Shown here one piece after another: positions 1-64,000 of a DNA stretch of 64,000 bases. Position numbers and translations under genes: made by a program. Source of the DNA: Bogoriella caseilytica (GTDB lineage: Bacteria; Actinomycetota; Actinomycetes; Actinomycetales; Actinomycetaceae); contig NZ_RKHK01000001.1 of the NCBI RefSeq assembly GCF_003752405.1, positions 248,001-312,000 of the forward strand, in the 5' to 3' direction. The stretch's first letter is position 1, and each line of letters begins with the position of its first letter. The notes beneath the pieces are model-generated. The model was not told the DNA's origin, made no database searches, and saw only the letters and a program-made list of their open reading frames with translations.

Positions 1-244
1 CGGGCCGCTCGATCTCCAGCCTCGACACGGTGAAGCGCGGGTTTGATGCGGTAGCGATCACCGCCATCAGGTAGCGGTGCTCGGCCGGAGCAACATCGCG
101 CCCGGCTTTGAAGGGCTGCTGACCCGTGGGGACGAAGATGACCTCATCGAGACTGAAGGAAGCCATGACCTCACTGGCGGCCACCAGGTGGCCATGATGG
201 ATGGGGTCGAAGGTTCCCCCCATCACGCCGACACGCCGAGACAT
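1..244 (-). CDS. nadD: Nicotinate-nucleotide adenylyltransferase NadD, N-terminal part (runs off left edge)
   Basis: The first 81 residues are present. NadD transfers AMP from ATP to nicotinate mononucleotide in cytoplasmic NAD synthesis. The nucleotidyltransferase signature [11 protein letters not shown] lies at residues 9-19, directly after the first beta strand, and a [10 protein letters not shown]-like substrate segment follows. The ATG at 244-242 is the only start in phase with the motif at the family's usual distance. About 120 C-terminal residues lie outside the window. It sits downstream of proA and a 54-aa membrane protein, the usual actinobacterial neighbourhood. The family is certain; only completeness is unknown. 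Confidence 0.95.
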
Positions 245-279
245 TGCGAGCAGCCTGGTCCTTCAGTGGTCGCAGCTGG

Positions 280-444
280 TCAGAGCCGCGAGGCGACGTT
301 GCGGAAGGCGAAGGTGAACAGCAGCATCCCGAGCAGGAGGGCCAGCACCACACCACCGACGAGGAAAGGGTTGACCTCCATGGCGGCGTGGTCCGGCGGC
401 GCAACGTCGTCGCTGGAAGCCAGCAGCAGCAGTGAGGTCTTCAT
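280..444 (-). CDS. Small single-pass membrane protein (54 aa)
   Basis: A 54-residue protein with a short hydrophobic N-terminus, an Asp-rich linker and one clear membrane helix at about residues 29-48, ending in an Arg-containing tail. I chose the ATG at 444 because GGAAGGA lies six bases upstream; the longer reading frame to 534 has no comparable site. Small hydrophobic proteins at this position between proA and nadD recur in actinobacteria, but I know of no function. The 35-base gap to nadD and shared strand suggest co-transcription. Confidence 0.7.
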   Translation of the reverse strand: MKTSLLLLASSDDVAPPDHAAMEVNPFLVGGVVLALLLGMLLFTFAFRNVASRL

Positions 445-534
445 CCGGGGTCCTTCCCACGTATCGATCTCCGTCGTGCCCCAGTCTCGCATGCCAGCAG
501 CCAAGCTGCGGATTCCGGGAGAGCGCGTCAGCAT

Positions 535-1722
535 GTGCTGGTGACCACCTCAGATCTTCACGACACCACCGTGAGCTGGCCGATCCGGCTCCGGCGGGCT
601 TGGTCGTCCCACCCGCGCCTGGCCATGGGCGTCCGGAGCGCCATCGCCGCAGCCCTGGCGTGGGCCGTCGCCCAGATCTTGCCCGGACCTGGAGATGAGT
701 TCCCGTACTACGCCCCCATGGGTGCGGTGATTGCCACGACGTTCACGGTCGCCGGCTCGGTGCGCGAGTCGATCCAGACAGTGGGGGCCATCGCCCTCGG
801 CGGCACCATCGCCATTCTGATCGATCTGGTCGCGCCTGAATCCAGCCCTCTGACGGTCGGCGTCGTGGTGGCGTTGGGGGTACTCGCCGGCGGCTGGCGC
901 CGCCTCGGCGGGGCCGGCACGTGGGTGCCGATCTCCGCGCTCTTCACCCTGGTGATCGGGCAGGGCGACGCCTTCTACGTGGGGGCCTACGCGGGACTGG
1001 TCTTTCTCGGCGCAGCGATCGGAATCCTGATCAACCTGGCCTTCCCTCCGCTACCGCTGGCGCCCCTGCGCCACACGCTCTCGCGGGTACGCCGCACCGT
1101 CCGTGATCAGCTCGGCGATCTGGCGGAGATGCTCGAGAAGGACGAACCGCTGGACCCGCAGGAGTGGGAGAAGCACGAACGCGATCTCACCCCCCAGCGC
1201 GGTGAGCTGCGGGCGGCGCTGACCACAGCTCGCGAGAGCCGGCGCGGCAATGTGCGGGCGCGACGGTACAGCCAGGATTTCGAGGCCCTGGCCCGCGATG
1301 CCCAGGCGGTGGACCGGCTCGCCCAGCACGTGGCCGAACTGAGCGATCTGCTGGCCACCGGTGAGCACTCCCAGGTGCACGAGCCGTCATTGGGGCCGAG
1401 CCTGCGGCCGCATGCCGGCCGGGTGCTGCGCGGCATGGAGTCTCTCGTGGGCCTCGCCGACTCCGGCAAAGCTGAGGAGCGCACCGACGAACTCCAACGC
1501 GTGAGAGAGGCCCTGGAGGAGTTGACTGCGGAGACCGACCGGGCCCGCCGTGCGGAGTCCCCCGGCGGCGGTGTGCTGGCGGCCGCGGCCCTGGTGACTG
1601 CCACACGTCGATGCCTGGACGAACTCGACATCCTCATCGAGGGCACGAGGGCCGAGTTGAGCGAGGAGCCCCCGAACCCCGGGCCACCAGCCGGCGAGGC
1701 GCACGGTCACACGGACGACTGA
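535..1722 (+). CDS. FUSC / aromatic acid exporter family membrane protein
   Basis: A 395-residue protein whose first ~180 residues form six hydrophobic segments (for example AIAALAWAVAQIL and VGVVVALGVLAGG), followed by a ~210-residue charged, helical cytoplasmic domain. This layout matches half-size FUSC/ArAE proteins, which are proposed proton-driven exporters of aromatic or other organic acids. It is a lone plus-strand gene, convergent with proA, so context gives no substrate. The start is a GTG at 535; a second GTG at 541 is equally possible, and GGGAGAG ends about ten bases upstream of 535. Family assignment is good, substrate unknown. Confidence 0.8.
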   Translation: MLVTTSDLHDTTVSWPIRLRRAWSSHPRLAMGVRSAIAAALAWAVAQILPGPGDEFPYYAPMGAVIATTFTVAGSVRESIQTVGAIALGGTIAILIDLVAPESSPLTVGVVVALGVLAGGWRRLGGAGTWVPISALFTLVIGQGDAFYVGAYAGLVFLGAAIGILINLAFPPLPLAPLRHTLSRVRRTVRDQLGDLAEMLEKDEPLDPQEWEKHERDLTPQRGELRAALTTARESRRGNVRARRYSQDFEALARDAQAVDRLAQHVAELSDLLATGEHSQVHEPSLGPSLRPHAGRVLRGMESLVGLADSGKAEERTDELQRVREALEELTAETDRARRAESPGGGVLAAAALVTATRRCLDELDILIEGTRAELSEEPPNPGPPAGEAHGHTDD

Positions 1723-1830
1723 CAGCCCAGCGGCCCAATACGGGCGCAGTACGAGCCGAGGGACAACGGACGACCAGTCAGCGTGCCCCCAGCGGCTGAT
1801 CGACGTCAGGCGCAGCCGGTCGCGAACGGG

Positions 1831-3135
1831 CTAGGGCCGGATGTGCCCGTCGCCTTCGACGATCCAGGTGGTGGTCGTCAGTTCCGCCAGACCCATCGGG
1901 CCACGTGCATGCAGCTTCTGGGTGGAAATGCCGATCTCGGCGCCCAGCCCGAGCTGCCCTCCGTCGGTGAAGCGAGAGGAGGCATTCACGATGACCGCAG
2001 CGGCCACGGGGCCGAGTTCCGCGGTGAAGCTCCGGACGGCAGCTGTGTCCTGGGAGAGGATGACCTCGGTGTGGCCGGAGGAGTAGGTGCGGATGTGCTC
2101 GATGGCCTCCTCGCAGCTGCCCACGAGCTTCACCGCAAGATCCAACGAGAGGTACTCGGTCTCCCAGTCGGCCTCGGTCGCCGGTTCGAGCTGCAGCCCG
2201 GGAAGGGCGGCAGCGGCCCGCGCGGTCTCCTCATCGGCGTGGATGGTCACGCCCGACTCCCCCAGCGCCGCCAGCAGGCGAGGCAGCAGCTCGCCGGCCA
2301 GCTCCCGGTGCACCAGCAGGGTCTCAGCCGCGTTGCAGACACCGGTGCGCTGCGTCTTGGCGTTGAGCACGATGGGCACCACCGCCTCCAGGTCAGCGGA
2401 AGCATCGACGTAGATGTGACAGTTCCCCACACCGGTCTCGATCACCGGCACTTGCGATTCGCGCACCACCGTCTGGATCAGATCTGCGCCACCGCGCGGG
2501 ATGAGCACATCCACCAGGCCGCGAGCGCGCATCAGGGCCACGGCACCCGGGCGGCCATGAGCATCGATGGACTGGACCAGCCCGGCGGGGAGGCCCTGGG
2601 CCTCCAGCGCCTCGCCGAGCACCGCCACGATGGCCTCGTTCGAGGAGGCTGCCGCAGATCCGCCGCGGAGCACGACGGCATTACCTGACTTGATGGCCAG
2701 ACCTGCGGCATCGACGGTGACGTTGGGGCGCGCCTCGTAGATCATCCCCACCACGCCCATGGGAACGCGGGTCTGGCGCAGCCGCAAGCCATTGGGCAGG
2801 GTCTGCCCGCGCACCACCTCGCCCACCGGATCGGGAAGCGCGGCCAGTTCCCGCAATGCTGCGGCAATGCCCTCGATGCGCTCGTGGTCCAGTGCGAGCC
2901 GGTCCAGCAGGGAGGTCTTCATGCCGGTCTCACGGCCCCGGTCGAGGTCGGCGGCATTGGCCTGCACGATCCGCGCCGATGCCCCCACGAGGGCATCGGC
3001 CATCGCGTGCAGCGCAGCGTCCTTGACCTGGCGTGGCGCAGCAGCTAAGGCGCGGGCAGCATGGCGCGCATACTGGCAGATCTGCTCGACACGGGCTTGG
3101 ACATCATCGGAGGCGGCGGCAGGCAGCTGACTCAT
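1831..3135 (-). CDS. proA: Gamma-glutamyl phosphate reductase ProA
   Basis: 434 residues, normal family length. The enzyme reduces L-glutamyl-5-phosphate with NADPH to glutamate semialdehyde, the second step of proline synthesis. The aldehyde-dehydrogenase-like fold shows the catalytic cysteine in [13 protein letters not shown] and conserved segments such as [14 protein letters not shown] and LRGGSAA. The start ATG at 3135 begins [12 protein letters not shown]. Its partner proB is on the same strand but 14.6 kb upstream rather than adjacent. Confidence 0.97.
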
Positions 3136-3195
3136 ACCTGCAGCGTAGGTAAAGACGGCCGGGAATGAATCTCGGAGCCATTCGTTGGACTAGGC

Positions 3196-3567
3196 ATGGC
3201 CACCAAGAGCATCGCTGAAGCCGAATTCGAGCAGACCATCTCCGGCGAGGGCATCACCCTCGTGGACTTCTGGGCCGACTGGTGCGGCCCGTGCAAGCAG
3301 TTCGCGCCTGTCTACGAGCGCGTCTCCGAGCAGCACCCGGATGTCACCTTCGCGAAGGTCGACACCGAGGCGAACCAGATGCTGAGCGCCCAGCTGCAGA
3401 TCACCGCCATCCCCACCCTGATGGCGTTCCGCGACGGCATCCAGGTCTTCTCCCAGGCCGGGGCTCTGCCCGCCAAGCAGCTCGAGCAGCTGGTGGAGCA
3501 GGTCAAGGGCCTGGACATGGACGAGGTGCGCAAGCAGGTCGCTGAGAACGAGCAGTCCCAGAACTAG
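3196..3567 (+). CDS. Thioredoxin-like protein
   Basis: 123 residues with the thioredoxin active site WCGPC (Cys30, Cys33), the preceding VDFWADWCGPC strand, and the cis-proline segment AIPTL. It should act as a cytoplasmic dithiol-disulfide oxidoreductase. The C-terminal ~20 residues form an extra charged helix not present in minimal thioredoxins. There is no signal peptide. It is divergent from proA across 60 bases and convergent with ligD. I do not call it trxA because such proteins occur in several copies in actinobacteria. Confidence 0.92.
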   Translation: MATKSIAEAEFEQTISGEGITLVDFWADWCGPCKQFAPVYERVSEQHPDVTFAKVDTEANQMLSAQLQITAIPTLMAFRDGIQVFSQAGALPAKQLEQLVEQVKGLDMDEVRKQVAENEQSQN

Positions 3568-3579
3568 GTTCCCCTCAGC

Positions 3580-3637
3580 AGGGCCCGCTGAGCTCGCCGC
3601 CTCTCATGGAGGAGGGTCGAGGTCGGCGGGCCCTTTG
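3580..3637 (+). terminator. Candidate terminator after the thioredoxin gene
   Basis: A nine-base inverted repeat AGGGCCCGC / GCGGGCCCT, followed by TTTGTC on the plus strand. The loop is long (~37 bases) and the right arm overlaps the 3' end of ligD, so it may serve both convergent genes or be fortuitous. Confidence 0.35.
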
Positions 3638-6057
3638 TCATGGCGCCAGCCGCGCCAGCGGGGATGGCGCATCCGCCCCTCCCCGGTCCATGACGCGAAC
3701 TGCACCTCGCCCACCCGGTGGGGCGTCACCCAGTGGGCATCGCGGGCCACCTCTGCCGGGACCTCGGGCACGGGCGGTGTCTTGCGGGAGATGCGCTCGA
3801 ACTGGGTGACCCAATCCCGCGCCTCCTCCTCCCGGAAGCCGGTGCCCACCCGACCGGCATAGCGCAGGCCGCCCCCGGAGTCCAGCACCGCGAGCAGCAG
3901 GGAGCCCACAGCTCCCGATCGCGCCCCGCGACCGGGACGCCAGCCGATGACCACCGCCTCCTGTGTGAGGGAGTGGGTGAGCTTCAGCCAGGCCCGTGAC
4001 CGCCGGCCGCTGGCGTAGCGCGAACCGTGGCGCTTGGCCACCACGCCCTCGTAACCGCGCCGCCGGGACTCCGCCAGGGCCTCCTCCAGCTCGTCTGCGA
4101 CGGGAGCCGGGACCACCACGGCCTCGTGTGCCTCCGGGTCGAGGGCCGTCGCGAGGAGCTCGCGGCGCTTCTCATAGGTCTTGCGCACACAGCTCTGGCC
4201 CTCCACCTCGAGGATGTCGAAGACCACGAGCTGTACCGGGATCTGCTCGGCGAGATGGTCGATCTCTCGCTGGCTGCCGGCCTGGATCCGCTGCTGCAGC
4301 AGGGAGAAGCTCGCGCGGCGGCGTTCGTCGAGGGCCACGATCTCGGCGTCGAGCACCACACTGGAGGCCTCGCGCACCACGTCGGAGATCCCCGCTAGCT
4401 CCGGGTAGGTGGCCGTCATGTCGTGGCCATTGCGGGAGACGATCCGGACCTCCCCGCCGTCGATACCGACGATGGCGCGCATCCCATCCCACTTCATCTC
4501 CAGCGACCACTGCGACCCGGCCAGATCGCCCGCCTCACCGGCGGTGGCCAGCATGGGCTCAGGCAGCGGCGGACGGCTCTCCTGGGCCCCCTCACGCGAG
4601 CCGGCGCTGCGACCGGAGCGGGACCGGCCTGCGGGAGAGTTGTCGGGGCGCGAGCGGGAGCTGCCCTGCTGCATGAGGTGAGCCAGCCACTGGTCGGCCT
4701 CGTCCTCGCCGCCGGTCCGGATCAGCGCCAGGGTGGCGCTCTTCCCCAACCCCGAAGCGCTCAGGCCGCCATCGTCCTGGCCGGTGAGCACCACGGAGAC
4801 CTCATGGCCCTCGTGCCAGGTGCGGATCCGGTAGGTGCCGGTGTCCCAGATGCCCATCTCACCCGCGCCGTACTCCCCCTTCGGGATCGTGCCCGCGAAG
4901 TCCAGGTACTCCATCGGATGATCCTCGGTCTGTACCGCGAGCGCGTTCTTCTGCGAGGTCGGGATCCCCTTGGGCAGTGCCCAGGAGCGCAGCACGCCGC
5001 GGTGTTCCAGCCGCAGATCCCAGTGCAGGCGTGAGGCGTGATGCTCATGGATGACGAAGACCCCGTCGACAGAGTCGTCTGCGGCGCCGCGGGAGCTGCC
5101 CCGTCCGGGCATCGGTTCGGGCGTGCGCGCCGCGTCTCGTTTGTGGCGGTAGGTGGCGAGCAGATCCGCCGGAGTGAGCGCATCGAGGGGGTCCCCGAGT
5201 TTCTTCAGGCGGGCGAGGACCTCGTCGATCTCGAGGTGCGCGAGGCCCTCGTCCTCCAACTCTTCCCAGGTGCGCGGCGCGGCGACGGTCGGTCGCAGGC
5301 GCCCGCGCAGGGAGTAGGGCGCCACGGTGGTCTTCGAGGCACTGTTCTGCGACCAGTCCACCAGCACCTTGTTCTTCCGCAGTGACTTCTTCATGTCCGA
5401 GACCACCAGATCGGGATGGTCGGCCTCCAGGGAGCGCGCCAGTTCGTGGGCGACCTCGCGGATCTGCTCCGAGCTGTGGCTGCCCTCGGATGGCAAGCTG
5501 GAGTAGAGGTGGATCCCCTTGGAGCCGGAGGTGACCGGGACGGCGTCCAGGCCCATCCCCTGCAGCAGTGGGCGGATCAGCTGGGCCACCTCGGCACAGG
5601 CGACCAGCCCCATCCCGGGCCCGGGATCCAGGTCGAGCACCATGCGATCCGGTGGGCTCGGCCGGCCGGCGAGGTCGAGGCGCCACTGCGGCACGTGGAT
5701 CTCCAGTGCCGCCACCTGCCCGAGCCAGGCCAGCGTGGCGGCGTTGTCGATCAGCGGATACGTCTTCGGCCCACCGGAATGCTCGAGGTCCCCGCGCACG
5801 ATCCACGCCGGGGCAGAGGACTCCAGCGCCTTCACGAAGAAGGACTGGCCCGGATCGCGCTCGGTGCCGACGCCGTCCGGCCAGCGTTTGCGGGTGGCTG
5901 GGCGCCCGGCGGTGTGAGGCAGCAGGAAGGGCGCAACGTCGAGGAGGTATCGCAGCACATCCGCCTTGGTGGTGCCGGTGGCCGGGTAGAGCACCTTGTC
6001 GAGGCTGGACACTCGGAGGGTATGTCCGCCCACCTCGACGCTCTGTTCCGCGCTCAT
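3604..6057 (-). CDS. ligD: Multifunctional NHEJ DNA ligase LigD (polymerase-phosphoesterase-ligase)
   Basis: 817 residues in the mycobacterial domain order. The primase-like polymerase spans roughly 1-300, with DLDPG carboxylates at D142/D144 and VDWSQN at D234. The 3'-phosphoesterase spans about 330-460, with HEHHASRLHWDLRLEH ligands at 337-352. The ATP-dependent ligase spans about 498-817, with the nucleotidyl lysine in MKWDG (K522). A Ser/Arg-rich linker at 465-495 joins the last two. With Ku it repairs double-strand breaks by end joining. The Ku gene lies on the other strand beyond a YitT gene. All expected catalytic residues are present. Confidence 0.96.
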   Translation of the reverse strand: MSAEQSVEVGGHTLRVSSLDKVLYPATGTTKADVLRYLLDVAPFLLPHTAGRPATRKRWPDGVGTERDPGQSFFVKALESSAPAWIVRGDLEHSGGPKTYPLIDNAATLAWLGQVAALEIHVPQWRLDLAGRPSPPDRMVLDLDPGPGMGLVACAEVAQLIRPLLQGMGLDAVPVTSGSKGIHLYSSLPSEGSHSSEQIREVAHELARSLEADHPDLVVSDMKKSLRKNKVLVDWSQNSASKTTVAPYSLRGRLRPTVAAPRTWEELEDEGLAHLEIDEVLARLKKLGDPLDALTPADLLATYRHKRDAARTPEPMPGRGSSRGAADDSVDGVFVIHEHHASRLHWDLRLEHRGVLRSWALPKGIPTSQKNALAVQTEDHPMEYLDFAGTIPKGEYGAGEMGIWDTGTYRIRTWHEGHEVSVVLTGQDDGGLSASGLGKSATLALIRTGGEDEADQWLAHLMQQGSSRSRPDNSPAGRSRSGRSAGSREGAQESRPPLPEPMLATAGEAGDLAGSQWSLEMKWDGMRAIVGIDGGEVRIVSRNGHDMTATYPELAGISDVVREASSVVLDAEIVALDERRRASFSLLQQRIQAGSQREIDHLAEQIPVQLVVFDILEVEGQSCVRKTYEKRRELLATALDPEAHEAVVVPAPVADELEEALAESRRRGYEGVVAKRHGSRYASGRRSRAWLKLTHSLTQEAVVIGWRPGRGARSGAVGSLLLAVLDSGGGLRYAGRVGTGFREEEARDWVTQFERISRKTPPVPEVPAEVARDAHWVTPHRVGEVQFASWTGEGRMRHPRWRGWRHDKGPADLDPPP

Positions 6058-6147
6058 CGCCTCATCGTGCGCCGCCTCGCCACCTCCCGCCTCCCCACTC
6101 CCGCCAACACGTCCGTATCCTGAGATGCTGCCCTAGAGTGGTGGCTT

Positions 6148-6786
6148 GTGATTTCTGCACCGAAGGCCTCGCGACCTCCCGCAGCGGCTCCAGTCTCACG
6201 CCACACTCCCCTGGAGGACGCGTTCGGCCTGCTCACCGGAACCTTCGTGGCCTCCTTCGGTCTCTATCTGCTGTCGCTCACCGGCACCGTGACGGGAGGG
6301 ACGGCAGGCTTGGCTCTGCTCATCTCCTACGCCACGTCCTTGCCGGTGGGGCCGCTGTTCTTCGTCATCAACCTGCCCTTCATGGCGGTGGCCGTCTGGT
6401 TGAAGGGCTGGCGCTTCACGCTGCGGTCGCTGGCCTGCATCGGCGCAGTCGCGGCACTGGAACGGCTACACGTGTGGGCCATGCCGGAGCTCGAGATGGA
6501 GCCGATCTACGGCGCCTTCACCGGCAACCTCCTGGTGGGCGTGGCGTTGTTGATCATCTTCCGCCACGGCGCGAGCCTGGGCGGTTTCAACGTGATGGCG
6601 ATCCTGGCCCAGGAACGGTGGCGGTGGAACGCCGGCTACGTGCAGATGTCCATGGACGCCTCCGTGGTGCTGCTCTCGATCTTCGTGGTTGCCTGGCAGA
6701 ACGTGGTGATCTCCGTCGTCGGTGCGGTCCTGTTGTCCATGGTGATCGCGCTGAATCACCGGCCCGGTCGTTACACGGGCGGCTGA
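6148..6786 (+). CDS. YitT family membrane protein
   Basis: 212 residues with five to six hydrophobic helices and glycine-rich segments typical of the family, including TGTVTGGTAGLALLISY and the RHGASLGGFNVMA stretch. It lacks the C-terminal DUF2179 domain of longer YitT proteins, so it is the short form. It starts at a GTG (6148) and shares the 90-base divergent promoter region with ligD. YitT proteins have no settled function; nothing here ties it to end joining apart from position. Confidence 0.85.
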   Translation: MISAPKASRPPAAAPVSRHTPLEDAFGLLTGTFVASFGLYLLSLTGTVTGGTAGLALLISYATSLPVGPLFFVINLPFMAVAVWLKGWRFTLRSLACIGAVAALERLHVWAMPELEMEPIYGAFTGNLLVGVALLIIFRHGASLGGFNVMAILAQERWRWNAGYVQMSMDASVVLLSIFVVAWQNVVISVVGAVLLSMVIALNHRPGRYTGG

Positions 6787-6870
6787 GCCCGCAGCCTGGC
6801 CTTATCCCCGCCCGCTGGCGCACCCGACCGGGCCGCGATTGACTGAGGCCCTGCACACCAGGAGGGTTTG

Positions 6871-7659
6871 ATGCGCGCGATCTGGAAGGGCTCGATCTCC
6901 TTCGGGCTGGTGAATGTTCCCGTGCGGCTGTTCTCCGCCACGGAGTCCCATGACCTCTCGCTCCACCAAGTGCATGAGGCCGACGGCGGGCGCATCCGCT
7001 ATCAGCGCCGTTGTGCGAAATGCGGCGAAGTGGTGGAGTACGAGGACATCGACCGCGCCTTCCTCGCCGGGGAGCACACCGTGGTGCTCACCGATGAGGA
7101 CTTCGAGAAGCTGCCGATCGAGCAGTCCCGCGAGATCTCGGTCGAGGAGTTCGTGCCCTCAGAGCAGATCGACCCGGTCATGCTGGGTAAGCCGTACTAC
7201 CTCGCACCCGATGGCCGGGCGGGCAAGCCCTACGCCTTGCTCCGGCAGACCCTGCAGGAGGCCGAGCGCACGGCGGTGGTGACCTTCACCCTGCGCCGGC
7301 GTACCCGCCTGGGCGCGCTGCGGGTGCGCGAGAACGTGCTCGTGTTGCAGTCGCTGCTGTGGGCCGACGAGGTGCGGGAACCTGAGTTCCCCGAGGTGGA
7401 GAAGACGCCGAAGGTCACGAAGAAGGAGCTCGAGATGGCTGCCTCGCTGGTGAAGAGCTACGAGTCTGACTTCACCCCAGAGCGATTCACCGACGAGTAC
7501 CAGGAACAGCTGCAGGAACTCGTGGACGCCAAACTCAGCTCCGGGGACGTGCGCGAGGTCGAGGACAATAAGGACGAGGATGACAGCGGTGAGGTCGTCT
7601 CGCTGATGGACGCCTTGCGCAAGTCGGTGGACGACTCCCGCAAACGCAAGGGCGCCTAG
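6871..7659 (+). CDS. ku: DNA end-binding protein Ku
   Basis: 262 residues, the usual bacterial Ku size. It opens MRAIWKGSISFGLVNVPV, the family hallmark. The central DNA-encircling Ku core includes RCAKCGEVVEYEDI and GKPYYLAPDG. The acidic, charged C-terminal tail ends RKRKGA. Ku binds broken DNA ends and recruits LigD. I chose ATG 6871, with GGAGGG four bases upstream, over an in-frame TTG three bases earlier. It lies on the same strand as the YitT gene and 0.8 kb from the ligD start. Confidence 0.97.
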   Translation: MRAIWKGSISFGLVNVPVRLFSATESHDLSLHQVHEADGGRIRYQRRCAKCGEVVEYEDIDRAFLAGEHTVVLTDEDFEKLPIEQSREISVEEFVPSEQIDPVMLGKPYYLAPDGRAGKPYALLRQTLQEAERTAVVTFTLRRRTRLGALRVRENVLVLQSLLWADEVREPEFPEVEKTPKVTKKELEMAASLVKSYESDFTPERFTDEYQEQLQELVDAKLSSGDVREVEDNKDEDDSGEVVSLMDALRKSVDDSRKRKGA

Positions 7660-7962
7660 CTCGTGTCCCGACGACGCCGGGGTGGGTGATCCCGTCCGGC
7701 AAGGTCCCCGTTGACGTCGGTCGCCAGGTCGCGACCAGCTCGGTTCGAGCAGGCAGGCTCGCGGCGAAGGTCTGCTGGCTGCGCCCGACCGCGATGAGCT
7801 CTGACGTCGGCCAGCAACAGATCAGCTCAACGGTGCCTCGCGCCCCGGCGCGGAGCGTGGTACTGACTCGGCGGTGTCATTGCTGAGCGCGATCGCCTGG
7901 GCGACAAAGGCCTGTGCAGGTCTTTGTCGCTCACTGATCGTGACCGGATATGCCGGCGACCC
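7660..7962. other. Intergenic stretch between converging ku and monooxygenase genes
   Basis: About 300 bases without a credible gene; short frames here lack family resemblance and ribosome binding sites. The only notable structure is the long hairpin at 7901-7930, listed separately. Confidence 0.6.
7901..7930 (-). terminator. Strong hairpin downstream of the luciferase-like gene
   Basis: GCGACAAAG pairs with CTTTGTCGC. The stem continues inward through a G-U pair and CCT/AGG to a GTGC loop, giving 13 pairs. It begins 33 bases beyond the stop of the minus-strand monooxygenase gene. No U-tract follows, as is common for actinobacterial terminators. Confidence 0.6.
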
Positions 7963-8973
7963 TCAGGCCGGGACCGCCGCGCCCGCCAGTGCCCGCGCCG
8001 GGGCCCCAACCGAGGGCTGCGGTGCCGGCACCCGGGGTGCCGGGTGCTGGCCCGCCGGCGCGGCGACACTCTGCTTCGCCAGCACGCCGCGCACCTGGAG
8101 TTCAGGGACCACGGCGCGGATCAGGCCGGCCACGTCGGCAGGAACCGATCCGGGAATGACGACGAAGCCGTCGGCCGCCCCTACGGCCAGCCAGTGCTCG
8201 ATGAGGTCGGCCACGTCATACGGCGTGCCGTGCGCGCTCAGCGCACCCTCCCACGGGGTCACTGATCCCCCTGCGATTTCCGCCACCAATCCGGCCCGCT
8301 CGATGGCGGACTCCCGCTCGGAGGCCACCACCAGGTGCAGATCCGCCAGCACGGTGACGGCGCCCTCGCGGCCCGCCGTCCGCGCCGCGGCCCGGACGGC
8401 CAAGCGCAGTTCGCGCGCCTGCTCGAGATCGCTCTGGCGGATCCGGACGATGTCCGCGAAGGCCCCAGCAGCAGCAGCCTCGGAGAGCGCCGAGACGCTG
8501 ACCACCACGCGAGTGCGGCGCCGGTCCGGGCGCACCGAGGAGGCCAGTCGTGCGGCCTCGGTCAGGCTGAGGTGCAGGGCATGCCAGGTACCTGGCGATG
8601 GGTGGGCCTGGGCGAGCTCCGCTTCCGCGGTGGCCACCGCGCCCCTCCCGCTCACTTCGGCCACCAGGCCGGCGGAGGCGTGGGGGGCGATGCGCCGAGC
8701 GGCGCTGACCGGGTCCAGCCGGCCGTCGCGCACGGCGCGGTCGGAGCGCAGCCGGAACTCCGCGCCGAGCGTGACGAGGCCGATTCCGGCGCCGTGGGCG
8801 GCACGGGTGTAGGAGGCCAGCCGCGCGAGGTCGGCCTTCTCCACGGGTAGGTCCTCGGAGACGCCCAAGAGGTCCTCGGCGACGCCGAGTCCCGTGAGGT
8901 CCAGGCCGAGCCAGGCGTGACGCGCACCGGTGTGCAGAGTGGTGTTCAGGGTGGGCGAGTTGGCAACAGTCAT
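7963..8973 (-). CDS. Luciferase-like flavin-dependent monooxygenase (probable TIGR04027/KPN_01858 family)
   Basis: 336 residues with the sequence features of bacterial-luciferase-like TIM-barrel enzymes: an N-terminal strand followed by an ARLASYTRAAHGAG helix, and a late segment GTPYDVADLIEHWLAVGAADGFVV resembling the flavin phosphate region. An Ala/Pro-rich tail closes the protein. The assignment to the KPN_01858-type family rests mainly on its neighbours: an FAD protein, fused CMD/peroxidase and ABC importer of the matching families on the same strand. These enzymes use FMNH2 and O2; the substrate is unknown. A leader peptide ORF and hairpin precede it, suggesting separate attenuation. Start ATG at 8973. 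Confidence 0.78.
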   Translation of the reverse strand: MTVANSPTLNTTLHTGARHAWLGLDLTGLGVAEDLLGVSEDLPVEKADLARLASYTRAAHGAGIGLVTLGAEFRLRSDRAVRDGRLDPVSAARRIAPHASAGLVAEVSGRGAVATAEAELAQAHPSPGTWHALHLSLTEAARLASSVRPDRRRTRVVVSVSALSEAAAAGAFADIVRIRQSDLEQARELRLAVRAAARTAGREGAVTVLADLHLVVASERESAIERAGLVAEIAGGSVTPWEGALSAHGTPYDVADLIEHWLAVGAADGFVVIPGSVPADVAGLIRAVVPELQVRGVLAKQSVAAPAGQHPAPRVPAPQPSVGAPARALAGAAVPA

Positions 8974-9131
8974 GATGAGTACATCCCAGGGTGTCGTCGC
9001 GCTGCGTCCGCCCCGGGTGAGGGTGCGGTGAGGTCAGCGCGGTGAAGGGTGAAGGGCTCCCGGCTCGGCCGCATCCACCGGCGATGTGTCACTCATCGGC
9101 AGCGGGGCTCGAATCGGGGGTGACGCGTCGG

Positions 9132-9160
9132 CACCGGGGCCGCAGAGCTACGGCCGGGTG
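9132..9160 (-). promoter_or_regulatory. Hairpin after the leader ORF (candidate attenuator element)
   Basis: On the minus strand CACCCGGCCG pairs with CGGCCCCGGTG around an eight-base loop, with a small bulge. It starts 25 bases after the stop codon of the Cys-rich leader ORF and lies ~160 bases before the monooxygenase start, the place expected for an attenuation hairpin. Function inferred from position only. Confidence 0.4.
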
Positions 9161-9184
9161 GCGGGGCGTCGCTTCGCGAACGTC

Positions 9185-9280
9185 TCAGGCGGACATTCGG
9201 GCACGACCACACATGCACATACACATGACCTCGGAGCGCAGAGTCGACGGCGACTGCCCGAGTGTGCGGTGAGTGTTCAT
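9185..9280 (-). CDS. Cys-rich leader peptide (31 aa, Met-Cys repeat)
   Basis: An ORF of 31 codons, starting ATG at 9280 and ending TGA at 9185. Residues 19-24 read MCMCMC, followed by GRARMSA. GAAGGA lies 12 bases upstream of the start. Short upstream ORFs with clustered cysteine codons are established cysteine-responsive attenuators in mycobacteria, and Cys-containing leader peptides recur upstream of sulfur genes in other actinobacteria. Here it lies between the FAD gene and the monooxygenase gene on their strand. Three Cys and three extra Met codons within six positions is very unlikely in random GC-rich sequence. Translation and regulation are inferred. Confidence 0.6.
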   Translation of the reverse strand: MNTHRTLGQSPSTLRSEVMCMCMCGRARMSA

Positions 9281-9355
9281 GGTCGTGTCTGTTCCTTCGT
9301 GCTGGATGCACTGGATGCCCAAAGGGCTTGCCGGGTGGTCCGGCTGGAGTTGACG

Positions 9356-11275
9356 CTAGTGGCGCTCCAGGGCTCCGTCAAGTACTGGGCTCACGCCCGC
9401 GCCGTAGCCCAGCAGATGCAGGGCGTGGGCCGCCGCCACGTCGGCGCCGCCGATCAGGGGCGAGGGCACACCCGGGGTCGCACCGATCGCCGATCCGGGC
9501 TGCACATCGTTGACCGGGATGCCGATGGCGATCACCCGCTCGTCCTCGATGCCGTCGGCGTTTACGAGCGTGTACCGCGCCGGCGTCACATCCAGGGTGC
9601 GCGTGAGCACGCCGGCGCCGTCGGGGTTCGGGCGCGTGTGCAAGCGCGCACGTCCGCTATCCAGCAGCGCGCGCAGCAGAGGGTCGTTGGTGACGTCGAC
9701 GTACCCCTTCGACATGCGCGTCTCGGCCAGCGTGCGGGCACGGTGCACGCGGCCCCGCACCGCGGAGGTGGCGGTGAAGACGCCCCCGGCCACGTCGATG
9801 GCTAGCCCCTCCCCCACCAGCTGCACGTGGCCGGAGCGCACCAGGGCCAGCAGCTGAGCGGTGCGATGCGGTGGCGGACCCGAGGCGAGCGCGACACCGA
9901 GGGCCTCGAACCACCCCTGGACGTCAGCCTGCAGCGATCGGGGGTGCAGGGCACCGTCTCGGGCGAGCTTGCCGGCCAGGGTGCGCAGGACCGCGAAAGC
10001 ACGGTTGACCGCGGCGCGGGGGCTCTGTATCGGCGTGGTGATGGACTCCAGCTCCATCGCCTGCCAGCGCTGGACCCAGGCGTCCCAGGCGGGGCCGTCG
10101 GGGTCGACGACATCCGGCCGGTCCAGCCGGTCGAGGTCGATGCGGCGGTGGGGGTCGGCAACCAGCTCGGCCACCAGCGCGGTCAGGGCACCTCCCGGCG
10201 TGGCTCGTACGCGATCGATCAGCTCCTCGGCGCTCAGCGGCGCCGTGAGGGTGGCGGGATGCCAGGCACGCAGGGTCTCGAGGTGGGCCAGGGCGAGCTC
10301 CCGGGCGATCTGCGGCCAGATGTGCTCACGGAAGTCGAGATGGCGGCCCTGGGCTTGGTCGTCGAACCACTCCCGGGTGGCGAGCATGGGCCGGTATCCC
10401 TGCGGCAGGCCGCCGTAGAAGGACTTCGAGCGGTAGGGCAGGCCTCGGCGCGATCCCACGAGCAGCCGGGGCTCGCGGCCGGAGGGCCGGTAGGTGAGCT
10501 CGAAAGGTCTCGAGGAATCCTCGGCCTCGTACCGGCCGCCGCGCCCGGCGGTCAGCTCGGCCACGACGTCGAAGAAGTTCGCGCCGAGCCCGGCGACGAG
10601 TACGTCTTCCCCGGCCGGTAGCTGACTCCAGTCCCGTTCGGAGGGCATGCCGGGTTCGATATACGTCAGGCCCTGTTCCTGCGCGGCGTGCCGGAAGGCC
10701 TCCGTGGTGCCGTCGCGTCGCGCCTGGACCATTCCCTGGGCCAGGATCACCACGGGCGCTGCGAGGCGGATGCCGTCGGTGAAGTGCACGATCCGCTGCT
10801 CACCATCGGCCGTGACATCGCAGACCGATCCGGTGACCGGGATGATCTCGACCCCGCCTCGCGCAGCGATCGAGGCGAGCTGTTCGCGGAAGTAGACGCC
10901 CTGCAGACGCCGTGAGGGGAAGTCCCAGGGTCGCAGGCCGGAGATCTCCTCATCGGCCCAGCCCGGCCGGTCGGCTGGTCGCGGCGAGGCCTCGGCCCAC
11001 TGCATCAGGTCCGGTCCAGGGGTGACCGGGCCGGACATCGGCGTGGATTCGTCCGGGTACACGGTGGTGTGCGCCGCATAGGTGTTGTTCAGGAAGTGGG
11101 GTGTCTGATCTGTGCGCCAGGTCGCGCCCGCACCGACTTCGACCGCATCGATGATTGCCACCTGCACGGCTTCGACGCCGCTGTGGCGCGCGGTGAGTCG
11201 CTCAACGACCGACACCCCCCGCGGGCCGCCGCCCACCACGATGACGTCGGCGTGCAGATCGATATGGTCACTCAC
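9356..11275 (-). CDS. FAD/NAD(P)-binding protein of the sulfur-type importer cluster
   Basis: 639 residues. The N-terminus carries the dinucleotide-binding motif VIVVGGGPRGVSVVERL, matching the FAD-NAD(P)-binding family (PF13454 type). A second nucleotide-binding glycine stretch, VLVAGLGANFFDV, lies near residue 225. It is probably an N- or S-oxygenating or reductive partner of the monooxygenase; the reaction is unknown. I chose GTG 11275, which overlaps the upstream stop as GTGA, over the longer frame, which only reads into the neighbour. It is translationally coupled to the CMD/peroxidase gene. Confidence 0.82.
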   Translation of the reverse strand: MSDHIDLHADVIVVGGGPRGVSVVERLTARHSGVEAVQVAIIDAVEVGAGATWRTDQTPHFLNNTYAAHTTVYPDESTPMSGPVTPGPDLMQWAEASPRPADRPGWADEEISGLRPWDFPSRRLQGVYFREQLASIAARGGVEIIPVTGSVCDVTADGEQRIVHFTDGIRLAAPVVILAQGMVQARRDGTTEAFRHAAQEQGLTYIEPGMPSERDWSQLPAGEDVLVAGLGANFFDVVAELTAGRGGRYEAEDSSRPFELTYRPSGREPRLLVGSRRGLPYRSKSFYGGLPQGYRPMLATREWFDDQAQGRHLDFREHIWPQIARELALAHLETLRAWHPATLTAPLSAEELIDRVRATPGGALTALVAELVADPHRRIDLDRLDRPDVVDPDGPAWDAWVQRWQAMELESITTPIQSPRAAVNRAFAVLRTLAGKLARDGALHPRSLQADVQGWFEALGVALASGPPPHRTAQLLALVRSGHVQLVGEGLAIDVAGGVFTATSAVRGRVHRARTLAETRMSKGYVDVTNDPLLRALLDSGRARLHTRPNPDGAGVLTRTLDVTPARYTLVNADGIEDERVIAIGIPVNDVQPGSAIGATPGVPSPLIGGADVAAAHALHLLGYGAGVSPVLDGALERH

Positions 11276-12423
11276 TGCTGCTCCGGCACGAAGGGCTCGC
11301 CGAAGGTGAGCATGAGCCGGTTCGCCCAGGAGAAGAAGGCGACCGCGGACACCAGATCCGTCAGTTCGGCTTCGCTGAGGATCTGGCGCAGTGCCTGCAG
11401 CGGCGCCTCCGCAGCGGTCCAGGTGCCGGCCGAGACGGCGGCGGAGAAGGCGATGATCGCCCCCCAGCGCTCGTCCTGATCTGCGGTGAGCACGCCGAGC
11501 TGTCGCGGTTCGGTGGCGGTCCAGCCGCGGCCGCGCGGTGGCTCGGCGGCCAGCAGTCGGTCGACGTCGGCAGGGCGCTTGGACATCTGCGCTGCCTTGC
11601 GGGCGTGTACCGAGGCGCAGAAGAGGCAGTCGTTGACCTTGGAGCACACGGCTGCGGCCAGTTCGCGTTCCGCGCGCGGCAGGCCCGCCCGGGTCAGGAA
11701 GATCGCGTCGTCGACTGCGGTCCGTGCCTGGAGGATCTCGGGGGCGCGGGCCAGCAGGCGGAAGTAGGGGATGTCCGGCTTGCCTGCATAGGACTCCCGC
11801 TGCGTCTCGGTGAGCTGCTCACCGGGCACCGGCGCTACCCAGGGCTCCCAGCCGAGGAGCCCGGTGGTGTAGTGCTGCGGTGAGGGGCGGCCGTTCGGGG
11901 CGAGATCGGCCCGCCGCTTGGAGCGTCCCTCAGCGAGGCCTGCCTGGGCGCGCACCGGGAGACCGGGCTCGTGGCCGGCGATCAGTCGCAGTCCGCCGAT
12001 GAGGCGCGCTTGGAAGACGGTGAATGCCACCACCTGGCCGGCCACGACGAGCTCGTCGGGCCGGATGCCGGCGCGGGCGAGGGTGCTGATGTCTCCGGGC
12101 TGGGCCAGAGCTGGGGAGAGGGAGATCAGGTCGGTGAACTGCAGCAGGGGCTGTGGCAGCACACGGCTCGCCTCGGGTGCCTCGGCACTTCGATGGTGGT
12201 CGACCAGTCGGCCGGCCTCGTGCTGCTGGGCGGTGCGGACGGCGAGTGCACGGCGCGCGGCGACCGGCAAGACTGAGTCGTCTTGAGGTGCGAAGACCGC
12301 CTGGTGGGCTCGCTCCACGGCTGCGGCCACCTCGGGCTTGGCCTGCCAGGCATCCGCGCTGTGGCCCAGATCCGCGGCCCGTGCCACGAGGTCCTTGTCG
12401 ATCACCCAGTGTCCCTTCGTCAT
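11272..12423 (-). CDS. Fused CMD-domain / alkylhydroperoxidase-like protein (TIGR04029 + TIGR04030 type)
   Basis: 383 residues in two AhpD-like halves. The first (~1-185) lacks cysteines. The second (~200-383) carries CSKVNDCLFCASVH, the CxxC...H active-site pattern of carboxymuconolactone-decarboxylase/AhpD peroxidases. In other genomes the halves occur as separate adjacent genes (Avi_7170 and Avi_7169 families), so this is a fusion. It may remove peroxides made by the flavin enzymes. It overlaps the ABC ATPase gene upstream by four bases and the FAD gene downstream by four. Start ATG at 12423. Confidence 0.8.
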   Translation of the reverse strand: MTKGHWVIDKDLVARAADLGHSADAWQAKPEVAAAVERAHQAVFAPQDDSVLPVAARRALAVRTAQQHEAGRLVDHHRSAEAPEASRVLPQPLLQFTDLISLSPALAQPGDISTLARAGIRPDELVVAGQVVAFTVFQARLIGGLRLIAGHEPGLPVRAQAGLAEGRSKRRADLAPNGRPSPQHYTTGLLGWEPWVAPVPGEQLTETQRESYAGKPDIPYFRLLARAPEILQARTAVDDAIFLTRAGLPRAERELAAAVCSKVNDCLFCASVHARKAAQMSKRPADVDRLLAAEPPRGRGWTATEPRQLGVLTADQDERWGAIIAFSAAVSAGTWTAAEAPLQALRQILSEAELTDLVSAVAFFSWANRLMLTFGEPFVPEQQ

Positions 12424-14099
12424 GCGTACTGCCGAATCCGTCCGGGAACGGCGTCCAGCAGCGCGGCGGTGTAGTCGTGTTCCGGTGCGGCGAAGACCTT
12501 CTCGGTGCGGCCGTGTTCGACTACCCGTCCATGCCGCATCACGGAGATCGTGTCAGAGATGCGACGCACCACCGCCAGGTCGTGGGAGATGAACAGGTAG
12601 GTCAGGCCGAGCTCGGCCTGCAGTTCCCCGAGCAGATCGAGGATCTGGGCCTGGACCGAGACATCCAGTGCCGAGACGGCCTCGTCGAGCACCAGCAGCT
12701 GCGGGTCCAGCACCAGCGCCCGGGCGATGGCCACCCGCTGGCGCTGGCCGCCGGAGAGTTCGGCGGGCCGGCGGCGCCCGGCCTCGGCGGGAAGCGCCAC
12801 GCGTTCGAGCGTCTCGCGAACCCGACGCTGCCGCTCAGAGCGGTCGCCCCAAGCGAAGTTCTTCAGCGGTTCCGCCACGATCGAGGCGATGCTCTGGCGC
12901 GGATCGAGTGAACTGAAGGGATTCTGATAGACGAGCTGCGTACCGCGCCGGAAGCGACGCAGTCCCGCCCGGTCCAGCGCCGTGACTTCCTGGCCCAGCA
13001 CGTGGATCGATCCCGAGCTGGGCGCCTGCAGCCCGACCACAGCGCGCGCGGTGGTGGTCTTGCCGGAGCCGGACTCCCCCACCAGCGCGTGCGTGGTGCC
13101 CTGGACGACGTCGAAGGACACCTCGTCCACAGCCCGGAAGGCACCGGAGCGGGGCAGCGCGAACTCCTGCACCAGGTTCCGCACCGACACGGCAACCGAC
13201 TCCGGCGCCGCCTGCCCGGTTCCGGCGTCCGCGCTCACGCCGGCACGGTCCAGCAACGCAGTGGTGGCGTGGCGGTGGCTGGCATCTGCGGCCTGGAAGG
13301 CCGGCGCATCGGCCAGCAGCGAGCGGGTGTAGGGATGGCTGGGGGCGGCGAGCACGCTGGCGGTGCTGCCGTGCTCGACCACGTGACCGTTCTTGAGCAC
13401 GGTGATCTCATCAGCCCGGTCTGTAGCCACGGCGAGGTCGTGGGTGATCAGGAGTACCGCGGTGCCCATCTCGCGCTGCAGGTCGGCCAGGAGGTCGAGC
13501 ACCCGGCGCTGCACGGTGACGTCCAGGGCCGAGGTGGGCTCGTCCGCGATGATCAGATCTGGTTCGAGGGCGATCGCGGAGGCGATGAGCGCCCGCTGCC
13601 GCATGCCGCCGGAGAGCTCGTGGGGGTACTGGCGAGCGCGCCGCTCCGGATCGTCGATGCCGACGCGTTCGAGCAGCTCCACCACACGATCATGGGCCGC
13701 GCGCCTGTCGGCCCGGCGATGGATGCGCAGCACCTCGGCGATGTTCGCGCCCACGGTCTTGACCGGATTCAGGGAGTTGTTCGGATCCTGGGGGACGAGC
13801 CCGATGACGGCGCCGCGCACGCTCTGCAGACGCCGCGAGTTCCAGCGGGAGATGTCGGTGCCGTTGATCTCGATGCGTCCACCGAGCACCCTGCCGTTCT
13901 CGGGCAACAGCCCGATGACCGCCTGAGCGGTCGAGGTCTTTCCGGAGCCGGACTCCCCCACCACCGCCAGGGTCCGACCCCGCTCGACCTGGAGAGAGAC
14001 GCCCCGCGCGGCCTCGACGGTGCGGCCACCCACCTGGTAGCCGACGGCGAGATCGTCCACGGCCAGCACCGGGGGTGCTGCTGGATCCTGCTGGGTCAT
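12420..14099 (-). CDS. Dipeptide-type ABC importer, two fused ATPase domains (DppD-DppF-like)
   Basis: 559 residues holding two complete nucleotide-binding domains. The first has Walker A GESGSGKTS, signature LSGGM and Walker B LIIADEPT. The second has GESGSGKTT, LSGGQ and LLVLDEAVS. Both have the C-terminal extension (HPYTRSLL and HDYTAALL) found in oligopeptide/dipeptide/nickel importers. It energises uptake through the two permeases upstream. The ATG at 14099 overlaps the permease stop as ATGA; the longer frame has an unrelated leader. Confidence 0.93.
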   Translation of the reverse strand: MTQQDPAAPPVLAVDDLAVGYQVGGRTVEAARGVSLQVERGRTLAVVGESGSGKTSTAQAVIGLLPENGRVLGGRIEINGTDISRWNSRRLQSVRGAVIGLVPQDPNNSLNPVKTVGANIAEVLRIHRRADRRAAHDRVVELLERVGIDDPERRARQYPHELSGGMRQRALIASAIALEPDLIIADEPTSALDVTVQRRVLDLLADLQREMGTAVLLITHDLAVATDRADEITVLKNGHVVEHGSTASVLAAPSHPYTRSLLADAPAFQAADASHRHATTALLDRAGVSADAGTGQAAPESVAVSVRNLVQEFALPRSGAFRAVDEVSFDVVQGTTHALVGESGSGKTTTARAVVGLQAPSSGSIHVLGQEVTALDRAGLRRFRRGTQLVYQNPFSSLDPRQSIASIVAEPLKNFAWGDRSERQRRVRETLERVALPAEAGRRRPAELSGGQRQRVAIARALVLDPQLLVLDEAVSALDVSVQAQILDLLGELQAELGLTYLFISHDLAVVRRISDTISVMRHGRVVEHGRTEKVFAAPEHDYTAALLDAVPGRIRQYA

Positions 14100-14941
14100 C
14101 GCTGCCTCCTCAAAGCCATCGACACACGATTCGCGGACACCACCACAGCCACGAGCACCAGCCCGGGAAGCGTGGTCATCCACCACGATGTCGCCAAGTG
14201 GTCACGGCCTTCGGCGATCAGGAGCCCCCACTCCGGCTGCGGCGGCGGAGCACCGTAGCCGAGGAAGCTGAGCGTGGAGAGCGCGATGATCGCTATGCCG
14301 AACTGTAGTGCGGCCAGTGCCACCACTGGCCCCGCGGAGTTGGGCAGCACATGGCGCCACAGCACCGTCAGGAACCGCCCACCGGAGCCGAAGGCCGCCT
14401 CGACGTAGTCGGTGCGGCGAACCCGCACCACCTCCGAGCGCGCCAGTCGCGCGAAGGCCGCCACCGAGGAGATGCCCACGGCGATCGCGGCATTGGTGGT
14501 GCCGAAGCCGAGCAGCACCAGCACAGAGAGCATGAGCAGGAGCTGCGGGATGGCGAGCAGCACGTCCACGAGCCGCATGATGAGGTCGTCGACGAGGCGC
14601 ACGGAAGATCCGGCCAGCACGCCCAGGGCCGTGCCGACCATGAGCCCGACGCCCACGGCCAGTAGGGCACCGGTCAGGGAGCGCGAGGCGCCGTGAATCA
14701 CGCGGGAGAAGAGATCCCGGCCGATCGCGTCTGTGCCGAAGACATGCGCCAGGCTGGGGCCGGTCCGGGCGGGGCCCACGGAGGTCAGCGGCTCGTGCGG
14801 GGCGAGGAGGCCGGGCAGGAGCGCCCAGGTGATCGCCACGACCAGCACGCCCGTGGCCAGCACCACGGAGGGGCGCCAGCGCCGCACACCGTGCAGGGCG
14901 CGGCGGGCGGGCGAATCGGACGCAGTGACTACGGTGCTCAT
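14096..14941 (-). CDS. ABC importer permease, DppC type
   Basis: 281 residues with about six membrane helices and the DppC-type N-terminal HEPL... periplasmic segment, GTDAIGRDLFSRVIHGASRS. The EAA loop for ATPase contact is EAAFGSGGRFLTVLWRHVLPN. It pairs with the DppB-type permease three bases upstream. The operon order is substrate-binding lipoprotein, DppB, DppC, fused ATPase. Confidence 0.92.
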   Translation of the reverse strand: MSTVVTASDSPARRALHGVRRWRPSVVLATGVLVVAITWALLPGLLAPHEPLTSVGPARTGPSLAHVFGTDAIGRDLFSRVIHGASRSLTGALLAVGVGLMVGTALGVLAGSSVRLVDDLIMRLVDVLLAIPQLLLMLSVLVLLGFGTTNAAIAVGISSVAAFARLARSEVVRVRRTDYVEAAFGSGGRFLTVLWRHVLPNSAGPVVALAALQFGIAIIALSTLSFLGYGAPPPQPEWGLLIAEGRDHLATSWWMTTLPGLVLVAVVVSANRVSMALRRQR

Positions 14942-14944
14942 GGC

Positions 14945-15958
14945 TCAGCTCCTCGTCTTCGGTCGCAGGCGCGGATCCAGCACGGGGTAGAGCAGGTCGA
15001 CGGCGAGGTTGACCAGCACAAAGGCAAGAGCCGCGACCAGCACGACGCCCTGCAGGACGGGCAGGTCCAGCGATCCCACGGCCTGCTCGGTCATCCTGCC
15101 GATCCCGGCGCGGCCGAAGACCGTCTCGGTGACCACCGCCCCGCCGATGAGCTCACCCAGCAGCACCCCCGCCACGGTCAGCGAGGGCGGGATCGCATTG
15201 CGCGCCACGGCCCGGACCAGCAGCCACCACGGGCCGGCGCCCTTGGCCCGGGTCACCGAGATGAAGGGCTGCAGGGCAACCTGGTCGATCGAGCGCACCA
15301 GCACCTGGGCCATGGGAGCCGAGATCGGCACCGCGATGGCCAGCACCGGAAGGATCAGGGCCTCGGCCCCCGTGGCCCCGATGTAGCGCACCCATCCGAG
15401 CTGGAAAGAGAGCACCTGGACCAGCACGATCGCCAGCCAGAACACCGGCACGGCGGCGAAGAGTGAGGGCAGCGATCGCAGGAGGTCCCGGAGCCAGGCC
15501 AAGGGCGCCAGGGCGGAGGCCACGGTGATCGCCAGGGCGAGGAGGATCGCCAGAGCGAAGGCACTCCCGGCCAGTCGCAGCGTGTGCGGGAGGTTCTCGG
15601 CGATCATGGCGGTCACGGCAGTGCCGTACTGCACCGAGTGCCCGAGATCGCCGGTGAGCACGCCGGCGAGGGAGGCGAGATAGCTCTCCCCCAGCCCGGC
15701 GTCGGCGCCATAGGTGACGCGCAGCTGCTCGATCTCCTGTTGGCTCAGCCCGAGGCTGGGATCCTCGAAGCGCACGACCAACGCGTCACCGGGGAGCGCC
15801 TGGAGCAGCAGGAAGGTCGCGGCATGGGCGAGGAAGAGCACGATCAACGCCTGCCCCAGCCGCGCCACCCAGTAGGGCAGGCGGCGGGGGCGCCGCCGCA
15901 CCGGGAGCCGGCTGGGCTCCGTGGCGGGGCCCGCGGTCAACGGAGGCGAGGTGGTCAT
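14945..15958 (-). CDS. ABC importer permease, DppB type
   Basis: 337 residues. An Arg-rich cytoplasmic N-terminus precedes the first helix, then LPGDALVVRFEDPSLG and YGADAGLGESYLASLAGVL, the periplasmic helix region of DppB proteins. Five more membrane segments follow, with an RAKGAGPWWLLVRAVARN coupling loop near residue 240. The ATG at 15958 overlaps the stop of the binding-protein gene (ATGA), so the two are translationally coupled. Confidence 0.92.
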   Translation of the reverse strand: MTTSPPLTAGPATEPSRLPVRRRPRRLPYWVARLGQALIVLFLAHAATFLLLQALPGDALVVRFEDPSLGLSQQEIEQLRVTYGADAGLGESYLASLAGVLTGDLGHSVQYGTAVTAMIAENLPHTLRLAGSAFALAILLALAITVASALAPLAWLRDLLRSLPSLFAAVPVFWLAIVLVQVLSFQLGWVRYIGATGAEALILPVLAIAVPISAPMAQVLVRSIDQVALQPFISVTRAKGAGPWWLLVRAVARNAIPPSLTVAGVLLGELIGGAVVTETVFGRAGIGRMTEQAVGSLDLPVLQGVVLVAALAFVLVNLAVDLLYPVLDPRLRPKTRS

Positions 15959-17634
15959 TGATCGAGCCAGGTCTCATAGAAGTCGGGCCGCGCGACCGGG
16001 TCGAACTCGATGCCGTGCACGTGCGGGGCGGCGCCGAAGACCTGCGGCTCCTCGAAGATCGGCAAGTAGAGCGAGTTCTCCGCCAGGTAACGCTGCACGT
16101 CGGCGGAGGCCTCGTCGCGGCTCTGGGCATCCGGCTCCGAAGCCACCCGCTCCAGCAGCGCGATGAGTTCCTCGTCCTCGGTGATCAGCTGGTCGCGGTT
16201 CTCCGGGTGGAAGAAGCTCTTGATCACGTCGTGATCGGCTCGCCCCACCATGCCGTGATACAGCGGTGTGAGCTGCGGGTCGCGGATCTCGATGTTCTCC
16301 TGGGCCTGGTCGCCGGAGAGCACGTCGAGTTCGACGCCCACGGCGGCCAGCTGCTGGGCGAGCAGTTCGAGGTTCGGCCGCGAGAGTGGCTGGGGGCGGG
16401 CCGGCCACACGCGCAGGGAGAGGCGTTCGCCGTCCCGCACGCGAATGCCGTCCGATCCGATCTCGTCCCAGCCGGCCTCGTCGAGCAGGCGGGCGGCCTC
16501 CTCGGGGTCGTGGACCAGGAGTTCCTCGGAGAGGTCGACGTAGCCGGCGGCGTCCTGCACCAGCACGCCGGTGGCCACGGGGTAGTTCTCCGAGTAGATC
16601 GTCTCGACGATCTGCTCGGTGTCGGCGGCCAGGATGATGGCGCGGCGTACACGCTCGTCCTCCACGAGCGGATTGCCCACCCGGAAGGCCAGGCCGTTAC
16701 TCACCGAGCGGGTGCCCGGGGCGAAGAGTTCGTAGCCGGCATCGCTGACCTGCCCCTCGTCATGAGCCTGGACGTAGCGGATGTAGTCCGCCTGCCCCGA
16801 GGTGAGCGAGCCGATGCGTACCGAGTCCTCCGGGGTCACCAGGATCTCGATGGCATCCAGGTAGGCCCGCCCGGAGTGATCGCGCGCCTCCGGGGCCCAG
16901 TCGTAGTCCTCGCGGGCTTCGAGGAGCAGGCGGGTGCCCTGGTCCTCCTCCGTGATGACGAAGGGCCCGGAGCCGATCACGTTGGTGGCGTTCCCGGCAC
17001 CGAAGTCCTCCAGGGTGCCGTCCAGCGTCTCCGCGGAGAGCAGTCCGGTGGTGTAGGTCGAGGTGGCCTGCAGGAAGCCGGGGGCAGGGGCATCGAAGGT
17101 GAACCGCACCTCGTACTCGCCCAGGACTTCGGATCCGGCGTAGTTGTTCACCGATTCCGAGACGGTCAGGCCTCGGTCGGTGTCACCGAGCCCGTAGGTG
17201 TCGAAGTTCTTCGCGACCACCTCGGCATTCAGCGGCGTGCCGTCGGAGAAGGTGACATCCTCACGCAGGGTGAAGACGTACTCGGTCGCGTCGTCATTGA
17301 TCTCCCAGTCGGTGGCCACCCACGGGTGGATCCCGAGGGTCTCGGGATCCTGGTAGGTCAGGCGGTCCGCGACGTTCACCATGAGGCCACTGTTGGGGTA
17401 GAAGCCGGTCTGCGGCGGGTAGAGGGTGTCGTGCGGCTGGTACTCGAGGTAGACGAGCTGCCCACCGGCGGTGGGCTCACCCGTTGCTGCCTCGTCGGCA
17501 CCGTTGTCCCCCTGTTCGCCGGTCTCGGCCGCCTCCGAGCCGCAGGCGGCGAGCGCCATGGCTGCGACGGTCAGGGTCACCGGCAACGGCAGGCGGGCAC
17601 GGCGCGCCACGCGGGAGCGGGAAGGCTGGGACAT
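15955..17634 (-). CDS. Substrate-binding lipoprotein of ABC importer (probable TIGR04028/KPN_01854 family)
   Basis: 559 residues. A basic N-terminus, hydrophobic core and lipobox LAAC (Cys ~31) mark it as a lipoprotein, followed by an acidic Gly/Glu linker. The body is the SBP_bac_5 fold used for peptides, nickel and related solutes, with VFTLREDVTFSDGTPLNAEVV. The combination of this family with a CMD/peroxidase, an FAD protein and a luciferase-like monooxygenase matches the KPN_01854-type systems. The substrate is undetermined; an organosulfur compound is my inference. It begins 132 bases after proB on the same strand, with GGAGG ahead of the start. Confidence 0.85.
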   Translation of the reverse strand: MSQPSRSRVARRARLPLPVTLTVAAMALAACGSEAAETGEQGDNGADEAATGEPTAGGQLVYLEYQPHDTLYPPQTGFYPNSGLMVNVADRLTYQDPETLGIHPWVATDWEINDDATEYVFTLREDVTFSDGTPLNAEVVAKNFDTYGLGDTDRGLTVSESVNNYAGSEVLGEYEVRFTFDAPAPGFLQATSTYTTGLLSAETLDGTLEDFGAGNATNVIGSGPFVITEEDQGTRLLLEAREDYDWAPEARDHSGRAYLDAIEILVTPEDSVRIGSLTSGQADYIRYVQAHDEGQVSDAGYELFAPGTRSVSNGLAFRVGNPLVEDERVRRAIILAADTEQIVETIYSENYPVATGVLVQDAAGYVDLSEELLVHDPEEAARLLDEAGWDEIGSDGIRVRDGERLSLRVWPARPQPLSRPNLELLAQQLAAVGVELDVLSGDQAQENIEIRDPQLTPLYHGMVGRADHDVIKSFFHPENRDQLITEDEELIALLERVASEPDAQSRDEASADVQRYLAENSLYLPIFEEPQVFGAAPHVHGIEFDPVARPDFYETWLDQ

Positions 17635-17766
17635 CGTGGTTCCTCCGAGAACGAGGGCCGGCTGAGTGCCGACCCGCAGGGTGGGGCAGACGTCAGCTTC
17701 CTGGCTTCGGCTTCCCTCGTGCTCGGACGGAACCTCCGATTCCGCGATTCGAGACGGCGCCCGGCG

Positions 17767-18909
17767 CTATTGCTCCGTACCCATGGGGGCGAGGTCGTCG
17801 CGATGGACCACGGGGCGCACCGGCTCATCGGGATGGGCGGCGGCGCGCAGCTCATCGCTGGACCGGCCGAGCATCGCGGGCAGATCACGGGAGGAGTAGG
17901 CGCTCACCCCCCGCGCGACCAGGCCTGAGGGGCCGAACAGCTCGACCACGTCGCCGGCTTCGAAGTCCCCGTCGACGGCGGTGATCCCGGCGGCCAGCAG
18001 GGATCGCTTGCCGGAGGTCACAGCATGGGCTGCACCGGCGTCGAGCTGTAGCCGGCCCCGGATCTCGGCGGCGTGCGCCAACCAGAGCCGTCGCGCCGGA
18101 GAGCGGCGGCCGGTGGCGGTGAAGAAGGTGCCCACCTCGGCTCCAGCGAGCGCCTCGCCGGCGCGCCGCGCACTCGTGAGCAGCACCGCTGTGCCATTGG
18201 CCGTGGCCATCTGTGCGGCTTGAACCTTGGTGAGCATGCCTCCGGTGCCCAGCGCCGAGCCGCGCCCGGTCACCTCGATGCCCGCGAGGTCAGCGGGCGA
18301 GCGCACGTCGGGAATCAGACGGCTGCCCGCCCGGCTGGGCGGGCCGTCGTAGAGTCCGTCGACATCGGTGAGCAGCACGAGCGCGTCAGCACGCACCAGG
18401 TGCGAGGTCAGAGCAGCGAGCCGGTCGTTGTCACCGAAGCGAATCTCATCGGTGGCCACCGTGTCGTTCTCGTTGACCACGGGCACCACCCCGAGGGTCA
18501 GCAGCCGCTCGAGTGCGCGATGGGCATTGGCATAGTGACGCCGGCGCATCACGTCATCGGCGGTGAGCAGCACCTGGGCCGCGCCCAGGCCGTGCTCGGC
18601 GAAGGCGGCGGAGTACTGGGCCATCAGCAGGCCCTGCCCCACCGAGGCGGTCGCCTGCGCAGTGGCCAGATCGCGAGGCTTCGCCGCCAAACCGAGGGGA
18701 CCGATTCCCGCGGCGATGGCGCCGGAGGACACGAGTACCACCTGCTGCCCGCGCGCTCGCGCCTGGGCGAGGACGGTGACCAGAGCGCGCAGGGCTGCCA
18801 TGTCGAGGCGGCCGTCCGGGCCGGTCAGCGAGGTGGATCCGACCTTGACCACCACGCGGGCGGCGTGGGGGAGGTCAGTGCGGCTGGTCGGCGGATGGGA
18901 AGGCGTCAC
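17767..18909 (-). CDS. proB: Glutamate 5-kinase ProB
   Basis: 380 residues: an amino-acid kinase domain (~1-265) followed by a PUA domain (~285-370), the full two-domain form. Motifs include VVKVGSTSLTGPDGRLD for ATP binding, VVNENDTVATDEIRFGDND for glutamate and catalysis, and GTGGMLTKVQAA. It phosphorylates glutamate in the first, proline-inhibited step of proline synthesis. It lies downstream of obgE as usual, but proA is not next to it. Confidence 0.96.
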   Translation of the reverse strand: MTPSHPPTSRTDLPHAARVVVKVGSTSLTGPDGRLDMAALRALVTVLAQARARGQQVVLVSSGAIAAGIGPLGLAAKPRDLATAQATASVGQGLLMAQYSAAFAEHGLGAAQVLLTADDVMRRRHYANAHRALERLLTLGVVPVVNENDTVATDEIRFGDNDRLAALTSHLVRADALVLLTDVDGLYDGPPSRAGSRLIPDVRSPADLAGIEVTGRGSALGTGGMLTKVQAAQMATANGTAVLLTSARRAGEALAGAEVGTFFTATGRRSPARRLWLAHAAEIRGRLQLDAGAAHAVTSGKRSLLAAGITAVDGDFEAGDVVELFGPSGLVARGVSAYSSRDLPAMLGRSSDELRAAAHPDEPVRPVVHRDDLAPMGTEQ

Positions 18910-18954
18910 CTGGACATTGTGGCCCAGGCCGACGCACGCCGGCTCAAGTGTCTC

Positions 18955-19218
18955 TCAGAGGCCACCTTCGCGGCCGGAACGGTGGCCGCCATCAGGCCCC
19001 GAGGGCCGGATTTCACCGCCGGAACCGGTGGCGTCCTGCTGGGCACCCGCGGCCGGATCACCGCCACCTTCCTCGCCGTGGTCCGCCGGGGGTGCTTCCA
19101 GGGGATCCTTCATCCCGGACTGCTGTTCCGGGCGTCGTTCCGCCTCGGAGCCACCTTTCTCGTTCCGGGCCTTGCGCACCGAGGGCTGCGGTTCCTGTGG
19201 GTTACTGTCCTTGGCCAT
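18955..19218 (-). CDS. Hypothetical hydrophilic protein between obgE and proB
   Basis: An 87-codon frame starting ATG at 19218. The product is charged and Gly/Pro/Glu-rich with no hydrophobic segment or Cys, so probably disordered. GGTGGAG lies immediately before the start, rather close. It fills an otherwise empty 384-base gap between two genes on the same strand. No family recognised; it may be a real disordered protein or a fortuitous frame. Confidence 0.4.
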   Translation of the reverse strand: MAKDSNPQEPQPSVRKARNEKGGSEAERRPEQQSGMKDPLEAPPADHGEEGGGDPAAGAQQDATGSGGEIRPSGPDGGHRSGREGGL

Positions 19219-19293
19219 GGCTCCACCGTGGCACTCCGTGACCGCCCTGGCATCTCGGACCGATCCGCCAGGCTCGCAGCGCTCCCGGCGACG

Positions 19294-20811
19294 TCACTCC
19301 TTCTCGGAGGTCCAGTGCCCGGATTCGCGCTCGGTCCACAGCTCCTCGCGGGCCACGGTCTTGGCGTCCATGCGTTCCTGGTACTCGCGTCGCCGCTCAA
19401 TGGTGCTGCGCCGCTCGGCGCGACCGGCCCCTTCGAGGCGCAGATCCGAGCCACGCGGGCCGAGGAGCTCGGCACCGGTCTGCATGGTGGGCTCCCAGTC
19501 GAAGACCACACCGCCCTCCTCCTTGCCGATGATGACGGTGTCACCCGCCACGGCCCCCGCCTTGAACAGCCCGTCTTCGACGCCAAGGCGGTTGAGCCGG
19601 TCGGCCAGGTAGCCGACAGCCTCGTCGTTGGCGAAATCGGTCTGTCCGACCCATCGCTCCGGTTTGGCGCCGCGGATCTGGAAGAACGGGCCGTCCGGTC
19701 CGGTGCGTTCGGTCACGGTGAACCCGGCGTCGTCCACGGCGCGGGGGCGAATGATCGTGCGCGCCGCCTCCGGTGCCGGTGCTGCTTGCCGGGCCTGGGC
19801 CACCAGCTCCGCCAACGCGAAGGACAGCGGCCGCAGCCCTTCGCGCGCGACGGTGGAGATCTCCAGGACTCGCAGGCCGCGGCCCTCGAGGTCCGGGCGC
19901 ACGAGCTCGGCGAGGTCACGGGCCTCAGGCACGTCGATCTTGTTGAGCACCACCAGCCGCGGCCGCTCTGCCATGGGCACACCGTTGCCGGCCAGGTCAC
20001 TGGAGTACTGGGCAAGCTCAGCCTCGATGATGTCCAGGTCGCTGAGGGGGTCACGGCCCGGCTCCAGCGTGGCGCAGTCGAGCACGTGCACAATCACCGC
20101 ACACCGCTCGATATGGCGTAGGAACTCCAGACCCAGGCCCTTGCCCTGAGCGGCTCCGGGGATCAGCCCGGGGACGTCGGCCATGGTGTAGCGATGATCG
20201 CCAGCCTGGACCACACCCAGGTTGGGCACGAGGGTGGTGAAGGGGTAGTCGGCGATCTTCGGCTTGGCGGCCGACATCGCGGCGATGAGCGAGGACTTGC
20301 CCGCGCTGGGGAAGCCGACCAGGGCAACATCCGCCACCGACTTCAGCTCCAGGATCAGGTCGGCGCTCTCGCCCTCCTCACCCAGGAGTGCGAAACCGGG
20401 CGCCTTGCGCCGCGGGGAGGCCAGTGCGGCGTTGCCCAGACCTCCGCGACCGCCAGAGGCCGCCACGTAGCGGGTACCGGCCCCGATCAGGTCGGCGAGG
20501 ACCTCGCCGTCCGGGGACTTCACCACGGTGCCGTCGGGGACCGGGAGCACGAGGGTCTCGCCGCGCGAGCCCTGTTGCAGATCGCCGCTGCCGGGAGCGC
20601 CGTTGGTGGCCTTGCGATGGGGCTGGTGGTGGAAGTCGAGCAAGGTGGTGGTCTGGGGGTCCACCTCGAGGATGACATCACCGCCCGGGCCGCCGTTGGC
20701 TCCATCGGGCCCACCGAGGGGCTTGAACTTCTCGCGCCGCACCGAGGCGCAGCCGTGGCCGCCGTTCCCGGCCGCGACGTGGATGGTCACGCGGTCGACG
20801 AAGCTGGGCAT
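19294..20811 (-). CDS. obgE: Obg family GTPase ObgE/CgtA
   Basis: 505 residues with all three Obg parts. The glycine-rich Obg domain (~1-160) has GGNGG-type repeats such as [13 protein letters not shown]. The GTPase domain shows G1 [10 protein letters not shown]3 DVPGL and G4 NKID. The OCT domain runs from ~345 to 430. A basic/acidic actinobacterial tail follows. It acts in late 50S subunit assembly and stress control. I chose ATG 20811 ([15 protein letters not shown], with AAAGGA upstream) over a 17-residue longer frame. It lies downstream of rplU-rpmA. Confidence 0.97.
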
Positions 20812-20837
20812 CGGTGCGGTTCCTTTCGTGGGAATGC

Positions 20838-20873
20838 GACAGGGGCGGACGGCATCAGCCATCCGCCCCTGTC
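20838..20873 (-). terminator. Perfect 12-bp hairpin between rpmA and obgE
   Basis: GACAGGGGCGGA pairs exactly with TCCGCCCCTGTC, and the 12-base loop can fold again (GGC/GCC around ATCA). There is no U-tract on the minus strand. It probably gives partial termination or an RNA processing point that lowers obgE output relative to the ribosomal proteins. Confidence 0.6.
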
Positions 20874-20895
20874 GGGAGTTCTCGTCTCGCCAGGC

Positions 20896-21150
20896 TCAGG
20901 CCTCGGCGAGCACCTCGACGACCTTGCGGCCGCGGCGCTGGCCGAAGGTGACCGCGCCGGGCTCGAGAGCGAAGAGGGTGTCGTCCTTGCCGATACCGAC
21001 GTTGCGGCCGGGGTGGAACTTGGTTCCGCGCTGACGCACGATGATCTCGCCGGCCTTGACCTCTTCGCCACCGAAGCGCTTCACACCGAGGCGCTGGGCG
21101 TTGGAGTCGCGGCCGTTCCGGGAGGAGCTGGCGCCCTTCTTGTGTGCCAT
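20896..21150 (-). CDS. rpmA: Ribosomal protein L27
   Basis: 84 residues, starting [20 protein letters not shown], the N-terminal extension that reaches the peptidyl-transferase centre, followed by the L27 core [20 protein letters not shown]. It lies between rplU and obgE, the conserved order. No N-terminal cleavage motif of the Firmicute type is present. Confidence 0.98.
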
Positions 21151-21199
21151 TTCAGGCCTTCCTTCTCAGTCCAGGGACGTGCCCGTGAGGGCCGCCGCG

Positions 21200-21514
21200 T
21201 CAGTTGATGCCGGTGACCTTGAGCCGGGTCAGGCTGGAGCGGTAGCCCTGACGACGGCGGTAGCCGGTCTTGTTCTTGAACTTCATGATGTTGATCTTCG
21301 GGCCCTTCTCGGCCCGGACGATCTCGGCAGTGACCGTGGCCTTGACATCGCCGCCGGTGGTCACCTTCTCGCCGTCAACAAGCATCACGGGCTGGAGCTC
21401 GACGGTCTCGCCAGGCTTCCCGTCGAGACGGTCGACGACGAGGATGTCGCCCACGGACACCTTCTCCTGACGGCCGCCGGCCTTCACGATCGCGTACACC
21501 ACGTTGCTGCTCAT
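21200..21514 (-). CDS. rplU: Ribosomal protein L21
   Basis: About 104 residues. The L21 core starts VYAIVKAGGRQEKVSVGD and ends with the basic KFKNKTGYRRRQGYRSSLT segment. Three starts are possible: ATG 21514 (chosen), GTG 21502 and GTG 21499; the last would match the common MYAIV start. The longer frame to 21574 is not supported. First gene of the rplU-rpmA pair, 127 bases downstream of rne. Confidence 0.95.
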   Translation of the reverse strand: MSSNVVYAIVKAGGRQEKVSVGDILVVDRLDGKPGETVELQPVMLVDGEKVTTGGDVKATVTAEIVRAEKGPKINIMKFKNKTGYRRRQGYRSSLTRLKVTGIN

Positions 21515-21640
21515 CTCTGTGCTCGGGGAATCGGTCATCCGATGGTTCACGGTGACCTGGTACCAGCGTTCCATCCTACGGGCCGCGGCGTCCTACCAGC
21601 AATATCCGCGACCAGTCCTGCCTGTGGACTCCAGCACACC

Positions 21641-24600
21641 TCAGCTGTCGGAGTCGTTTGCCGGAACAGTCATGATGCCGGACGAGTCACCGCCCGGTGC
21701 ACCGACGCCACGCGAGACCGCCCGGCGCCGAGGACGACGCGCCTGCGTGGCCGGCTCCTGCTGGGTGGGCTTCAGCTCGGTGGGCTCTTGCTGGGACGGC
21801 GGAGCTGACGCGGCCTCGGGCTGCACCGCGGGTGCAGGCTGCTCGATCGGCGGGGTGACCTCGGGCACGGTGGTGGTCGTGGCACGCGCACGACGGGGGC
21901 GGGACTTCTTCGAAGCTGCCGGCGCGGGCTCCGCCCCGGCGTCCTGGTGCGGAGGCTGGCCCGCCTGGGGCTCGCTGGCCGGGGCAGGCTCGCTCAGCTG
22001 GGCAGGCTCGCTCTGGCGGGCAGGCTCGCTCTGGCGGGCAGGCTCGGTACTCGGCGGCGCGCCCGCCGGGGCGGAAGCCGCCTTCTTCGCTGCTCCCGTG
22101 CGTCGCCCGGAGCCGGACTTCCTGCCCGCCCCCTTCCGCCCCGAGGCCGCGGTCGCGTCGGACTCCTCGGTGGTGGCGTCCTGGCTCTCGCGCGGCGCCG
22201 CGGACGTGTCGTCCTTCTCGGCGGCGACGTCGTTCGACACCTTGGCGTCCTTCTCGGCCGTGACGTCCTTCTCGGCCTTGGCGTCGTCCTGGTGCGCATT
22301 CGCCGCTGCGGCGGCGATGGTGGCCAGGGTGGCCTTGACCTGTTCCCGAGCGGCGACGTCCTGCGGGTCCTCGGCGTCTGCGGACGGCCCCTTGGACTCG
22401 TGGCGGGCGGAGTCCTTGCCGGACCCCTTGCCGCGCTTACGTCGCGACTTGGAACCGCCTCCACTCTCGGCCTCCGGGGCGCTGTGTTCCACCGGCTCGT
22501 CGTGCACGATGAAGCCCTTGCCCTCGCAGTGCTCACAGGTGCTGGAGAAGGCCTCGACGAGCCCTTGCCCCACGCGCTTGCGGGTCATCTGCACCAGGCC
22601 CAGGGAGGTCACCTCGGCCACCTGGTGGCGAGTGCGATCCCGGCCGAGGCACTCCAACATCCGGCGCAGCACCAGATCGCGGTTGGTCTCCAGGACCATG
22701 TCGATGAAGTCGATGACGATGATGCCGCCGATGTCGCGCAGGCGCAGCTGTCGGACGATCTCCTCAGCAGCCTCGAGGTTGTTCTTCGTGACGGTCTCTT
22801 CGAGGGTGCCGCCCGAACCGGTGAACTTTCCGGTATTGACATCGATCACCGTCATCGCCTCGGTTCGCTCGATGATGAGCGAGCCGCCGGAGGGCAACCA
22901 GACCTTCGGGCTCATGGCCTTGGCGAGTTGCTCGTCCACGCGATGGGCGGCGAACAGGTCGCGGTCCTCGGTCCAGTGGGTCATCCGGTCTGCGAGATCC
23001 GGCGAGAGGTCGGTGACGTAGCCGGAGATGGTCTTCCAGGCCTTGTCACCCGAGACCACCAGTGACTCGAAGTCCTCGTTGAAGACGTCGCGCACCACTC
23101 GCACGGCGAGTTCGGGTTCGCCCTTGAGCAGGAGCGGCGCGCCCTTACCGTTCTTGGACTTCTCCTGGATCGAGGCCCACTGTTGGGTGAGTCGCTCCAC
23201 GTCCTGGCGCAGCTGCTCCTCGGTGGCGCCTTCCGCGGCGGTCCGCACGATGACGCCGGAGCCCTCCGGGACGATTTCCTTGAGCAGCTTCTTCAGCCGT
23301 GCGCGCTCGTTGTCTGGGAGCTTGCGGGAGATACCGGTCATCCCACCGGAGGGCACCAGCACCAGGTGCCGGCCGGCCAGTGTGATCTGCGAGGTCAGGC
23401 GGGCGCCCTTGTGTCCGATCGGGTCCTTGGTGACCTGGACCAGGACGGTGTCACCGGAACGCAACGCGTCCTCGATGCGACGCGGCTTGCCCTGCAGACC
23501 GGCGGCATCCCAGTTGACCTCACCGGCGTAGAGCACCGCGTTGCGGCCCTTGCCCACATCGACGAAGGCGGCCTCCATGGACGGCAGCACGTTCTGGACC
23601 CGGCCGAGGTAGACGTTGCCCACCATCGAGGTCTGGGTGTGCCGGGCCACGTAGTGCTCGACGAGGATGTTGTCCTCGAGGACGGCGATCTGGTTGAGGC
23701 CGTCCTGCTCGCGCACGAGCATCGTGCGGTTGACGGCCTCGCGCCGGGCGAGGTGCTCGGACTCACTGATGCTGGGACGGCGGCGACCTGCCTCGCGGCC
23801 TTCGCGCCGGCGCTGGCGCTTGGCCTCGAGCCGTGTCGAGCCCTTGAGCGCGGTGGGAGTCTCGCGGGAGGTGTCCTCCTCGCCTCCGCCACGTGAACGG
23901 CGGCGACGGCGACGGCGCGAGGAACTCGAGGCCTCGTCACCCGACTCGTCGTCGTTCTGCTCGTCCTTGCCGCCTGAGGTGTCCTGCTGGCCGGCGGCGC
24001 CGTCCTGCTTCGCCTGCTTGGCGTCTTGCTGACCTGACTTCTTGGACTGCCCGGACTGCTTCCGCTCCTCGCCGTCGCCGCCCGAACCGGAGCCTTTCTT
24101 GCTGCCCGTCTTGGACTGGCCCTGCTTGCCGGCGGAGTCCTGCCGGCCGCTAGCGTTCTTTCGCTGGTCCTTCTGATCGGATCCGCGCTCGCCGTCCGGC
24201 TCATCGGCATCGCTGCCACGGTCGTTGTCGTTCTGGCCGTCACCGCCCTGACCGCCGCGGTTGCGGCGCCCCCGGCCACCGCGCCGGCGTCGGCGCCTGC
24301 CCCCCGACGAGCGCTGGTCGCCATCGTCGTCGGAATCGTCGGAGTCGTCGGAGCTGTCCTCGTCGTTCTCATCGGAGTCGTCGTCCGATGCGGAGTCGTC
24401 GTACTCGTCGTCGTCCTCGTCCTCATCGGGCTCCGGTGCCCGTCGCGCACGGGGCGCAGCAGGCTCGGGCGCCTGGAACAGCAAGGCAGCAGCAGGCAGG
24501 CGAGGCCCTTCCGTGGCGGTCTCGGTCTGCTCGGCCTCATCCATTGCTGGGGGCGCCGGGGAGTCCGCCGCACTGAACGCTGCGAAGACGTCGAGAGCCG

Positions 24601-24646
24601 GCGTCGCGCGTTCCGCCGAGCTGTTCTCGTTGTTCTGGTCAGTCAT
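21641..24646 (-). CDS. rne: Ribonuclease E/G family endoribonuclease
   Basis: 1001 residues. The catalytic core is central (~310-720), with an S1 domain (MVGNVYLGRVQNVLPSMEAA), DNase I-like carboxylates in VIDVNTGKF and IVIDFIDM, and the zinc-link cysteines CEHCEGKG. It is flanked by a long N-terminal region with acidic Asp/Glu and basic Arg/Gly tracts, and a Lys/Ala/Pro/Glu-rich C-terminal tail with repeated PARQSE units. The extended N-terminus is typical of actinobacterial RNase E. It starts mRNA decay and rRNA processing. The ATG at 24646 has GGAGGG seven bases upstream. Confidence 0.95.
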   Translation of the reverse strand: MTDQNNENSSAERATPALDVFAAFSAADSPAPPAMDEAEQTETATEGPRLPAAALLFQAPEPAAPRARRAPEPDEDEDDDEYDDSASDDDSDENDEDSSDDSDDSDDDGDQRSSGGRRRRRRGGRGRRNRGGQGGDGQNDNDRGSDADEPDGERGSDQKDQRKNASGRQDSAGKQGQSKTGSKKGSGSGGDGEERKQSGQSKKSGQQDAKQAKQDGAAGQQDTSGGKDEQNDDESGDEASSSSRRRRRRRSRGGGEEDTSRETPTALKGSTRLEAKRQRRREGREAGRRRPSISESEHLARREAVNRTMLVREQDGLNQIAVLEDNILVEHYVARHTQTSMVGNVYLGRVQNVLPSMEAAFVDVGKGRNAVLYAGEVNWDAAGLQGKPRRIEDALRSGDTVLVQVTKDPIGHKGARLTSQITLAGRHLVLVPSGGMTGISRKLPDNERARLKKLLKEIVPEGSGVIVRTAAEGATEEQLRQDVERLTQQWASIQEKSKNGKGAPLLLKGEPELAVRVVRDVFNEDFESLVVSGDKAWKTISGYVTDLSPDLADRMTHWTEDRDLFAAHRVDEQLAKAMSPKVWLPSGGSLIIERTEAMTVIDVNTGKFTGSGGTLEETVTKNNLEAAEEIVRQLRLRDIGGIIVIDFIDMVLETNRDLVLRRMLECLGRDRTRHQVAEVTSLGLVQMTRKRVGQGLVEAFSSTCEHCEGKGFIVHDEPVEHSAPEAESGGGSKSRRKRGKGSGKDSARHESKGPSADAEDPQDVAAREQVKATLATIAAAAANAHQDDAKAEKDVTAEKDAKVSNDVAAEKDDTSAAPRESQDATTEESDATAASGRKGAGRKSGSGRRTGAAKKAASAPAGAPPSTEPARQSEPARQSEPAQLSEPAPASEPQAGQPPHQDAGAEPAPAASKKSRPRRARATTTTVPEVTPPIEQPAPAVQPEAASAPPSQQEPTELKPTQQEPATQARRPRRRAVSRGVGAPGGDSSGIMTVPANDSDS

Positions 24647-25017
24647 GGGCAAGGCCCTCCACCCGGAGTGCCGCCACACCCTTGCGGCCCCCCGTGCGGG
24701 TTGGTCGTCCCCTCCGTGGGGACGGAGAAGTCCATGGTTACGGCCGATGGTGCGGCCGCCGACGGACGGTGGCCCGCCGCGTCATGCCCCCGGGAGGGCT
24801 CCGCGGCATTCCCGGGCTCTCTGCTGCAGCGCCTCCACCATGTGGCGGGGCGGCGCGAGGCGAGCCAGGAAGGTCTCGTCGTCGTCGGACCGGGAAACGG
24901 GGTGTGTTCGCATCCTCGGCCGGTCTCAGTATCGCACAGAAGGGTGGAAACGCCGTTCAGGACTGTCCCCAGCGCGTGCCCCAGCGATACGGTGACCCCG
25001 AGACAAGGGAGAGAACC
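24647..25017. other. Divergent regulatory region between rne and DUF4870 gene
   Basis: A 371-base GC-rich gap with no credible gene. It must hold both promoters; much of it probably forms the long 5' untranslated leader expected for rne, which autoregulates in other bacteria. I could not define -10/-35 elements. Confidence 0.5.
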
Positions 25018-25509
25018 ATGACCGGACAGCCATACGGCGAACAGCCCGAGAACGACCCCACCCAGCAGACGGGCGGCACGCCGCCCCCCAACTACGGCGG
25101 CCAGCCCGGAACGCCACCGCCCAATTACGGTCAGCCCGGCCCCCCGCCGCCCGGGTATGGCGCCCAGCCCGGCGGCGTCGCGCCACTGACCCCAGGCGAG
25201 GAGCGCGGCTGGTCGGTCGGCGCCCACCTCGGTGGCGTCTTCCTCAGCTTCCTGGTGCCCCTGATCGTGTGGCTGGTCTTCCGGGAGCGCAGCCGGTTCC
25301 TCGACCATCACGGCAAGGAGGCGCTGAACTTCCAGATCACCCTCGCCATCGCCTACGTGGTCGGCTTCATCACCGCGTTCATCCTGATCGGCTTCCTGAT
25401 CCTGCTGGCCGCCTGGGTCTGCGCGATCATCTTCTCGATCATGGCGGCGATCGCCGCCAACCGCGGCGAGTACTACAAGTACCCGCTGAGCATCCGCCTC
25501 GTGAAGTGA
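25018..25509 (+). CDS. DUF4870 domain-containing membrane protein
   Basis: 163 residues. A Pro/Gly/Tyr/Gln-rich cytoplasmic N-terminus (~1-60), with repeated PPPNYG-type units, is followed by three to four membrane segments. The family signature is LDHHGKEALNFQITLAIAY, preceded by WSVGAHLGG. AAGGGAGAG lies just upstream of ATG 25018. The function of DUF4870 proteins is unknown. The longer frame to 24682 is a read-through artefact. Confidence 0.85.
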   Translation: MTGQPYGEQPENDPTQQTGGTPPPNYGGQPGTPPPNYGQPGPPPPGYGAQPGGVAPLTPGEERGWSVGAHLGGVFLSFLVPLIVWLVFRERSRFLDHHGKEALNFQITLAIAYVVGFITAFILIGFLILLAAWVCAIIFSIMAAIAANRGEYYKYPLSIRLVK

Positions 25510-25553
25510 TCTCTCCCGTGGCCGCCAGCCACGCGGCGTCGTACCGTCGACGC

Positions 25554-26210
25554 ATGCGTATCGCAATTGCTGGCGGCCACGGAAAGATCGCCCGCCACCT
25601 CACCCGGCAGCTCTCTTCCCGCGGCGATGCCGTGGTGGGGATCATCCGCAACCCCGATCACGAACAGGATCTGCGCGAGGACGGCGCCGAACCAGTAGTC
25701 CTCGATCTGGAACGCGCCAGCATCGAGGAGGTCGCGCAGGTTCTGAGAGGCGTCGACGCTGTCGTCTTCGCAGCCGGCGCCGGGCCAGGCAGCGGGGCCG
25801 AGCGCAAGGATACGGTCGACCGCGGCGCAGCCGTTCTCCTCGCCGACGCGGCGGAAGCGGCAGGAGTCCGCCGCTACCTCATGGTCTCCTCCATGGGCGC
25901 CGACGCCGGTGGTCAAGGCATCGAGGACAAGGTGTTCGCTGCCTACCAGGAGGCCAAGAAGGCGGCCGACGAGGATCTCATGGCTCGTGACCTCGAGTGG
26001 ACGATCGTGCGACCGGGCGGATTGTCCGACGACCCCGGGACCGGCCTGGTCCACATCGCGCGCCACACCGGCCGCGGAAGCATTCCGCGCGAGGACGTGG
26101 CCAGCGTGCTGCGCACCGTCCTGGATGACCCGACCACTTCCGGTCTGGTCTTCGAAGTGATCTCCGGTCAGCAGCTCATCGCCACGTCCCTGCGCGCGCT
26201 GCGGGATTAG
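25554..26210 (+). CDS. NAD(P)-binding atypical short-chain dehydrogenase-like protein
   Basis: 218 residues with an N-terminal Rossmann motif, IAIAGGHGKIARHLTRQL, and the atypical SDR pattern RYLMVSSMGAD...YQEAKKAADEDL. That places the YxxxK pair within YQEAK. It resembles the YhfK/NmrA-like group, whose members are reductases, epimerases or NAD(P)H sensors; the substrate is unknown. ATG 25554 is chosen. It is 12 bases upstream of a phosphotransferase gene, probably in one operon. Confidence 0.85.
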   Translation: MRIAIAGGHGKIARHLTRQLSSRGDAVVGIIRNPDHEQDLREDGAEPVVLDLERASIEEVAQVLRGVDAVVFAAGAGPGSGAERKDTVDRGAAVLLADAAEAAGVRRYLMVSSMGADAGGQGIEDKVFAAYQEAKKAADEDLMARDLEWTIVRPGGLSDDPGTGLVHIARHTGRGSIPREDVASVLRTVLDDPTTSGLVFEVISGQQLIATSLRALRD

Positions 26211-26222
26211 AGCTTCCGCTCC

Positions 26223-27197
26223 ATGACGGTGGCAGGCAGCGGAACGCGGATCACCTGGGACGACCTGCCGGTCCGGGTGCGCCAGACGGTTCAGGACGTC
26301 CTGGGTGACGCCGTGGTCTCTGCCGTCTCGCAGCCCGGAGGTTTCTCCGTGGGCACCGCGGACCGCGTGCTGACCGACACCGGCCGACGTGCCTTCGTCA
26401 AAGCCGTGGCACCGCATCTGAACGAGCACACCCCGGCTATGCATCGCCGGGAGATCGAGATTGCCGGAGTGCTGCCGTCGCACCTGCCTGCTCCTCGTCT
26501 TCTCGGCTCCTATGACGACGGCACTTGGGTGGTGGCCATTCTCGAGGACGTCGACGGCCGGCATCCCCAGGTGCCCTGGTCCGACTTCGAACTCGACGCG
26601 GTCCTCAGCGCCGTGCGTGAGCTCGGCGCGGTTCGTGCGGCGGAGCTGGAGTCGGCCGGGGTCACACTCCGTTCGCTCGCCGATGACCTCGCCCACGAGT
26701 TCACCGGATGGAGCCGCGTGGCCGCTGATCCTCCACCGAAACTCGACCCGTGGGCCGCTGCGCGGCTTGATCTCTTGACCGGCCTGGCCGCCACGGGCCT
26801 TCAGGGGGCGCGCGGGGATGCGCTCGTCCATGGCGACCTCCGTGCGGACAACATCCTGCTCACCGAGCAGGGGCCGGTGCTGGTGGACTGGCCATGGACG
26901 GTGCGCGGTGGCCCGTGGATCGACACCCTGACTGTGCTGCTCGACGCCGTGGTCTCCTCACCGTCGCCGCAGTCGGCCCTGACCGACGCCGAAGCCCGCC
27001 TGGCCCGGTGGCTGCCCGACGCCGCGCCTGGCTGCGCGTCTGGTGAGGCCGTCACGGGTTTCCTCGCCGGACTGGCCGGGATGTGGGCCGACGCTGCTCG
27101 CCTGCCCGCTCCCCCGGGCATGGCCAAGCTCCGGGAGTTCCAGCGTCGCGAAGGAGCCGCGGCGCTGGCATGGCTGCGGCTCCGGCTGCGTTCCTGA
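26223..27197 (+). CDS. Aminoglycoside phosphotransferase (APH)-family kinase
   Basis: 324 residues. The kinase-like fold shows the Brenner-type catalytic loop LVHGDLRADNILL near residue 200 and the metal-binding Asp in VLVDWPW shortly after, with RAFVKAV as the probable N-lobe lysine. Such proteins phosphorylate antibiotics, choline, sugars or other small molecules; nothing here identifies the substrate. Co-directional with its neighbours at short spacing. Confidence 0.82.
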   Translation: MTVAGSGTRITWDDLPVRVRQTVQDVLGDAVVSAVSQPGGFSVGTADRVLTDTGRRAFVKAVAPHLNEHTPAMHRREIEIAGVLPSHLPAPRLLGSYDDGTWVVAILEDVDGRHPQVPWSDFELDAVLSAVRELGAVRAAELESAGVTLRSLADDLAHEFTGWSRVAADPPPKLDPWAAARLDLLTGLAATGLQGARGDALVHGDLRADNILLTEQGPVLVDWPWTVRGGPWIDTLTVLLDAVVSSPSPQSALTDAEARLARWLPDAAPGCASGEAVTGFLAGLAGMWADAARLPAPPGMAKLREFQRREGAAALAWLRLRLRS

Positions 27198-27230
27198 CAC
27201 CCTGCCCTCCCCAGCCGCAGGGCCGGTAGT

Positions 27231-27716
27231 GTGCGGACGGTGCCAGAGTTTCGAGCCGTCGACGTGGAGACCGAGCTGGCGCGCGACGTGCTCGCCGAGT
27301 ACTTCACCAGCCGGGAACTGGGTTTCACCGGCGGCCTCTATCAGGTGACCTGGCCGACGTCCGCCACCTTCACGCCACCTGACGGCGTCTTCCTGGTCGC
27401 CGAGCACGACGATGTGGTCGCGGGCTGTGGTGGCGTGCGGCGGGTGGAACCATCGAGCACCGGTGAGACCCGCTTCGAGGTCAAGCACCTCTGGGTGCGC
27501 GAGGAGGCCCGCGGTCGCGGCGTCGGTGCTGCACTGCTGCAGGAACTGGAGGTTCGCGCACGAGCGCTCGGGGCCCACGAGATGGTGCTGGACACCAACC
27601 GTTCACTGACCGCCGCAGCCCGCCTCTACGCGGCGGCCGGGTATCAGCCGACCGAGCCCTACAACGACAACCCGAACGCCACCGACTGGTTCGCCAAGCG
27701 GCTGCCGGGTGCGTGA
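27231..27716 (+). CDS. GNAT family N-acetyltransferase
   Basis: 161 residues. The acetyl-CoA pyrophosphate loop is EEARGRGVGAALLQEL and the C-terminal motif B is AARLYAAAGYQPTEPYN. The start is a GTG at 27231, with an in-frame GTG nine bases later as an alternative. It lies 33 bases downstream of the APH-type gene, likely the last gene of the same operon, and is tail-to-tail with an ABC exporter. Acceptor unknown. Confidence 0.88.
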   Translation: MRTVPEFRAVDVETELARDVLAEYFTSRELGFTGGLYQVTWPTSATFTPPDGVFLVAEHDDVVAGCGGVRRVEPSSTGETRFEVKHLWVREEARGRGVGAALLQELEVRARALGAHEMVLDTNRSLTAAARLYAAAGYQPTEPYNDNPNATDWFAKRLPGA

Positions 27717-27721
27717 GCCGG

Positions 27722-28585
27722 CTAGCTCTTCCGGTTGTAGACGAACATGCTCAGCGGCGCGAAGACCGCCACGAGCACACCGCAGTAGATGAGCACCACC
27801 AGCACGTCGCCGGCGTTGAAGGAGCCACCCATCAGAGCCCGGATCTCCGCGACCAGCACCGAGACCGGATTGAGCTCCACCGGGGTGCGGAGCCAGTCGG
27901 GCATGGTGGCCGGCGGCACGAAGATGTTCGAGGCGAAGGTCAGCGGCATCATGACGAACATCGAGATGCCCATGGCCGCCTGCTCGGTGCGCACCAGCAG
28001 GGAGACCAGCGTCCACAGCCAGGACAGTGAGAACGCGAAGATCAGCATCAACGCGAAGCCGGCCAGGACCCCGAAGACTCCGCCTTCGGGCCGGAAGCCG
28101 ATAGCGAAGCCCACCACCAGGATGATCACGCCAGCCAGCACGTAGCGCACCTGGTCGCCCAACAGCGCACCGACCAGCTGGCCCGGTCGCCACGTGGGCA
28201 GGGACCGGAAGCGGTCGAAGATCCCCTTGGAGATGTCTTTGTTCAGCGTCAGACCGGTGTAGATCGTGACCATGACGAGGGTCTGGACGAAGATCCCGGG
28301 GATGAAGAACTGGACGAAGGCCCGCACGCCCTCGCTCCCGGTCGCGCCGGCGTCCCCGGAGACCATCGCACCCATGGCGCCACCGAAGATGTAGGTCATC
28401 ATCGCGGTCATCATGAGCGGGAAGACGGTGACATCGAAGAGCTGCTCGGGCACATGCTTGATCTTCAGCAGAGCCCGCCAGGCGTAGGTCAGCGAGGAAC
28501 TCAGCGCTCCTGCCGGCCGGGGGCGGTCCTCCGCGGCCACCAGGATCCCGCGGATCGCCTCCGGTGCGTGACTGGTCTCGGTCAT
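27722..28585 (-). CDS. ABC-2 type exporter permease (DrrB-like)
   Basis: 287 residues with six membrane helices and the ABC-2 motif region FTLAFAS-like [19 protein letters not shown], typical of daunorubicin-resistance-type permeases. The gene overlaps its ATPase partner by four bases (ATGA). Substrates of these exporters include drugs and lipids; here unknown. Confidence 0.9.
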
Positions 28586-29634
28586 CGCTGGTCTCCGTCC
28601 TCGCTCAGGGCCTGCGTGGCGGCCGAGACCGGCTCGGCCGCAGCCGAGGGGCGCTCGCCCTGGCCATCAGTGGTGTCCTGCTCGGGCTCCTTGTCCTCCG
28701 CCCGGTGCCCGGTCAGGGCCAAGAAGACCTCGTCCAGGCTGGGCTGACCCAGGGCGAAGTTCTCCACGCCGATCCCGGACTCCTCCAGGGCGGTCAGCGC
28801 ACTCGCGGCGCGCATCTCGGGCCCGAGGCGGGCAGAGAGCGCTGTGGGGTCGGACTCGCGGACGATCTCGGCGTCCAGCACCCGGGCGAGCACTGCAGCC
28901 GCCTCTTCACGCCGCTCCGCCTCGATCACCCGCACAGTCAGCGCGCCGGTGCCGACCTGCGCCTTGAGCTGCCCCGGGGTGCCCTCGGCAATGACCTGGC
29001 CGTGGTCGATCACCGCGAGACGATCAGCGAGCTGATCGGCCTCCTCAAGGTACTGGGTGGTCAGCAGCACGGTGGTTCCGGCGTCTACGAGGGTTCGGAT
29101 GATGTCCCAGACCTGGTTGCGGCTGCGCGGGTCGATCCCCGTGGTCGGTTCGTCCAGGAACATCAGTTCCGGGGTCACGATGAGCGAGCCGGCAATATCC
29201 AGGCGCCGACGCATACCGCCGGAGTACTTCTTGAGCTGGCGCGTGGCCGCATCGGCCAGGCCGAAAGCCTCCATGAGCTGCATGCCACGCTCACGGGCCG
29301 CCGTTTTCCCGTAGCCCTGGAGCCGGCCGATCAGCACCATGTTCTCGATGCCGGTGAGGTCTTCGTCCAGAGAGGCGAACTGGCCGGTCAGGGCGATCTT
29401 CTCCCGCACGGCCTGCGGCTCGGCCACGACGTCGTGACCCAGGACCTGCGCCTCGCCGGCGTCCGGCCGCAGCAGGGTGGCGAGCATGCGGATCACCGTG
29501 GTCTTTCCGGCGCCGTTGGGACCGAGGACGCCGTAGACGCCCCCTCGGGCGATGGTGAGGTCGACGCCGTCCACGGCGCGGGTCTCACCGAAGGTCTTGA
29601 CCAGGCCGCGAGCCTGGATCGCGGGTGCGGGCAC
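28582..29634 (-). CDS. ABC exporter ATPase (DrrA-like)
   Basis: 350 residues: a single ATPase domain with Walker [10 protein letters not shown], signature YSGGM and Walker [16 protein letters not shown]-terminal DrrA-type extension and a low-complexity Glu/Gln/Ala tail follow. It starts [16 protein letters not shown] at 29634. With the adjacent permease it forms a two-gene exporter. Confidence 0.93.
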
Positions 29635-29707
29635 TGCGGAGGTCCTCTCAGAGTTCGAGCTTGCGGCGACACCCTACTGCGGGGCCGACTGGCAGAACCA
29701 GAGGTTT

Positions 29708-30682
29708 TCAGCAATGTGGCGGCGGCTGGCACGCCGGACAGGAGAAGGATCCCCGGTTCATGAACTGCTCCCGGCGGATCGCCGTCCCGCACCGGCGGCA
29801 GGGCTGACCTGCCCGCCCGTAGGCATCGAGTGATCGCTCGAAGTACCCGCCGGCGCCGTCGACGTCGACGTACATGGCATCGAAACTGGTGCCGCCGGCA
29901 GCCAGCGCCTCGGACATCACCGCCCGTGCGTGCTCCAGCAGCGCTGCGAGCTGCCCTGCGGGTACGAGGTCGGTGCGCTCGGTGCCATGGAGTTCCGCCC
30001 GCCAGAGCGCCTCGTCGGCGTAGATGTTGCCGATGCCTGAGACCAGCGCCTGGTCAAGGATGGCTCGTTTGATCTCGGTGCGCCGGGCACGCAGGCTCTG
30101 GATCACCGCAGGAACGTCGATGGCCGGGTCGAGCAGGTCCCGGGCGATGTGCGCAGCCGGCAGCGGCACCAGCGGCAGCTCACTGCCCTGCCCGCCGGGT
30201 GCGTGGTCATCGGTGGCCACCAAGGGGACCGATCGGACATAGCCGAAGGTGCGCTGGTCCACGAACCAGAGCTGACCGCCGTCGACGAATCGCAGGCGCA
30301 CGCGCACATGCGCGGTGGTGCTGGTCACGGGCCGGGCGAGCTGCTCGGCCGCGGGCAGCGCGGTGGAGGCGTGTGGAGTTCCGGGTGACGCGGGGGGTTG
30401 GATGAGCAATTGGCCGGACATCCCCAAGTGGACCAGCAAGGCATGATCGGGGCTGACGGGAGCGTCCCGGTCTGCCTCCTCGAGCTCGAGCCAGAGGAAC
30501 TTGCCTCGACGAACCGCCGCACGGAAGGCGCGGCCCTGGAGATCTGCGTGGAGTTCGGAGGCTCCCCCGGCCTGGTGGCGCACCGCGCGCGGGTGCAGCA
30601 CGTCCGCAGCGGCCAGCGGGCGGTGGAGCACATGCCGGACCAGACCGGCCCGGACGGTCTCGACCTCGGGCAGTTCCGGCAT
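29708..30682 (-). CDS. mutM: Formamidopyrimidine-DNA glycosylase MutM/Fpg
   Basis: 324 residues. It starts MPELPEVETVRAGL, which supplies the catalytic Pro2 and Glu3. The helix-two-turn-helix segment QALVSGIGNIYADEALW is present. The C-terminal zinc finger CRRCG...CPACQ with the preceding MNRGSF strand is complete. It excises oxidised purines such as 8-oxoguanine and nicks the DNA. ATG 30682 is certain from the catalytic N-terminus; 13 upstream codons in frame are spurious. Five bases downstream of rnc. Somewhat longer than usual owing to a Ser/Pro-rich insert at ~105-130. Confidence 0.97.
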   Translation of the reverse strand: MPELPEVETVRAGLVRHVLHRPLAAADVLHPRAVRHQAGGASELHADLQGRAFRAAVRRGKFLWLELEEADRDAPVSPDHALLVHLGMSGQLLIQPPASPGTPHASTALPAAEQLARPVTSTTAHVRVRLRFVDGGQLWFVDQRTFGYVRSVPLVATDDHAPGGQGSELPLVPLPAAHIARDLLDPAIDVPAVIQSLRARRTEIKRAILDQALVSGIGNIYADEALWRAELHGTERTDLVPAGQLAALLEHARAVMSEALAAGGTSFDAMYVDVDGAGGYFERSLDAYGRAGQPCRRCGTAIRREQFMNRGSFSCPACQPPPHC

Positions 30683-30686
30683 CGAT

Positions 30687-31451
30687 TCAGCTCGGGGCAG
30701 CGGTGGTGGTGCCGGCGCCACCCACCTGGGGGGCGCCCGGATCGGGAACGAGCAGCGCGTAGGAGTTCTGCGCGGCCTCCTGCTCGGCGACCTTCTTCGA
30801 ACTGCCGGTGCCCGTACCGTAGGCTTCGCCGTCGAGGAGCACCACGGCGGTGAAGAAACGTGCGTGATCGGGCCCCTCGCCGGTGACCTCGTACACGGGG
30901 GCGCCCTTGCCCTGGGCCGCAGCAGCTTCCTGCAGGGACGTCTTCCAGTCGAGCCCCGCGCCCAGATCGGCGGCGCTCTCCATGAGCGGGGTGACCAGCC
31001 GCGTCACCATCGCGCGGGTGGGTTCGAGCCCGTGGCACAGATAGGTGGCGCCGATGAGTGCCTCCACGGTGTCGGAGAGGATCGAGGGCTTTCTCCGTCC
31101 CCCGGTGGCGAGCTCGCCGCGCCCCAGCAGGATGTACTCCCCCAGTCCGATGCTCGTGGCTACGGTCGACAGCGCCTTCTGCGAGACGATCGCGGCGCGC
31201 ATCCGCGCGAGGTCACCCTCGGGGACATCCGCGTGCACCCGGTAGAGATGCTCGGTGACGATCAGCCCGAGGATCGAGTCACCGAGAAACTCCAGGCGCT
31301 CATTGGTGGGGATGCCTCCGGCCTCATGCGCGAAGGAGCGGTGCGTCAGAGCGAGCACCAACAACTCCGGGTCGATCGTGGTGCCCAACGCCTGCAGCAG
31401 GGTTTCCACATCGGTGCGCGCAGCCTGGTCGACCTGGCGGCGAGCGCTCAC
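30687..31451 (-). CDS. rnc: Ribonuclease III
   Basis: 254 residues. The RNase III signature ERLEFLGDSILGLIV and the downstream acidic pair in SDTVEALIGATYL mark the catalytic domain (~1-155). A double-stranded RNA-binding domain follows (~165-235), with GTGSSKKVAEQEAA. It processes rRNA and structured mRNA. I chose GTG 31451, which overlaps the DUF177 stop as GTGA, over a longer frame that reads into that gene. Confidence 0.96.
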   Translation of the reverse strand: MSARRQVDQAARTDVETLLQALGTTIDPELLVLALTHRSFAHEAGGIPTNERLEFLGDSILGLIVTEHLYRVHADVPEGDLARMRAAIVSQKALSTVATSIGLGEYILLGRGELATGGRRKPSILSDTVEALIGATYLCHGLEPTRAMVTRLVTPLMESAADLGAGLDWKTSLQEAAAAQGKGAPVYEVTGEGPDHARFFTAVVLLDGEAYGTGTGSSKKVAEQEAAQNSYALLVPDPGAPQVGGAGTTTAAPS

Positions 31452-32005
31452 TCGGAGCTCTCCTCGCCCAGCAGCTGCTGCAGTTGCTTCCAGCGGGGGT
31501 CGATCTGTTCGTGCGCGTGCCCAGACTCGGCCTCCGCCATGCGGATTCCACACACCGGGCACAGACCGGGGCAGTCGTCCCGGCAGAGCGGCCGGAAGGG
31601 CAGGGCGGTGACAACGGCGTCGCGCAGCACCGGTTCGAGGTCGATGTGCTCCTCGGTGACCATGTACTGGTCCTCGGCTTCGTCATCGCCAGCCTCGCTG
31701 AGGGAACGCTTGGTCTCCTCGTAGAGGTAGAGCTCCGCGATGTCGACCTCGACGGGTAGCTGTAGTGGATCCAGGCACCGTGCGCACTCGCCGGTGGCCA
31801 GGCCACTCGCGCTGCCGGTCACGAACACGCCGTCCATGACAGCTTCGAACTGCAGGTGGAGTTCGACGTCGGTACCAGGCGGGATGGCGATCACCACCGT
31901 GCCAAGATCCGATGGTGCGGGCACAGTGAGCTGCTCGGTGCGCATGGCACCGGCGCGGCGGCCGAGGTCGTAGGTGGAAAGCACCAGCGGGGCGTTGAAG
32001 TCCAT
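31448..32005 (-). CDS. YceD/DUF177 family protein
   Basis: 185 residues. The family pattern is seen in GECARCLDPL and the cysteine cluster CRDDCPGLCPVCG near the C-terminus. YceD proteins are linked to 23S rRNA/50S biogenesis and are usually encoded beside rpmF. Here the stop codon overlaps the rnc start, leaving no room for rpmF. ATG 32005 or the GTG one codon earlier may be the start. Confidence 0.92.
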   Translation of the reverse strand: MDFNAPLVLSTYDLGRRAGAMRTEQLTVPAPSDLGTVVIAIPPGTDVELHLQFEAVMDGVFVTGSASGLATGECARCLDPLQLPVEVDIAELYLYEETKRSLSEAGDDEAEDQYMVTEEHIDLEPVLRDAVVTALPFRPLCRDDCPGLCPVCGIRMAEAESGHAHEQIDPRWKQLQQLLGEESSE

Positions 32006-32023
32006 CACCGCTGATGGTACGCG

Positions 32024-32590
32024 TCAGATGGGCAGGTCGTCCCGGCGGCCGGCGCTGCGCGCGGAGCCGGAACTGTCCTGGTCCTGGCTGTGATCACGTT
32101 GCGCTCGTGCCGCCAGCGCCTCTCGCCCGGCGCGTACCTGTGTGGCGATCGCACCGAGATCGATCTCGAACTGGGCGAGTTTGCGGTCGCAGTAGTCATC
32201 GGCATCGGCCATGAGCTTCGTGGCACCCTCCTCAGCCTCGGCGATGATCTGAGCGGCTCGCTCCTCTGCCTGGGCCACCACGGCCTCCTGCGAGGCGAGC
32301 TGCTCGGCCTCAGCCCGCGCGGCCGCCAGCCGTTCCTCGGCCTCGGCCTGGGAGCGCGCTTGGAGAGCATCGGCATCGGCCACCACCGCGTCAGCGGTCT
32401 GGATGGCGCGGGGCACCACGTCCTTGGCGGCCTCGAGGAGGTCGAGGGCCCCGGCCCGGTTCACCAGGGCGGAGGCGGACATCGGCATGGACTTGGCCGT
32501 GGCGATCAGATCGGTGAGCTCATCGAGGATGGACAGCAGCGCGGCACCGTCCTCGGCGTAGCGATCGGCGGCGGAGGTCTCATCGGTCAT
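32024..32590 (-). CDS. sepIVA: SepIVA/DivIVA-like coiled-coil protein
   Basis: 188 residues, almost entirely helical. A long Ala/Glu/Gln-rich coiled coil at ~60-165 is followed by a hydrophilic Ser/Arg tail. The position upstream of DUF177 and rnc matches Mycobacterium Rv2927c/SepIVA, a septation and polar-growth factor, so I infer orthology from synteny and architecture. The ATG at 32590 overlaps the coaD stop. Confidence 0.7.
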   Translation of the reverse strand: MTDETSAADRYAEDGAALLSILDELTDLIATAKSMPMSASALVNRAGALDLLEAAKDVVPRAIQTADAVVADADALQARSQAEAEERLAAARAEAEQLASQEAVVAQAEERAAQIIAEAEEGATKLMADADDYCDRKLAQFEIDLGAIATQVRAGREALAARAQRDHSQDQDSSGSARSAGRRDDLPI

Positions 32591-33066
32591 GACGCATCTC
32601 CCAGTGCTCGGGCCACCACGGGCGGAACGAAAGCAGTGACGTCCCCGCCGTGGCGGGCGACATCCTTGACCAGCGAGGAGGCGATATGGCTCAGTGCCGG
32701 ATCGCCGAGGACAAAGACTGTGTCGACCCCGGAGAGCTGACGGTTCATCAGGGCCATGGCCTGTTCGGCATACAGATCGGCGGGGCCGCGCAAGCCCTTG
32801 ACGATCGCATCGGCGCCCTGCTCCCGGCAGAAGTCAGCGAGCAGGCCGGGCACGATCTTCACCTCGATGCCAGGGCTCTCTCCGTTCTCGGCGAGCGCCT
32901 GTCGGGCCAGGCCGGCACGGCGCTGCGCGTCGAAGAGCTGGCTCTTGGCAGAGTTCTGCGCCACCGCCACGATCACCCGGTCGAAGAGGGCGCTGGCTCG
33001 CCGGATGACGTCGAGATGCCCCAGGGTGAGGGGGTCGAAGGAGCCCGGGCAGACGGCGACGCTCAT
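32587..33066 (-). CDS. coaD: Phosphopantetheine adenylyltransferase CoaD
   Basis: 159 residues, exact family length. It has the nucleotidyltransferase motif CPGSFDPLTLGHLDVI (TxGH) and the C-terminal SHIASSLVKDVARHGG segment. It makes dephospho-CoA from 4'-phosphopantetheine and ATP. Overlaps rsmD upstream and the SepIVA-like gene downstream by four bases each. Confidence 0.97.
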   Translation of the reverse strand: MSVAVCPGSFDPLTLGHLDVIRRASALFDRVIVAVAQNSAKSQLFDAQRRAGLARQALAENGESPGIEVKIVPGLLADFCREQGADAIVKGLRGPADLYAEQAMALMNRQLSGVDTVFVLGDPALSHIASSLVKDVARHGGDVTAFVPPVVARALGDAS

Positions 33067-33659
33067 GGGCTCACCGTATCCGGCCCAGCGGTCAGATCCT
33101 CGGCGGCGCCCGGCTCAGCGAGCCAGATGGCGGTATCGCCGTAGGTGCGGTGGTCGAAACGGGACAGGCCTGAGCCGGTGGTGGGCCAGGCGGGCTCCGG
33201 GCTGCGCTTGGCCCGCTCGACCACGACGACGGCTTCGGGGGCCAGATGCGGCACCAAGAGTGTCAATGCCCGCTCCAGGTCGTTCTCACTGATGTCGTAC
33301 GGCGGGTCGAGCAGCACCAGGTCGAAGGCGGCCTGCGCCAATCCGGACAGATAGCTTCCCACCGTGGTGGCGTGAACCTCGGCGTCCAGCCCGAGGGAGC
33401 CCGCGTTGCTGCGGATGAGAGTGGCCGCCGGCCGAGCCGCCTCTACCAGCACCACCCGCGCCGCCCCACGGCTGGCTGCCTCCAGGCCGAGCGCGCCGGA
33501 GCCCGCATACAGATCGAGCACCTCGGCGCCGTCAACAGCGCCGAGGTGCTCGAGCCGGGAGAACAGCGCCTCGCGGACCCTCTCGGAGGTCGGACGGGTG
33601 CCACTGCGGGGCACTTTGAGGCTACGGCTGCCAGCGGAGCCGGCCACGATCCTGGTCAC
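33063..33659 (-). CDS. rsmD: 16S rRNA (guanine(966)-N2)-methyltransferase RsmD
   Basis: 198 residues. The Rossmann SAM site is VLDLYAGSGALGLEAASRGA and the catalytic DPPY motif lies in LVLLDPPYDI. The N-terminal RIVAGSAGSRSLKVP and RPTSERVREALFSRL segments are family hallmarks. It methylates G966 of 16S rRNA. Translationally coupled to coaD, the common bacterial pair. Confidence 0.96.
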   Translation of the reverse strand: MTRIVAGSAGSRSLKVPRSGTRPTSERVREALFSRLEHLGAVDGAEVLDLYAGSGALGLEAASRGAARVVLVEAARPAATLIRSNAGSLGLDAEVHATTVGSYLSGLAQAAFDLVLLDPPYDISENDLERALTLLVPHLAPEAVVVVERAKRSPEPAWPTTGSGLSRFDHRTYGDTAIWLAEPGAAEDLTAGPDTVSP

Positions 33660-33706
33660 CGGACCAGGGTACGGAGGATCTCGCCGATCTCCGCGATGCT
33701 GATACC

Positions 33707-34159
33707 TCAGGCGGCGCGGCTGGCGTCAGCGCCGACGCGCTGACGAACCGACCGGGCGGGGTTGTCGCCGTCCTGGACCTCAATGGTGAAACCTTCGGGC
33801 ACGACGTCATCGGCGATGACCTCGACCCGCTCGCCGATCCGCGCCTGCGCACCGATGGTGGCGCGCTTTCCGATCACCGCGCGGGGCGAGACGATGGCAG
33901 AAGCTCCCACGTGGGCGCGATCCCCGATCCTGGCTCCCGGACCGATCTGGGCGTCGCGGTCGATCCACGCTCCGGCGCCGATGACGGCGCGGGCGTGCAC
34001 TCGTGCACCGGGATCGATGTACGCGTTCGGACTGACGTACGCTTCGGGATCCACAGTGGCGGAGGCCTCGACAAGTCCGCCGCCATTGGGGTGGCGGTAG
34101 TAGCGCCGGGTCACCCCATTGTCGTCGTCGAACTCGATGTAGTTCTTCTTCCTGCGCAT
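33707..34159 (-). CDS. Left-handed beta-helix (hexapeptide repeat) protein
   Basis: 150 residues. After a charged start (MRRKKNYIEFDDDNGVT) come about ten imperfect six-residue turns such as A-x-V-D-P-E and IG-x-G-A-x, then a short C-terminal strand region. This matches a parallel beta-helix like those of acyl/acetyltransferases, but no catalytic His is obvious and the usual C-terminal domain is missing. It may be a structural or trimeric binding protein. Related to YdcK/WD40-like bactofilin-type helices only by fold; function unknown. Confidence 0.75.
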   Translation of the reverse strand: MRRKKNYIEFDDDNGVTRRYYRHPNGGGLVEASATVDPEAYVSPNAYIDPGARVHARAVIGAGAWIDRDAQIGPGARIGDRAHVGASAIVSPRAVIGKRATIGAQARIGERVEVIADDVVPEGFTIEVQDGDNPARSVRQRVGADASRAA

Positions 34160-34341
34160 GTTGCCTCCTCTCGCCGGAGCGCCATCAAGACGCTGGCGAA
34201 TGTCGCCTACAGGGCGTCGCCGCGATGGGCGCTCATTAGTACAACGTGCCAGTGTCGGAAAGATTCCAAGAGTTTCGCCACGCGCTCACGCGGCCTGCTG
34301 GACGCCCCACGGGCGCGGCGCGCGCGGCGCAGAATGGCAGG

Positions 34342-35391
34342 GTGAACGACTCCCCCACACCCCAGCTTGCCTCCTCGTCGATCGGCGTCCCGCTCTCCAT
34401 CCTCGACCTCGCCACGGTGCGCGCCGAGGACGGCCCGGGCGCCATCGCCCAGACCTTCTCTGCCTCGGTGGAACTCGCCCGAGCCGCCCAGGAGTGGGGG
34501 TTCCACCGCTACTGGTTCGCCGAGCACCACAACATGTCAACCATTGCCTCCTCCGCCACGGCCGTACTGATCGGCCACGTGGCCGGGAAGACCAGCCGGA
34601 TCCGGGTAGGCGCGGGCGGCATCATGCTTCCCAACCACTCACCGTTGGTGATCGCGGAGCAGTTCGGCACGCTGGAGACGCTGTACCCCGGACGCATCGA
34701 TCTGGGTTTGGGCCGCGCACCGGGCGGGGATGGCGCCATGCTGCGCGCCCTGCGCCGCTCGCGCGAGGACGCCGACCGCTTCCCGGCCGACGTCGCCGAG
34801 CTGCAGGCGTTCCTCGGACCACAACAGGCCGACCAGGAGGTCACGGCCACTCCGGGTGCGGGCACGGAGGTGCCGCTGTACATCCTCGGTTCGTCGCTCT
34901 TCGGTGCCCAGCTCGCCGCAGCCATGGGTCTGCCCTACGCCTTCGCCTCGCACTTCGCGCCCGCGGCGCTGGTCGACGCCGTGGAGACCTATCGACGCGA
35001 CTACCGGGCCTCGGCGCGGCACCCCGAGCCCTACGTGATCGCGGCGCTGAACGTGTTCGCGGCGGATACCGAGCAGGCGGCAGGTGAGCTGTATCGCGCC
35101 GCGCTGCGCGACATGATCGCCCGGTTGGCACGGCCCGGGGTGAGCCTGTCCGGCGCCGATGCCGAGGCGCTCCTGGAGACCCCGGGAGGCCGGCGGGTCC
35201 AGGAGATGCTGCGCTACGCCGCCATCGGCTCACCCGAGGGTGGGGAACGCGGCACTCTCCACGAGCAGGTGGATTCCTTCGCTCGGCTGGCGCGGGCCGA
35301 TGAGGTCATCGTGGTGTCCAACACCCCGACCGCGGCGCAGCGCTTCCGCAGCTACGAACTGCTGGCGGCGGCTCTGGGGCTGGGAGCTTGA
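34342..35391 (+). CDS. Luciferase-like flavin-dependent oxidoreductase (MsnO8/YhbW type)
   Basis: 349 residues. Features of the alkanal-monooxygenase-like group with an unusually regular motif set: PLSILDLATV at the start, RYWFAEHHNM, IRVGAGGIMLPNHSPLVIAEQF and GRIDLGLGRAPGG. These define the 'oxidoreductase group 1' branch. The substrate is unknown. I chose GTG 34342; a frame start at 34246 adds 32 Arg-rich residues that do not look like this family. Lone plus-strand gene. Confidence 0.88.
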   Translation: MNDSPTPQLASSSIGVPLSILDLATVRAEDGPGAIAQTFSASVELARAAQEWGFHRYWFAEHHNMSTIASSATAVLIGHVAGKTSRIRVGAGGIMLPNHSPLVIAEQFGTLETLYPGRIDLGLGRAPGGDGAMLRALRRSREDADRFPADVAELQAFLGPQQADQEVTATPGAGTEVPLYILGSSLFGAQLAAAMGLPYAFASHFAPAALVDAVETYRRDYRASARHPEPYVIAALNVFAADTEQAAGELYRAALRDMIARLARPGVSLSGADAEALLETPGGRRVQEMLRYAAIGSPEGGERGTLHEQVDSFARLARADEVIVVSNTPTAAQRFRSYELLAAALGLGA

Positions 35392-35431
35392 TCTCGGCTC
35401 CTCCCTGACCACTCCGGCGCGATCGGGCCGT

Positions 35432-35478
35432 GATCGGGGAGAGTAAGTGGCCCTCAGCGCCACCTTCTCCACCCGATC
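35432..35478. terminator. Bidirectional hairpin between convergent genes
   Basis: GATCGGGGAGA on one side pairs with TCTCCACCCGATC on the other (two-base bulge), and the stem continues partly to GTGG/CCAC near the loop. It is centred between the stop codons of the luciferase-like gene and the DUF6297-like gene. Confidence 0.5.
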
Positions 35479-35495
35479 GCGGCGGCGACGATCGC

Positions 35496-37049
35496 TCAGC
35501 GCCTGGCGGAGAGGACCACCACCAGCGTGGCGATGGCGGCGCCGATGCCCTGGGCGAGCAGCAGCCAGACGGAAACGCTGCCGGTGGCCACGGCGATTAA
35601 GGCCGGAACGGCACACATCAGCGCGAGGTCTGGGCCCCGAAGCAGAGCGAGGACCACGGTGGGATCGAAACTCCCCATCGGGGTGTGCACGAGCTGCCCC
35701 GCGATCGGCTGCTCGGGCCGGTACGCACCCCGCACAGCTCCCGCCGCCCACGCCGGGGCCGCCAACACTCCGAGCAGCAACCACCCCGGGGCAGCACTCA
35801 GGCCCTCGGGAGCGAGGCGCCAGGCGAGCGCCAAGTGCATGGGCACGCTCCAGAGGGTGACCGCGAGCGCTGGGGTGAGCAACCGGCTCAGCCGCACGGC
35901 GCGTCCACCGAGTGGCAGCAGGACATCCAGCATCGGGGCCGCCTCGGCCCGCCGCGCGCCCTCGGCTCCGGTCACGGCGGCGAGATAGGCGCCCGCCGCG
36001 AAGACGACGACCACCAGGGCGGGAAGGGGTGCGGCCACCGCCAGGGCCAGTAGCGGCAGGCACATCGCCACCAGCAGTTGCACCGGCCGGCGACGCTCAC
36101 GAAGCACCAGCAGCAGATCCGCGGTGATCAGCGCCGCCGGGGCGGCCAGCCGGAGCGGAGCGCGGCGCACGAGCCCGAAGGTGCGCGAGCGTCGCTCCGG
36201 GCGCTCGGCGCGTGCGGTCAGGGCCTGGGAGAGTGCGCGGGTATCCACCGAGAGCGTTGCACCGAACGCTCCGTAGGCCGCGGCGCCGCCTTGACGCAGG
36301 CTGCGATCGGTGAGCTGGTCCAGACGCCGGTCGAGGCGGACAACGAGGGCGAGTGTCGTCAGGGACGCCACCACGGCAACAGACCCGAGTTCTTCCGGTC
36401 TGGGTATCGGAGCGGGCAGGCCCAGGAGGGCGAGGGCCAGCACCACCACGGGGCCGAGGCCGAGCACGAGGTCGGCGCCGTGACGCAGCCGTCGATGACG
36501 CGCCGGGTCGGTCTGGGTGAGCCCGACACCGAGGGTGACGGCGCTCAGAACCGCCCCTCCGGCCAGCGTGCCCGCGACGACGTGCCCTCGCGCGGGAGCA
36601 GCGCTCGCCAACGTAACGGCGGCGCCGATCACGCACCCCAGGCCGGCCCCGACCACGGGCCAGACGAAGGCGTTCGGTCGCAGAAGGCCTCGTCGGTCGA
36701 CCGGCAAGGGCAACCACCACGCCGCGCGGGTGGGGCCGAGCGACACCGGGCCGAGGCGAGCCGCGAGGGCGATGGCCCCCGCAGACGCAGCCAGCGCTGC
36801 AAGCAGGACGAGCCAGATTGGGTCCAGTCCGCGAGCGTGCCCCGGGCTTTCCGGCAGCGTGGTGAGGTCAGCGCCGAACGCCTGGGCCCCGGCCAGGGTC
36901 ATGGCGACGGCGATCGCGACGGTCAGGGCGGCGTTGTAGAGGTCGGCAAGGAAGTCCGCGGTCGCGAGGGGGGCCCTGGCGCGGCGGCGCCGCGCCGTCC
37001 AGCGACGAACCTGCCGCCCGCTCGGCGCGGAGCCGGCGCCATCGTTCAC
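35496..37049 (-). CDS. DUF6297-like multi-pass membrane protein, partner of ABC ATPase
   Basis: 517 residues with about 12 hydrophobic segments separated by Arg-rich loops, rich in Ala and Leu. The start ATG overlaps the stop of the ABC ATPase gene by four bases, so it is very likely the membrane subunit of that transporter. It resembles the actinobacterial DUF6297 family, always found next to such ATPases. No substrate is known. Confidence 0.75.
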   Translation of the reverse strand: MNDGAGSAPSGRQVRRWTARRRRARAPLATADFLADLYNAALTVAIAVAMTLAGAQAFGADLTTLPESPGHARGLDPIWLVLLAALAASAGAIALAARLGPVSLGPTRAAWWLPLPVDRRGLLRPNAFVWPVVGAGLGCVIGAAVTLASAAPARGHVVAGTLAGGAVLSAVTLGVGLTQTDPARHRRLRHGADLVLGLGPVVVLALALLGLPAPIPRPEELGSVAVVASLTTLALVVRLDRRLDQLTDRSLRQGGAAAYGAFGATLSVDTRALSQALTARAERPERRSRTFGLVRRAPLRLAAPAALITADLLLVLRERRRPVQLLVAMCLPLLALAVAAPLPALVVVVFAAGAYLAAVTGAEGARRAEAAPMLDVLLPLGGRAVRLSRLLTPALAVTLWSVPMHLALAWRLAPEGLSAAPGWLLLGVLAAPAWAAGAVRGAYRPEQPIAGQLVHTPMGSFDPTVVLALLRGPDLALMCAVPALIAVATGSVSVWLLLAQGIGAAIATLVVVLSARR

Positions 37050-37750
37050 AGGCGCTCCACGGCATCGGCACCGGCATCCGGATCCAGCTCCACCACCTCG
37101 TCCTCGCCGATGAGCAGCACGCGGGTCGCGGCGGCCGCCACGACGGCCGGATCGTGGCTGGCCATGAGCACCGCGCCGTGACCGATCTCCGCGGCCAGGC
37201 GCGCACTGAGCTGCGCGCGCAATCCGGTGTCAAGGCGCTGCTCGGGCTCGTCGAGCACCAGCAGCCGGCGTGGCCGGGCGAAGGCGGCGGCGAGCAGGAG
37301 GCGCCGCCGTTGGCCCGAAGAGAGCGCCCGCGGACTGGCGTCAGCGCGCTGCGCGAGCCCGAACTCCGCGAGCAGCTCGTCCACGATCACGGCGTTCTGC
37401 CCGTGACCGAAGGCCACCAGTTCCAGGTGCTCGCGCACGGTCAGCGCCGGAAAGAAGGCGTCCTCACCCAACTCCAGAGCCAGGGCGGCGCGCACGTCCC
37501 TCCGGCGCGGGTCAGGCTCACCACCGAAGAGCCGGATCTCACCACTGAGAGGTTCGAGCTGACCCACCAGTGTGCGCAGCAGCGTCGACTTCCCGGCGCC
37601 GTTGGCTCCCACCACCGCCAGCACCTCACCCTGGCAGAGCTCCACGGTGAGCGGGGGGCAGACCGGGAGGCCGTAACCGATGCTGAGCTCGGTGGCCTCG
37701 AGCACTGGCAACGGGCTCGCTTCCGAGCCAGCCGGCGCGCCGCTCTTCAT
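37046..37750 (-). CDS. ABC transporter ATP-binding protein
   Basis: 234 residues. Walker A GANGAGKST, a signature with variant LSSGQ, Walker B LLVLDEPEQRLDTG, and the H-loop in ASHDPAV. Single-domain ATPase similar to CcmA-like exporters. It pairs with the overlapping membrane protein gene downstream. Confidence 0.9.
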   Translation of the reverse strand: MKSGAPAGSEASPLPVLEATELSIGYGLPVCPPLTVELCQGEVLAVVGANGAGKSTLLRTLVGQLEPLSGEIRLFGGEPDPRRRDVRAALALELGEDAFFPALTVREHLELVAFGHGQNAVIVDELLAEFGLAQRADASPRALSSGQRRRLLLAAAFARPRRLLVLDEPEQRLDTGLRAQLSARLAAEIGHGAVLMASHDPAVVAAAATRVLLIGEDEVVELDPDAGADAVERL

Positions 37751-37828
37751 GGGACGAGCCTATGCGAAGCGTGGCACCGCCCCAGCGCCGGAGCTGGCGT
37801 CATGCCCGCCACACCTCGGTCTGCACGC

Positions 37829-40093
37829 TCACGCGCGCTGCAAATATTCAGCCGTCTCCTGACCGATCACGGACTCCACAGCCGAGGCCAGGCCGGGCTC
37901 GCCGGCGAGCGCCGGGTTACGGGCGATCAGCGCACGCGCCGCCACGCGGGCATCTTCGATGATCCGGCCGTCGGTGAGCACGCGGAGCAGGCGCAGGGAC
38001 GAGGCCCGCCCCGACTGGCTCGCACCGAGCACGTCACCTTCGTGGCGCAGCTGGAGATCCTGCTCCGCGAGAGCGAAGCCGTCGGAGGTGGTAGCGAAGA
38101 CCTGGACCCGCTGAAGCGCAGAGCTGCCCTCGAGGGCTGAGGTCATGGCCAGGCAGAGGCCCGGCTTGTCACCGCGCCCGATGCGCCCGCGCAACTGGTG
38201 GAGCTGGGAGAGCCCGAAACGTTCGGCATCGAGGATCACCATCATCGTGGCCTCGGGAACATCCACTCCCACCTCGATCACGGTGGTCGACACCAACACC
38301 GGAGTCACCCCCGAAGCAAAGCTGGCCATGGCGGCATCTTTCTCCTCCGCCGGCAGTCTCCCGTGCATGACTGCCACCTCCACCCCCTGCAGTGCCGGGG
38401 ACGCGCGGAGCATCTCCACCACGTCCTCCACAGCGGCCATCGGCGGCCCGTCGCCGGGGCCCTGAGCTTCTCCTTCTCTCTCGGACAACTCCAGGGGCAA
38501 GGCGTCCTCTCCCGCATCGCTCGCGGCGCCGGCCCTCACTGAGGCACTGGACTCGCTGCTGGTGATGCGCGGGCAGACCACGTACACGCGGCCACCCCCA
38601 TCGATCTCCTGGCGCATCCGCTCCCAGGCGCGCTGCACCCAGCGGATGTTGCTGCTGGGCACCACGGTGGTCGCGACGCCGGCGCGCCCGCTCGGCAGCT
38701 CACGCAGCGTGGAGACCTCCAGATCACCGAAGCTGGTCATCGCCACGGTGCGCGGGATCGGCGTCGCCGTCATCACCAAGGCGTGGGGCGTGACATTCGC
38801 CTTGGAACGCAGGGCATCGCGCTGCTCGACCCCGAAGCGGTGCTGCTCATCGACCACCACCAGGCCGAGGTGCGGGATCTGCACTCCCTCGGAGAGCAGC
38901 GCGTGGGTGCCCACCACGATCCCTGCCTCGCCCGAGGCCGCGGCGAGCAAGGACTTCTTGCGCTCGGCGGCCTTCATCGATCCGGTCAGCAGCACCACAC
39001 GCGTGCCGTTCTCCGCGCCGCCGAGCATCCCACCCTCGGCCAAAGGGCCCAGCAGTGCCGTGATCGAGCGGTGGTGCTGCTGGGCGAGCACCTCGGTGGG
39101 GGCGAGCAGGGCGGCCTGGCCGCCGGCGTCGATCACCTGCAGCATGGCGCGCAGAGCCACCACGGTCTTGCCCGAGCCAACCTCCCCCTGCAGGAGCCGC
39201 AGCATGGGCAGACTATCGCCGATCTCTCGCTCGAGGGTCTCCCCCACCTCTCGTTGTCCGGCCGTCAGCTCGAAGGGCAGACGCGCATCGAAGGCATCGC
39301 GGATCCCACCCGGGCGCGCGGCGCGAGCCACAGCGGGCTCGGAGAGCAGCACCGCGCGGCGCTGAGCCAGCACGGTCTGGAGTACGAAGGCTTCTTCGTG
39401 GCGTAGCCGTTCCTCGGCGCGCTTGACCTGCCCCAGATCTTGCGGGCGGTGAATGCTCTCCAAGGCCTCGCGCCCGCCGATCAAACCGTGGTCGCGCCGG
39501 TACTCCTCCGGCAAGGCATCGGGCCAGTCCTCGGTTCCGATCTGATCCAGTACGACTCCGACCGCAGCCGCGATGTGCCAGGTCGCGATACCTTGCCCGG
39601 CCGGGTAGATGGGCATCGGGAGCTTGGACTTCTCAATGGCCTGCTCTTCGCTCTCGAAGTCCTTGAACATCAGGTAGTCCGGGTGCGTGAGCTGGCGTTT
39701 GCCCCGATAGAGCGAGACGGTGCCGGTGAACAGACCGGTCTCGGCCACGCCGAGCTTGCGCTGGTGGCCTTGCAACACCCCAGGATGCTTGGCGAAGAAG
39801 GTCAGGTCCAGGGCATCGAGACCATCGGAGATGGTGACCGAGAGAATGGCCCCGCGCCGCGCCCGCATGGTGCGCACCTCGGCACTGGCCACCCGCGCCA
39901 TCACCGTCACGTGCTCCCCTACGCCCAGCTCGCGCAGGGTGGTCATCTTGCCGGGCTTGTCGTACCGGCGCGGGTAGTAGCGCAGAAGATCCTCGACCGT
40001 GGCCACCCCGAGCTTGCCCAGCTTCTTGGCGGTGGCCGCGCCCACCACCCGGGAGACCTCTTGACCCAGGAAGCCCGTGCCGAACTCGGCCAT
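37829..40093 (-). CDS. recG: ATP-dependent DNA helicase RecG
   Basis: 754 residues. The N-terminal wedge/OB region contains DLLRYYPRRYDKPGKMTTL. Helicase motifs include Walker A LLQGEVGSGKTVVA, DEQH in VVVDEQHRFGVEQRD, TATPIPRT (motif III) and QLRGRIGRG (motif VI). It remodels stalled forks and Holliday junctions. ATG 40093 (MAEFGTGFLGQ) is preferred over eight further upstream codons. An acidic insert at ~520-560 before ERE...DVVEMLR is longer than in most homologues. Confidence 0.95.
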   Translation of the reverse strand: MAEFGTGFLGQEVSRVVGAATAKKLGKLGVATVEDLLRYYPRRYDKPGKMTTLRELGVGEHVTVMARVASAEVRTMRARRGAILSVTISDGLDALDLTFFAKHPGVLQGHQRKLGVAETGLFTGTVSLYRGKRQLTHPDYLMFKDFESEEQAIEKSKLPMPIYPAGQGIATWHIAAAVGVVLDQIGTEDWPDALPEEYRRDHGLIGGREALESIHRPQDLGQVKRAEERLRHEEAFVLQTVLAQRRAVLLSEPAVARAARPGGIRDAFDARLPFELTAGQREVGETLEREIGDSLPMLRLLQGEVGSGKTVVALRAMLQVIDAGGQAALLAPTEVLAQQHHRSITALLGPLAEGGMLGGAENGTRVVLLTGSMKAAERKKSLLAAASGEAGIVVGTHALLSEGVQIPHLGLVVVDEQHRFGVEQRDALRSKANVTPHALVMTATPIPRTVAMTSFGDLEVSTLRELPSGRAGVATTVVPSSNIRWVQRAWERMRQEIDGGGRVYVVCPRITSSESSASVRAGAASDAGEDALPLELSEREGEAQGPGDGPPMAAVEDVVEMLRASPALQGVEVAVMHGRLPAEEKDAAMASFASGVTPVLVSTTVIEVGVDVPEATMMVILDAERFGLSQLHQLRGRIGRGDKPGLCLAMTSALEGSSALQRVQVFATTSDGFALAEQDLQLRHEGDVLGASQSGRASSLRLLRVLTDGRIIEDARVAARALIARNPALAGEPGLASAVESVIGQETAEYLQRA

Positions 40094-40193
40094 GCCGCTC
40101 CTCCACTGCCTGACCACCGGCCACCTCAGGCACAGCCGGATCTTCTGCCACCAGGCTAACCGCGCCCACGGACACTGGGACTACCGTGGGCTC

Positions 40194-40562
40194 GTGCCCC
40201 GGAAGATTCCCGCCGAACTCGGCCGCGCAGCGCTCCGCGAGTGCACGCTCGCCCTGGCCGCGTCGCAGACGCCGCCGCGACAACCTCTGGCCACAGCCGC
40301 GCGCTACCTTCTCCAGGTGCTGGCCGAACGGGCACCGGGTCAGAGCGTGGAGGTCCGAGTGCCGCCCTTCGGTGCAGTGCAGGTGATCGAGGGCCCGCGG
40401 CATACCCGCGGCACCCCGCCGAACGTGGTCGAGATGGATGCTCCCACCTGGCTGGCCTTGGCCACAGGGGACCTCAGCTGGGCCGAGGCCCTGACCCAGG
40501 GGTGGATCAGCCGTTCCGGCTCCCGCGCCGATCTGACGCACCTACTTCCCCTCCAGCCATGA
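40194..40562 (+). CDS. Sterol carrier protein-2-like small protein
   Basis: 122 residues starting at GTG 40194 (MPRKIPAELGRAALRE). The pattern of hydrophobic strands with PPFGAVQVIEG and DAPTWLALATGDLSWAEAL matches the actinobacterial 'sterol carrier family protein', usually found beside recG or purF. Lipid or ligand binding is assumed for the fold; no substrate is known. Its last 56 bases overlap the 3' end of the EamA gene on the other strand. Confidence 0.75.
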   Translation: MPRKIPAELGRAALRECTLALAASQTPPRQPLATAARYLLQVLAERAPGQSVEVRVPPFGAVQVIEGPRHTRGTPPNVVEMDAPTWLALATGDLSWAEALTQGWISRSGSRADLTHLLPLQP

Positions 40563-41892
40563 AGTCCTCCAGCACGGTGGCGCGCTCGGGCCGGCCCATC
40601 AGGCGATAGGCCAGCTCCCACTCCTGGGGGCGGGCCATGGTCAAGCCCTGCCACCGAGCACCCGGATAGGCCGGAATCGGTACGACGCCCGCCGGCCCGG
40701 CCAGCTGGAAGCCGACGAGTACATCGATCTCATGGTCCCGTGCCGCGACCGTGAGGCACAGGGCGGTGCGGAACACACCAGAAGGGCCGCGCCGCTGAAC
40801 GGGAAAACCTAGCTGGCCCACGACCTGCGCCACGAGTTCCGGGTCACCATCGGTGACCAGATCCCAGTCCCGCACACGATCGATGAGCCCCAGCGAGGCC
40901 AGAAGCGCCGAACCACCCACGACGCTACTCACCCCAGCCGAGGCAAGTCGCCGTTGTAGCTGGCGGACCTCCGGCAGCGGCGGGATGCGCACGGGGCGGC
41001 GGACGCCACGGACGCTGCCCAGCTGCACCGCGAGAGTGCCCGCGACCACCAGAATCACGCCCACGACCTGCGTGGGCGCGAGGCTCTCGTCCAGCAGCAG
41101 CCAAGCCAGGATGGCGACCTGCACCAGCATCGTGTTGTTGATGGCCGCCGAGGCGGTGGCGGTCAAGGTGCGCTGAGTGTGGTTCCACAGCAGAAAGGCT
41201 CCGGCAGTATTGACCACCGCGAGCCATGCCAGGATTGAGGCTGAGGAAACGGTGAGGTTCCCCAGCCCTTGGGTGGGCAGACCGATCGCGAGCAGCAGGG
41301 CCGCGCCCACAGCCATGGACACGGCAGTGACCGTCAGCGGCGACAGGCCGGAACCGGCGTTGACCGCCCGGCCCAGCACCGATGCCGCCGCGTTGGCGAG
41401 CAGCCCCAGAACCGCCACCATCAGCCCTGCGGTGCCGCCGCCGAGGCCTCCGCCACTGACGAAGTAGACGCAGGCCCCGGCGGTGGCCAGGGCCAGACCC
41501 AGAGTTGTGCGCCGGCCCACCGGTTCGGCCAGCGCGAGTGCCGCGCTCAGCGCCACCACCACCGGGGTGAAGGCCAGCACCAAGCTGACGGTTGCCGCCG
41601 GTAGCAGCGCGATCGCCACGAACTGCGCGCCCTGTGTCAGGGCGTACATGACCACGCCCAAGCCCACCAGCGCGAACCACTCGCGGCGGTCGAGGTGGCG
41701 CACCTCCTGTCGGACGCGCGACCGCCACAGCACCACTGCCAGCAGCACCACCGCGCCCAGCGCATAGCGCAGGCCTGCGAAGGTCAGCGGCGGGAGGTCG
41801 TCCAGTCCGAGGGAGATCAGTACCCACGACGTGGACCACAAGAAGGTGACGAAGAGCGCCTGGGCGCCGGCACGCAAGGGGAAAGATCGCAC
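40507..41892 (-). CDS. EamA/DMT transporter fused to a nucleotidyltransferase-like domain
   Basis: 461 residues. Residues ~1-285 form ten membrane helices as two EamA repeats, typical of drug/metabolite exporters. Residues ~310-440 are soluble and show the nucleotidyltransferase pattern: GGSALLASLGL, then 13 residues after GGS the pair DWDLV, then a third carboxylate in HEIDVLVG. This order (GG/S, D-x-D, later D) is that of MNT/CCA-type nucleotidyltransferases. The fusion is unusual. The GTG start at 41892 has CAGGAG upstream. The domain call is from motifs only. Confidence 0.82.
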   Translation of the reverse strand: MRSFPLRAGAQALFVTFLWSTSWVLISLGLDDLPPLTFAGLRYALGAVVLLAVVLWRSRVRQEVRHLDRREWFALVGLGVVMYALTQGAQFVAIALLPAATVSLVLAFTPVVVALSAALALAEPVGRRTTLGLALATAGACVYFVSGGGLGGGTAGLMVAVLGLLANAAASVLGRAVNAGSGLSPLTVTAVSMAVGAALLLAIGLPTQGLGNLTVSSASILAWLAVVNTAGAFLLWNHTQRTLTATASAAINNTMLVQVAILAWLLLDESLAPTQVVGVILVVAGTLAVQLGSVRGVRRPVRIPPLPEVRQLQRRLASAGVSSVVGGSALLASLGLIDRVRDWDLVTDGDPELVAQVVGQLGFPVQRRGPSGVFRTALCLTVAARDHEIDVLVGFQLAGPAGVVPIPAYPGARWQGLTMARPQEWELAYRLMGRPERATVLEDFMAGGEVGASDRRGSRNG

Positions 41893-41910
41893 GTGAACTC
41901 CTGAAGGCAG

Positions 41911-41929
41911 GGCATGACGAAGTCATGCC
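41911..41929 (-). promoter_or_regulatory. Palindrome upstream of the EamA fusion gene
   Basis: GGCATGAC and GTCATGCC are perfect inverted arms around GAA, ending 18 bases before the GTG start and just ahead of its ribosome binding site. It could be an operator or an RNA hairpin. No regulator is adjacent. The rest of the 216-base gap 41893-42108 shows nothing else. Confidence 0.4.
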
Positions 41930-42108
41930 GGCCTGTCCCCTCGAGGCTTCTGTCCGTTGAGGTGCGAGGGCGATCTCATCGCCCCTTCTGCGGCGCTCCA
42001 ACCAGGCCTGCAGTCCATGATGTCCTGCAGCGGAACCGTAGCCGCCCTTGAGCCAGCGACACCGAGACTACCCGAGAAGCCACGCCTCCTGCCGGGCGGC
42101 CAGCGGGG

Positions 42109-43638
42109 TCACGTGCGCTGCTGGAGGAGTCGAGCCGTCGTGCTCCGCAGTCGCCACGCGGTCAGCACGGTGCGGCTGAACCAGCTCAAGGTCATGGCCA
42201 AGGCGATGCCGAGAAGCCCCAGTTCCAGCCAGACTCCGAGCAGCCAGGCGGCCGGCAGCGCGATCGCCACCTGGGCAAGGAGACCGATGTACATCATCGA
42301 CTTCGTGTCTCCCACGGCCCGCACCACAGCCGCCATGGAGATCGAGGCCACGATCAGCGGGGCGATGAGCCAGAACACCAGCAGTGCACGGCCGATCGAT
42401 TCGATCACGGCCGCATCGGTGGTGAAGAGCCGCAGATACCAGCCCGGAACGACCAGTGCGGGCAGCGCCAGCACCGCGACGCACCCGCCCATGACGATCG
42501 CGCCGGCGCGCGCATAGTCCAGACCGGCCCGGAGATCACCGGCACCGTGGCGCTGCCCGACCAGGATGGAGATACCCGAACCGCAGGTGAAGGCGACCGT
42601 GAACAGGATGGCCACGGTGCTCGCCATCACGCGGTAGCCGGCGAGCTCGACCGCACCCAGAAACGCCACCGCCGCGACGATCAGCACGTCCCCGCCATAG
42701 GCGCCGAGCCCGAAAACGACGTCGGGCCAGGCCACCTTGCCCAGCGGGCGCAACACGGGTTCCGTGCCGCTCTCCTGTGTGACCTCCAGGCCACGCCGAT
42801 GCCGCAGGGCGAGGCCGAGGCATACGGCCAGACCGAGATAGTGAGCGATCGTGGTCCCCCACGCGGCGCCCTGCGCCCCCTGCTGCAGACCGAAGACCAG
42901 CGCGAGGGAGATGGCGATATTGGCCAGGTTCACCACTGCGGCGTTCGCAAGGGCGACCTTGGTGCGCCCTTGCGCTCCGAGCCACCCGCGAGCCGCTGCA
43001 CTGAGCGCCGCGGCCGGGATGGCGAGCGTGAGGATCCGCAGCACCTCGATGGCCGCTTGCTCTGCACTGGCCGAGGCGGAGGCACCCGTGATCTGCAGCA
43101 CCCAGGGGGCGGCGAGGTAGAGGCCGACCGCGAGCACCAGCCCGAGGCCCAGTGTCAGGGCCGCGCTGTGGGTGAGCAGCCGGACCAACCGACCGGTCTC
43201 CTCGCCGCCGTGCCACTGCGCACCCACGATCTGCACTGCCATCCCCCAGGGCACGAGCACGGCAGTGCAGAACACGAAGATGACCACGGCGCGCGCCATC
43301 ACCGCGAGCTCGAGCGTGTCGTACTGCCCGAGGATGGCGGTATCTGCCACGGCGGTGAGCAGGGAGACAGCACTGCCGGCGACCAGTGGCCAGCTCAGTG
43401 AGCCCACAGCACGAATGCGCGAGGAAAGTGACGGGCGTGAGTCGGCGGGCGGAGTGTCTACGCCGAACGGCGCATCGCTCGCGGCTAGTGCGGTGGAAGC
43501 GGGCCGCTTGGCCGAGGTGTTCTCGGCCAAGCGGCCCGCGTGCGCCAGGGGGGCGCCCGAACCGGCGCGGGCGGGTGCAGAATCCCCATCCAGCCCACTC
43601 CCGCGCCGGTCGTCTGTATCCCTGCCCTCAGGCGGCAT
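42109..43638 (-). CDS. MATE family efflux transporter
   Basis: About 509 residues. Twelve membrane helices of the MATE fold begin near VGSLSWPLVAGSAVSLL. The transporter exports organic cations or drugs in exchange for H+ or Na+. The N-terminal ~75 residues before the first helix are hydrophilic and unusual for MATE. The start is uncertain. ATG 43638 overlaps the stop of the MRF-like gene by 11 bases; GTG 43407, just before helix 1, is possible and lies beyond an 18-bp perfect hairpin in the N-terminal coding region. Last gene of the rpmE2-mrf operon. Confidence 0.85.
   Translation of the reverse strand: MPPEGRDTDDRRGSGLDGDSAPARAGSGAPLAHAGRLAENTSAKRPASTALAASDAPFGVDTPPADSRPSLSSRIRAVGSLSWPLVAGSAVSLLTAVADTAILGQYDTLELAVMARAVVIFVFCTAVLVPWGMAVQIVGAQWHGGEETGRLVRLLTHSAALTLGLGLVLAVGLYLAAPWVLQITGASASASAEQAAIEVLRILTLAIPAAALSAAARGWLGAQGRTKVALANAAVVNLANIAISLALVFGLQQGAQGAAWGTTIAHYLGLAVCLGLALRHRRGLEVTQESGTEPVLRPLGKVAWPDVVFGLGAYGGDVLIVAAVAFLGAVELAGYRVMASTVAILFTVAFTCGSGISILVGQRHGAGDLRAGLDYARAGAIVMGGCVAVLALPALVVPGWYLRLFTTDAAVIESIGRALLVFWLIAPLIVASISMAAVVRAVGDTKSMMYIGLLAQVAIALPAAWLLGVWLELGLLGIALAMTLSWFSRTVLTAWRLRSTTARLLQQRT
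43499..43539 (-). repeat. Perfect 18-bp inverted repeat inside the MATE 5' region
   Basis: GCGGGCCGCTTGGCCGAG and its exact reverse complement are separated by five bases. It resembles an actinobacterial terminator hairpin without U-tract and lies ~90 bases after the MRF-like stop, inside the annotated N-terminus of the MATE gene. Confidence 0.85.
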
Positions 43639-44680
43639 CACGTGCCGTTCCGAGCCAGGGGTCGAGGCCGTCCGCTCGGCCGCTCCAGGAGTCGAGCCCT
43701 CGCGCGAGCTCGACATCGGTCAGCAGCACGGCCTCGAAGGCATCGATCACCCGACGCGGGTCCCCCCCGAGGCCGGTCACGACCAGGTGGGTGTCGGGAC
43801 GCGACTCCCACGGGCCGATCCGGCCGACCGAGACATGGCCGCCGGCGCCGTCCCAGGCACAGGCCACGCTGGGGCGGGTGGCTACCCAGAAATGCCCCTT
43901 GGAACGCACTGCATCACCGCCCAGGGCTTCGGCGTGTTCCATCAGCCGATCCGGGTGAATGGGGCGCCAGGTGGCCAGGTCCACCGTCCACACATCCTCG
44001 GCCGGGCCGGCACCGGTGGAGGCCACCGCCATGAGGTCTCCCCGATCCAGGCTGGGCCGGGCCAGCAGCAGACGCTCGGCCGGCGGGGAGTACCAGGGCA
44101 TGGCCGCCTCAGGGCCGGTCAGGTGCGCCAGGATCGCGGCCACATCGGCCGGGGTCTCCTCGGGGTGGGTGGAGGTGAGCACCACGTCCGCGGTCTCGAG
44201 CTGGGAGACGAGCACCTCGGCCACCATGCGCTCGTCCTCGACCGCGACCGCCAGGCCACGCTCGGCCAGCAGGTCCTGGCAGGTGAGATCGGCCCGTAGG
44301 GAGGCGATGTCGGCCACTGCAGCTACACCGGCAGCCACCACGCCACGGGCTTGAGCCATCGCGTGAAGCACCGGCACCGACTCCAGAGCAACCGGAAGCG
44401 ACAAGATGATGGCCGTGGGGCGTGACATGGCGAGTTCCTCGAGCGCGGGAACGATGTCCTCCCGCACCGCACACGAAGCGCACGCGTGCTCCAGGTGTTT
44501 CGTGGTGTCCTGCAGCACCCCACTGGGGTCGTGCACGCGACGGCGGAGCTCTCCACTGCGTGCGTCGAGATCGTGCTGCAGTGCCACAGCTCCGGGAAGG
44601 TCGCAGAGTAGCGAACTGGTGGCCGCTCCCCGCAGCACCGGATCCAGGGACGTCAGCGTGATGACGGGAACCGCGGTCAT
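43628..44680 (-). CDS. mrf: MRF-like ribosome hibernation factor-recruiting protein (COG0523/CobW relative)
   Basis: 350 residues. It resembles CobW/COG0523 proteins but the usual P-loop is lost: the first loop reads [16 protein letters not shown] without GxxGxGKT. A CASC segment (residues ~68-71) stands where the GCxCC metal motif occurs. The C-terminal CobW_C-type domain contains [12 protein letters not shown]. This is the form of mycobacterial MRF, encoded with Cys-free ribosomal proteins and recruiting the hibernation factor under zinc depletion. It follows rpmE2 with a four-base overlap. Assignment by family and context. Confidence 0.82.
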
Positions 44681-44937
44681 CGACCGCCCCCGGCACGCTT
44701 GCCATAGCGGCGCTGGAAACGCTCGACGCGGCCCTCGCTATCCATGACGCGGGCCTTGCCGGTCCAGAAGGGGTGACTGGCCGAGGAGATGTCGACGTCG
44801 TAGACCGGGTAGGTTTCGCCGTCCTCCCACTCGATGGTCTTCACCGGCTTCATGGTGGACCGGGTCAGGAACGTGGCTCCTGAGGCCGAGTCGCGGAACA
44901 CAACCGGTCCGTACTCCGGATGGATGTCCGGTTTCAC
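44677..44937 (-). CDS. rpmE2: Ribosomal protein L31 type B (zinc-free)
   Basis: 86 residues, no cysteine. It opens [20 protein letters not shown] and contains [24 protein letters not shown], the type B L31 signature. It replaces the zinc-binding L31 when zinc is short, releasing zinc. GTG start at 44937 with AGGAGG close upstream. First gene of a minus-strand operon (L31-MRF-MATE) divergent from rpmB2. Confidence 0.97.
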
Positions 44938-44958
44938 GAGAACCTCCTGGTAGGCTTA

Positions 44959-44975
44959 TCAATAACGGTTCTCAA
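44959..44975. promoter_or_regulatory. Candidate Zur box between divergent rpmE2 and rpmB2 operons
   Basis: TCAATAACGGTTCTCAA, 17 bases with five of eight matching positions in the two arms. It lies in the 60-base gap between the divergent starts. The arm TGAGAA is shared with sites at zur (48172) and the uptake operon (57929). Binding inferred. Confidence 0.6.
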
Positions 44976-44997
44976 TATCATATCAGGAGGTCCGGCC

Positions 44998-45234
44998 GTG
45001 TCCGCACACTGCCAAGTGACGGGGAAGTCGCCGAGCTTCGGCAAGACTGTCTCGCACTCCCACCGGCGCACCTCGCGTCGGTTCAACCCGAACATCCAGA
45101 CCAAGCGCTACTTCGCGCCGTCCCTCGGACGCACCATCACCCTTCGGGTCTCCACCAAGGGGATGAAGGTCATCGACAAGCGGGGTATCGACGCCGTAGT
45201 CGCCGAGATGCTGGCCCGAGGGGAGCGCCTCTGA
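44998..45234 (+). CDS. rpmB2: Ribosomal protein L28, cysteine-poor zinc-independent paralogue
   Basis: 78 residues. The N-terminal [20 protein letters not shown] keeps the L28 core but the usual CxxC is reduced to one Cys (AHCQVTGK), so it cannot form the zinc ribbon. GTG 44998 has a near-perfect AGGAGGT seven bases upstream; the in-frame start at 44920 lies inside the divergent gene. It heads a plus-strand operon with L33, S14, L36, a methyltransferase and a COG0523 GTPase. Confidence 0.96.
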
Positions 45235-45401
45235 TGGCCAAGAAGACCGATCTACGCCCAGTGATCAAGCTGCGCTCCACAGCGGGCACCGGCTTCACGT
45301 ATGTGACCACCAAGAACAGGCGGAACAATCCCGATCGCATGCGCCTGAGCAAGTACGACCCCGTGGCGCGCCGCCACGTGGAATTCCGCGAAGAACGCTG
45401 A
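45234..45401 (+). CDS. rpmG2: Ribosomal protein L33, cysteine-free paralogue
   Basis: 55 residues, starting [16 protein letters not shown] and ending HVEFREER. No cysteine. The ATG shares one base with the rpmB2 stop (TGATG), so they are translationally coupled. L33 C-minus form typical of zinc-limited ribosomes. Confidence 0.95.
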
Positions 45402-45414
45402 GAGGCACGCAGAG

Positions 45415-45720
45415 ATGGCCAAGAAGTCCAAGATCGCCAAAGACGCGCAGCGCCGTGAGGTCGTGGCGCGTTACGCCGAGCGCCGAGCCGAACTCAAGCG
45501 GACCTCGGTCAACCCGCACGTCAGTGACGAGGAGCGTGAGGCCGCCATGGCAGCCCTGCATGCGCTCCCGCGAAACGCCAGCCCGGTTCGGCTCCGCAAC
45601 CGTGATGTCGCCGACGGCCGCCCTCGCGGGCACCTGCGCACCTTTGGGCTCTCCCGCGTGCGATTCCGTGAGATGGCATTGCGCGGGGAACTGCCCGGCA
45701 TTCGTAAGTCGAGCTGGTGA
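45415..45720 (+). CDS. rpsN2: Ribosomal protein S14, long zinc-free form
   Basis: 101 residues, starting [20 protein letters not shown], and ending with the S14 motif [20 protein letters not shown]. The long S14 form lacks the CxxC-CxxC zinc module of the short form. Third gene of the operon, 13 bases after rpmG2. It probably replaces the zinc-binding S14. Confidence 0.96.
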
Positions 45721-45730
45721 GAGGTCTGCC

Positions 45731-45856
45731 ATGAAGGTTCGTAACTCGCTGAAGTCCCTGAAGGAACAGCCCGGCGCGCAGGTGGTGCGCCGCCGTGGCC
45801 GCGCCTATGTGATCAACAAGAAAAACCCGAGGTTCAAGGGCCGGCAGAAGGGCTGA
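45731..45856 (+). CDS. rpmJ2: Ribosomal protein L36, cysteine-free form
   Basis: 41 residues: [19 protein letters not shown] and the basic core [20 protein letters not shown]. The zinc cysteines of classical L36 are absent. Preceded by GAGAGG and 10 bases after rpsN2. Confidence 0.96.
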
Positions 45857-45860
45857 GACC

Positions 45861-46565
45861 GTGAGCAACCGGGAGATGGCGCAGGAACTCCATGATCTCT
45901 TCGTGCCGGAGTCGGCCTGGGATCGCTTGCGGCCCGCAGTCGTCGAGTCCTTCGGAGGACTTGCATCCACCGCGCGCCTTCTCGATCTCGGAGCCGGCAC
46001 CGGTCTGAGCATGCGGTTGCTGGCCGAGTGCAGTGAGGCGCGCATTATTGCTGTCGAACCCGCAGCGGGGGCACGCACAGCCTTGCTGGCGCGCGTCGCC
46101 GACGACCCAGCCCTCACCGGGCGCGTCAGCGTGCTCGCCGGCGCGGCGCCGGAAGTCCTGGAGGAGATCTCGGATCCATTGGACGGCGTGCTGTGCGCGC
46201 ACGTGATCGGCCACCTGGACAGCGGGCAACGTCGAGCCACGCTCGCCTCTCTCGCTCGGCTCCTGACGCCCAGGGCCCCCATCGTCATCACCGCCCCTCA
46301 ACACCCGCGCCAGCCCGAGGCTGAGGTGGTCGAGGAGCACCGCGAGATCGGCGAACTGACCTACACCGTGCGGTATCACCTCACCGGCGCCAAAGCGGGT
46401 ATCGAGGCTGACGAAGTGCGCGACGGCGAACGCCTGTTGCGCGCGGCGGAGGGAGAGAACAACTGGGCCACAGTCACTCAGGACGAACTCCACCGCGACG
46501 CAGCCGAGGCCGGGCTACGCCTGGAACCTTCCTCCCCATCGGTGGCGATCCTGCGCGCAGCCTGA
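45861..46565 (+). CDS. Class I SAM-dependent methyltransferase in the zinc-free ribosomal operon
   Basis: 234 residues. SAM-binding motif LLDLGAGTGLSMRLLAE at ~40-56, followed by IIAVEPAAG. Methylated substrate unknown. GTG start four bases after rpmJ2, so it belongs to the same operon and is predicted to be induced by zinc shortage. Could act on rRNA, a small molecule or a metallophore precursor; nothing decides. Confidence 0.8.
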   Translation: MSNREMAQELHDLFVPESAWDRLRPAVVESFGGLASTARLLDLGAGTGLSMRLLAECSEARIIAVEPAAGARTALLARVADDPALTGRVSVLAGAAPEVLEEISDPLDGVLCAHVIGHLDSGQRRATLASLARLLTPRAPIVITAPQHPRQPEAEVVEEHREIGELTYTVRYHLTGAKAGIEADEVRDGERLLRAAEGENNWATVTQDELHRDAAEAGLRLEPSSPSVAILRAA

Positions 46566-46593
46566 TGCCGGCCACCGTCATCAGGCAGGACCC

Positions 46594-47622
46594 ATGGCTA
46601 TGACGACACCGCGCCCCCAGGTGCCGGTCATCGTCCTTGCCGGTTACCTGGGCGCCGGGAAGACCACCCTGCTCAATCACGTACTGCGCCAGCCCGGCGC
46701 GCGCGTGGGCGTGGTGATCAACGACTTCGGTGACATCAACGTCGACGCCGCATGGGTGAGCGGGCAGATCGACGAGCCAGCTGCCATCTCCGGCGGTTGC
46801 CTCTGCTGCATCTCCGACACCAACGAACTCGACACCGCACTGGAACGTCTGGCCGCCCCTCGGCTGAGGCTCGACGCGATCATCGTCGAAGCCAGCGGCT
46901 TGGCTGATCCGGCCACGCTGGCGCGAATGGTCCGCTTCTCCGGGGCGGAAGGCACTCGGCTGGGAGGCGTGGCCGAGGTGGTGGACGCCGTGCACCACGC
47001 ACACACGGCCCCCTCCGGTCACGACGCCGCCACGCGCTGGGGTGCAGCCTCCCTCGTGGTGGTCAACAAGCTGGACCTGCTGTCTCCAGGTGACCGCGCG
47101 GCGTACGTCGGGGCCATTGCCGACACGGTGCATGCGCGGAACCCACGCGCGCTCGTGGTGGGCACCAGCGCCGGCAGCATCGACCCAGCATTGCTGTATG
47201 GGGTAAGTGAGGCTGCGGACGACCCGGCACAACTTCCCCTGCGCGAACTCCTGCTCGAGGAGGCCCGGCCGCACCCTCACGTCCACGCCGATGCCGTGTC
47301 GGTCCGTGCGCCGGCGGGGGCCGATCCCGGCCGGGTGATCGATCTGCTGGAACGCCCACCGGCGGGGGTCTACCGCATGAAAGGCACCGTGGTGGTCCGC
47401 TCCGGGACACGGTGGCGCAGCTACGCGGTCAACCTCGTGGGCTCCAGCATCCACGTGGCGAGCGCCCCCAGGGCCGAGCGGAGTGAACTCGCGGCGATCG
47501 GATTACACCTGGACGTTGACACAGTGCGTCACCGCCTCGACCACGCCGTGGCTCCGGGAGCCGGAGCACCGCCTGCAGTAGGTCTTCGGCGCCTGCAGCG
47601 CTACCGCCGCCTCAGCCGCTGA
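46594..47622 (+). CDS. COG0523/CobW-family GTPase (zinc metallochaperone type)
   Basis: 342 residues. Complete P-loop GYLGAGKTTLLNHVL at 17-31, metal-binding GGCLCC at ~68-73, G4 NKLD near 155, and a CobW_C domain at ~240-325. A His-containing segment (HPHVHAD) lies between the domains. Zur-controlled members supply zinc to client proteins. Last gene of the rpmB2 operon. Confidence 0.92.
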   Translation: MAMTTPRPQVPVIVLAGYLGAGKTTLLNHVLRQPGARVGVVINDFGDINVDAAWVSGQIDEPAAISGGCLCCISDTNELDTALERLAAPRLRLDAIIVEASGLADPATLARMVRFSGAEGTRLGGVAEVVDAVHHAHTAPSGHDAATRWGAASLVVVNKLDLLSPGDRAAYVGAIADTVHARNPRALVVGTSAGSIDPALLYGVSEAADDPAQLPLRELLLEEARPHPHVHADAVSVRAPAGADPGRVIDLLERPPAGVYRMKGTVVVRSGTRWRSYAVNLVGSSIHVASAPRAERSELAAIGLHLDVDTVRHRLDHAVAPGAGAPPAVGLRRLQRYRRLSR

Positions 47623-47660
47623 GGCCCCGACCGTCCTGAGGCCCGGACCGTCTTGGGGCC
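47623..47660. terminator. Candidate hairpin between cobW-like gene and zur
   Basis: GGCCCC and GGGGCC arms enclose a second pair GTCC/GGAC. Lies between two converging genes, so it may end both transcripts. The stem has an internal loop, so the call is tentative. Confidence 0.35.
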
Positions 47661-47676
47661 CGACGGCGTGTTGAGA

Positions 47677-48078
47677 TCAATGCTCGCGGCGCGTAGCGCA
47701 CTGGCCACATCTGCCGTACCCCTCCAGGAGGTGGCGTTGCAGGGTGAAGCCGCGCTCGCCCGCCACTCGGCTGAGCCACCCTTCATCGGGGGCCTCAACC
47801 TCCTCCACGCGCCCACAGTCTTCACAGACAAGGTGATGGTGATGTTCGGGACCCCGGCATGCCCGGAAGACCTGCGACTGCCCCAGTGGTACCGCGTCCA
47901 CCTCACCCAGCTCCGCCAGGGCGTTCAGATGCCGGTAGACCGTCGCCAGTCCGACGTGGTCACCTGCGGCCTCAAGCCGTCGGTGCAGGTCCTGGGCTGA
48001 AATGAAACCGTCCACCTCGTTGAGCACTCGCAGGATGACAGTCTTCTGAAAGGTCTGGCGCCGCCCGGTCTGACTCAC
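47677..48078 (-). CDS. zur: Zinc uptake regulator Zur (Fur family)
   Basis: 133 residues. A winged-helix domain with GLATVYRHLNALAELGEV is followed by a dimerisation domain bearing HHHHLVCEDCG and a C-terminal CGQC, giving the structural zinc site (two CxxC) and sensor ligands. Fur family is certain; the Zur identity comes from its location among Cys-free ribosomal proteins and zinc ABC genes. Zinc-loaded Zur should repress both. A palindrome lies in its own upstream region. Confidence 0.93.
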   Translation of the reverse strand: MSQTGRRQTFQKTVILRVLNEVDGFISAQDLHRRLEAAGDHVGLATVYRHLNALAELGEVDAVPLGQSQVFRACRGPEHHHHLVCEDCGRVEEVEAPDEGWLSRVAGERGFTLQRHLLEGYGRCGQCATRREH

Positions 48079-48171
48079 GGCACCACCTCCCTGAGCATCG
48101 CAGAGCTGCCGTACTCCCGGCCGCGACCGCGCAGCTCTCGGCGTTGATGTGCTGGCACAGCGACCAGTTTA

Positions 48172-48190
48172 GATGATATTGATTCTCATC
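48172..48190. promoter_or_regulatory. Candidate Zur box upstream of zur
   Basis: ATGATATTGATTCTCAT, six of eight arm positions complementary. It is ~95 bases before the zur start and ~75 before the ArsR-type gene, so it could control either or both. Confidence 0.65.
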
Positions 48191-48230
48191 ACTAGGCTTC
48201 CGGCCGACACTGAATGACAAGGTCTCTCAA

Positions 48231-48258
48231 TTAGTATTAACATATTGCAATCTTCTAA
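48231..48258. promoter_or_regulatory. AT-rich candidate ArsR/SmtB operator
   Basis: An AT-rich block in otherwise GC-rich DNA directly ahead of the ArsR start. TTAG...CTAA ends and an internal ATTGCAAT palindrome give dyad symmetry, as at SmtB/CzrA operators. Self-repression is likely. Confidence 0.5.
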
Positions 48259-48263
48259 TACCC

Positions 48264-48596
48264 ATGGTGGAGTGGACCATGCACGAGGACAACGGATTGG
48301 CCGAAGCGGCGCAGCTGTTCAAGGTGCTCGGGAATGTCTCGAGACTGCAGCTGCTGCGCCTCATCGGCGAGTCTCCACAGACGGTCAGCGGTCTGGTGGC
48401 CGCGACAGGCATGTCGCAACCACTGGTGTCCCAGCACCTGCGGACCCTGCGCCAGGCAGGGCTCGCTGCGGCGGCTCGCGACGGTAAGGCGGTGAGGTAC
48501 AGCCTGGCCGACGATCACGTCGCGCATGTGGTCTCCGACGCCCTCGAGCACGTGAACGAGACCATCGGGCCGCACACCAGTCCTGACCTGCACTGA
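48264..48596 (+). CDS. ArsR/SmtB-family zinc-responsive repressor
   Basis: 110 residues. The winged-helix core has GLVAATGMSQPLVSQHLRTL as the recognition segment. The C-terminal helix reads DDHVAHVVSDALEHVNE, which matches the SmtB/CzrA alpha-5 zinc site (D-x-H, then H and E at +11 and +14 from the first His). Zinc is therefore the likely inducer. ATG 48264 or 48279 may be the start. A His-rich small protein follows ten bases downstream. Confidence 0.9.
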   Translation: MVEWTMHEDNGLAEAAQLFKVLGNVSRLQLLRLIGESPQTVSGLVAATGMSQPLVSQHLRTLRQAGLAAAARDGKAVRYSLADDHVAHVVSDALEHVNETIGPHTSPDLH

Positions 48597-48605
48597 GGAG
48601 TAGCC

Positions 48606-48761
48606 ATGAGCACCACCCACCCCGAAGCCGAGCACACCACGACCGAGCACGCCCACGGCGAGAACTGCGGGCACGAGGCCGTGCCCCACGAGGACCACGT
48701 GGACTACCTCCACGACGGCCACAAGCACGCACCGCACGGGGACCACTACGACGAGCACTGA
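48606..48761 (+). CDS. His-rich small metal-binding protein (51 aa)
   Basis: ATG 48606 to TGA 48761. Thirteen of 51 residues are His, with many Asp and Glu, one Cys and no hydrophobic segment: HTTTEHAHGENCGHE and DGHKHAPHGDHYDEH. GAGGAG lies upstream and the gene follows the ArsR-type repressor by nine bases. A zinc buffer or chaperone is the obvious reading; similar proteins are sometimes mislabelled 'zinc transporter permease'. Confidence 0.82.
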   Translation: MSTTHPEAEHTTTEHAHGENCGHEAVPHEDHVDYLHDGHKHAPHGDHYDEH

Positions 48762-48875
48762 GCTCCACGCGGGCCGCGGCGCCGGCATCAGGCCGCGAGC
48801 CGCGCATGCAGTGGATCTCTCTGAGCAGGTACCGGGCAATCCGGCTGAAGCCGTGCCGCCCGGTGCCTGCGCCCG

Positions 48876-49640
48876 TCAGTCTCTACTGATCGTGCTCACG
48901 AGGTAGTTCACCGGAAGACGGAGACTTCCGTTCTCCCGTTCTCCACTCGCTGAGATCGCGGCAAGCAACTGCTCACGGGCCGTGGCCCAGGCCTCGCCAA
49001 GCTGCGACCTCGCCACGATGATCGGAGCGCTGTGCTCCTCCATGAGGGCGATGAGGTCCTCGGCCGAGGGCACCACCATCGTGAAGGCGCGCTCCTGCAC
49101 CGCCACGCCTACCTCCCCCAGACACTCCCGCACAGTCGCACGGATCGACCCGGGCGTCTCATGCCAGGGCGCAGGCGCCTCCGGGAAATAGCCGGCCAGT
49201 GCCTGACGGATCGACCCGAAGGCGCCATCGGCAGACCAACTGGTCATCACCAGCTCCGCTCCCGGGCGCAGCAACCGCCACGCTTGCGGGAGGGCGCGTG
49301 CCGGGTCGGCGAAGATCAGTCCCACGGTCGAGGTGACCAGGTCGGCCGAAGCCGGTTCTAGCGGCAGGTCCTCCACATCGGCCTGCACCCAGGTCACGGC
49401 AACGCGCGCTGCCTGAGCGCGCCGCTCCGCCTCCTGGAGCAGCGCCGGCGTGATGTCGACGCCGGTCACACGCGCTCCCGCGCGCGCCGCGGCGATGGCG
49501 GTCACACCGGTGCCGGTCGCCAGGTCGACGACGTCCTGGCCGGCTGGGTCAAGCGCCTCGATCAGATCCTGGCCTTGCTGCGCCCAGAGATCGCCGATCA
49601 CGGCATAGTCGCCGAGCGACCAGAAATCCGCCGCGCTCAT
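48876..49640 (-). CDS. Class I SAM-dependent methyltransferase coupled to the zinc ABC operon
   Basis: 254 residues. SAM motif VVDLATGTGVTAIAAARAGA (residues ~36-55), followed by VTGVDITPALL and the Asp of VQADVEDLPL. UbiE/COQ5-like layout. The start overlaps the stop of the permease gene by four bases, so it is the last gene of the zinc uptake operon. Substrate unknown. Confidence 0.83.
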   Translation of the reverse strand: MSAADFWSLGDYAVIGDLWAQQGQDLIEALDPAGQDVVDLATGTGVTAIAAARAGARVTGVDITPALLQEAERRAQAARVAVTWVQADVEDLPLEPASADLVTSTVGLIFADPARALPQAWRLLRPGAELVMTSWSADGAFGSIRQALAGYFPEAPAPWHETPGSIRATVRECLGEVGVAVQERAFTMVVPSAEDLIALMEEHSAPIIVARSQLGEAWATAREQLLAAISASGERENGSLRLPVNYLVSTISRD

Positions 49641-50587
49641 GCCGTCACGGTCTCAGCGCTCTGCCCCGAGAGCCTGCCCAGTGGCCCGCCGTCCTCTCGG
49701 GATTCACCGGCCGCCTCGTTCCGCTTCACATCTCGCTGAGCGAGGTAGCGACCGAGCAGTCCGTGCTTGGGCGCCAGCAGGTAGGTCAGCACGAACACAG
49801 CCGTGGCCAGCAGCACGATGGTCCCGCCGGTGGGAATGTCGATGGCCCATGAGAGATAGAGCCCGAAGAAGGCACTCGCCCCCCCGATCAGTGGTGCGAG
49901 CAGCATCATCACCGCCAACTTGTCCGTCAGAAGGCGCGCGGTGGCCGGCGGGACCACGAGCAGCGCGATGACCAGGATGTTGCCGATCACCTGGACTGCC
50001 ACCACCACGGCCACCGCCACCATCGAGTACAGCACCAGATCCAGGGCGAGGATGGGCAGCCCGGCCGAGCGCGCCATCTCGCGATCGAGACTGACGGCAA
50101 CCAGTTCCTTGTGGAGGAGGAAGGCCACCAGCAGCATCAAGGTCCCCATCCCGGCCACCACGTAGACGTCGGAGTCGGGGATCCCTGTGATGGAACCGAA
50201 GAGGAAGTTCTGCAAGGAGCCGGAGTACCCCGGGGCCGCGGAGATCACGACGATGCCCAGGGCAAAGGCCGCGACGAAGAAGATGCCGATCACGGAATCC
50301 TCCTTCAGCCGCCGGTTCTGTGAGAAGACCGCCACCCCGGCCGCAGTGAGCACGCCGGCGACCATGCCACCGAGCACCAGCGAACCCTGGAGCACGAAGG
50401 CGATGGCGAGTCCGGGGAAGACCGAGTGGGCAACGGCATGCCCGACGAAGACCATGCCCCGCAACACCACGTGACAGCCGATGACCCCGCAGACGATCGC
50501 GGACATCATCGCCACGATCAGCGCTTTGGGCAGGAAGGACAGCAGCGGATTGCTCAGATCCTGCAAGAACTCGGCGAAGCTCAGCAT
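49637..50587 (-). CDS. Zinc/manganese ABC permease (anchored-repeat type, ZnuB-like)
   Basis: 316 residues with about eight membrane helices of the ABC-3 family. Family segments include IVCGVIGCHVVLRGMVFVGHAVAHSVFPG near the N-terminus. Member of the actinobacterial 'anchored repeat' transporter (TIGR03770 type). Its start overlaps the stop of the ATPase gene. Likely zinc, given Zur context. Confidence 0.92.
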   Translation of the reverse strand: MLSFAEFLQDLSNPLLSFLPKALIVAMMSAIVCGVIGCHVVLRGMVFVGHAVAHSVFPGLAIAFVLQGSLVLGGMVAGVLTAAGVAVFSQNRRLKEDSVIGIFFVAAFALGIVVISAAPGYSGSLQNFLFGSITGIPDSDVYVVAGMGTLMLLVAFLLHKELVAVSLDREMARSAGLPILALDLVLYSMVAVAVVVAVQVIGNILVIALLVVPPATARLLTDKLAVMMLLAPLIGGASAFFGLYLSWAIDIPTGGTIVLLATAVFVLTYLLAPKHGLLGRYLAQRDVKRNEAAGESREDGGPLGRLSGQSAETVTA

Positions 50588-51390
50588 CAGTTCACCCCCA
50601 GGGCACTGAGCAGGGGCGAACCGTCACGGAAACCGAAGGTCTCGATCCACACCTGCGGATCGCGTAACTGCTGCGGGCTGCCCTCGGCCACCACCGTCCG
50701 GTTGACGAGGTAGAGGCGGTCAAAAGTGTGCATCGCTCCGGCCAGGTCGTGTGTGGTCATCAGCAATGCCTGCCCCTCCGCGCTCAGCTCGGTGAACAAA
50801 TCCGTCAGCATCTCCTGAGTGGGGATGTCCAGCCCGGTGTAGGGCTCATCGAGGAGCAGGAGCCTCGGGCGCAAGGCGAGGGCCCGTGCGACGAGTACGC
50901 GTTGACGCTGCCCGCCGGAGAGCTGGCCGACTGGCCGCTCTTTCAGGTCACTCATGCCCGCACGCTCGAGCGCTTCAGAGACCGCACGGTAGTCCTCGAC
51001 CTTCGGCCGGCGCAGCCAGCCCATCCGGCCCACGCGGCCCGAGAGCACGACGTCGTGCACGGAGATCGGGAACTCCCACGCGAACTCGTGCCGCTGGGGC
51101 ACATAGCCCGCGGCACGGCGAGCGGCCTTGGTGGCATTGCCGGCCATGGTGATCTCGCCTTCGCGAACCGGCACGAGGCCGAGTACGGATCGGATGAGAG
51201 TGGTCTTCCCAGCTCCGTTGGGTCCGATGAGCCCGACGAGTTCACCCCCGGAGACCTCCAGGCTCACGTCCCGCAGCACAGGGCGGCCACCAAGGTCCAC
51301 GGCCAACCCGCGAACGCTGAGTTCAGCGGCGTCAGGCACATGCGGCGCCGCGAGCGCGGCCGCGCTCGCTACTGTGGCAGTCTCACTCAT
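50587..51390 (-). CDS. Zinc ABC ATPase (anchored-repeat type, ZnuC-like)
   Basis: 267 residues. Walker [11 protein letters not shown]-loop YVPQRHEF, signature LSGGQRQR, Walker B LLLLDEPYTGLD. ZnuC/AztA type. ATG 51390 (MSETATVAS) overlaps the end of the upstream gene by eight bases; 12 upstream Arg-rich codons in frame are not used. Confidence 0.93.
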   Translation of the reverse strand: MSETATVASAAALAAPHVPDAAELSVRGLAVDLGGRPVLRDVSLEVSGGELVGLIGPNGAGKTTLIRSVLGLVPVREGEITMAGNATKAARRAAGYVPQRHEFAWEFPISVHDVVLSGRVGRMGWLRRPKVEDYRAVSEALERAGMSDLKERPVGQLSGGQRQRVLVARALALRPRLLLLDEPYTGLDIPTQEMLTDLFTELSAEGQALLMTTHDLAGAMHTFDRLYLVNRTVVAEGSPQQLRDPQVWIETFGFRDGSPLLSALGVN

Positions 51391-52420
51391 CACCGGCCTC
51401 CTTCGCCGCAGCGGCCTTGGCGGCACGTGCGCGCAGCACGCTGAGCACGATCAGGGTCACGAGCACCACGGCACCGGCACCGATACTGAGCGCCAGCCAT
51501 GGAAGCCCCTCGGCCTCCGCCGCAGCACCCTCGTCGCCTGCTTCATCGGTGCCCTCGCCGTCTGGGCTGGCGTCCACATCACCGGAGTGCTCCGCGTCGC
51601 CGTCATCGCCTGGGGAGTCGTTCTCCTGGCTCGGCGTGCCCTCTTCGCCCTGCCCGGCGTCGTCACCATCGACGTCGGCCGCCTCGGTGAAACCTGCGCC
51701 GAAAACCTCGTGGGGCTCGGTCTGCCCGCCCACCGCGAAGCGCAGAGTGTCGCGCGAGGACCCGACCTCACCATCGCGCAACTCTCCGAAAAGCTCCACA
51801 TCAAGGAGGTAGACCCCCGGTTCGGTGAAGATCCAATTGCCATGCACGTGGGTGTTGGTATCGGCCCAAATGTCCTGCGGCTCCGGATCGGAGGATGTCC
51901 AGAGCAGCTGGGGTGGGTCGAAGTTCCCGCTCTGGAGGAAGAGCGTGAACTGCCCCGGGCCCTGAACACGGTGCAAGCGCAGGGTCATACCGCGAGAGAG
52001 CTGCTCGACGACGTCCGGATCCTGGGTGTTCCACCCGAGCCAAGGCACGTCATAGTTCTCGGTCTGCGGGATGACGTAGAGATCCGATCCTGCCTCGGCG
52101 TCGATGAAGGCGAAGTCCTCCTCGGTCGGCGCCGGCAGGATGCTGTCCTCTGGCAAGTGGAAGACCATATCCTCCAGCGACCGCCACACCGGCGGAGCCA
52201 AGGTGTCGTCGCGGGCCAGCAGCAGCCACTCGCCGTCCAGGATGCGTGGCCCGATGTCCACGTGACCGTGATCGATGACCACGCGTTCATCGCCGATCTC
52301 TTCGTCACGGTCAATCGTCTGGTCCAGGGGATCCTCCTGGTCAGCCTGAGCTGGCAGTGCGGCAGGCAGGAGGGCCACGGTCGCGGCGCCCAGGGCACCG
52401 AGTCGAAGGTGTCGAAGCAC
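51383..52420 (-). CDS. Membrane-anchored surface-domain protein (choice-of-anchor M type)
   Basis: 345 residues. Signal peptide ending PAQA (~28), then one actinobacterial surface-anchored domain (TIGR03769 type, ~45-230) with HGHVDIGPR at the start and HVHGNWIFTEPGVYLL near the end. An acidic Asp/Gly/Glu linker follows (~245-300), then a C-terminal helix with a short basic tail. No LPXTG motif. GTG 52420 has GAGGA five bases upstream; the longer frame is not used. A probable extracytoplasmic zinc-relay component. Confidence 0.83.
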   Translation of the reverse strand: MLRHLRLGALGAATVALLPAALPAQADQEDPLDQTIDRDEEIGDERVVIDHGHVDIGPRILDGEWLLLARDDTLAPPVWRSLEDMVFHLPEDSILPAPTEEDFAFIDAEAGSDLYVIPQTENYDVPWLGWNTQDPDVVEQLSRGMTLRLHRVQGPGQFTLFLQSGNFDPPQLLWTSSDPEPQDIWADTNTHVHGNWIFTEPGVYLLDVELFGELRDGEVGSSRDTLRFAVGGQTEPHEVFGAGFTEAADVDGDDAGQGEEGTPSQENDSPGDDGDAEHSGDVDASPDGEGTDEAGDEGAAAEAEGLPWLALSIGAGAVVLVTLIVLSVLRARAAKAAAAKEAGDE

Positions 52421-52458
52421 GGGTTCCTCAGTTCTCGCTTGTGTGGGGAAGTCGGGTA

Positions 52459-54084
52459 TCAGGAGAGGCACTCGTGCAAGATGGCGGCGTTGAAGCGCAT
52501 CATCTCGACATACGTGGTGACCTCATCATCAAAGGCATCGCCATAAATGGGGCACACCTCGACTCCGAGATCCTGAGCCGTCTCCGTCAGCGTGTCCGAG
52601 CGGGCGATGAGATTCGGTTCCAGGAAGACCGCAGGTATCTCCAGATTCCTGATGGTCTCCACCAGACGCCGTCGTTCCTGCATGCTCGGCTCTGTCGCGG
52701 GATTCGGGGTCACGAAACCGGCGATCTCGAGGTCGTAAGCCGCGCCGAGATAGCCGAAGGCATCATGGGTGGTCACCAGGTAGCGCCGCGAGGCGGGAAT
52801 GTCCTCGATGGTCTCGGCCATATAGGCGTCGAGTCTCTCGAGCTCGAGCAGATAGCCCCTCGCGTTCTCCCGGTAGTCAGGCGCGCCCTCGGGGTCGATC
52901 TCGATCAACGTGTCCCGGATGATCTCGACATAGGCTTGGGCATTGCCCACGTCGTGCCAGAGGTGCGGGTCGATCTCTCCGTGGACGTGCGCTCCGAGGA
53001 CAGCCTGAGGCAGCTGGTAGATCTGGTCTCCCGCTCGTCCGAGGAAGCGGAAACCCGGGTCTGGCGGGATCTCGTGCAGCGCCCGGTTGGGCACCTCGAT
53101 CACGACCTCATCCGCCGCGTAGATCCGCTGGGTGTGGTCACCACCTCCGTGTGGGTCGGCGTAGAGGTAGATCTGGCCAGCATCGATATCGACCGCAACA
53201 TCGGCGTGTCCGTGCGCGAGCACGTCCGAGCCTTCGTGGCCGGCGACCTCATGCGGGTTCGTGCCCACGGCGAAGGTGAAGGTCGTCTCGTCGGCCAGAT
53301 CGATGCTCGTGTCCTCATCCACCACCAGCTCGGCAGACATGGTGAGCTCATAGATCCCGGGCTCGGTGAAGGCCCAGCTCATATGGGTGTGCGCGTCAGG
53401 AGGGAGCCGGGTGGTGTCCTCATCGGTCAGCCCGTCCGCCGTGGAGAAGTAGAAGGCGGGGTTCCCGAAGGTCTCGGTGAGGTAGGAGACGAGCTCACCC
53501 GGCCCGTCGATGCCGGTAGCACGCAGGTTCACGTGCGAGGCTCGGCTGGCGCCGTACTCCTCCCCTGTGCCGCGGACGCGCAGTCCCAGCCAGACGGTGT
53601 CCAGGGAGACGTTCTCCACCAGGGGGATGATCTCTGCGGCGTAGCGCACCGCTGCTTCGGCCAGGGAGACGTTCGGTACTCCCTCGCGAACGTTGGCGTC
53701 GATCATCCGGATGATCGAGTGATCCTCGAGCAGCATGTAGTTCGAGAAGGCCGCATCGGCGTAGACGATGGACCGCACATCTTGGAGCGTCGGCTCGTAG
53801 GAGTGCGGGTCAGCACCATCCGGGACGAGCTGGCTCACGTCCATCCGCTCACCTGCCACATTGCGAGCAAGGTCGGCCAGGATTCCCGTGGTGGTCACCA
53901 CTGAGGGCCGGGTCTCCTCCTCCACGGCGACGCCGGGGTGCGCGCATGCGGCCAGGAGCACGCCACAGGCGGTGGCGGCGACCCGGCCGACCCGACCCCG
54001 GCCCCGGCCCCGGCCCCGGCCAGCGTCATCACGATCGACGTCTGACCGGGGCGAGACCACAGCGGGCTGCACGGGATCAGGCAC
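52459..54084 (-). CDS. ZnuA-like binding lipoprotein with an inserted surface domain
   Basis: 541 residues. Lipobox LAAC (Cys47) after an odd GR-repeat n-region. The ZnuA/cluster 9 fold is split: N-terminal MDVSQLVPDGADPHSYEPTL (ligand His94), then an inserted TIGR03769-type domain (~150-280, ending HMSWAFTEPGIYEL), then the rest with VHGEIDPHLWHDV and TTHDAFGYLG, which supply further His ligands. This matches anchored-repeat substrate-binding proteins (TIGR03772). It captures zinc for the ABC permease. Confidence 0.9.
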   Translation of the reverse strand: MPDPVQPAVVSPRSDVDRDDAGRGRGRGRGRVGRVAATACGVLLAACAHPGVAVEEETRPSVVTTTGILADLARNVAGERMDVSQLVPDGADPHSYEPTLQDVRSIVYADAAFSNYMLLEDHSIIRMIDANVREGVPNVSLAEAAVRYAAEIIPLVENVSLDTVWLGLRVRGTGEEYGASRASHVNLRATGIDGPGELVSYLTETFGNPAFYFSTADGLTDEDTTRLPPDAHTHMSWAFTEPGIYELTMSAELVVDEDTSIDLADETTFTFAVGTNPHEVAGHEGSDVLAHGHADVAVDIDAGQIYLYADPHGGGDHTQRIYAADEVVIEVPNRALHEIPPDPGFRFLGRAGDQIYQLPQAVLGAHVHGEIDPHLWHDVGNAQAYVEIIRDTLIEIDPEGAPDYRENARGYLLELERLDAYMAETIEDIPASRRYLVTTHDAFGYLGAAYDLEIAGFVTPNPATEPSMQERRRLVETIRNLEIPAVFLEPNLIARSDTLTETAQDLGVEVCPIYGDAFDDEVTTYVEMMRFNAAILHECLS

Positions 54085-57000
54085 GGAGCCGCCGGGAGAC
54101 GACCACGGCGGTGGCTCCCGCGAGCACAGCCAGGAAGCCGGCCAGGCCCACGCTGAGCGAGTTGTCGCTCAGGCCGGTGTTCGGCAGGCGGCACGGCTGG
54201 CCATCGGCAGTCCGTCCCCAGCCCGAGGGCAGGCTCTGGGCCGCCGGCTGATCTGCCTGCTCGGCCGTCTCCTCCTCCGACTCCTCGTCCGTGTCCTCCG
54301 CGCCGTCCTCGGCTTCCTCGCCAGTGCGGGCGAGTGCGGAGGAGACACTGAGGGACTGTCCACCCGCGGTGGAGATCTGGGCGCTGGTCTCAGCGCTGAT
54401 CTGCGCCGCCGAGGAGGGGTCGTTCTGACCCACCGAGAAACGCAGGGTTCCCGTGGCGGACTCGCCGGCAGCCGCCACCGTGAAGGCCATGGCGTAGTCG
54501 CCGGGCTCGGTGAAGACCCAGTTGCCGTGCTGATGGGTATTGGCGGGGATGGTGTAACTCCGAGGACCGCCCACGATGTCAACGACGCGTTCACCCAGAA
54601 GCGAGCCGAAGTTGCCATTCATGAAGACGGCGACCTCACCGGGGCCGGTCACCGAGTCCAGGGTGAGCTGGACGCCGCCGGAGCCAGGTCCGTTCACGAT
54701 GGTCTCGTGCTGGGTGTTCCACCCCAGCCACGGCACGCCAGCCTCCTGGATCTGCTGGATCATCCAGATGTCCTGCCCGGGCGGGGCGATGAAGGACAAC
54801 TCCTCCGGGACGGTGTCGGCCGCGCGCCGCGAGTTCTCATCCAGGACGAAGACCACGGTGTCCGGGTCACGCCAGACGGGCGGGGCCGTGCGGTCGTCCT
54901 TCACCTGAAGCTCGAAGGCGCCACCCTCGACGATGGGTCCGAAGTCGAAATGCCCCTCGTTGCCGTAGACCACCTGGCCAGCGGGGGCAGGGCCGCCGGC
55001 ACCGTTGCCACCGGCACCATCGGTGTCACCGGACGCACCCGCACCGTCGCCGCCGGATCCTGACGGCCCGCCGGCTCCCTGATCAACCGCCAGGCACTGT
55101 GGCGGTGCACCTCCACCCGGACCACCGGCACCCGGGCCGCCTGCTCCAGGACCGTTGGAACCATCGCCGGAACCGCTTCCGTTCGATCCGTCACCGGGGG
55201 TGTGATCACCATCGGGGTCCGGCGTGGGCTCCGGGGTCGGCTCAGGCGTCGGCTCTGGGCTCGGCCTGGCCTCCAGCACCTCGAGCGCGGCCCAACCCAC
55301 GAGCTCGTTGTTCGCGTCCACCACGCTCACCCGGTGAGCGCCGGGCTCGGTGCCGGCCGGGATGGTCGCCACGAAGCTGCCTTCGCCGTCGGCCAGGACC
55401 CAGTCGGTGAGGTGCACAACCTCGGAATGCAGGAAGGCGGCACCGTAGGAGTTCCGCAGCGACGGCGCGGTGACGGTCACCTGGTCACCGGCGTGGACGC
55501 GCGCGGGGGCCACGCTGACGTCGCCGGCGTTGGCCTCGGTGAGATCGTCGGTGCTGGGGGGCCTTGGTTCCCCGGAGGGACGCTGAACGCAGTCCTGCCA
55601 GTTCTCGGGCAGATCATCGCCCACGGTGAAGGCGTACCGTCCCGTGTTCGTGACGAACTCGGCTCCGGTCTCGGAGTCGGTGAGGGTGGCATTCACCGTG
55701 AGGTAGTAGACGCCGGGTTCGGTGAAGGCCCAGTCGGCATGGGTGTGCGCCAGATAGGACTGGTGGATGGTGCCCGGCAACTCGTAGCTGCGGTCATCGA
55801 GCAGGGAGGCCACGCCACCGAAACCTGAGCTCGTCCACAGGACGATCTCGCCGGGGCCGTCCACGGTGTGAATGTGGATGTCCACGGTGTCGTAGCTGGT
55901 GCTCCGCAGCGGCTGGCTCTCCCACCCGGGCCAGAGCAGGTTGTGGTTCTGCGTCAGCGGAAGGTGGTAGGCCTCCTCGTGGTGGAGCACCTCCGGTACC
56001 GCGGACACCGCCGGGAACTCGGTCAGTGACTCCTCCTTGGCGTGCAGCTCCACGACCTCGGGCGCCCGGACCGCGTACGGCGAGACGGTGTCGTCCTTCA
56101 GGGCGAGGAAGGGCACACCCTCGTCGTCCACCGTGAAGTAGAAGGCGTCCACGTGCCCCTGGTCGATACGCACCTCGTCCCAGCAGATCCCGGGCTCGAG
56201 GGGCGGGTCCTCCGGCGGTGGCGCGCTGCCTTCGCGCACCTCGATGGTCACCGGCTCCGCAGCGACCAGCGTCTCACCGTCGAGCCGGTACTCGGCACGG
56301 ATCTGCTGCCCATCGACCTCGGCCACGCCGCGGTAGGTCTCGTCCGTGACATCGGCCGATGTCCACGACTCACCCTCGTCCTCGGAGACCTCCCAGCGGT
56401 AGACAGCGCCCTCGACCAGCTCATCGGCCACAGCAGTCAGCGTGACGTCATCACCCGGCTCGTAGGGGTTGGAGAGCCCTTCGATCAACAGCTCGGTGGG
56501 CAAGACGGGGTCGGGATCGGGCTGGACCACCTCAATGGTGACGGGATCCGAGGTCACGACGTCCTGGCCGTCGACGATCACGGTGGCCCGGATCAGCTGC
56601 CCGTCGACCTCAGCAGTTCCCGCGAAGACGGGGCCGCTCTGACCGTCGACAGCCGTCCAGGTGGCGCCGTCAGCGGAGGTCTCCCAGCGGTAGGTCGCCC
56701 CGTCCACCAGCACATCCGGCTTGGCCTCGAGGGTGAGGCTGGCTCCTGCGGCATAGGGGTTGTCGAGACCATCGAGGATCAGCTGCGTCGGCAGCTCGGG
56801 CTCGGGGATCTCGCTCTCGGTCACCGTGATGGTCACCGGTTCCGAGGCGATCTCTCCGTCGTCGCCGTAGCTGGCCACGGCGCGCAGCTGATGGGTGCCG
56901 ACGGCAAGTTCCGCGGCGAAGACCTCCGAGACCTGACCATCGACGGCCTGCCACTCGCCGTCGACGCCCACCTGCCAGGACCACGACGGGTCGACCGCGT

Positions 57001-57862
57001 CCCGCGAAGGAACGCGGACGGCGTCACGGTCGAGCGCCGCGAACAGCTCCACGAGGTCGTCGGCCTCATAGTCGGTCTCGCCGCCCACCGAGAGACTCCC
57101 CGGCAGGCGCAGGAACTCACCGACGGTGAAGAGGTACTCGCTGGTGTTCGTGGTCGCGGTCTGCCCGGTCTGCGGGCTGTGTGCCTCGGCCTCCACGGTC
57201 AGCCAGTAGTCCCCGGGCTCGGTGAAGGCCCAGTGCGCGTGGACATGGGCGAGGTAGGACTGGTGGATGGTTCCCGGGAAGGAGACACGGCCGTCGTTGA
57301 GCAGGGGGACAACCTGCGAACCCCAGCTGTCCTGGGTCCACAGGAAGACCTCGCCGGGCCCCTCGACGTCGGTGACATGGATGTCCGTGGTCCGGAAATC
57401 CGTGGCATGCAGTGGCTGGCTCTCCCAGCCCGGCCAGAGCAGTTGAGCGTTCTGCGTCAGCGGGAGGTGATACACCTCCCGCTCGTGCAGCTCCGCGGGG
57501 AAGTTCGGGGGTTGTGGGATGGCGAGCCGAGCCTGCTCCCTGACGTGCAGCTCCACGTCCTCCGGGGCGCGCGTGGCGTGAGGCTGGACCGTGTCGTCCT
57601 TGAGTGCCAGCCGGACACCGCCGTCGCCGTCAGGAATCAGGTAGAAGGCATCGACGTGGCCCTCCTCGATGACGACGTCACGGTCGTAGGAGCGCTCAGG
57701 GCCTTCTCCGGTCGGAGCCGGCAGGGCGCCGGGCTCGTCGGCAAGAGCGCCGGAGCCCAGCACGACCGGACTCAGCAGCCCGGCGATCAGGGCCAGCCGG
57801 GCGGTCAGTGCCGCCATGGTGCGGCCGCGCGGATGTGACCGCGCAGAGATGGAGGGGGGCAT
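54077..57862 (-). CDS. LPXTG-anchored surface protein of the zinc transporter (TIGR03773 type)
   Basis: 1261 residues from ATG 57862. Signal peptide cleaved near residue 41. Three surface-anchored domains: ~65-248, ~562-748 and ~1000-1150, each with H...W-FTEPG near its end. Between the first two are three Ig-like repeats (~258-543), the last two near-copies. A Pro/Glu then Gly/Ser/Asp-rich spacer (~850-970) precedes domain three. The sorting signal LPNTG is at 1226-1230, then a hydrophobic helix and RRLRA tail. Sortase should link it to the cell wall. First gene of the uptake operon. The longer frame to 58123 has no matching start. Confidence 0.9.
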   Translation of the reverse strand: MPPSISARSHPRGRTMAALTARLALIAGLLSPVVLGSGALADEPGALPAPTGEGPERSYDRDVVIEEGHVDAFYLIPDGDGGVRLALKDDTVQPHATRAPEDVELHVREQARLAIPQPPNFPAELHEREVYHLPLTQNAQLLWPGWESQPLHATDFRTTDIHVTDVEGPGEVFLWTQDSWGSQVVPLLNDGRVSFPGTIHQSYLAHVHAHWAFTEPGDYWLTVEAEAHSPQTGQTATTNTSEYLFTVGEFLRLPGSLSVGGETDYEADDLVELFAALDRDAVRVPSRDAVDPSWSWQVGVDGEWQAVDGQVSEVFAAELAVGTHQLRAVASYGDDGEIASEPVTITVTESEIPEPELPTQLILDGLDNPYAAGASLTLEAKPDVLVDGATYRWETSADGATWTAVDGQSGPVFAGTAEVDGQLIRATVIVDGQDVVTSDPVTIEVVQPDPDPVLPTELLIEGLSNPYEPGDDVTLTAVADELVEGAVYRWEVSEDEGESWTSADVTDETYRGVAEVDGQQIRAEYRLDGETLVAAEPVTIEVREGSAPPPEDPPLEPGICWDEVRIDQGHVDAFYFTVDDEGVPFLALKDDTVSPYAVRAPEVVELHAKEESLTEFPAVSAVPEVLHHEEAYHLPLTQNHNLLWPGWESQPLRSTSYDTVDIHIHTVDGPGEIVLWTSSGFGGVASLLDDRSYELPGTIHQSYLAHTHADWAFTEPGVYYLTVNATLTDSETGAEFVTNTGRYAFTVGDDLPENWQDCVQRPSGEPRPPSTDDLTEANAGDVSVAPARVHAGDQVTVTAPSLRNSYGAAFLHSEVVHLTDWVLADGEGSFVATIPAGTEPGAHRVSVVDANNELVGWAALEVLEARPSPEPTPEPTPEPTPDPDGDHTPGDGSNGSGSGDGSNGPGAGGPGAGGPGGGAPPQCLAVDQGAGGPSGSGGDGAGASGDTDGAGGNGAGGPAPAGQVVYGNEGHFDFGPIVEGGAFELQVKDDRTAPPVWRDPDTVVFVLDENSRRAADTVPEELSFIAPPGQDIWMIQQIQEAGVPWLGWNTQHETIVNGPGSGGVQLTLDSVTGPGEVAVFMNGNFGSLLGERVVDIVGGPRSYTIPANTHQHGNWVFTEPGDYAMAFTVAAAGESATGTLRFSVGQNDPSSAAQISAETSAQISTAGGQSLSVSSALARTGEEAEDGAEDTDEESEEETAEQADQPAAQSLPSGWGRTADGQPCRLPNTGLSDNSLSVGLAGFLAVLAGATAVVVSRRLRA

Positions 57863-57928
57863 GAAGTTCTCAACAATCCAGCGCGAGGCGCGTTCACAGG
57901 AGGGATAGGACTCACGGCGAGAGTAGTA

Positions 57929-57945
57929 ATGAGATTCATTCTCGT
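57929..57945. promoter_or_regulatory. Candidate Zur box at the zinc uptake operon
   Basis: ATGAGATTCATTCTCGT, six of eight arm positions complementary. It lies 67 bases before the LPXTG gene start and ~195 from rpmB, so it most likely represses the uptake operon. Confidence 0.7.
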
Positions 57946-58139
57946 CAATGCCCGCTCGTCGATGGCCGGGCGGTGATTGATCCCACCACCAGGGCCCTGT
58001 CGTGCCATTGAGGCCACCTGCACCCCTCGGGTACTCTGGAGCGGTTGCCCAAAAGCTCCATGCGCACTCGCATGCACTGGCGGGCCCGACCATCAGCACA
58101 TCGGCGCCACCCCAGGCGCACAAGGATCAGGAGAAGACC

Positions 58140-58334
58140 GTGGCTGCCACCTGCGACGTCTGCGGCAAGAAGCCGAGCTTCGGCAAGAGCGTCTCGCACT
58201 CTCACGTGCGCACCTCGCGTCGCTGGAACCCGAACATTCAGCGCGTGCGCGCTCTGGTGAACGGAGCCGCCAAGCGCGTCAACGTCTGCACCGGGTGCCT
58301 GAAGTCTGAGAAGGTCGTCCGCGCGACACGCTGA
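58140..58334 (+). CDS. rpmB: Ribosomal protein L28, zinc-binding form
   Basis: 64 residues. The complete zinc ribbon is present: CDVCGKKPSFG at the start and CTGC near the end. GTG 58140 has AGGAG seven bases upstream; the in-frame start at 58002 adds residues unlike L28. It is the zinc-replete counterpart of rpmB2 at 44998. Monocistronic, ended by a strong terminator. Confidence 0.96.
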   Translation: MAATCDVCGKKPSFGKSVSHSHVRTSRRWNPNIQRVRALVNGAAKRVNVCTGCLKSEKVVRATR

Positions 58335-58353
58335 CGCCACCGCACGACAGGAA

Positions 58354-58383
58354 GCCGCTACCCCACCGGGTGGCGGCTTTCGT
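58354..58383 (+). terminator. Terminator after rpmB
   Basis: GCCGCTACCC pairs with GGGTGGCGGC (one G-U), four-base loop, followed by TTTCGTCGT. Located 19 bases after the stop. Confidence 0.75.
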
Positions 58384-58515
58384 CGTCTCCGGCCCCGCAG
58401 GCCCGGACAGGCATCTCACCATCTGACACATCGGTGCCCGGCCGGACGGGCGTTTCTCGTGTGGTGGCAGGCTCTCGGCACTGCACACCGCAACCGACGT
58501 CACGAGAGGCCCACC

Positions 58516-59703
58516 ATGACCACCGAACAGCCGCCCGGTACGCCGGGCACCGCGCAGACCACCGACCCAGGCTCAGGCACCCTGAGTGCGACCCGGACGA
58601 ATGGCCTCAAGCTCGGCATCGCCTTCGTCGCCGTCGCTGTGATCGCCGCGACCGGCGGCGCCCTGGTCGCCGGAGCCTCGGGCACCGACGACGGCGGCGA
58701 GCCGTCCGCGCAGGGCGCCCGGGGCGACGTCACCGCCGAGATCGCCACCGCCTCGCTCGCCGAGGGCGAGCACCGTGGTTTCGACGAGGTCCACCAGGAC
58801 GCCGGTGAGTCCCTGGAGAACGTGCTGGTCTCGACCGACTGGATCGCCGAACGTGTCGACGAAGGCCTGGCCGAGAACGACATCGTCCTGATCGACATCT
58901 CCGAGCAACTGGCCTCCTCTGAGCTGACTCCCTACGTCGACGGCCACATTCCCGGTGCGCAACAGGTCGACTGGGGCACCGACATCGTGCGGGCGAACCA
59001 GCGCGAGTTCATCACCACCGAGGAGTTCACCGATCTCGCCCAGTCCCTGGGGATCAGCGAGGACACCACGGTGGTGCTCTACGGAGACAACAACAACTGG
59101 TTCGCTGCCTATGGCGCCTGGCTCTTCAAGCTCTACGGCGTACCCGACGTGCGGCTGCTGGACGGTGGACTGTTCAAGTGGGAGCAGGTCGACGGACGCG
59201 AACTCGTCCAGGATGTCCCTCAGCCCGATCGCGGCACCTTCGAAGCCAGTCCGCAGAACTTCGACATCCGCGCCTTCCAGAACGAGGTCCTCGACGTCGT
59301 CGTGGACGAGCAGGACGTCAACCTGGTCGACATCCGTTTCCCCGACGAGTACAACGGCGAGGTCGGGGTCAACATCGAGATCTTCGACGGCGAGGGGGCT
59401 GCCGTGTGGGGCCACATTCCCGGTGCCGTGAACGTGCCGTGGGGTGAGATCGTGGCCGAGGACGGCACGTTCAAGGACGCGGAGGAGATCCGCGCCATCT
59501 ACGAAGAGGCCGGCGTCGACTTCGACAACCCGATCATCACCTACTGCCGCATCGGCGAGCGCGCCTCCCATACGTGGTTCGCGCTCAGCCAGATCCTCGA
59601 GGCCGAGGTTCAGGTCTATGACGGCTCGTGGTCCGAGTGGGGCAACACTGTGGGGGTTCCGGTGCAGAACAACACCGGCGAGCGCGGCGGGCTCTGGGGC
59701 TGA
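58516..59703 (+). CDS. Membrane-anchored rhodanese-type sulfurtransferase (SseA-like)
   Basis: 395 residues. One N-terminal membrane helix (~31-52) and an acidic linker place the body outside the cytoplasm. Two rhodanese domains: the first (~100-215) has no active-site Cys (YGDNNNW instead), the second has CRIGERAS with the catalytic Cys in TYCRIGERASH. This is thiosulfate or 3-mercaptopyruvate sulfurtransferase chemistry. ATG 58516 has GAGAGG close upstream. Coupled to the YeeE/YedE gene two bases downstream. Confidence 0.88.
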   Translation: MTTEQPPGTPGTAQTTDPGSGTLSATRTNGLKLGIAFVAVAVIAATGGALVAGASGTDDGGEPSAQGARGDVTAEIATASLAEGEHRGFDEVHQDAGESLENVLVSTDWIAERVDEGLAENDIVLIDISEQLASSELTPYVDGHIPGAQQVDWGTDIVRANQREFITTEEFTDLAQSLGISEDTTVVLYGDNNNWFAAYGAWLFKLYGVPDVRLLDGGLFKWEQVDGRELVQDVPQPDRGTFEASPQNFDIRAFQNEVLDVVVDEQDVNLVDIRFPDEYNGEVGVNIEIFDGEGAAVWGHIPGAVNVPWGEIVAEDGTFKDAEEIRAIYEEAGVDFDNPIITYCRIGERASHTWFALSQILEAEVQVYDGSWSEWGNTVGVPVQNNTGERGGLWG

Positions 59704-59705
59704 CC

Positions 59706-60959
59706 TTGGCAGCCTCCCCCGCCACCGAGGTCCACCCGCGCACGCCCCGCGCGCGCGGGTGGACCCGCGGTGACACCATCCGCACCACCCTGGCGATCAC
59801 GCTCGCCGTGGCCCTGATCGCTGCGGCCTTCTGGTTGGAGGCCACCCGCGGCGAGGGCGTGGGCGGTTCGGCCGCCTCCTTCTCGCTGCTGGCCGGCACA
59901 GGCCTGGGCATTCTCTTCGAGCGCGGCCGGTTCTGCTTCTTCTGCATCTTCCGCGATGCCTTCGAGAAGCGGAACACCCGCGGCGTCTACGCGATCCTGG
60001 TGGCCATCGCCACGGGCACGCTGGGTTATGCGCTGATCTTCTCCATCCGGCTACCGGACCCGGCCGCGGGCTCCCTGCCCTCACAGGCCCACATCGGTCC
60101 GGTCTCGCCGGTGCTGGTCATCGCCGGGCTGGTCTTCGGGCTCGGCATCGTCATCTCCGGAGGCTGCATCGCCGGGCATCTCTACCGCCTCGGTGAAGGG
60201 AGCCTGCGGGCGCTGCCGGCGCTGGCCGGCGCGATCCTCGGCTTCGGTCTGGGCTTCCTCACCTGGAACCCGCTGTTCCGGCTCTTCCTCGAGGGGGCGC
60301 CGGCGCCATGGCTGCCGGCCGGCGGCGGCTACGGCATCGCCGTGGCCTTCCAGCTGGCCGTGCTGGCCGGCCTCGGCGTCTGGCTGCTGCGCTGGAATCC
60401 CGCAGATCAGCAGGACGCACGCCCGCCCCGCCGAGTCGACGGCGCCGAGATCACCCGGGTGCTCTTCGAGCGGCGCTGGCCGGCGCTGCTGACCGGTGCT
60501 GGCGTGGGGATCATCGGGGTGGCGGCCTTCCTGCGTGATCAGCCGCTGGGAGTGACCTCGCAGCTCTCCGGACTGACCCGGACTGGCATGGACTCCGCAC
60601 ATCTGCTCCCCCACACGCTTCACGGCCTCGACCAGCGGCTCGCCGGCTGCGTGGCCCTGGTGGTCGAGACCATCACCACCAATGGCTGGCTGATCCTCGG
60701 CATTGTGCTCGGTTCCCTGGCCGCTGCCCTTCCGGGCCGGCGCTTCTCTGTCGAGCGCCTGACCGCGCGGGGCGCCGGGTCCGCGCTGGCCGGTGGGGTG
60801 CTGCTCGGCTGGGGCGCGGTGCTGGCGCTGGGCTGCACGGTCGGGGTCTTCCTCTCCGGCACCCAGGCGATGGCGCTGTCGGGATGGGTCTTCGCCGCGG
60901 CCGTGGTGGTCGCCCTCTGGGCTGGGTTCCGCCTGCGACTGCACCGTTGGGGTTCGTGA
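59706..60959 (+). CDS. YeeE/YedE family sulfur (thiosulfate) transporter
   Basis: 417 residues with about ten membrane helices in two halves. Conserved cysteines of TsuA-type transporters are present: RGRFCFFCIFRD, SGGCIAGHLYR and GCTVGVFLSG. These take thiosulfate into the cell. The TTG at 59706 is the only usable start between the upstream stop and the first helix. The pair with an extracytoplasmic sulfurtransferase fits sulfur capture and import. Confidence 0.88.
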   Translation: MAASPATEVHPRTPRARGWTRGDTIRTTLAITLAVALIAAAFWLEATRGEGVGGSAASFSLLAGTGLGILFERGRFCFFCIFRDAFEKRNTRGVYAILVAIATGTLGYALIFSIRLPDPAAGSLPSQAHIGPVSPVLVIAGLVFGLGIVISGGCIAGHLYRLGEGSLRALPALAGAILGFGLGFLTWNPLFRLFLEGAPAPWLPAGGGYGIAVAFQLAVLAGLGVWLLRWNPADQQDARPPRRVDGAEITRVLFERRWPALLTGAGVGIIGVAAFLRDQPLGVTSQLSGLTRTGMDSAHLLPHTLHGLDQRLAGCVALVVETITTNGWLILGIVLGSLAAALPGRRFSVERLTARGAGSALAGGVLLGWGAVLALGCTVGVFLSGTQAMALSGWVFAAAVVVALWAGFRLRLHRWGS

Positions 60960-60986
60960 GCAGGCAGTGACCGGGCCGGTGCGCCA

Positions 60987-60999
60987 CGATCTGAGATCG
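60987..60999. promoter_or_regulatory. Palindrome upstream of the second dipeptide-type importer
   Basis: CGATCTGAGATCG, perfect six-base arms around one base, about 100 bases ahead of the binding-protein gene. Possible operator; no regulator adjacent. Confidence 0.3.
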
Positions 61000-61097
61000 A
61001 CCGGGGGGAATCGGGCAGCCCGATATCGTGTTGGGCCACAGTGATGGCTCCCGCCGTCCAGATCCGGACTCCGCCACTCGCCAGAAAGCAGCATCCG

Positions 61098-62630
61098 TTG
61101 ACGCGAACTTCCCTCCGGCTCGGCACTCTTGCCGCGGCCGCAGCCCTGGTCCTGACCGCTTGCGGCGAGTCGGCCGAGCCTCCTGCAGAGACGTCGCCCA
61201 CCGAGGGCAACGACGACGCCACCACGGAGGAACTCAGCCCTGAGATCATCATCGGCTCCACCAACGAGCCCTCCACCCTGGAGCGGAACCGTGGGGGCAC
61301 CTCGGGTGTGCGCCAGACCATGACCCGCAATGTCTATGAGTCACTCGGTGGCATCGACGTGGACGGCGAGATCTATCCGGCACTGGCCGAGGACTGGTCC
61401 ATCTCCGAGGACGGGCTGACCTACACCTTCGATCTGCGTGAGGACGTCACCTTCCACGACGGCACCCCTTTCACCTCCGCGGACGTCGTCTGGTCGCTCT
61501 CCGAGATCATCGCCGAGGAGTCCGGTTCCGCGCGCCGCGGTGACCTGCTCGTCATGGAGGAGATCACCGCGGTCGACGAGCACACGGTCGAGATCCAGCT
61601 CTCCGAGCCCTCCCGCTCGCTGATCTTCAACATCGCCTCTGAGACCATCGTCAAGGACGGCGACCTCGAACTCACGGCTGACAACGGCACCGGCCCCTAC
61701 CGCTTCGTCGAGTGGGTCCAGGGCAGCTTCCTCACCCTCGAGCGGTACGACGATTACTGGGGTGAGCCCGCGCTGAACGAGGGGGTGACCTTCGAGTTCT
61801 TCACTGACACCACCGCCTTGAACAACGCGCTGGCCACCGGTCGGCTCGACCTGGTCATCGCCCAGGACTCCCCCGATCAGCTCGCGCAGTTCGAAGACAA
61901 CCCGGACTTCGTGGTCACCGAAGGCACCTCCACCACCAAGCAGCTCTGGGCGTTCAACAACAGCATCGAGCCCTTCGGCGACACCCGGGTACGCCAGGCG
62001 CTCTACCGCGCGATCGACCGCGAAGCCATTCTCGACGCCGTCTGGGCCGGCCGGGGCCAGCTGATCGGCTCCATGGTCCCGCCGGCTGATCCCTGGTACG
62101 TGGACCTGGCCGGGGTGCACGCCTACGACCCGGACTCCGCGCGCGAACTCCTCGAGGAGGCCGGTGTGGAGAACCTGAGCATCACCGTGGACTACATCGC
62201 CGGAGACGTCACCGAGATCGTGGCCCAGCAGCTCCAGTCCGACCTCGCCGCCATTGACGTCACGCTGAACCTCAACCCGATCGACTCTGCGGTCTGGTAC
62301 GAGCGGATCTACACCAACCACGACTTCGAGACGACCATTCAGAGCCACGTCAACCCCCGCGACGTGCTCTGGTATGCCAACCCGGACTTCTACTGGGGCT
62401 ACGACTCCGCGGACTTCCAGGAACTCGTCGCCCGCGCTGAGGCAGCGAGCAGCGACGACGAGCAGGTGGATCTGCTCCGCGCGGCCAACGAACTGCTCGC
62501 CGAGGACGCTGCCTCCGCGTGGCTCTACCTGGTGCCGCAGATCCGCGTCGCCGCCGCCGGAGTGAGTGGTTTCTCCGAGAATCAGGCCACCGAGGCCTTC
62601 TACGTCGCCGAGATCGTCAAGGAGTCCTGA
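61098..62630 (+). CDS. Substrate-binding lipoprotein of a dipeptide-type ABC importer
   Basis: 510 residues. From TTG 61098 the n-region TRTSLRLG, hydrophobic core and lipobox LTAC give a canonical lipoprotein signal; ATG 61044 would add 18 residues. The body is SBP_bac_5 with FDLREDVTFHDGTPF and RVRQALYRAIDREAIL. Distinct from the binding protein at 15955. Substrate unknown. First gene of an operon with two permeases. Confidence 0.9.
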   Translation: MTRTSLRLGTLAAAAALVLTACGESAEPPAETSPTEGNDDATTEELSPEIIIGSTNEPSTLERNRGGTSGVRQTMTRNVYESLGGIDVDGEIYPALAEDWSISEDGLTYTFDLREDVTFHDGTPFTSADVVWSLSEIIAEESGSARRGDLLVMEEITAVDEHTVEIQLSEPSRSLIFNIASETIVKDGDLELTADNGTGPYRFVEWVQGSFLTLERYDDYWGEPALNEGVTFEFFTDTTALNNALATGRLDLVIAQDSPDQLAQFEDNPDFVVTEGTSTTKQLWAFNNSIEPFGDTRVRQALYRAIDREAILDAVWAGRGQLIGSMVPPADPWYVDLAGVHAYDPDSARELLEEAGVENLSITVDYIAGDVTEIVAQQLQSDLAAIDVTLNLNPIDSAVWYERIYTNHDFETTIQSHVNPRDVLWYANPDFYWGYDSADFQELVARAEAASSDDEQVDLLRAANELLAEDAASAWLYLVPQIRVAAAGVSGFSENQATEAFYVAEIVKES

Positions 62631-62637
62631 GCCCTCC

Positions 62638-63597
62638 ATGCTCCGGTACGCCTCCCAGCGCTTGGTGGTGCTGTTGGTCTCGCTCGTGCTGGCCAGCGTG
62701 CTGATCTTCGTGATCCTGCGTTGGCTGCCGGGCGACTCCGCCGGCGGAACCCTGGGTGTGGGCGCCACCTCTGATCAGTTGGAGGAGTTGCGGCGTCAAC
62801 TCGGGACCGACCGCCCCGCCGCCGAGCAGTACAGTGAGTGGATCGGTGGCCTCGTCCGCGGTGACGCCGGTGACTCCTTTCTCTCGCGCGCTCCGGTGGC
62901 GGAGCTCATCGCCGCTCGTCTCCCGGTCACGCTTCCACTGAGTCTGGCTGCGTTCGCACTCTCTGTGCTGATCAGCCTGCCGATCGGAGTGCTCGCCGCC
63001 GTGCGCCGCCGCAAGCCCTCGGGGGCGCTGATCTCCATCGCCTCTCAGCTGGGGGTCGCCGTACCGATCTTCTGGGTGGGCGTCATCCTCATCGCCATCT
63101 TCGCCCTCAACCTCGGGTGGCTGCCGCCTGGCGGTTTCCCCCGCCAGGGCTGGCAGGCCCCCGGCGAGGCCATTCGCGCGCTGATCCTTCCGGCGCTGAC
63201 CATCGCCATCGCCATGTCGGCGGTGATGATCCGGTACATCCGTTCGGCCACCCTCGACGTGCTCGACCAGGACTACATCCGTACGGCCCGTGCCCTGGGC
63301 TACTCACGCTGGCAGGCGTTGGCCCGCCACGGCCTGCGCAATGCCGCGGTGCCGGTGGTGGCGATCCTCGGCATCGAGCTGGCCACCTCCATGCTCGGGG
63401 CCGTCGTCGTCGAAGCCGTGTTCGATCTCCCGGGAGTGGGATCGCTGCTGTTGTCCTCGGTGGTGGGGCGCGACCTCGCCGTCGTCCAGACCCTCGTGCT
63501 GGCCATTACCGCCACCGTTCTGGTCATCAACCTCGGCGTCGACCTCGCCCAGCGGGTCATCGATCCGCGCCTACGCACCACGGTGGTGACCCGATGA
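62638..63597 (+). CDS. ABC importer permease, DppB type
   Basis: 319 residues, six membrane helices. DppB features include RWLPGDSAGG, LRRQLGTDRP and the coupling loop RTARALGYSRWQALARHGLRN. Seven bases after the binding-protein gene; its stop overlaps the next gene (ATGA). Confidence 0.94.
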   Translation: MLRYASQRLVVLLVSLVLASVLIFVILRWLPGDSAGGTLGVGATSDQLEELRRQLGTDRPAAEQYSEWIGGLVRGDAGDSFLSRAPVAELIAARLPVTLPLSLAAFALSVLISLPIGVLAAVRRRKPSGALISIASQLGVAVPIFWVGVILIAIFALNLGWLPPGGFPRQGWQAPGEAIRALILPALTIAIAMSAVMIRYIRSATLDVLDQDYIRTARALGYSRWQALARHGLRNAAVPVVAILGIELATSMLGAVVVEAVFDLPGVGSLLLSSVVGRDLAVVQTLVLAITATVLVINLGVDLAQRVIDPRLRTTVVTR

Positions 63598-64000
63598 CGG
63601 AGCTCACCCCCGCGCCCGCTTCCCCACCCGCTCAGGAGACGTCCGGGGCTCGGCCTGCCACGCGCCGGCGTCGCGTGAGCCCGTCTCTGGCGCTTTCCCT
63701 GCTCCTGCTCGGAGCAGTTTTGATCACGGCCGCTCTCTCGCTGGTGTGGACGCCCTACGGCTTGACTGAAGCAGCCGGGCCGAGGCTCTCGGGGCCCTCC
63801 GGGGACACCTGGGCCGGCACGGACCGCCTCGGGCGCGACCTGGCCACCCAACTCATGCTCGGCGCGCGCTCGGCCCTCATCGTCGCGGTGGCCACGATGG
63901 CCCTGGCGGGAGCGCTCGGCGTCACGCTCGGTATCGCGGCGGCCACCGCCCAGCGCTGGCTGGACGTCACGGTACAGACCGTGGTCGATCTCCTCATCGC
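63594..64000 (+). CDS. ABC importer permease, DppC type (runs off right edge)
   Basis: The first 135 residues: Pro/Arg-rich cytoplasmic start, helix 1, the DppC-type periplasmic GTDRLGRDLATQLMLGARSA segment, and part of helices 2-3. Overlaps the upstream permease stop by four bases. The matching ATPases are expected beyond the window. Confidence 0.93.
   Translation, partial: MTELTPAPASPPAQETSGARPATRRRRVSPSLALSLLLLGAVLITAALSLVWTPYGLTEAAGPRLSGPSGDTWAGTDRLGRDLATQLMLGARSALIVAVATMALAGALGVTLGIAAATAQRWLDVTVQTVVDLLI

Follow-up and report, generated by a model that had tools for sequence, protein, structure and literature searches.

A chromosomal zinc-starvation island under predicted Zur control in Bogoriella caseilytica

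We analyzed 16 kb of the chromosome of the actinobacterium Bogoriella caseilytica, which, judged by gene content, carries many genes expected to be switched on under zinc shortage. (Coordinates refer to the window, the whole 64,000-nucleotide stretch that was analyzed.) It is probable (≈0.8) that this locus is a chromosomal zinc-starvation island under predicted Zur-type repression. Zinc-sparing and zinc-import operons are clustered in the manner of the ZnGI island of Mycobacterium avium paratuberculosis, with a predicted Zur box at each. At the sequence level, the case for an island assembled from known parts is well supported, while its regulation is a prediction. We did not adopt the reading of the locus, by composition, as a recent foreign insert: the GC content is 0.65–0.70 across it, compared to 0.69 for the window, and the border is not sharp. 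Open reading frames and family profiles confirmed the genes named in an earlier note, and their positions; two methyltransferase genes and a MATE-family gene that were absent from that note also lie within operons of the locus.

Zinc-sparing genes and the anchored-repeat importer

The ribosomal-protein paralogues comprise L31 type B on the reverse strand (44677–44937; NF002462, 133.1 bits, cut-off 86) and, on the forward strand, paralogues of L28 (44998–45234; TIGR00009, 87.4 bits, cut-off 48.3), L33 (45234–45401; NF001860, 83.7 bits, cut-off 50) and S14 (45415–45720; NF006477, 131.6 bits, cut-off 77), followed by L36 type B (45731–45856; NF002021, 77 bits, cut-off 70). All combine family membership with the loss of zinc cysteines. 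L31, L33, S14 and L36 contain no cysteine, as had been claimed for the entire set, but the L28 paralogue retains one of four. Zinc-type, cysteine-bearing partners were sought for three of the proteins and found for each: L33 (G000:C1:2103951), L31 (2414093), and L28, whose partner lies in the window (58140–58334, forward strand; TIGR00009, 81.8 bits; four cysteines) as the divergent neighbor 192 bp from box 3.

The gene at 43628–44680 (reverse strand) encodes a COG0523 relative (CobW_C, 47.5 bits) that is MRF-like by similarity. It has CxxC where COG0523 proteins have CxCC, lacks the P-loop and has no match to the PF02492 profile; in a comparison of 28 proteins that includes it, the P-loop is absent from all and CxxC is present in all. 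The missing Walker A motif, the altered CxCC and the location next to zinc-free ribosomal genes under Zur are also described for the Rv0106/MRF family in the accessible text of PMC2770081 and PMC7174638. The window protein differs in its score, which at 115.7 bits misses the NCBIfam MRF cut-off of 375 (NF047431), so that the MRF of the earlier note stands as a similarity-based assignment. The protein at 46594–47622 (forward strand; PF02492, 127.5 bits) has both a P-loop (GAGKTT) and CxCC (GGCLCC) and is a COG0523 GTPase, although it reached none of the NCBIfam equivalog cut-offs. Instead of two COG0523 proteins plus an MRF, the locus thus contains one true COG0523 GTPase and one MRF-like protein without a P-loop. 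A contig search found relatives of the GTPase in Mycolicibacterium, Brachybacterium, Actinomyces and others. Among 57 COG0523 loci, only one, on a metagenome-assembled (MAG) contig titled Acidobacteria, shared several neighbors (MRF-like, COG0523, His-rich and ArsR genes).

Family profiles delimit an anchored-repeat ABC operon at 49637–57862 on the reverse strand. It encodes a permease (49637–50587; TIGR03770, 422.8 bits, cut-off 296.8), an ATPase (50587–51426; TIGR03771, 358.6 bits, cut-off 268.8), a ZnuE-like anchor-M protein with one HxD/HxH pair (51383–52471; NF038134, 176.2 bits, cut-off 55), a ZnuA-type substrate-binding protein (52459–54084; TIGR03772, 736.1 bits, cut-off 350.45) with an inserted anchor-M region in reversed order (HxH 232 ahead of HxD 293), and a cell-wall protein that carries three anchor-M domains and an LPNTG tail (54077–57862; TIGR03773, 398.7 bits, cut-off 190.3). 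The profile scan of the wall protein covered 54077–57859, and NF038134 matched it in three stretches. The complete uptake operon described previously was therefore borne out, with TIGR03770, TIGR03771 and TIGR03772 members above cut-off in a single operon that includes the anchor-M proteins, and with the A-E-C-B gene order, HxD/HxH pairs and reversed ZnuA pair that are hallmarks of such importers. Its substrate would be zinc. The anchor-M fold predicted from the window's four copies consists mainly of strands (mean pLDDT 84.1). Foldseek returned no match to this fold at E ≤ 0.001, the best VIA-align Z was 6.0, and the anchor-M profile reached a best E of 0.19 against PDB sequences. We found no mention of anchors, surface, AztD or actinobacteria in the ZepA paper (PMC10957091).

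The operon resembles znuAECB-znuF-znuG of Corynebacterium diphtheriae, which, according to the accessible text of PMC12445094 and PMC6711530, has a ZnuA with reversed HxH/HxD, a ZnuE, an ATPase, a permease and HxD/HxH-repeat wall proteins, one with a sortase signal. That system is Zur-repressed (PMC12445094, PMC6711530), its regulation having been followed by microarray, promoter fusions and EMSA (PMC6711530), whereas repression of the window counterpart is predicted. The layout also differs: in the window, the operon starts with a single three-domain wall protein and ends with a methyltransferase, whereas in C. diphtheriae the genes for wall proteins make up a separate, downstream operon (PMC12445094). 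As far as the accessible text of that paper goes, thermal shift assays showed zinc binding by ZnuE and ZnuF, the in vitro tie of the HxD/HxH residues to zinc binding was inconclusive, and deletion of znuF or znuG left growth unimpaired.

Zur boxes and recurrence of the layout

Boxes were searched for with the published mycobacterial Zur consensus (PMC7174638, accessible text), allowing up to three mismatches. The window contained seven matches, compared to 0.38 expected, and none of 100 shuffles reached seven; three promoter sites accounted for five of the seven. The whole genome had 54 matches, while a control with the pattern read backwards gave one. However, nine of the 11 sites inspected outside the window fell inside predicted ORFs, making the consensus by itself weak evidence, and we rejected a match to it as sufficient proof of a box. 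Because of this low specificity, a scoring matrix was built from 29 sites, all from other genomes. (The matrix is partly dependent on the consensus, since the same consensus had picked its sites.) A genome-sized (3.24 Mb) Markov sequence contained one site of at least 18 bits, and the highest-scoring clearly coding site in the genome reached 19.7 bits.

Against this background, three window sites stand out at 28–30 bits, confirming the similar palindromes noted earlier at the expected promoters. Box 1 (44957–44977; 28.2 bits) lies in the 60-bp gap between the divergent L31 and L28 genes, box 2 (48172–48191; 30.5 bits) between the divergent zur2 and arsR genes, and box 3 (57927–57947; 30.5 bits) 64 bp upstream of the wall-protein start. 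Their scores and positions make all three convincing as predicted Zur boxes. Good matrix matches elsewhere in the genome precede an anchor-M surface protein and an AztD-like protein, and the predicted regulon would extend to these genes. The box of a znuACB-type operon outside the window scored 13.9 bits, within the noise range, and thus does not support a common operator for the entire programme. The earlier picture of one zinc-starvation programme therefore holds for a cluster that has arms for saving, capture and import and Zur boxes at its three expected promoters, but the programme continues elsewhere (anchor-M, AztD-like and znuACB-type genes).

When the layout was sought in other genomes, similar super-loci were found in three: G040, of the same family, and G321 and G328, of two other families. 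The G040 super-locus has no Zur gene, that of G321 has neither regulator nor COG0523, and the Zur of G328 is nearer to the canonical type. An importer above cut-off and an MRF-like protein (E ≤ 1e-20) occurred together in 18 genomes, and within 20 kb of each other in four of these, our own included; ≈0.2 of 18 would be expected by chance (hand arithmetic on counts compiled by hand). Inspection by eye showed a box of the same kind upstream of Cys-poor ribosomal genes in 15 of 20 MRF-centered loci (L188–L207) and in all three other super-loci (L168–L170). Several importer loci, among them L168, L171, L174, L175, L176, L183 and L185, had one ahead of anchored-repeat genes. The ribosomal gap contained no box within three mismatches in L191, L193, L195, L197 and L207, and the importer loci L179, L180 and L181 had none at any position. 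A chance neighborhood devoid of co-regulation is highly improbable, given the scores of the boxes and the repetition of the clustering in three families.

Regulators, His-rich peptide and methyltransferases

Zur2 (47677–48078, reverse strand; PF01475, 96.1 bits) scored 106.2 bits against Streptomyces coelicolor Zur (ScZur; 3mwm), 90.8 against MtbFurB and 72.9 against the best Fur, and both bit scores and tree place it nearer Zur than Fur, Nur or PerR. In a scan that covered the window protein, it reached 53.5 bits with the NCBIfam Zur profile NF008646 (cut-off 167). Zur2 retains C79, H84–87, C90, C93, H122, C130 and C133 (ScZur numbering), which we take to be the Zur metal ligands. Z1, the other Zur-type protein of the genome, is encoded in the znuACB-type operon outside the window. 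With 164.2 bits to ScZur and 157.8 to MtbFurB, it groups in the tree as the orthologue of the canonical actinobacterial Zur, while Zur2 falls in a separate clade (support 100/100). By these comparisons Zur2 is a second, divergent paralogue, and Z1, not the Fur-type gene of the window as first proposed, is the canonical Zur. We found no paper on a Zur2-type duplication in the host group among the matches listed in the open-licence literature; MAP3773c, in the accessible text of PMC4298942, probably represents an earlier instance of such a duplicate.

The ArsR/SmtB-type sensor (48264–48596, forward strand, with a possible start at 48279; NF033788, 79.3 bits, cut-off 55) has 8qkf, NmtR and SmtB as PDB relatives. 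Its α5 helix carries D-x-H-x10-H-x2-E, a form of the D-x-H-x10-H-x2-[E/H] pattern that we take to mark SmtB/CzrA-type sensors, and the motif was kept in 20 of 20 relatives from zinc or His-rich-peptide loci. Downstream lies HisR (48606–48761, forward strand), a His-rich peptide of 51 residues, 13 of them histidine, with no match in Pfam or NCBIfam. HisR matches occur in 46 of 396 genomes of the phylum, across which the sensor and the peptide recur as a unit; the open-licence literature yielded no paper on an ArsR-linked His-rich peptide among the matches listed. That starvation and excess sensors lie side by side is less notable than had been suggested, smtB-zur being a known mycobacterial operon (PMC7174638, PMC4298942, accessible text).

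MT1 (45861–46565, forward strand; PF13649, 38.9 bits, cut-off 27), a class I SAM-dependent methyltransferase, is the fifth gene of the ribosomal-protein operon. It had three weak Streptomyces matches among plasmids, and weaker relatives belong to clusters of the NRPS type, part of which carry Zur-type boxes. As a search of the B. caseilytica genome gave no Condensation domain at E ≤ 0.001, a role for MT1 as tailoring enzyme of an NRPS zincophore in this genome was rejected. No paper on its subfamily was found among the matches listed in the open-licence literature. MT2 (48876–49640, reverse strand; PF13649, 73.4 bits) is a class I methyltransferase whose gene overlaps that of the permease by 4 bp. 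The MATE-family efflux gene (42109–43716, reverse strand; TIGR00797, 157.7 bits, cut-off 147.4) is the last in the L31-MRF direction, and its start overlaps the MRF-like gene. It has 32–34% matches in L171 and L193 and none among the matches listed in 20 kb of G040, and is possibly a passenger.

In the proposed mechanism, a Zur-type repressor would occupy the three boxes when zinc is present. Box 1 would serve L31 and the MRF-like gene and, divergently, the genes from L28 to COG0523; box 2 would serve zur2 and arsR-hisR; and box 3 the importer operon. A drop in zinc would release all three. Zinc-free ribosomal proteins would then take over from the zinc-holding ones, sparing metal, while the COG0523 and MRF-like proteins may handle zinc delivery and the state of the ribosome. 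The LPxTG-type wall protein, the ZnuE-like protein and the ZnuA-type protein may use their HxD/HxH domains to pass zinc on to the ABC permease. The box 2 unit would yield additional Zur2, the SmtB-type sensor and the His-rich peptide, and the peptide would most likely buffer the influx when zinc returns.

Given the Z1 orthologue in the znuACB-type operon, either Zur-type protein may bind the three boxes. Z1 could read them all, leaving Zur2 as a minor or differently tuned paralogue acting mainly on its own gene and arsR-hisR, a reading to which we give somewhat less than even odds. It fits the clear orthology of Z1, the presence of a single match in 269 of the 276 genomes of the order that have one at E ≤ 1e-20, the likeness of boxes from genomes of that order to those of the window, the metal ligands and nearly identical recognition-helix region shared by the two proteins, and the G040 island without a Zur gene. 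On the other hand, Zur2 is embedded in the locus with its own box, and its relatives in family f6 lie beside COG0523 in 10 and near L36 in 11 of the 12 genomes with loci returned, which links the lineage with loci of this kind and not with znu. We consider it rather unlikely that arsR-hisR is a separate metal-excess device (for Zn, Ni or Co) that is only located in the cluster. Excess sensing is the rule for ArsR-type sensors, the motif is compatible with other metals, and the pair occurs in other genomes with no ribosomal genes seen within 3 kb. However, box 2 precedes arsR by 72 bp, arsR-hisR is encoded downstream of Cys-poor ribosomal genes, and in their direction, in G040 and G328, and HisR lies between a znu-type permease and Zur in L266, L267 and L292.

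We likewise give somewhat less than even odds to MT1, MT2 and the MATE gene being passengers with no role in zinc. In favor of this, G040 and G328 contain no MT1 match, the six strongest relatives of MT1 include one (G055:C3) with no neighbor related to zinc, and MT2 has no match of at least 70 bits in the 40 loci compared. Yet MT1 is flanked by gaps of 4 bp to L36 upstream and 28 bp to COG0523 downstream; zinc-type genes or a Zur box adjoin four of the six relatives, and a His-rich binding protein of metal type adjoins a fifth. Zur-regulated methyltransferases are also present in the mycobacterial islands (PMC7174638, PMC4298942, accessible text). We give a low probability to a self-contained module, in which Zur2 would be tuned to another zinc level than Z1, a Zur-released SmtB-type sensor and His-rich buffer peptide, made in starvation, would act as an anticipatory shock absorber that catches returning zinc, and MT1 would represent an undescribed Zur-linked subfamily that acts in this genome without an NRPS zincophore.

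Relation to the mycobacterial islands

Published clusters of this kind come from M. smegmatis and M. avium paratuberculosis (PMC7174638, PMC4298942; accessible text, here and below). ZnGI shares with the window clustered Zur-box genes, zinc-free ribosomal paralogues, a metal ABC transporter, CobW-like proteins (one Rv0106-like), a methyltransferase (MAP3738c), and an extra Fur/Zur-like protein, MAP3773c, adjoining the CobW-like MAP3772c, with MAP2139 as the canonical FurB (PMC4298942). It differs in its 90-kb span, which takes in NRPS-type sid genes as well as ESX and PPE genes, and in having smtB (MAP2138) outside the island, and the accessible text does not mention an anchored-repeat importer (PMC4298942). 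M. smegmatis MSMEG_6045-6071 shares ZnuABC, alternative ribosomal proteins, two CobW-like proteins including MRF, and the Zur-regulated methyltransferase MSMEG_6055 (PMC7174638). SmtB is paired with Zur in M. smegmatis as well, with a Zur box, but there smtB-zur is one operon outside the cluster (PMC7174638), whereas in the window zur2 and arsR are divergent, within the cluster and accompanied by the His-rich peptide. In mycobacteria, expression of Cys-poor ribosomal, MRF-like and COG0523 genes is linked to Zur, as is that of the anchored-repeat importer in C. diphtheriae; the earlier note describes each part as Zur-linked in actinobacteria.

Zinc-starvation islands are thus known from mycobacteria, while the ArsR-HisR unit and MT1 are the less known elements here. 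Islands of the mycobacterial type recur in other actinobacterial families with another importer, and for this reason the clustering appears to have been selected for and not to be peculiar to mycobacteria. The locus brings into focus the presence of two Zur lineages in one genome, the role of HisR and the putative target of MT1.

Gene content and layout of the island

The window (G000:C1:248001-312000) is part of a 3.24-Mb genome in a single contig. All of the genes listed in the earlier note were found between 42109 and 58334, along with others that it had not named: a MATE gene and the class I methyltransferases MT1 (45861-46565, plus strand) and MT2 (48876-49640, minus strand). Its description of the ribosomal protein paralogues as Cys-free held for L31, L33, S14 and L36 (0 Cys), but not for the L28 paralogue, which has one Cys where the zinc-type L28 copy (58140) has four. 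A zinc-type L33 and a zinc-type L31 are encoded elsewhere in the genome, so that L28, L31 and L33 at least could be replaced. Downstream of the zinc-type L28, at 58519-59703, is a gene for a Rhodanese/3-mercaptopyruvate sulfurtransferase-like protein that scored under the curated cut-off.

The L28, L33, S14, L36, MT1 and COG0523 genes form a plus-strand run with a 1-bp overlap or gaps of 4 to 28 bp, MT1 being located 4 bp after L36 and 28 bp ahead of the COG0523 gene. The L31, MRF-like and MATE genes overlap on the opposite strand, and the two runs are parted by a 60-bp gap holding one palindrome (at 44957). A second palindrome (48172) is flanked by zur2, a Fur-type gene (47677-48078, minus strand), and the divergent arsR-hisR pair, in which hisR (48606-48761, plus strand) encodes a His-rich peptide. 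The third (57927) is 64 bp from the start of the anchored-repeat importer operon (49637-57862, minus strand), which encodes, in order, a wall protein, binding protein, ZnuE-like protein, ATPase, permease and MT2.

The protein encoded at 43628, previously assigned as MRF, resembles this family, but reached only 115.7 against the MRF model (cut-off 375) and is thus only MRF-like. The P-loop is absent from this protein and from the other 27 proteins compared, as it is from Rv0106, according to excerpts of PMC2770081. MRF-like, COG0523, His-rich and ArsR genes also occur together on L090, a MAG contig titled Acidobacteria.

Predicted Zur boxes and two Zur proteins

The published mycobacterial Zur consensus (from the accessible part of PMC7174638) matched the window seven times with ≤3 mismatches, compared to 0.38 expected, and seven matches were reached in none of 100 shuffles. 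The whole genome contained 54 such matches (one for a backward-pattern control), and nine of the 11 examined sites outside the window fell within predicted ORFs. A matrix was therefore built from 29 sites in other genomes, themselves selected by use of this consensus and by visual inspection. The window boxes scored 30.5, 30.5 and 28.2 on this matrix, whereas a genome-sized Markov sequence gave one site ≥18, supporting the palindromes as predicted Zur boxes. The noise level was represented by a coding-gene-internal site at 19.7.

The best other boxes were ranked among the 54 consensus sites (≤3 mismatches). A near-perfect Zur-type palindrome of 29.4 bits was present at the start of a gene for an anchor-M secreted protein (L250:4594-7479 = G000:C1:2254594-2257479, plus strand; NF038134 135.3 bits, cut-off 55), the true start of which is probably downstream of the box. 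Another box, of 20.4 bits, lies 55 bp upstream of a gene outside the window for an AztD-like secreted protein with a His/Asp-rich start (L251:2523-4007 = G000:C1:1610523-1612007, minus strand; NF038015 375.2 bits, just below the cut-off of 400). The island is therefore a large part of the predicted programme, but not the whole of it. A palindrome in a znuACB-type operon, overlapping the start called for its binding-protein gene, scored only 13.9.

The genome has three Fur-family genes. One encodes the canonical Zur, and follows the genes for a zinc/manganese-type binding protein, ATPase and permease in the znuACB-type operon at about 2.785-2.788 Mb (L258:1406-4520 = G000:C1 about 2785406-2788520, plus strand; the scores of the binding protein and of the permease were under the NCBIfam equivalog cut-offs). 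At 164.2 bits to S. coelicolor Zur (ScZur; 3mwm) and 157.8 bits to M. tuberculosis FurB, it is the ScZur orthologue. The zur2 product (Zur2) gave 106.2 bits to ScZur, 90.8 to FurB and 72.9 to the best Fur, and fell under the NCBIfam Zur cut-off (53.5 vs 167); it is Zur-like yet diverged. The locus thus does contain a Zur-type regulator, as claimed earlier, but the genome has two Zur proteins, and the canonical one is elsewhere. Both keep the zinc ligands of ScZur.

In a tree of 60 rows, mostly chosen as the best matches of Zur2, the latter grouped with proteins of two further families (f3 and f6) in a clade of 30 rows (support 100/100), separate from canonical Zur and ScZur; a closer tie between Zur2 and f6 was not firm (92/65), and the Zur2 branch was long. 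A match at E ≤ 1e-20 was found in 276 of 297 order genomes, only seven of which had two. Among the loci returned, the f6 relatives of Zur2 were beside a COG0523 gene in 10 of 12 genomes and near L36 in 11 of 12. The locus thus carries a second Zur, which the neighbourhood of its relatives places with zinc-saving genes and not with znu. The other islands speak against an island Zur being the rule: the G040 island has no Zur gene, that of G321 has no regulator, and the Zur in the G328 island is nearer the canonical type. In M. avium paratuberculosis, excerpts of PMC4298942 describe an extra Zur-like island gene, MAP3773c, beside a CobW-like gene.

Importer, methyltransferase and sensor-peptide unit

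The importer subunits and the wall protein scored above their NCBIfam cut-offs. The importer shares with the C. diphtheriae system (PMC12445094, in excerpt) its A-E-C-B order, the HxD/HxH pairs of the ZnuE-like protein and of the wall protein, the reversal of this pair in ZnuA, and an LPNTG tail, and by sequence it is a member of this type. The C. diphtheriae genes are Zur-repressed, according to the available text of PMC6711530; ZnuE and ZnuF bound zinc in thermal shift assays, although in the portions consulted the authors were unable to conclusively tie the motif residues to zinc binding in vitro (PMC12445094). The anchor-M repeat fold predicted from the window's own four copies was of good confidence (mean pLDDT 84.1) and consisted mostly of strands; structure comparison gave no clear solved relative.

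Six other MT1 loci were found at E ≤ 1e-18 among 297 order and 296 phylum genomes, four of them zinc-linked and one doubtful. The relative in G194 shares 4 bp with the gene for an anchored-repeat binding protein, on a contig of 3 kb that cuts it; that on G505:C18 diverges from arsR and copies of the His-rich gene, and that in G162 has as neighbours a Fur-like gene and an operon of Cys-poor ribosomal proteins. In G562 (L352:3149-4800), a Zur-type box overlaps the putative first codons, and beside it is a large gene of NRPS type that has a second Zur-type box, making this neighbourhood a candidate zincophore cluster. On G505:C5 the relative is transcribed away from the gene of a binding protein that begins with a His-rich stretch, and no zinc neighbour was seen at the G055:C3 locus. 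Solved relatives of MT1 were remote methyltransferases only (best E 6.5e-5). NRPS-type clusters with an MT1-related methyltransferase and Zur-type boxes were also seen at three loci (L238, L239 and L243), which we take to resemble coelibactin clusters. Zur-induced methyltransferases are reported from mycobacterial islands in the parts seen of PMC7174638 (MSMEG_6055) and PMC4298942 (MAP3738c).

The ArsR protein has the SmtB-type motif D-x-H-x10-H-x2-E, which was kept in 20 of 20 relatives (found in 35 loci). The His-rich peptide (51 aa, 13 His) had matches in 46 of 396 phylum genomes, and none to Pfam or NCBIfam. Of 30 surveyed loci no longer than about 3 kb, own included (L265-L294), 23 had at least two copies, mostly in tandem. 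An ArsR gene was close by in 15, a canonical-type Zur behind a znu-type permease took its place in three, and neither was found at the limits used in 12. The arsR-His-rich unit of G040 and G328 is on the same strand, after the ribosomal genes. G505 has a fusion of two His-rich copies at L350:10034-10363, a single frame of 109 aa sharing 4 bp with arsR. ArsR and the peptide thus form a recurrent sensor-peptide unit, comparable to smtB-smtA of cyanobacteria, which has cysteine where hisR has histidine. Such a unit may be a buffer made ready during starvation.

Recurrence of the island

The importer was over its cut-off in 48 of 297 order genomes, and MRF-like matches occurred in 114 of 297. In a hand-compiled set of 18 genomes with both genes (MRF-like at E ≤ 1e-20), the two were within 20 kb in at least four (own, G040, G321 and G328), from three families; the fragmented state of several genomes makes this a minimum. 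G040 has most of the island, with importer, COG0523, His-rich, ArsR, L36, S14, L33, L28, L31 and MRF-like genes, but no match for Zur, MT1 or MATE. COG0523, L31 and both regulators are absent from the G321 island, and COG0523 and MT1 from that of G328. Given this recurrence, the clustering looks selected, not accidental.

With predicted Zur boxes at three promoters and zinc-sparing and import genes clustered, the model in the earlier note was right in outline. The importer is of another type than in the mycobacterial islands, but the locus is well supported as a real zinc-starvation island of the kind known from mycobacteria, with predicted regulation.
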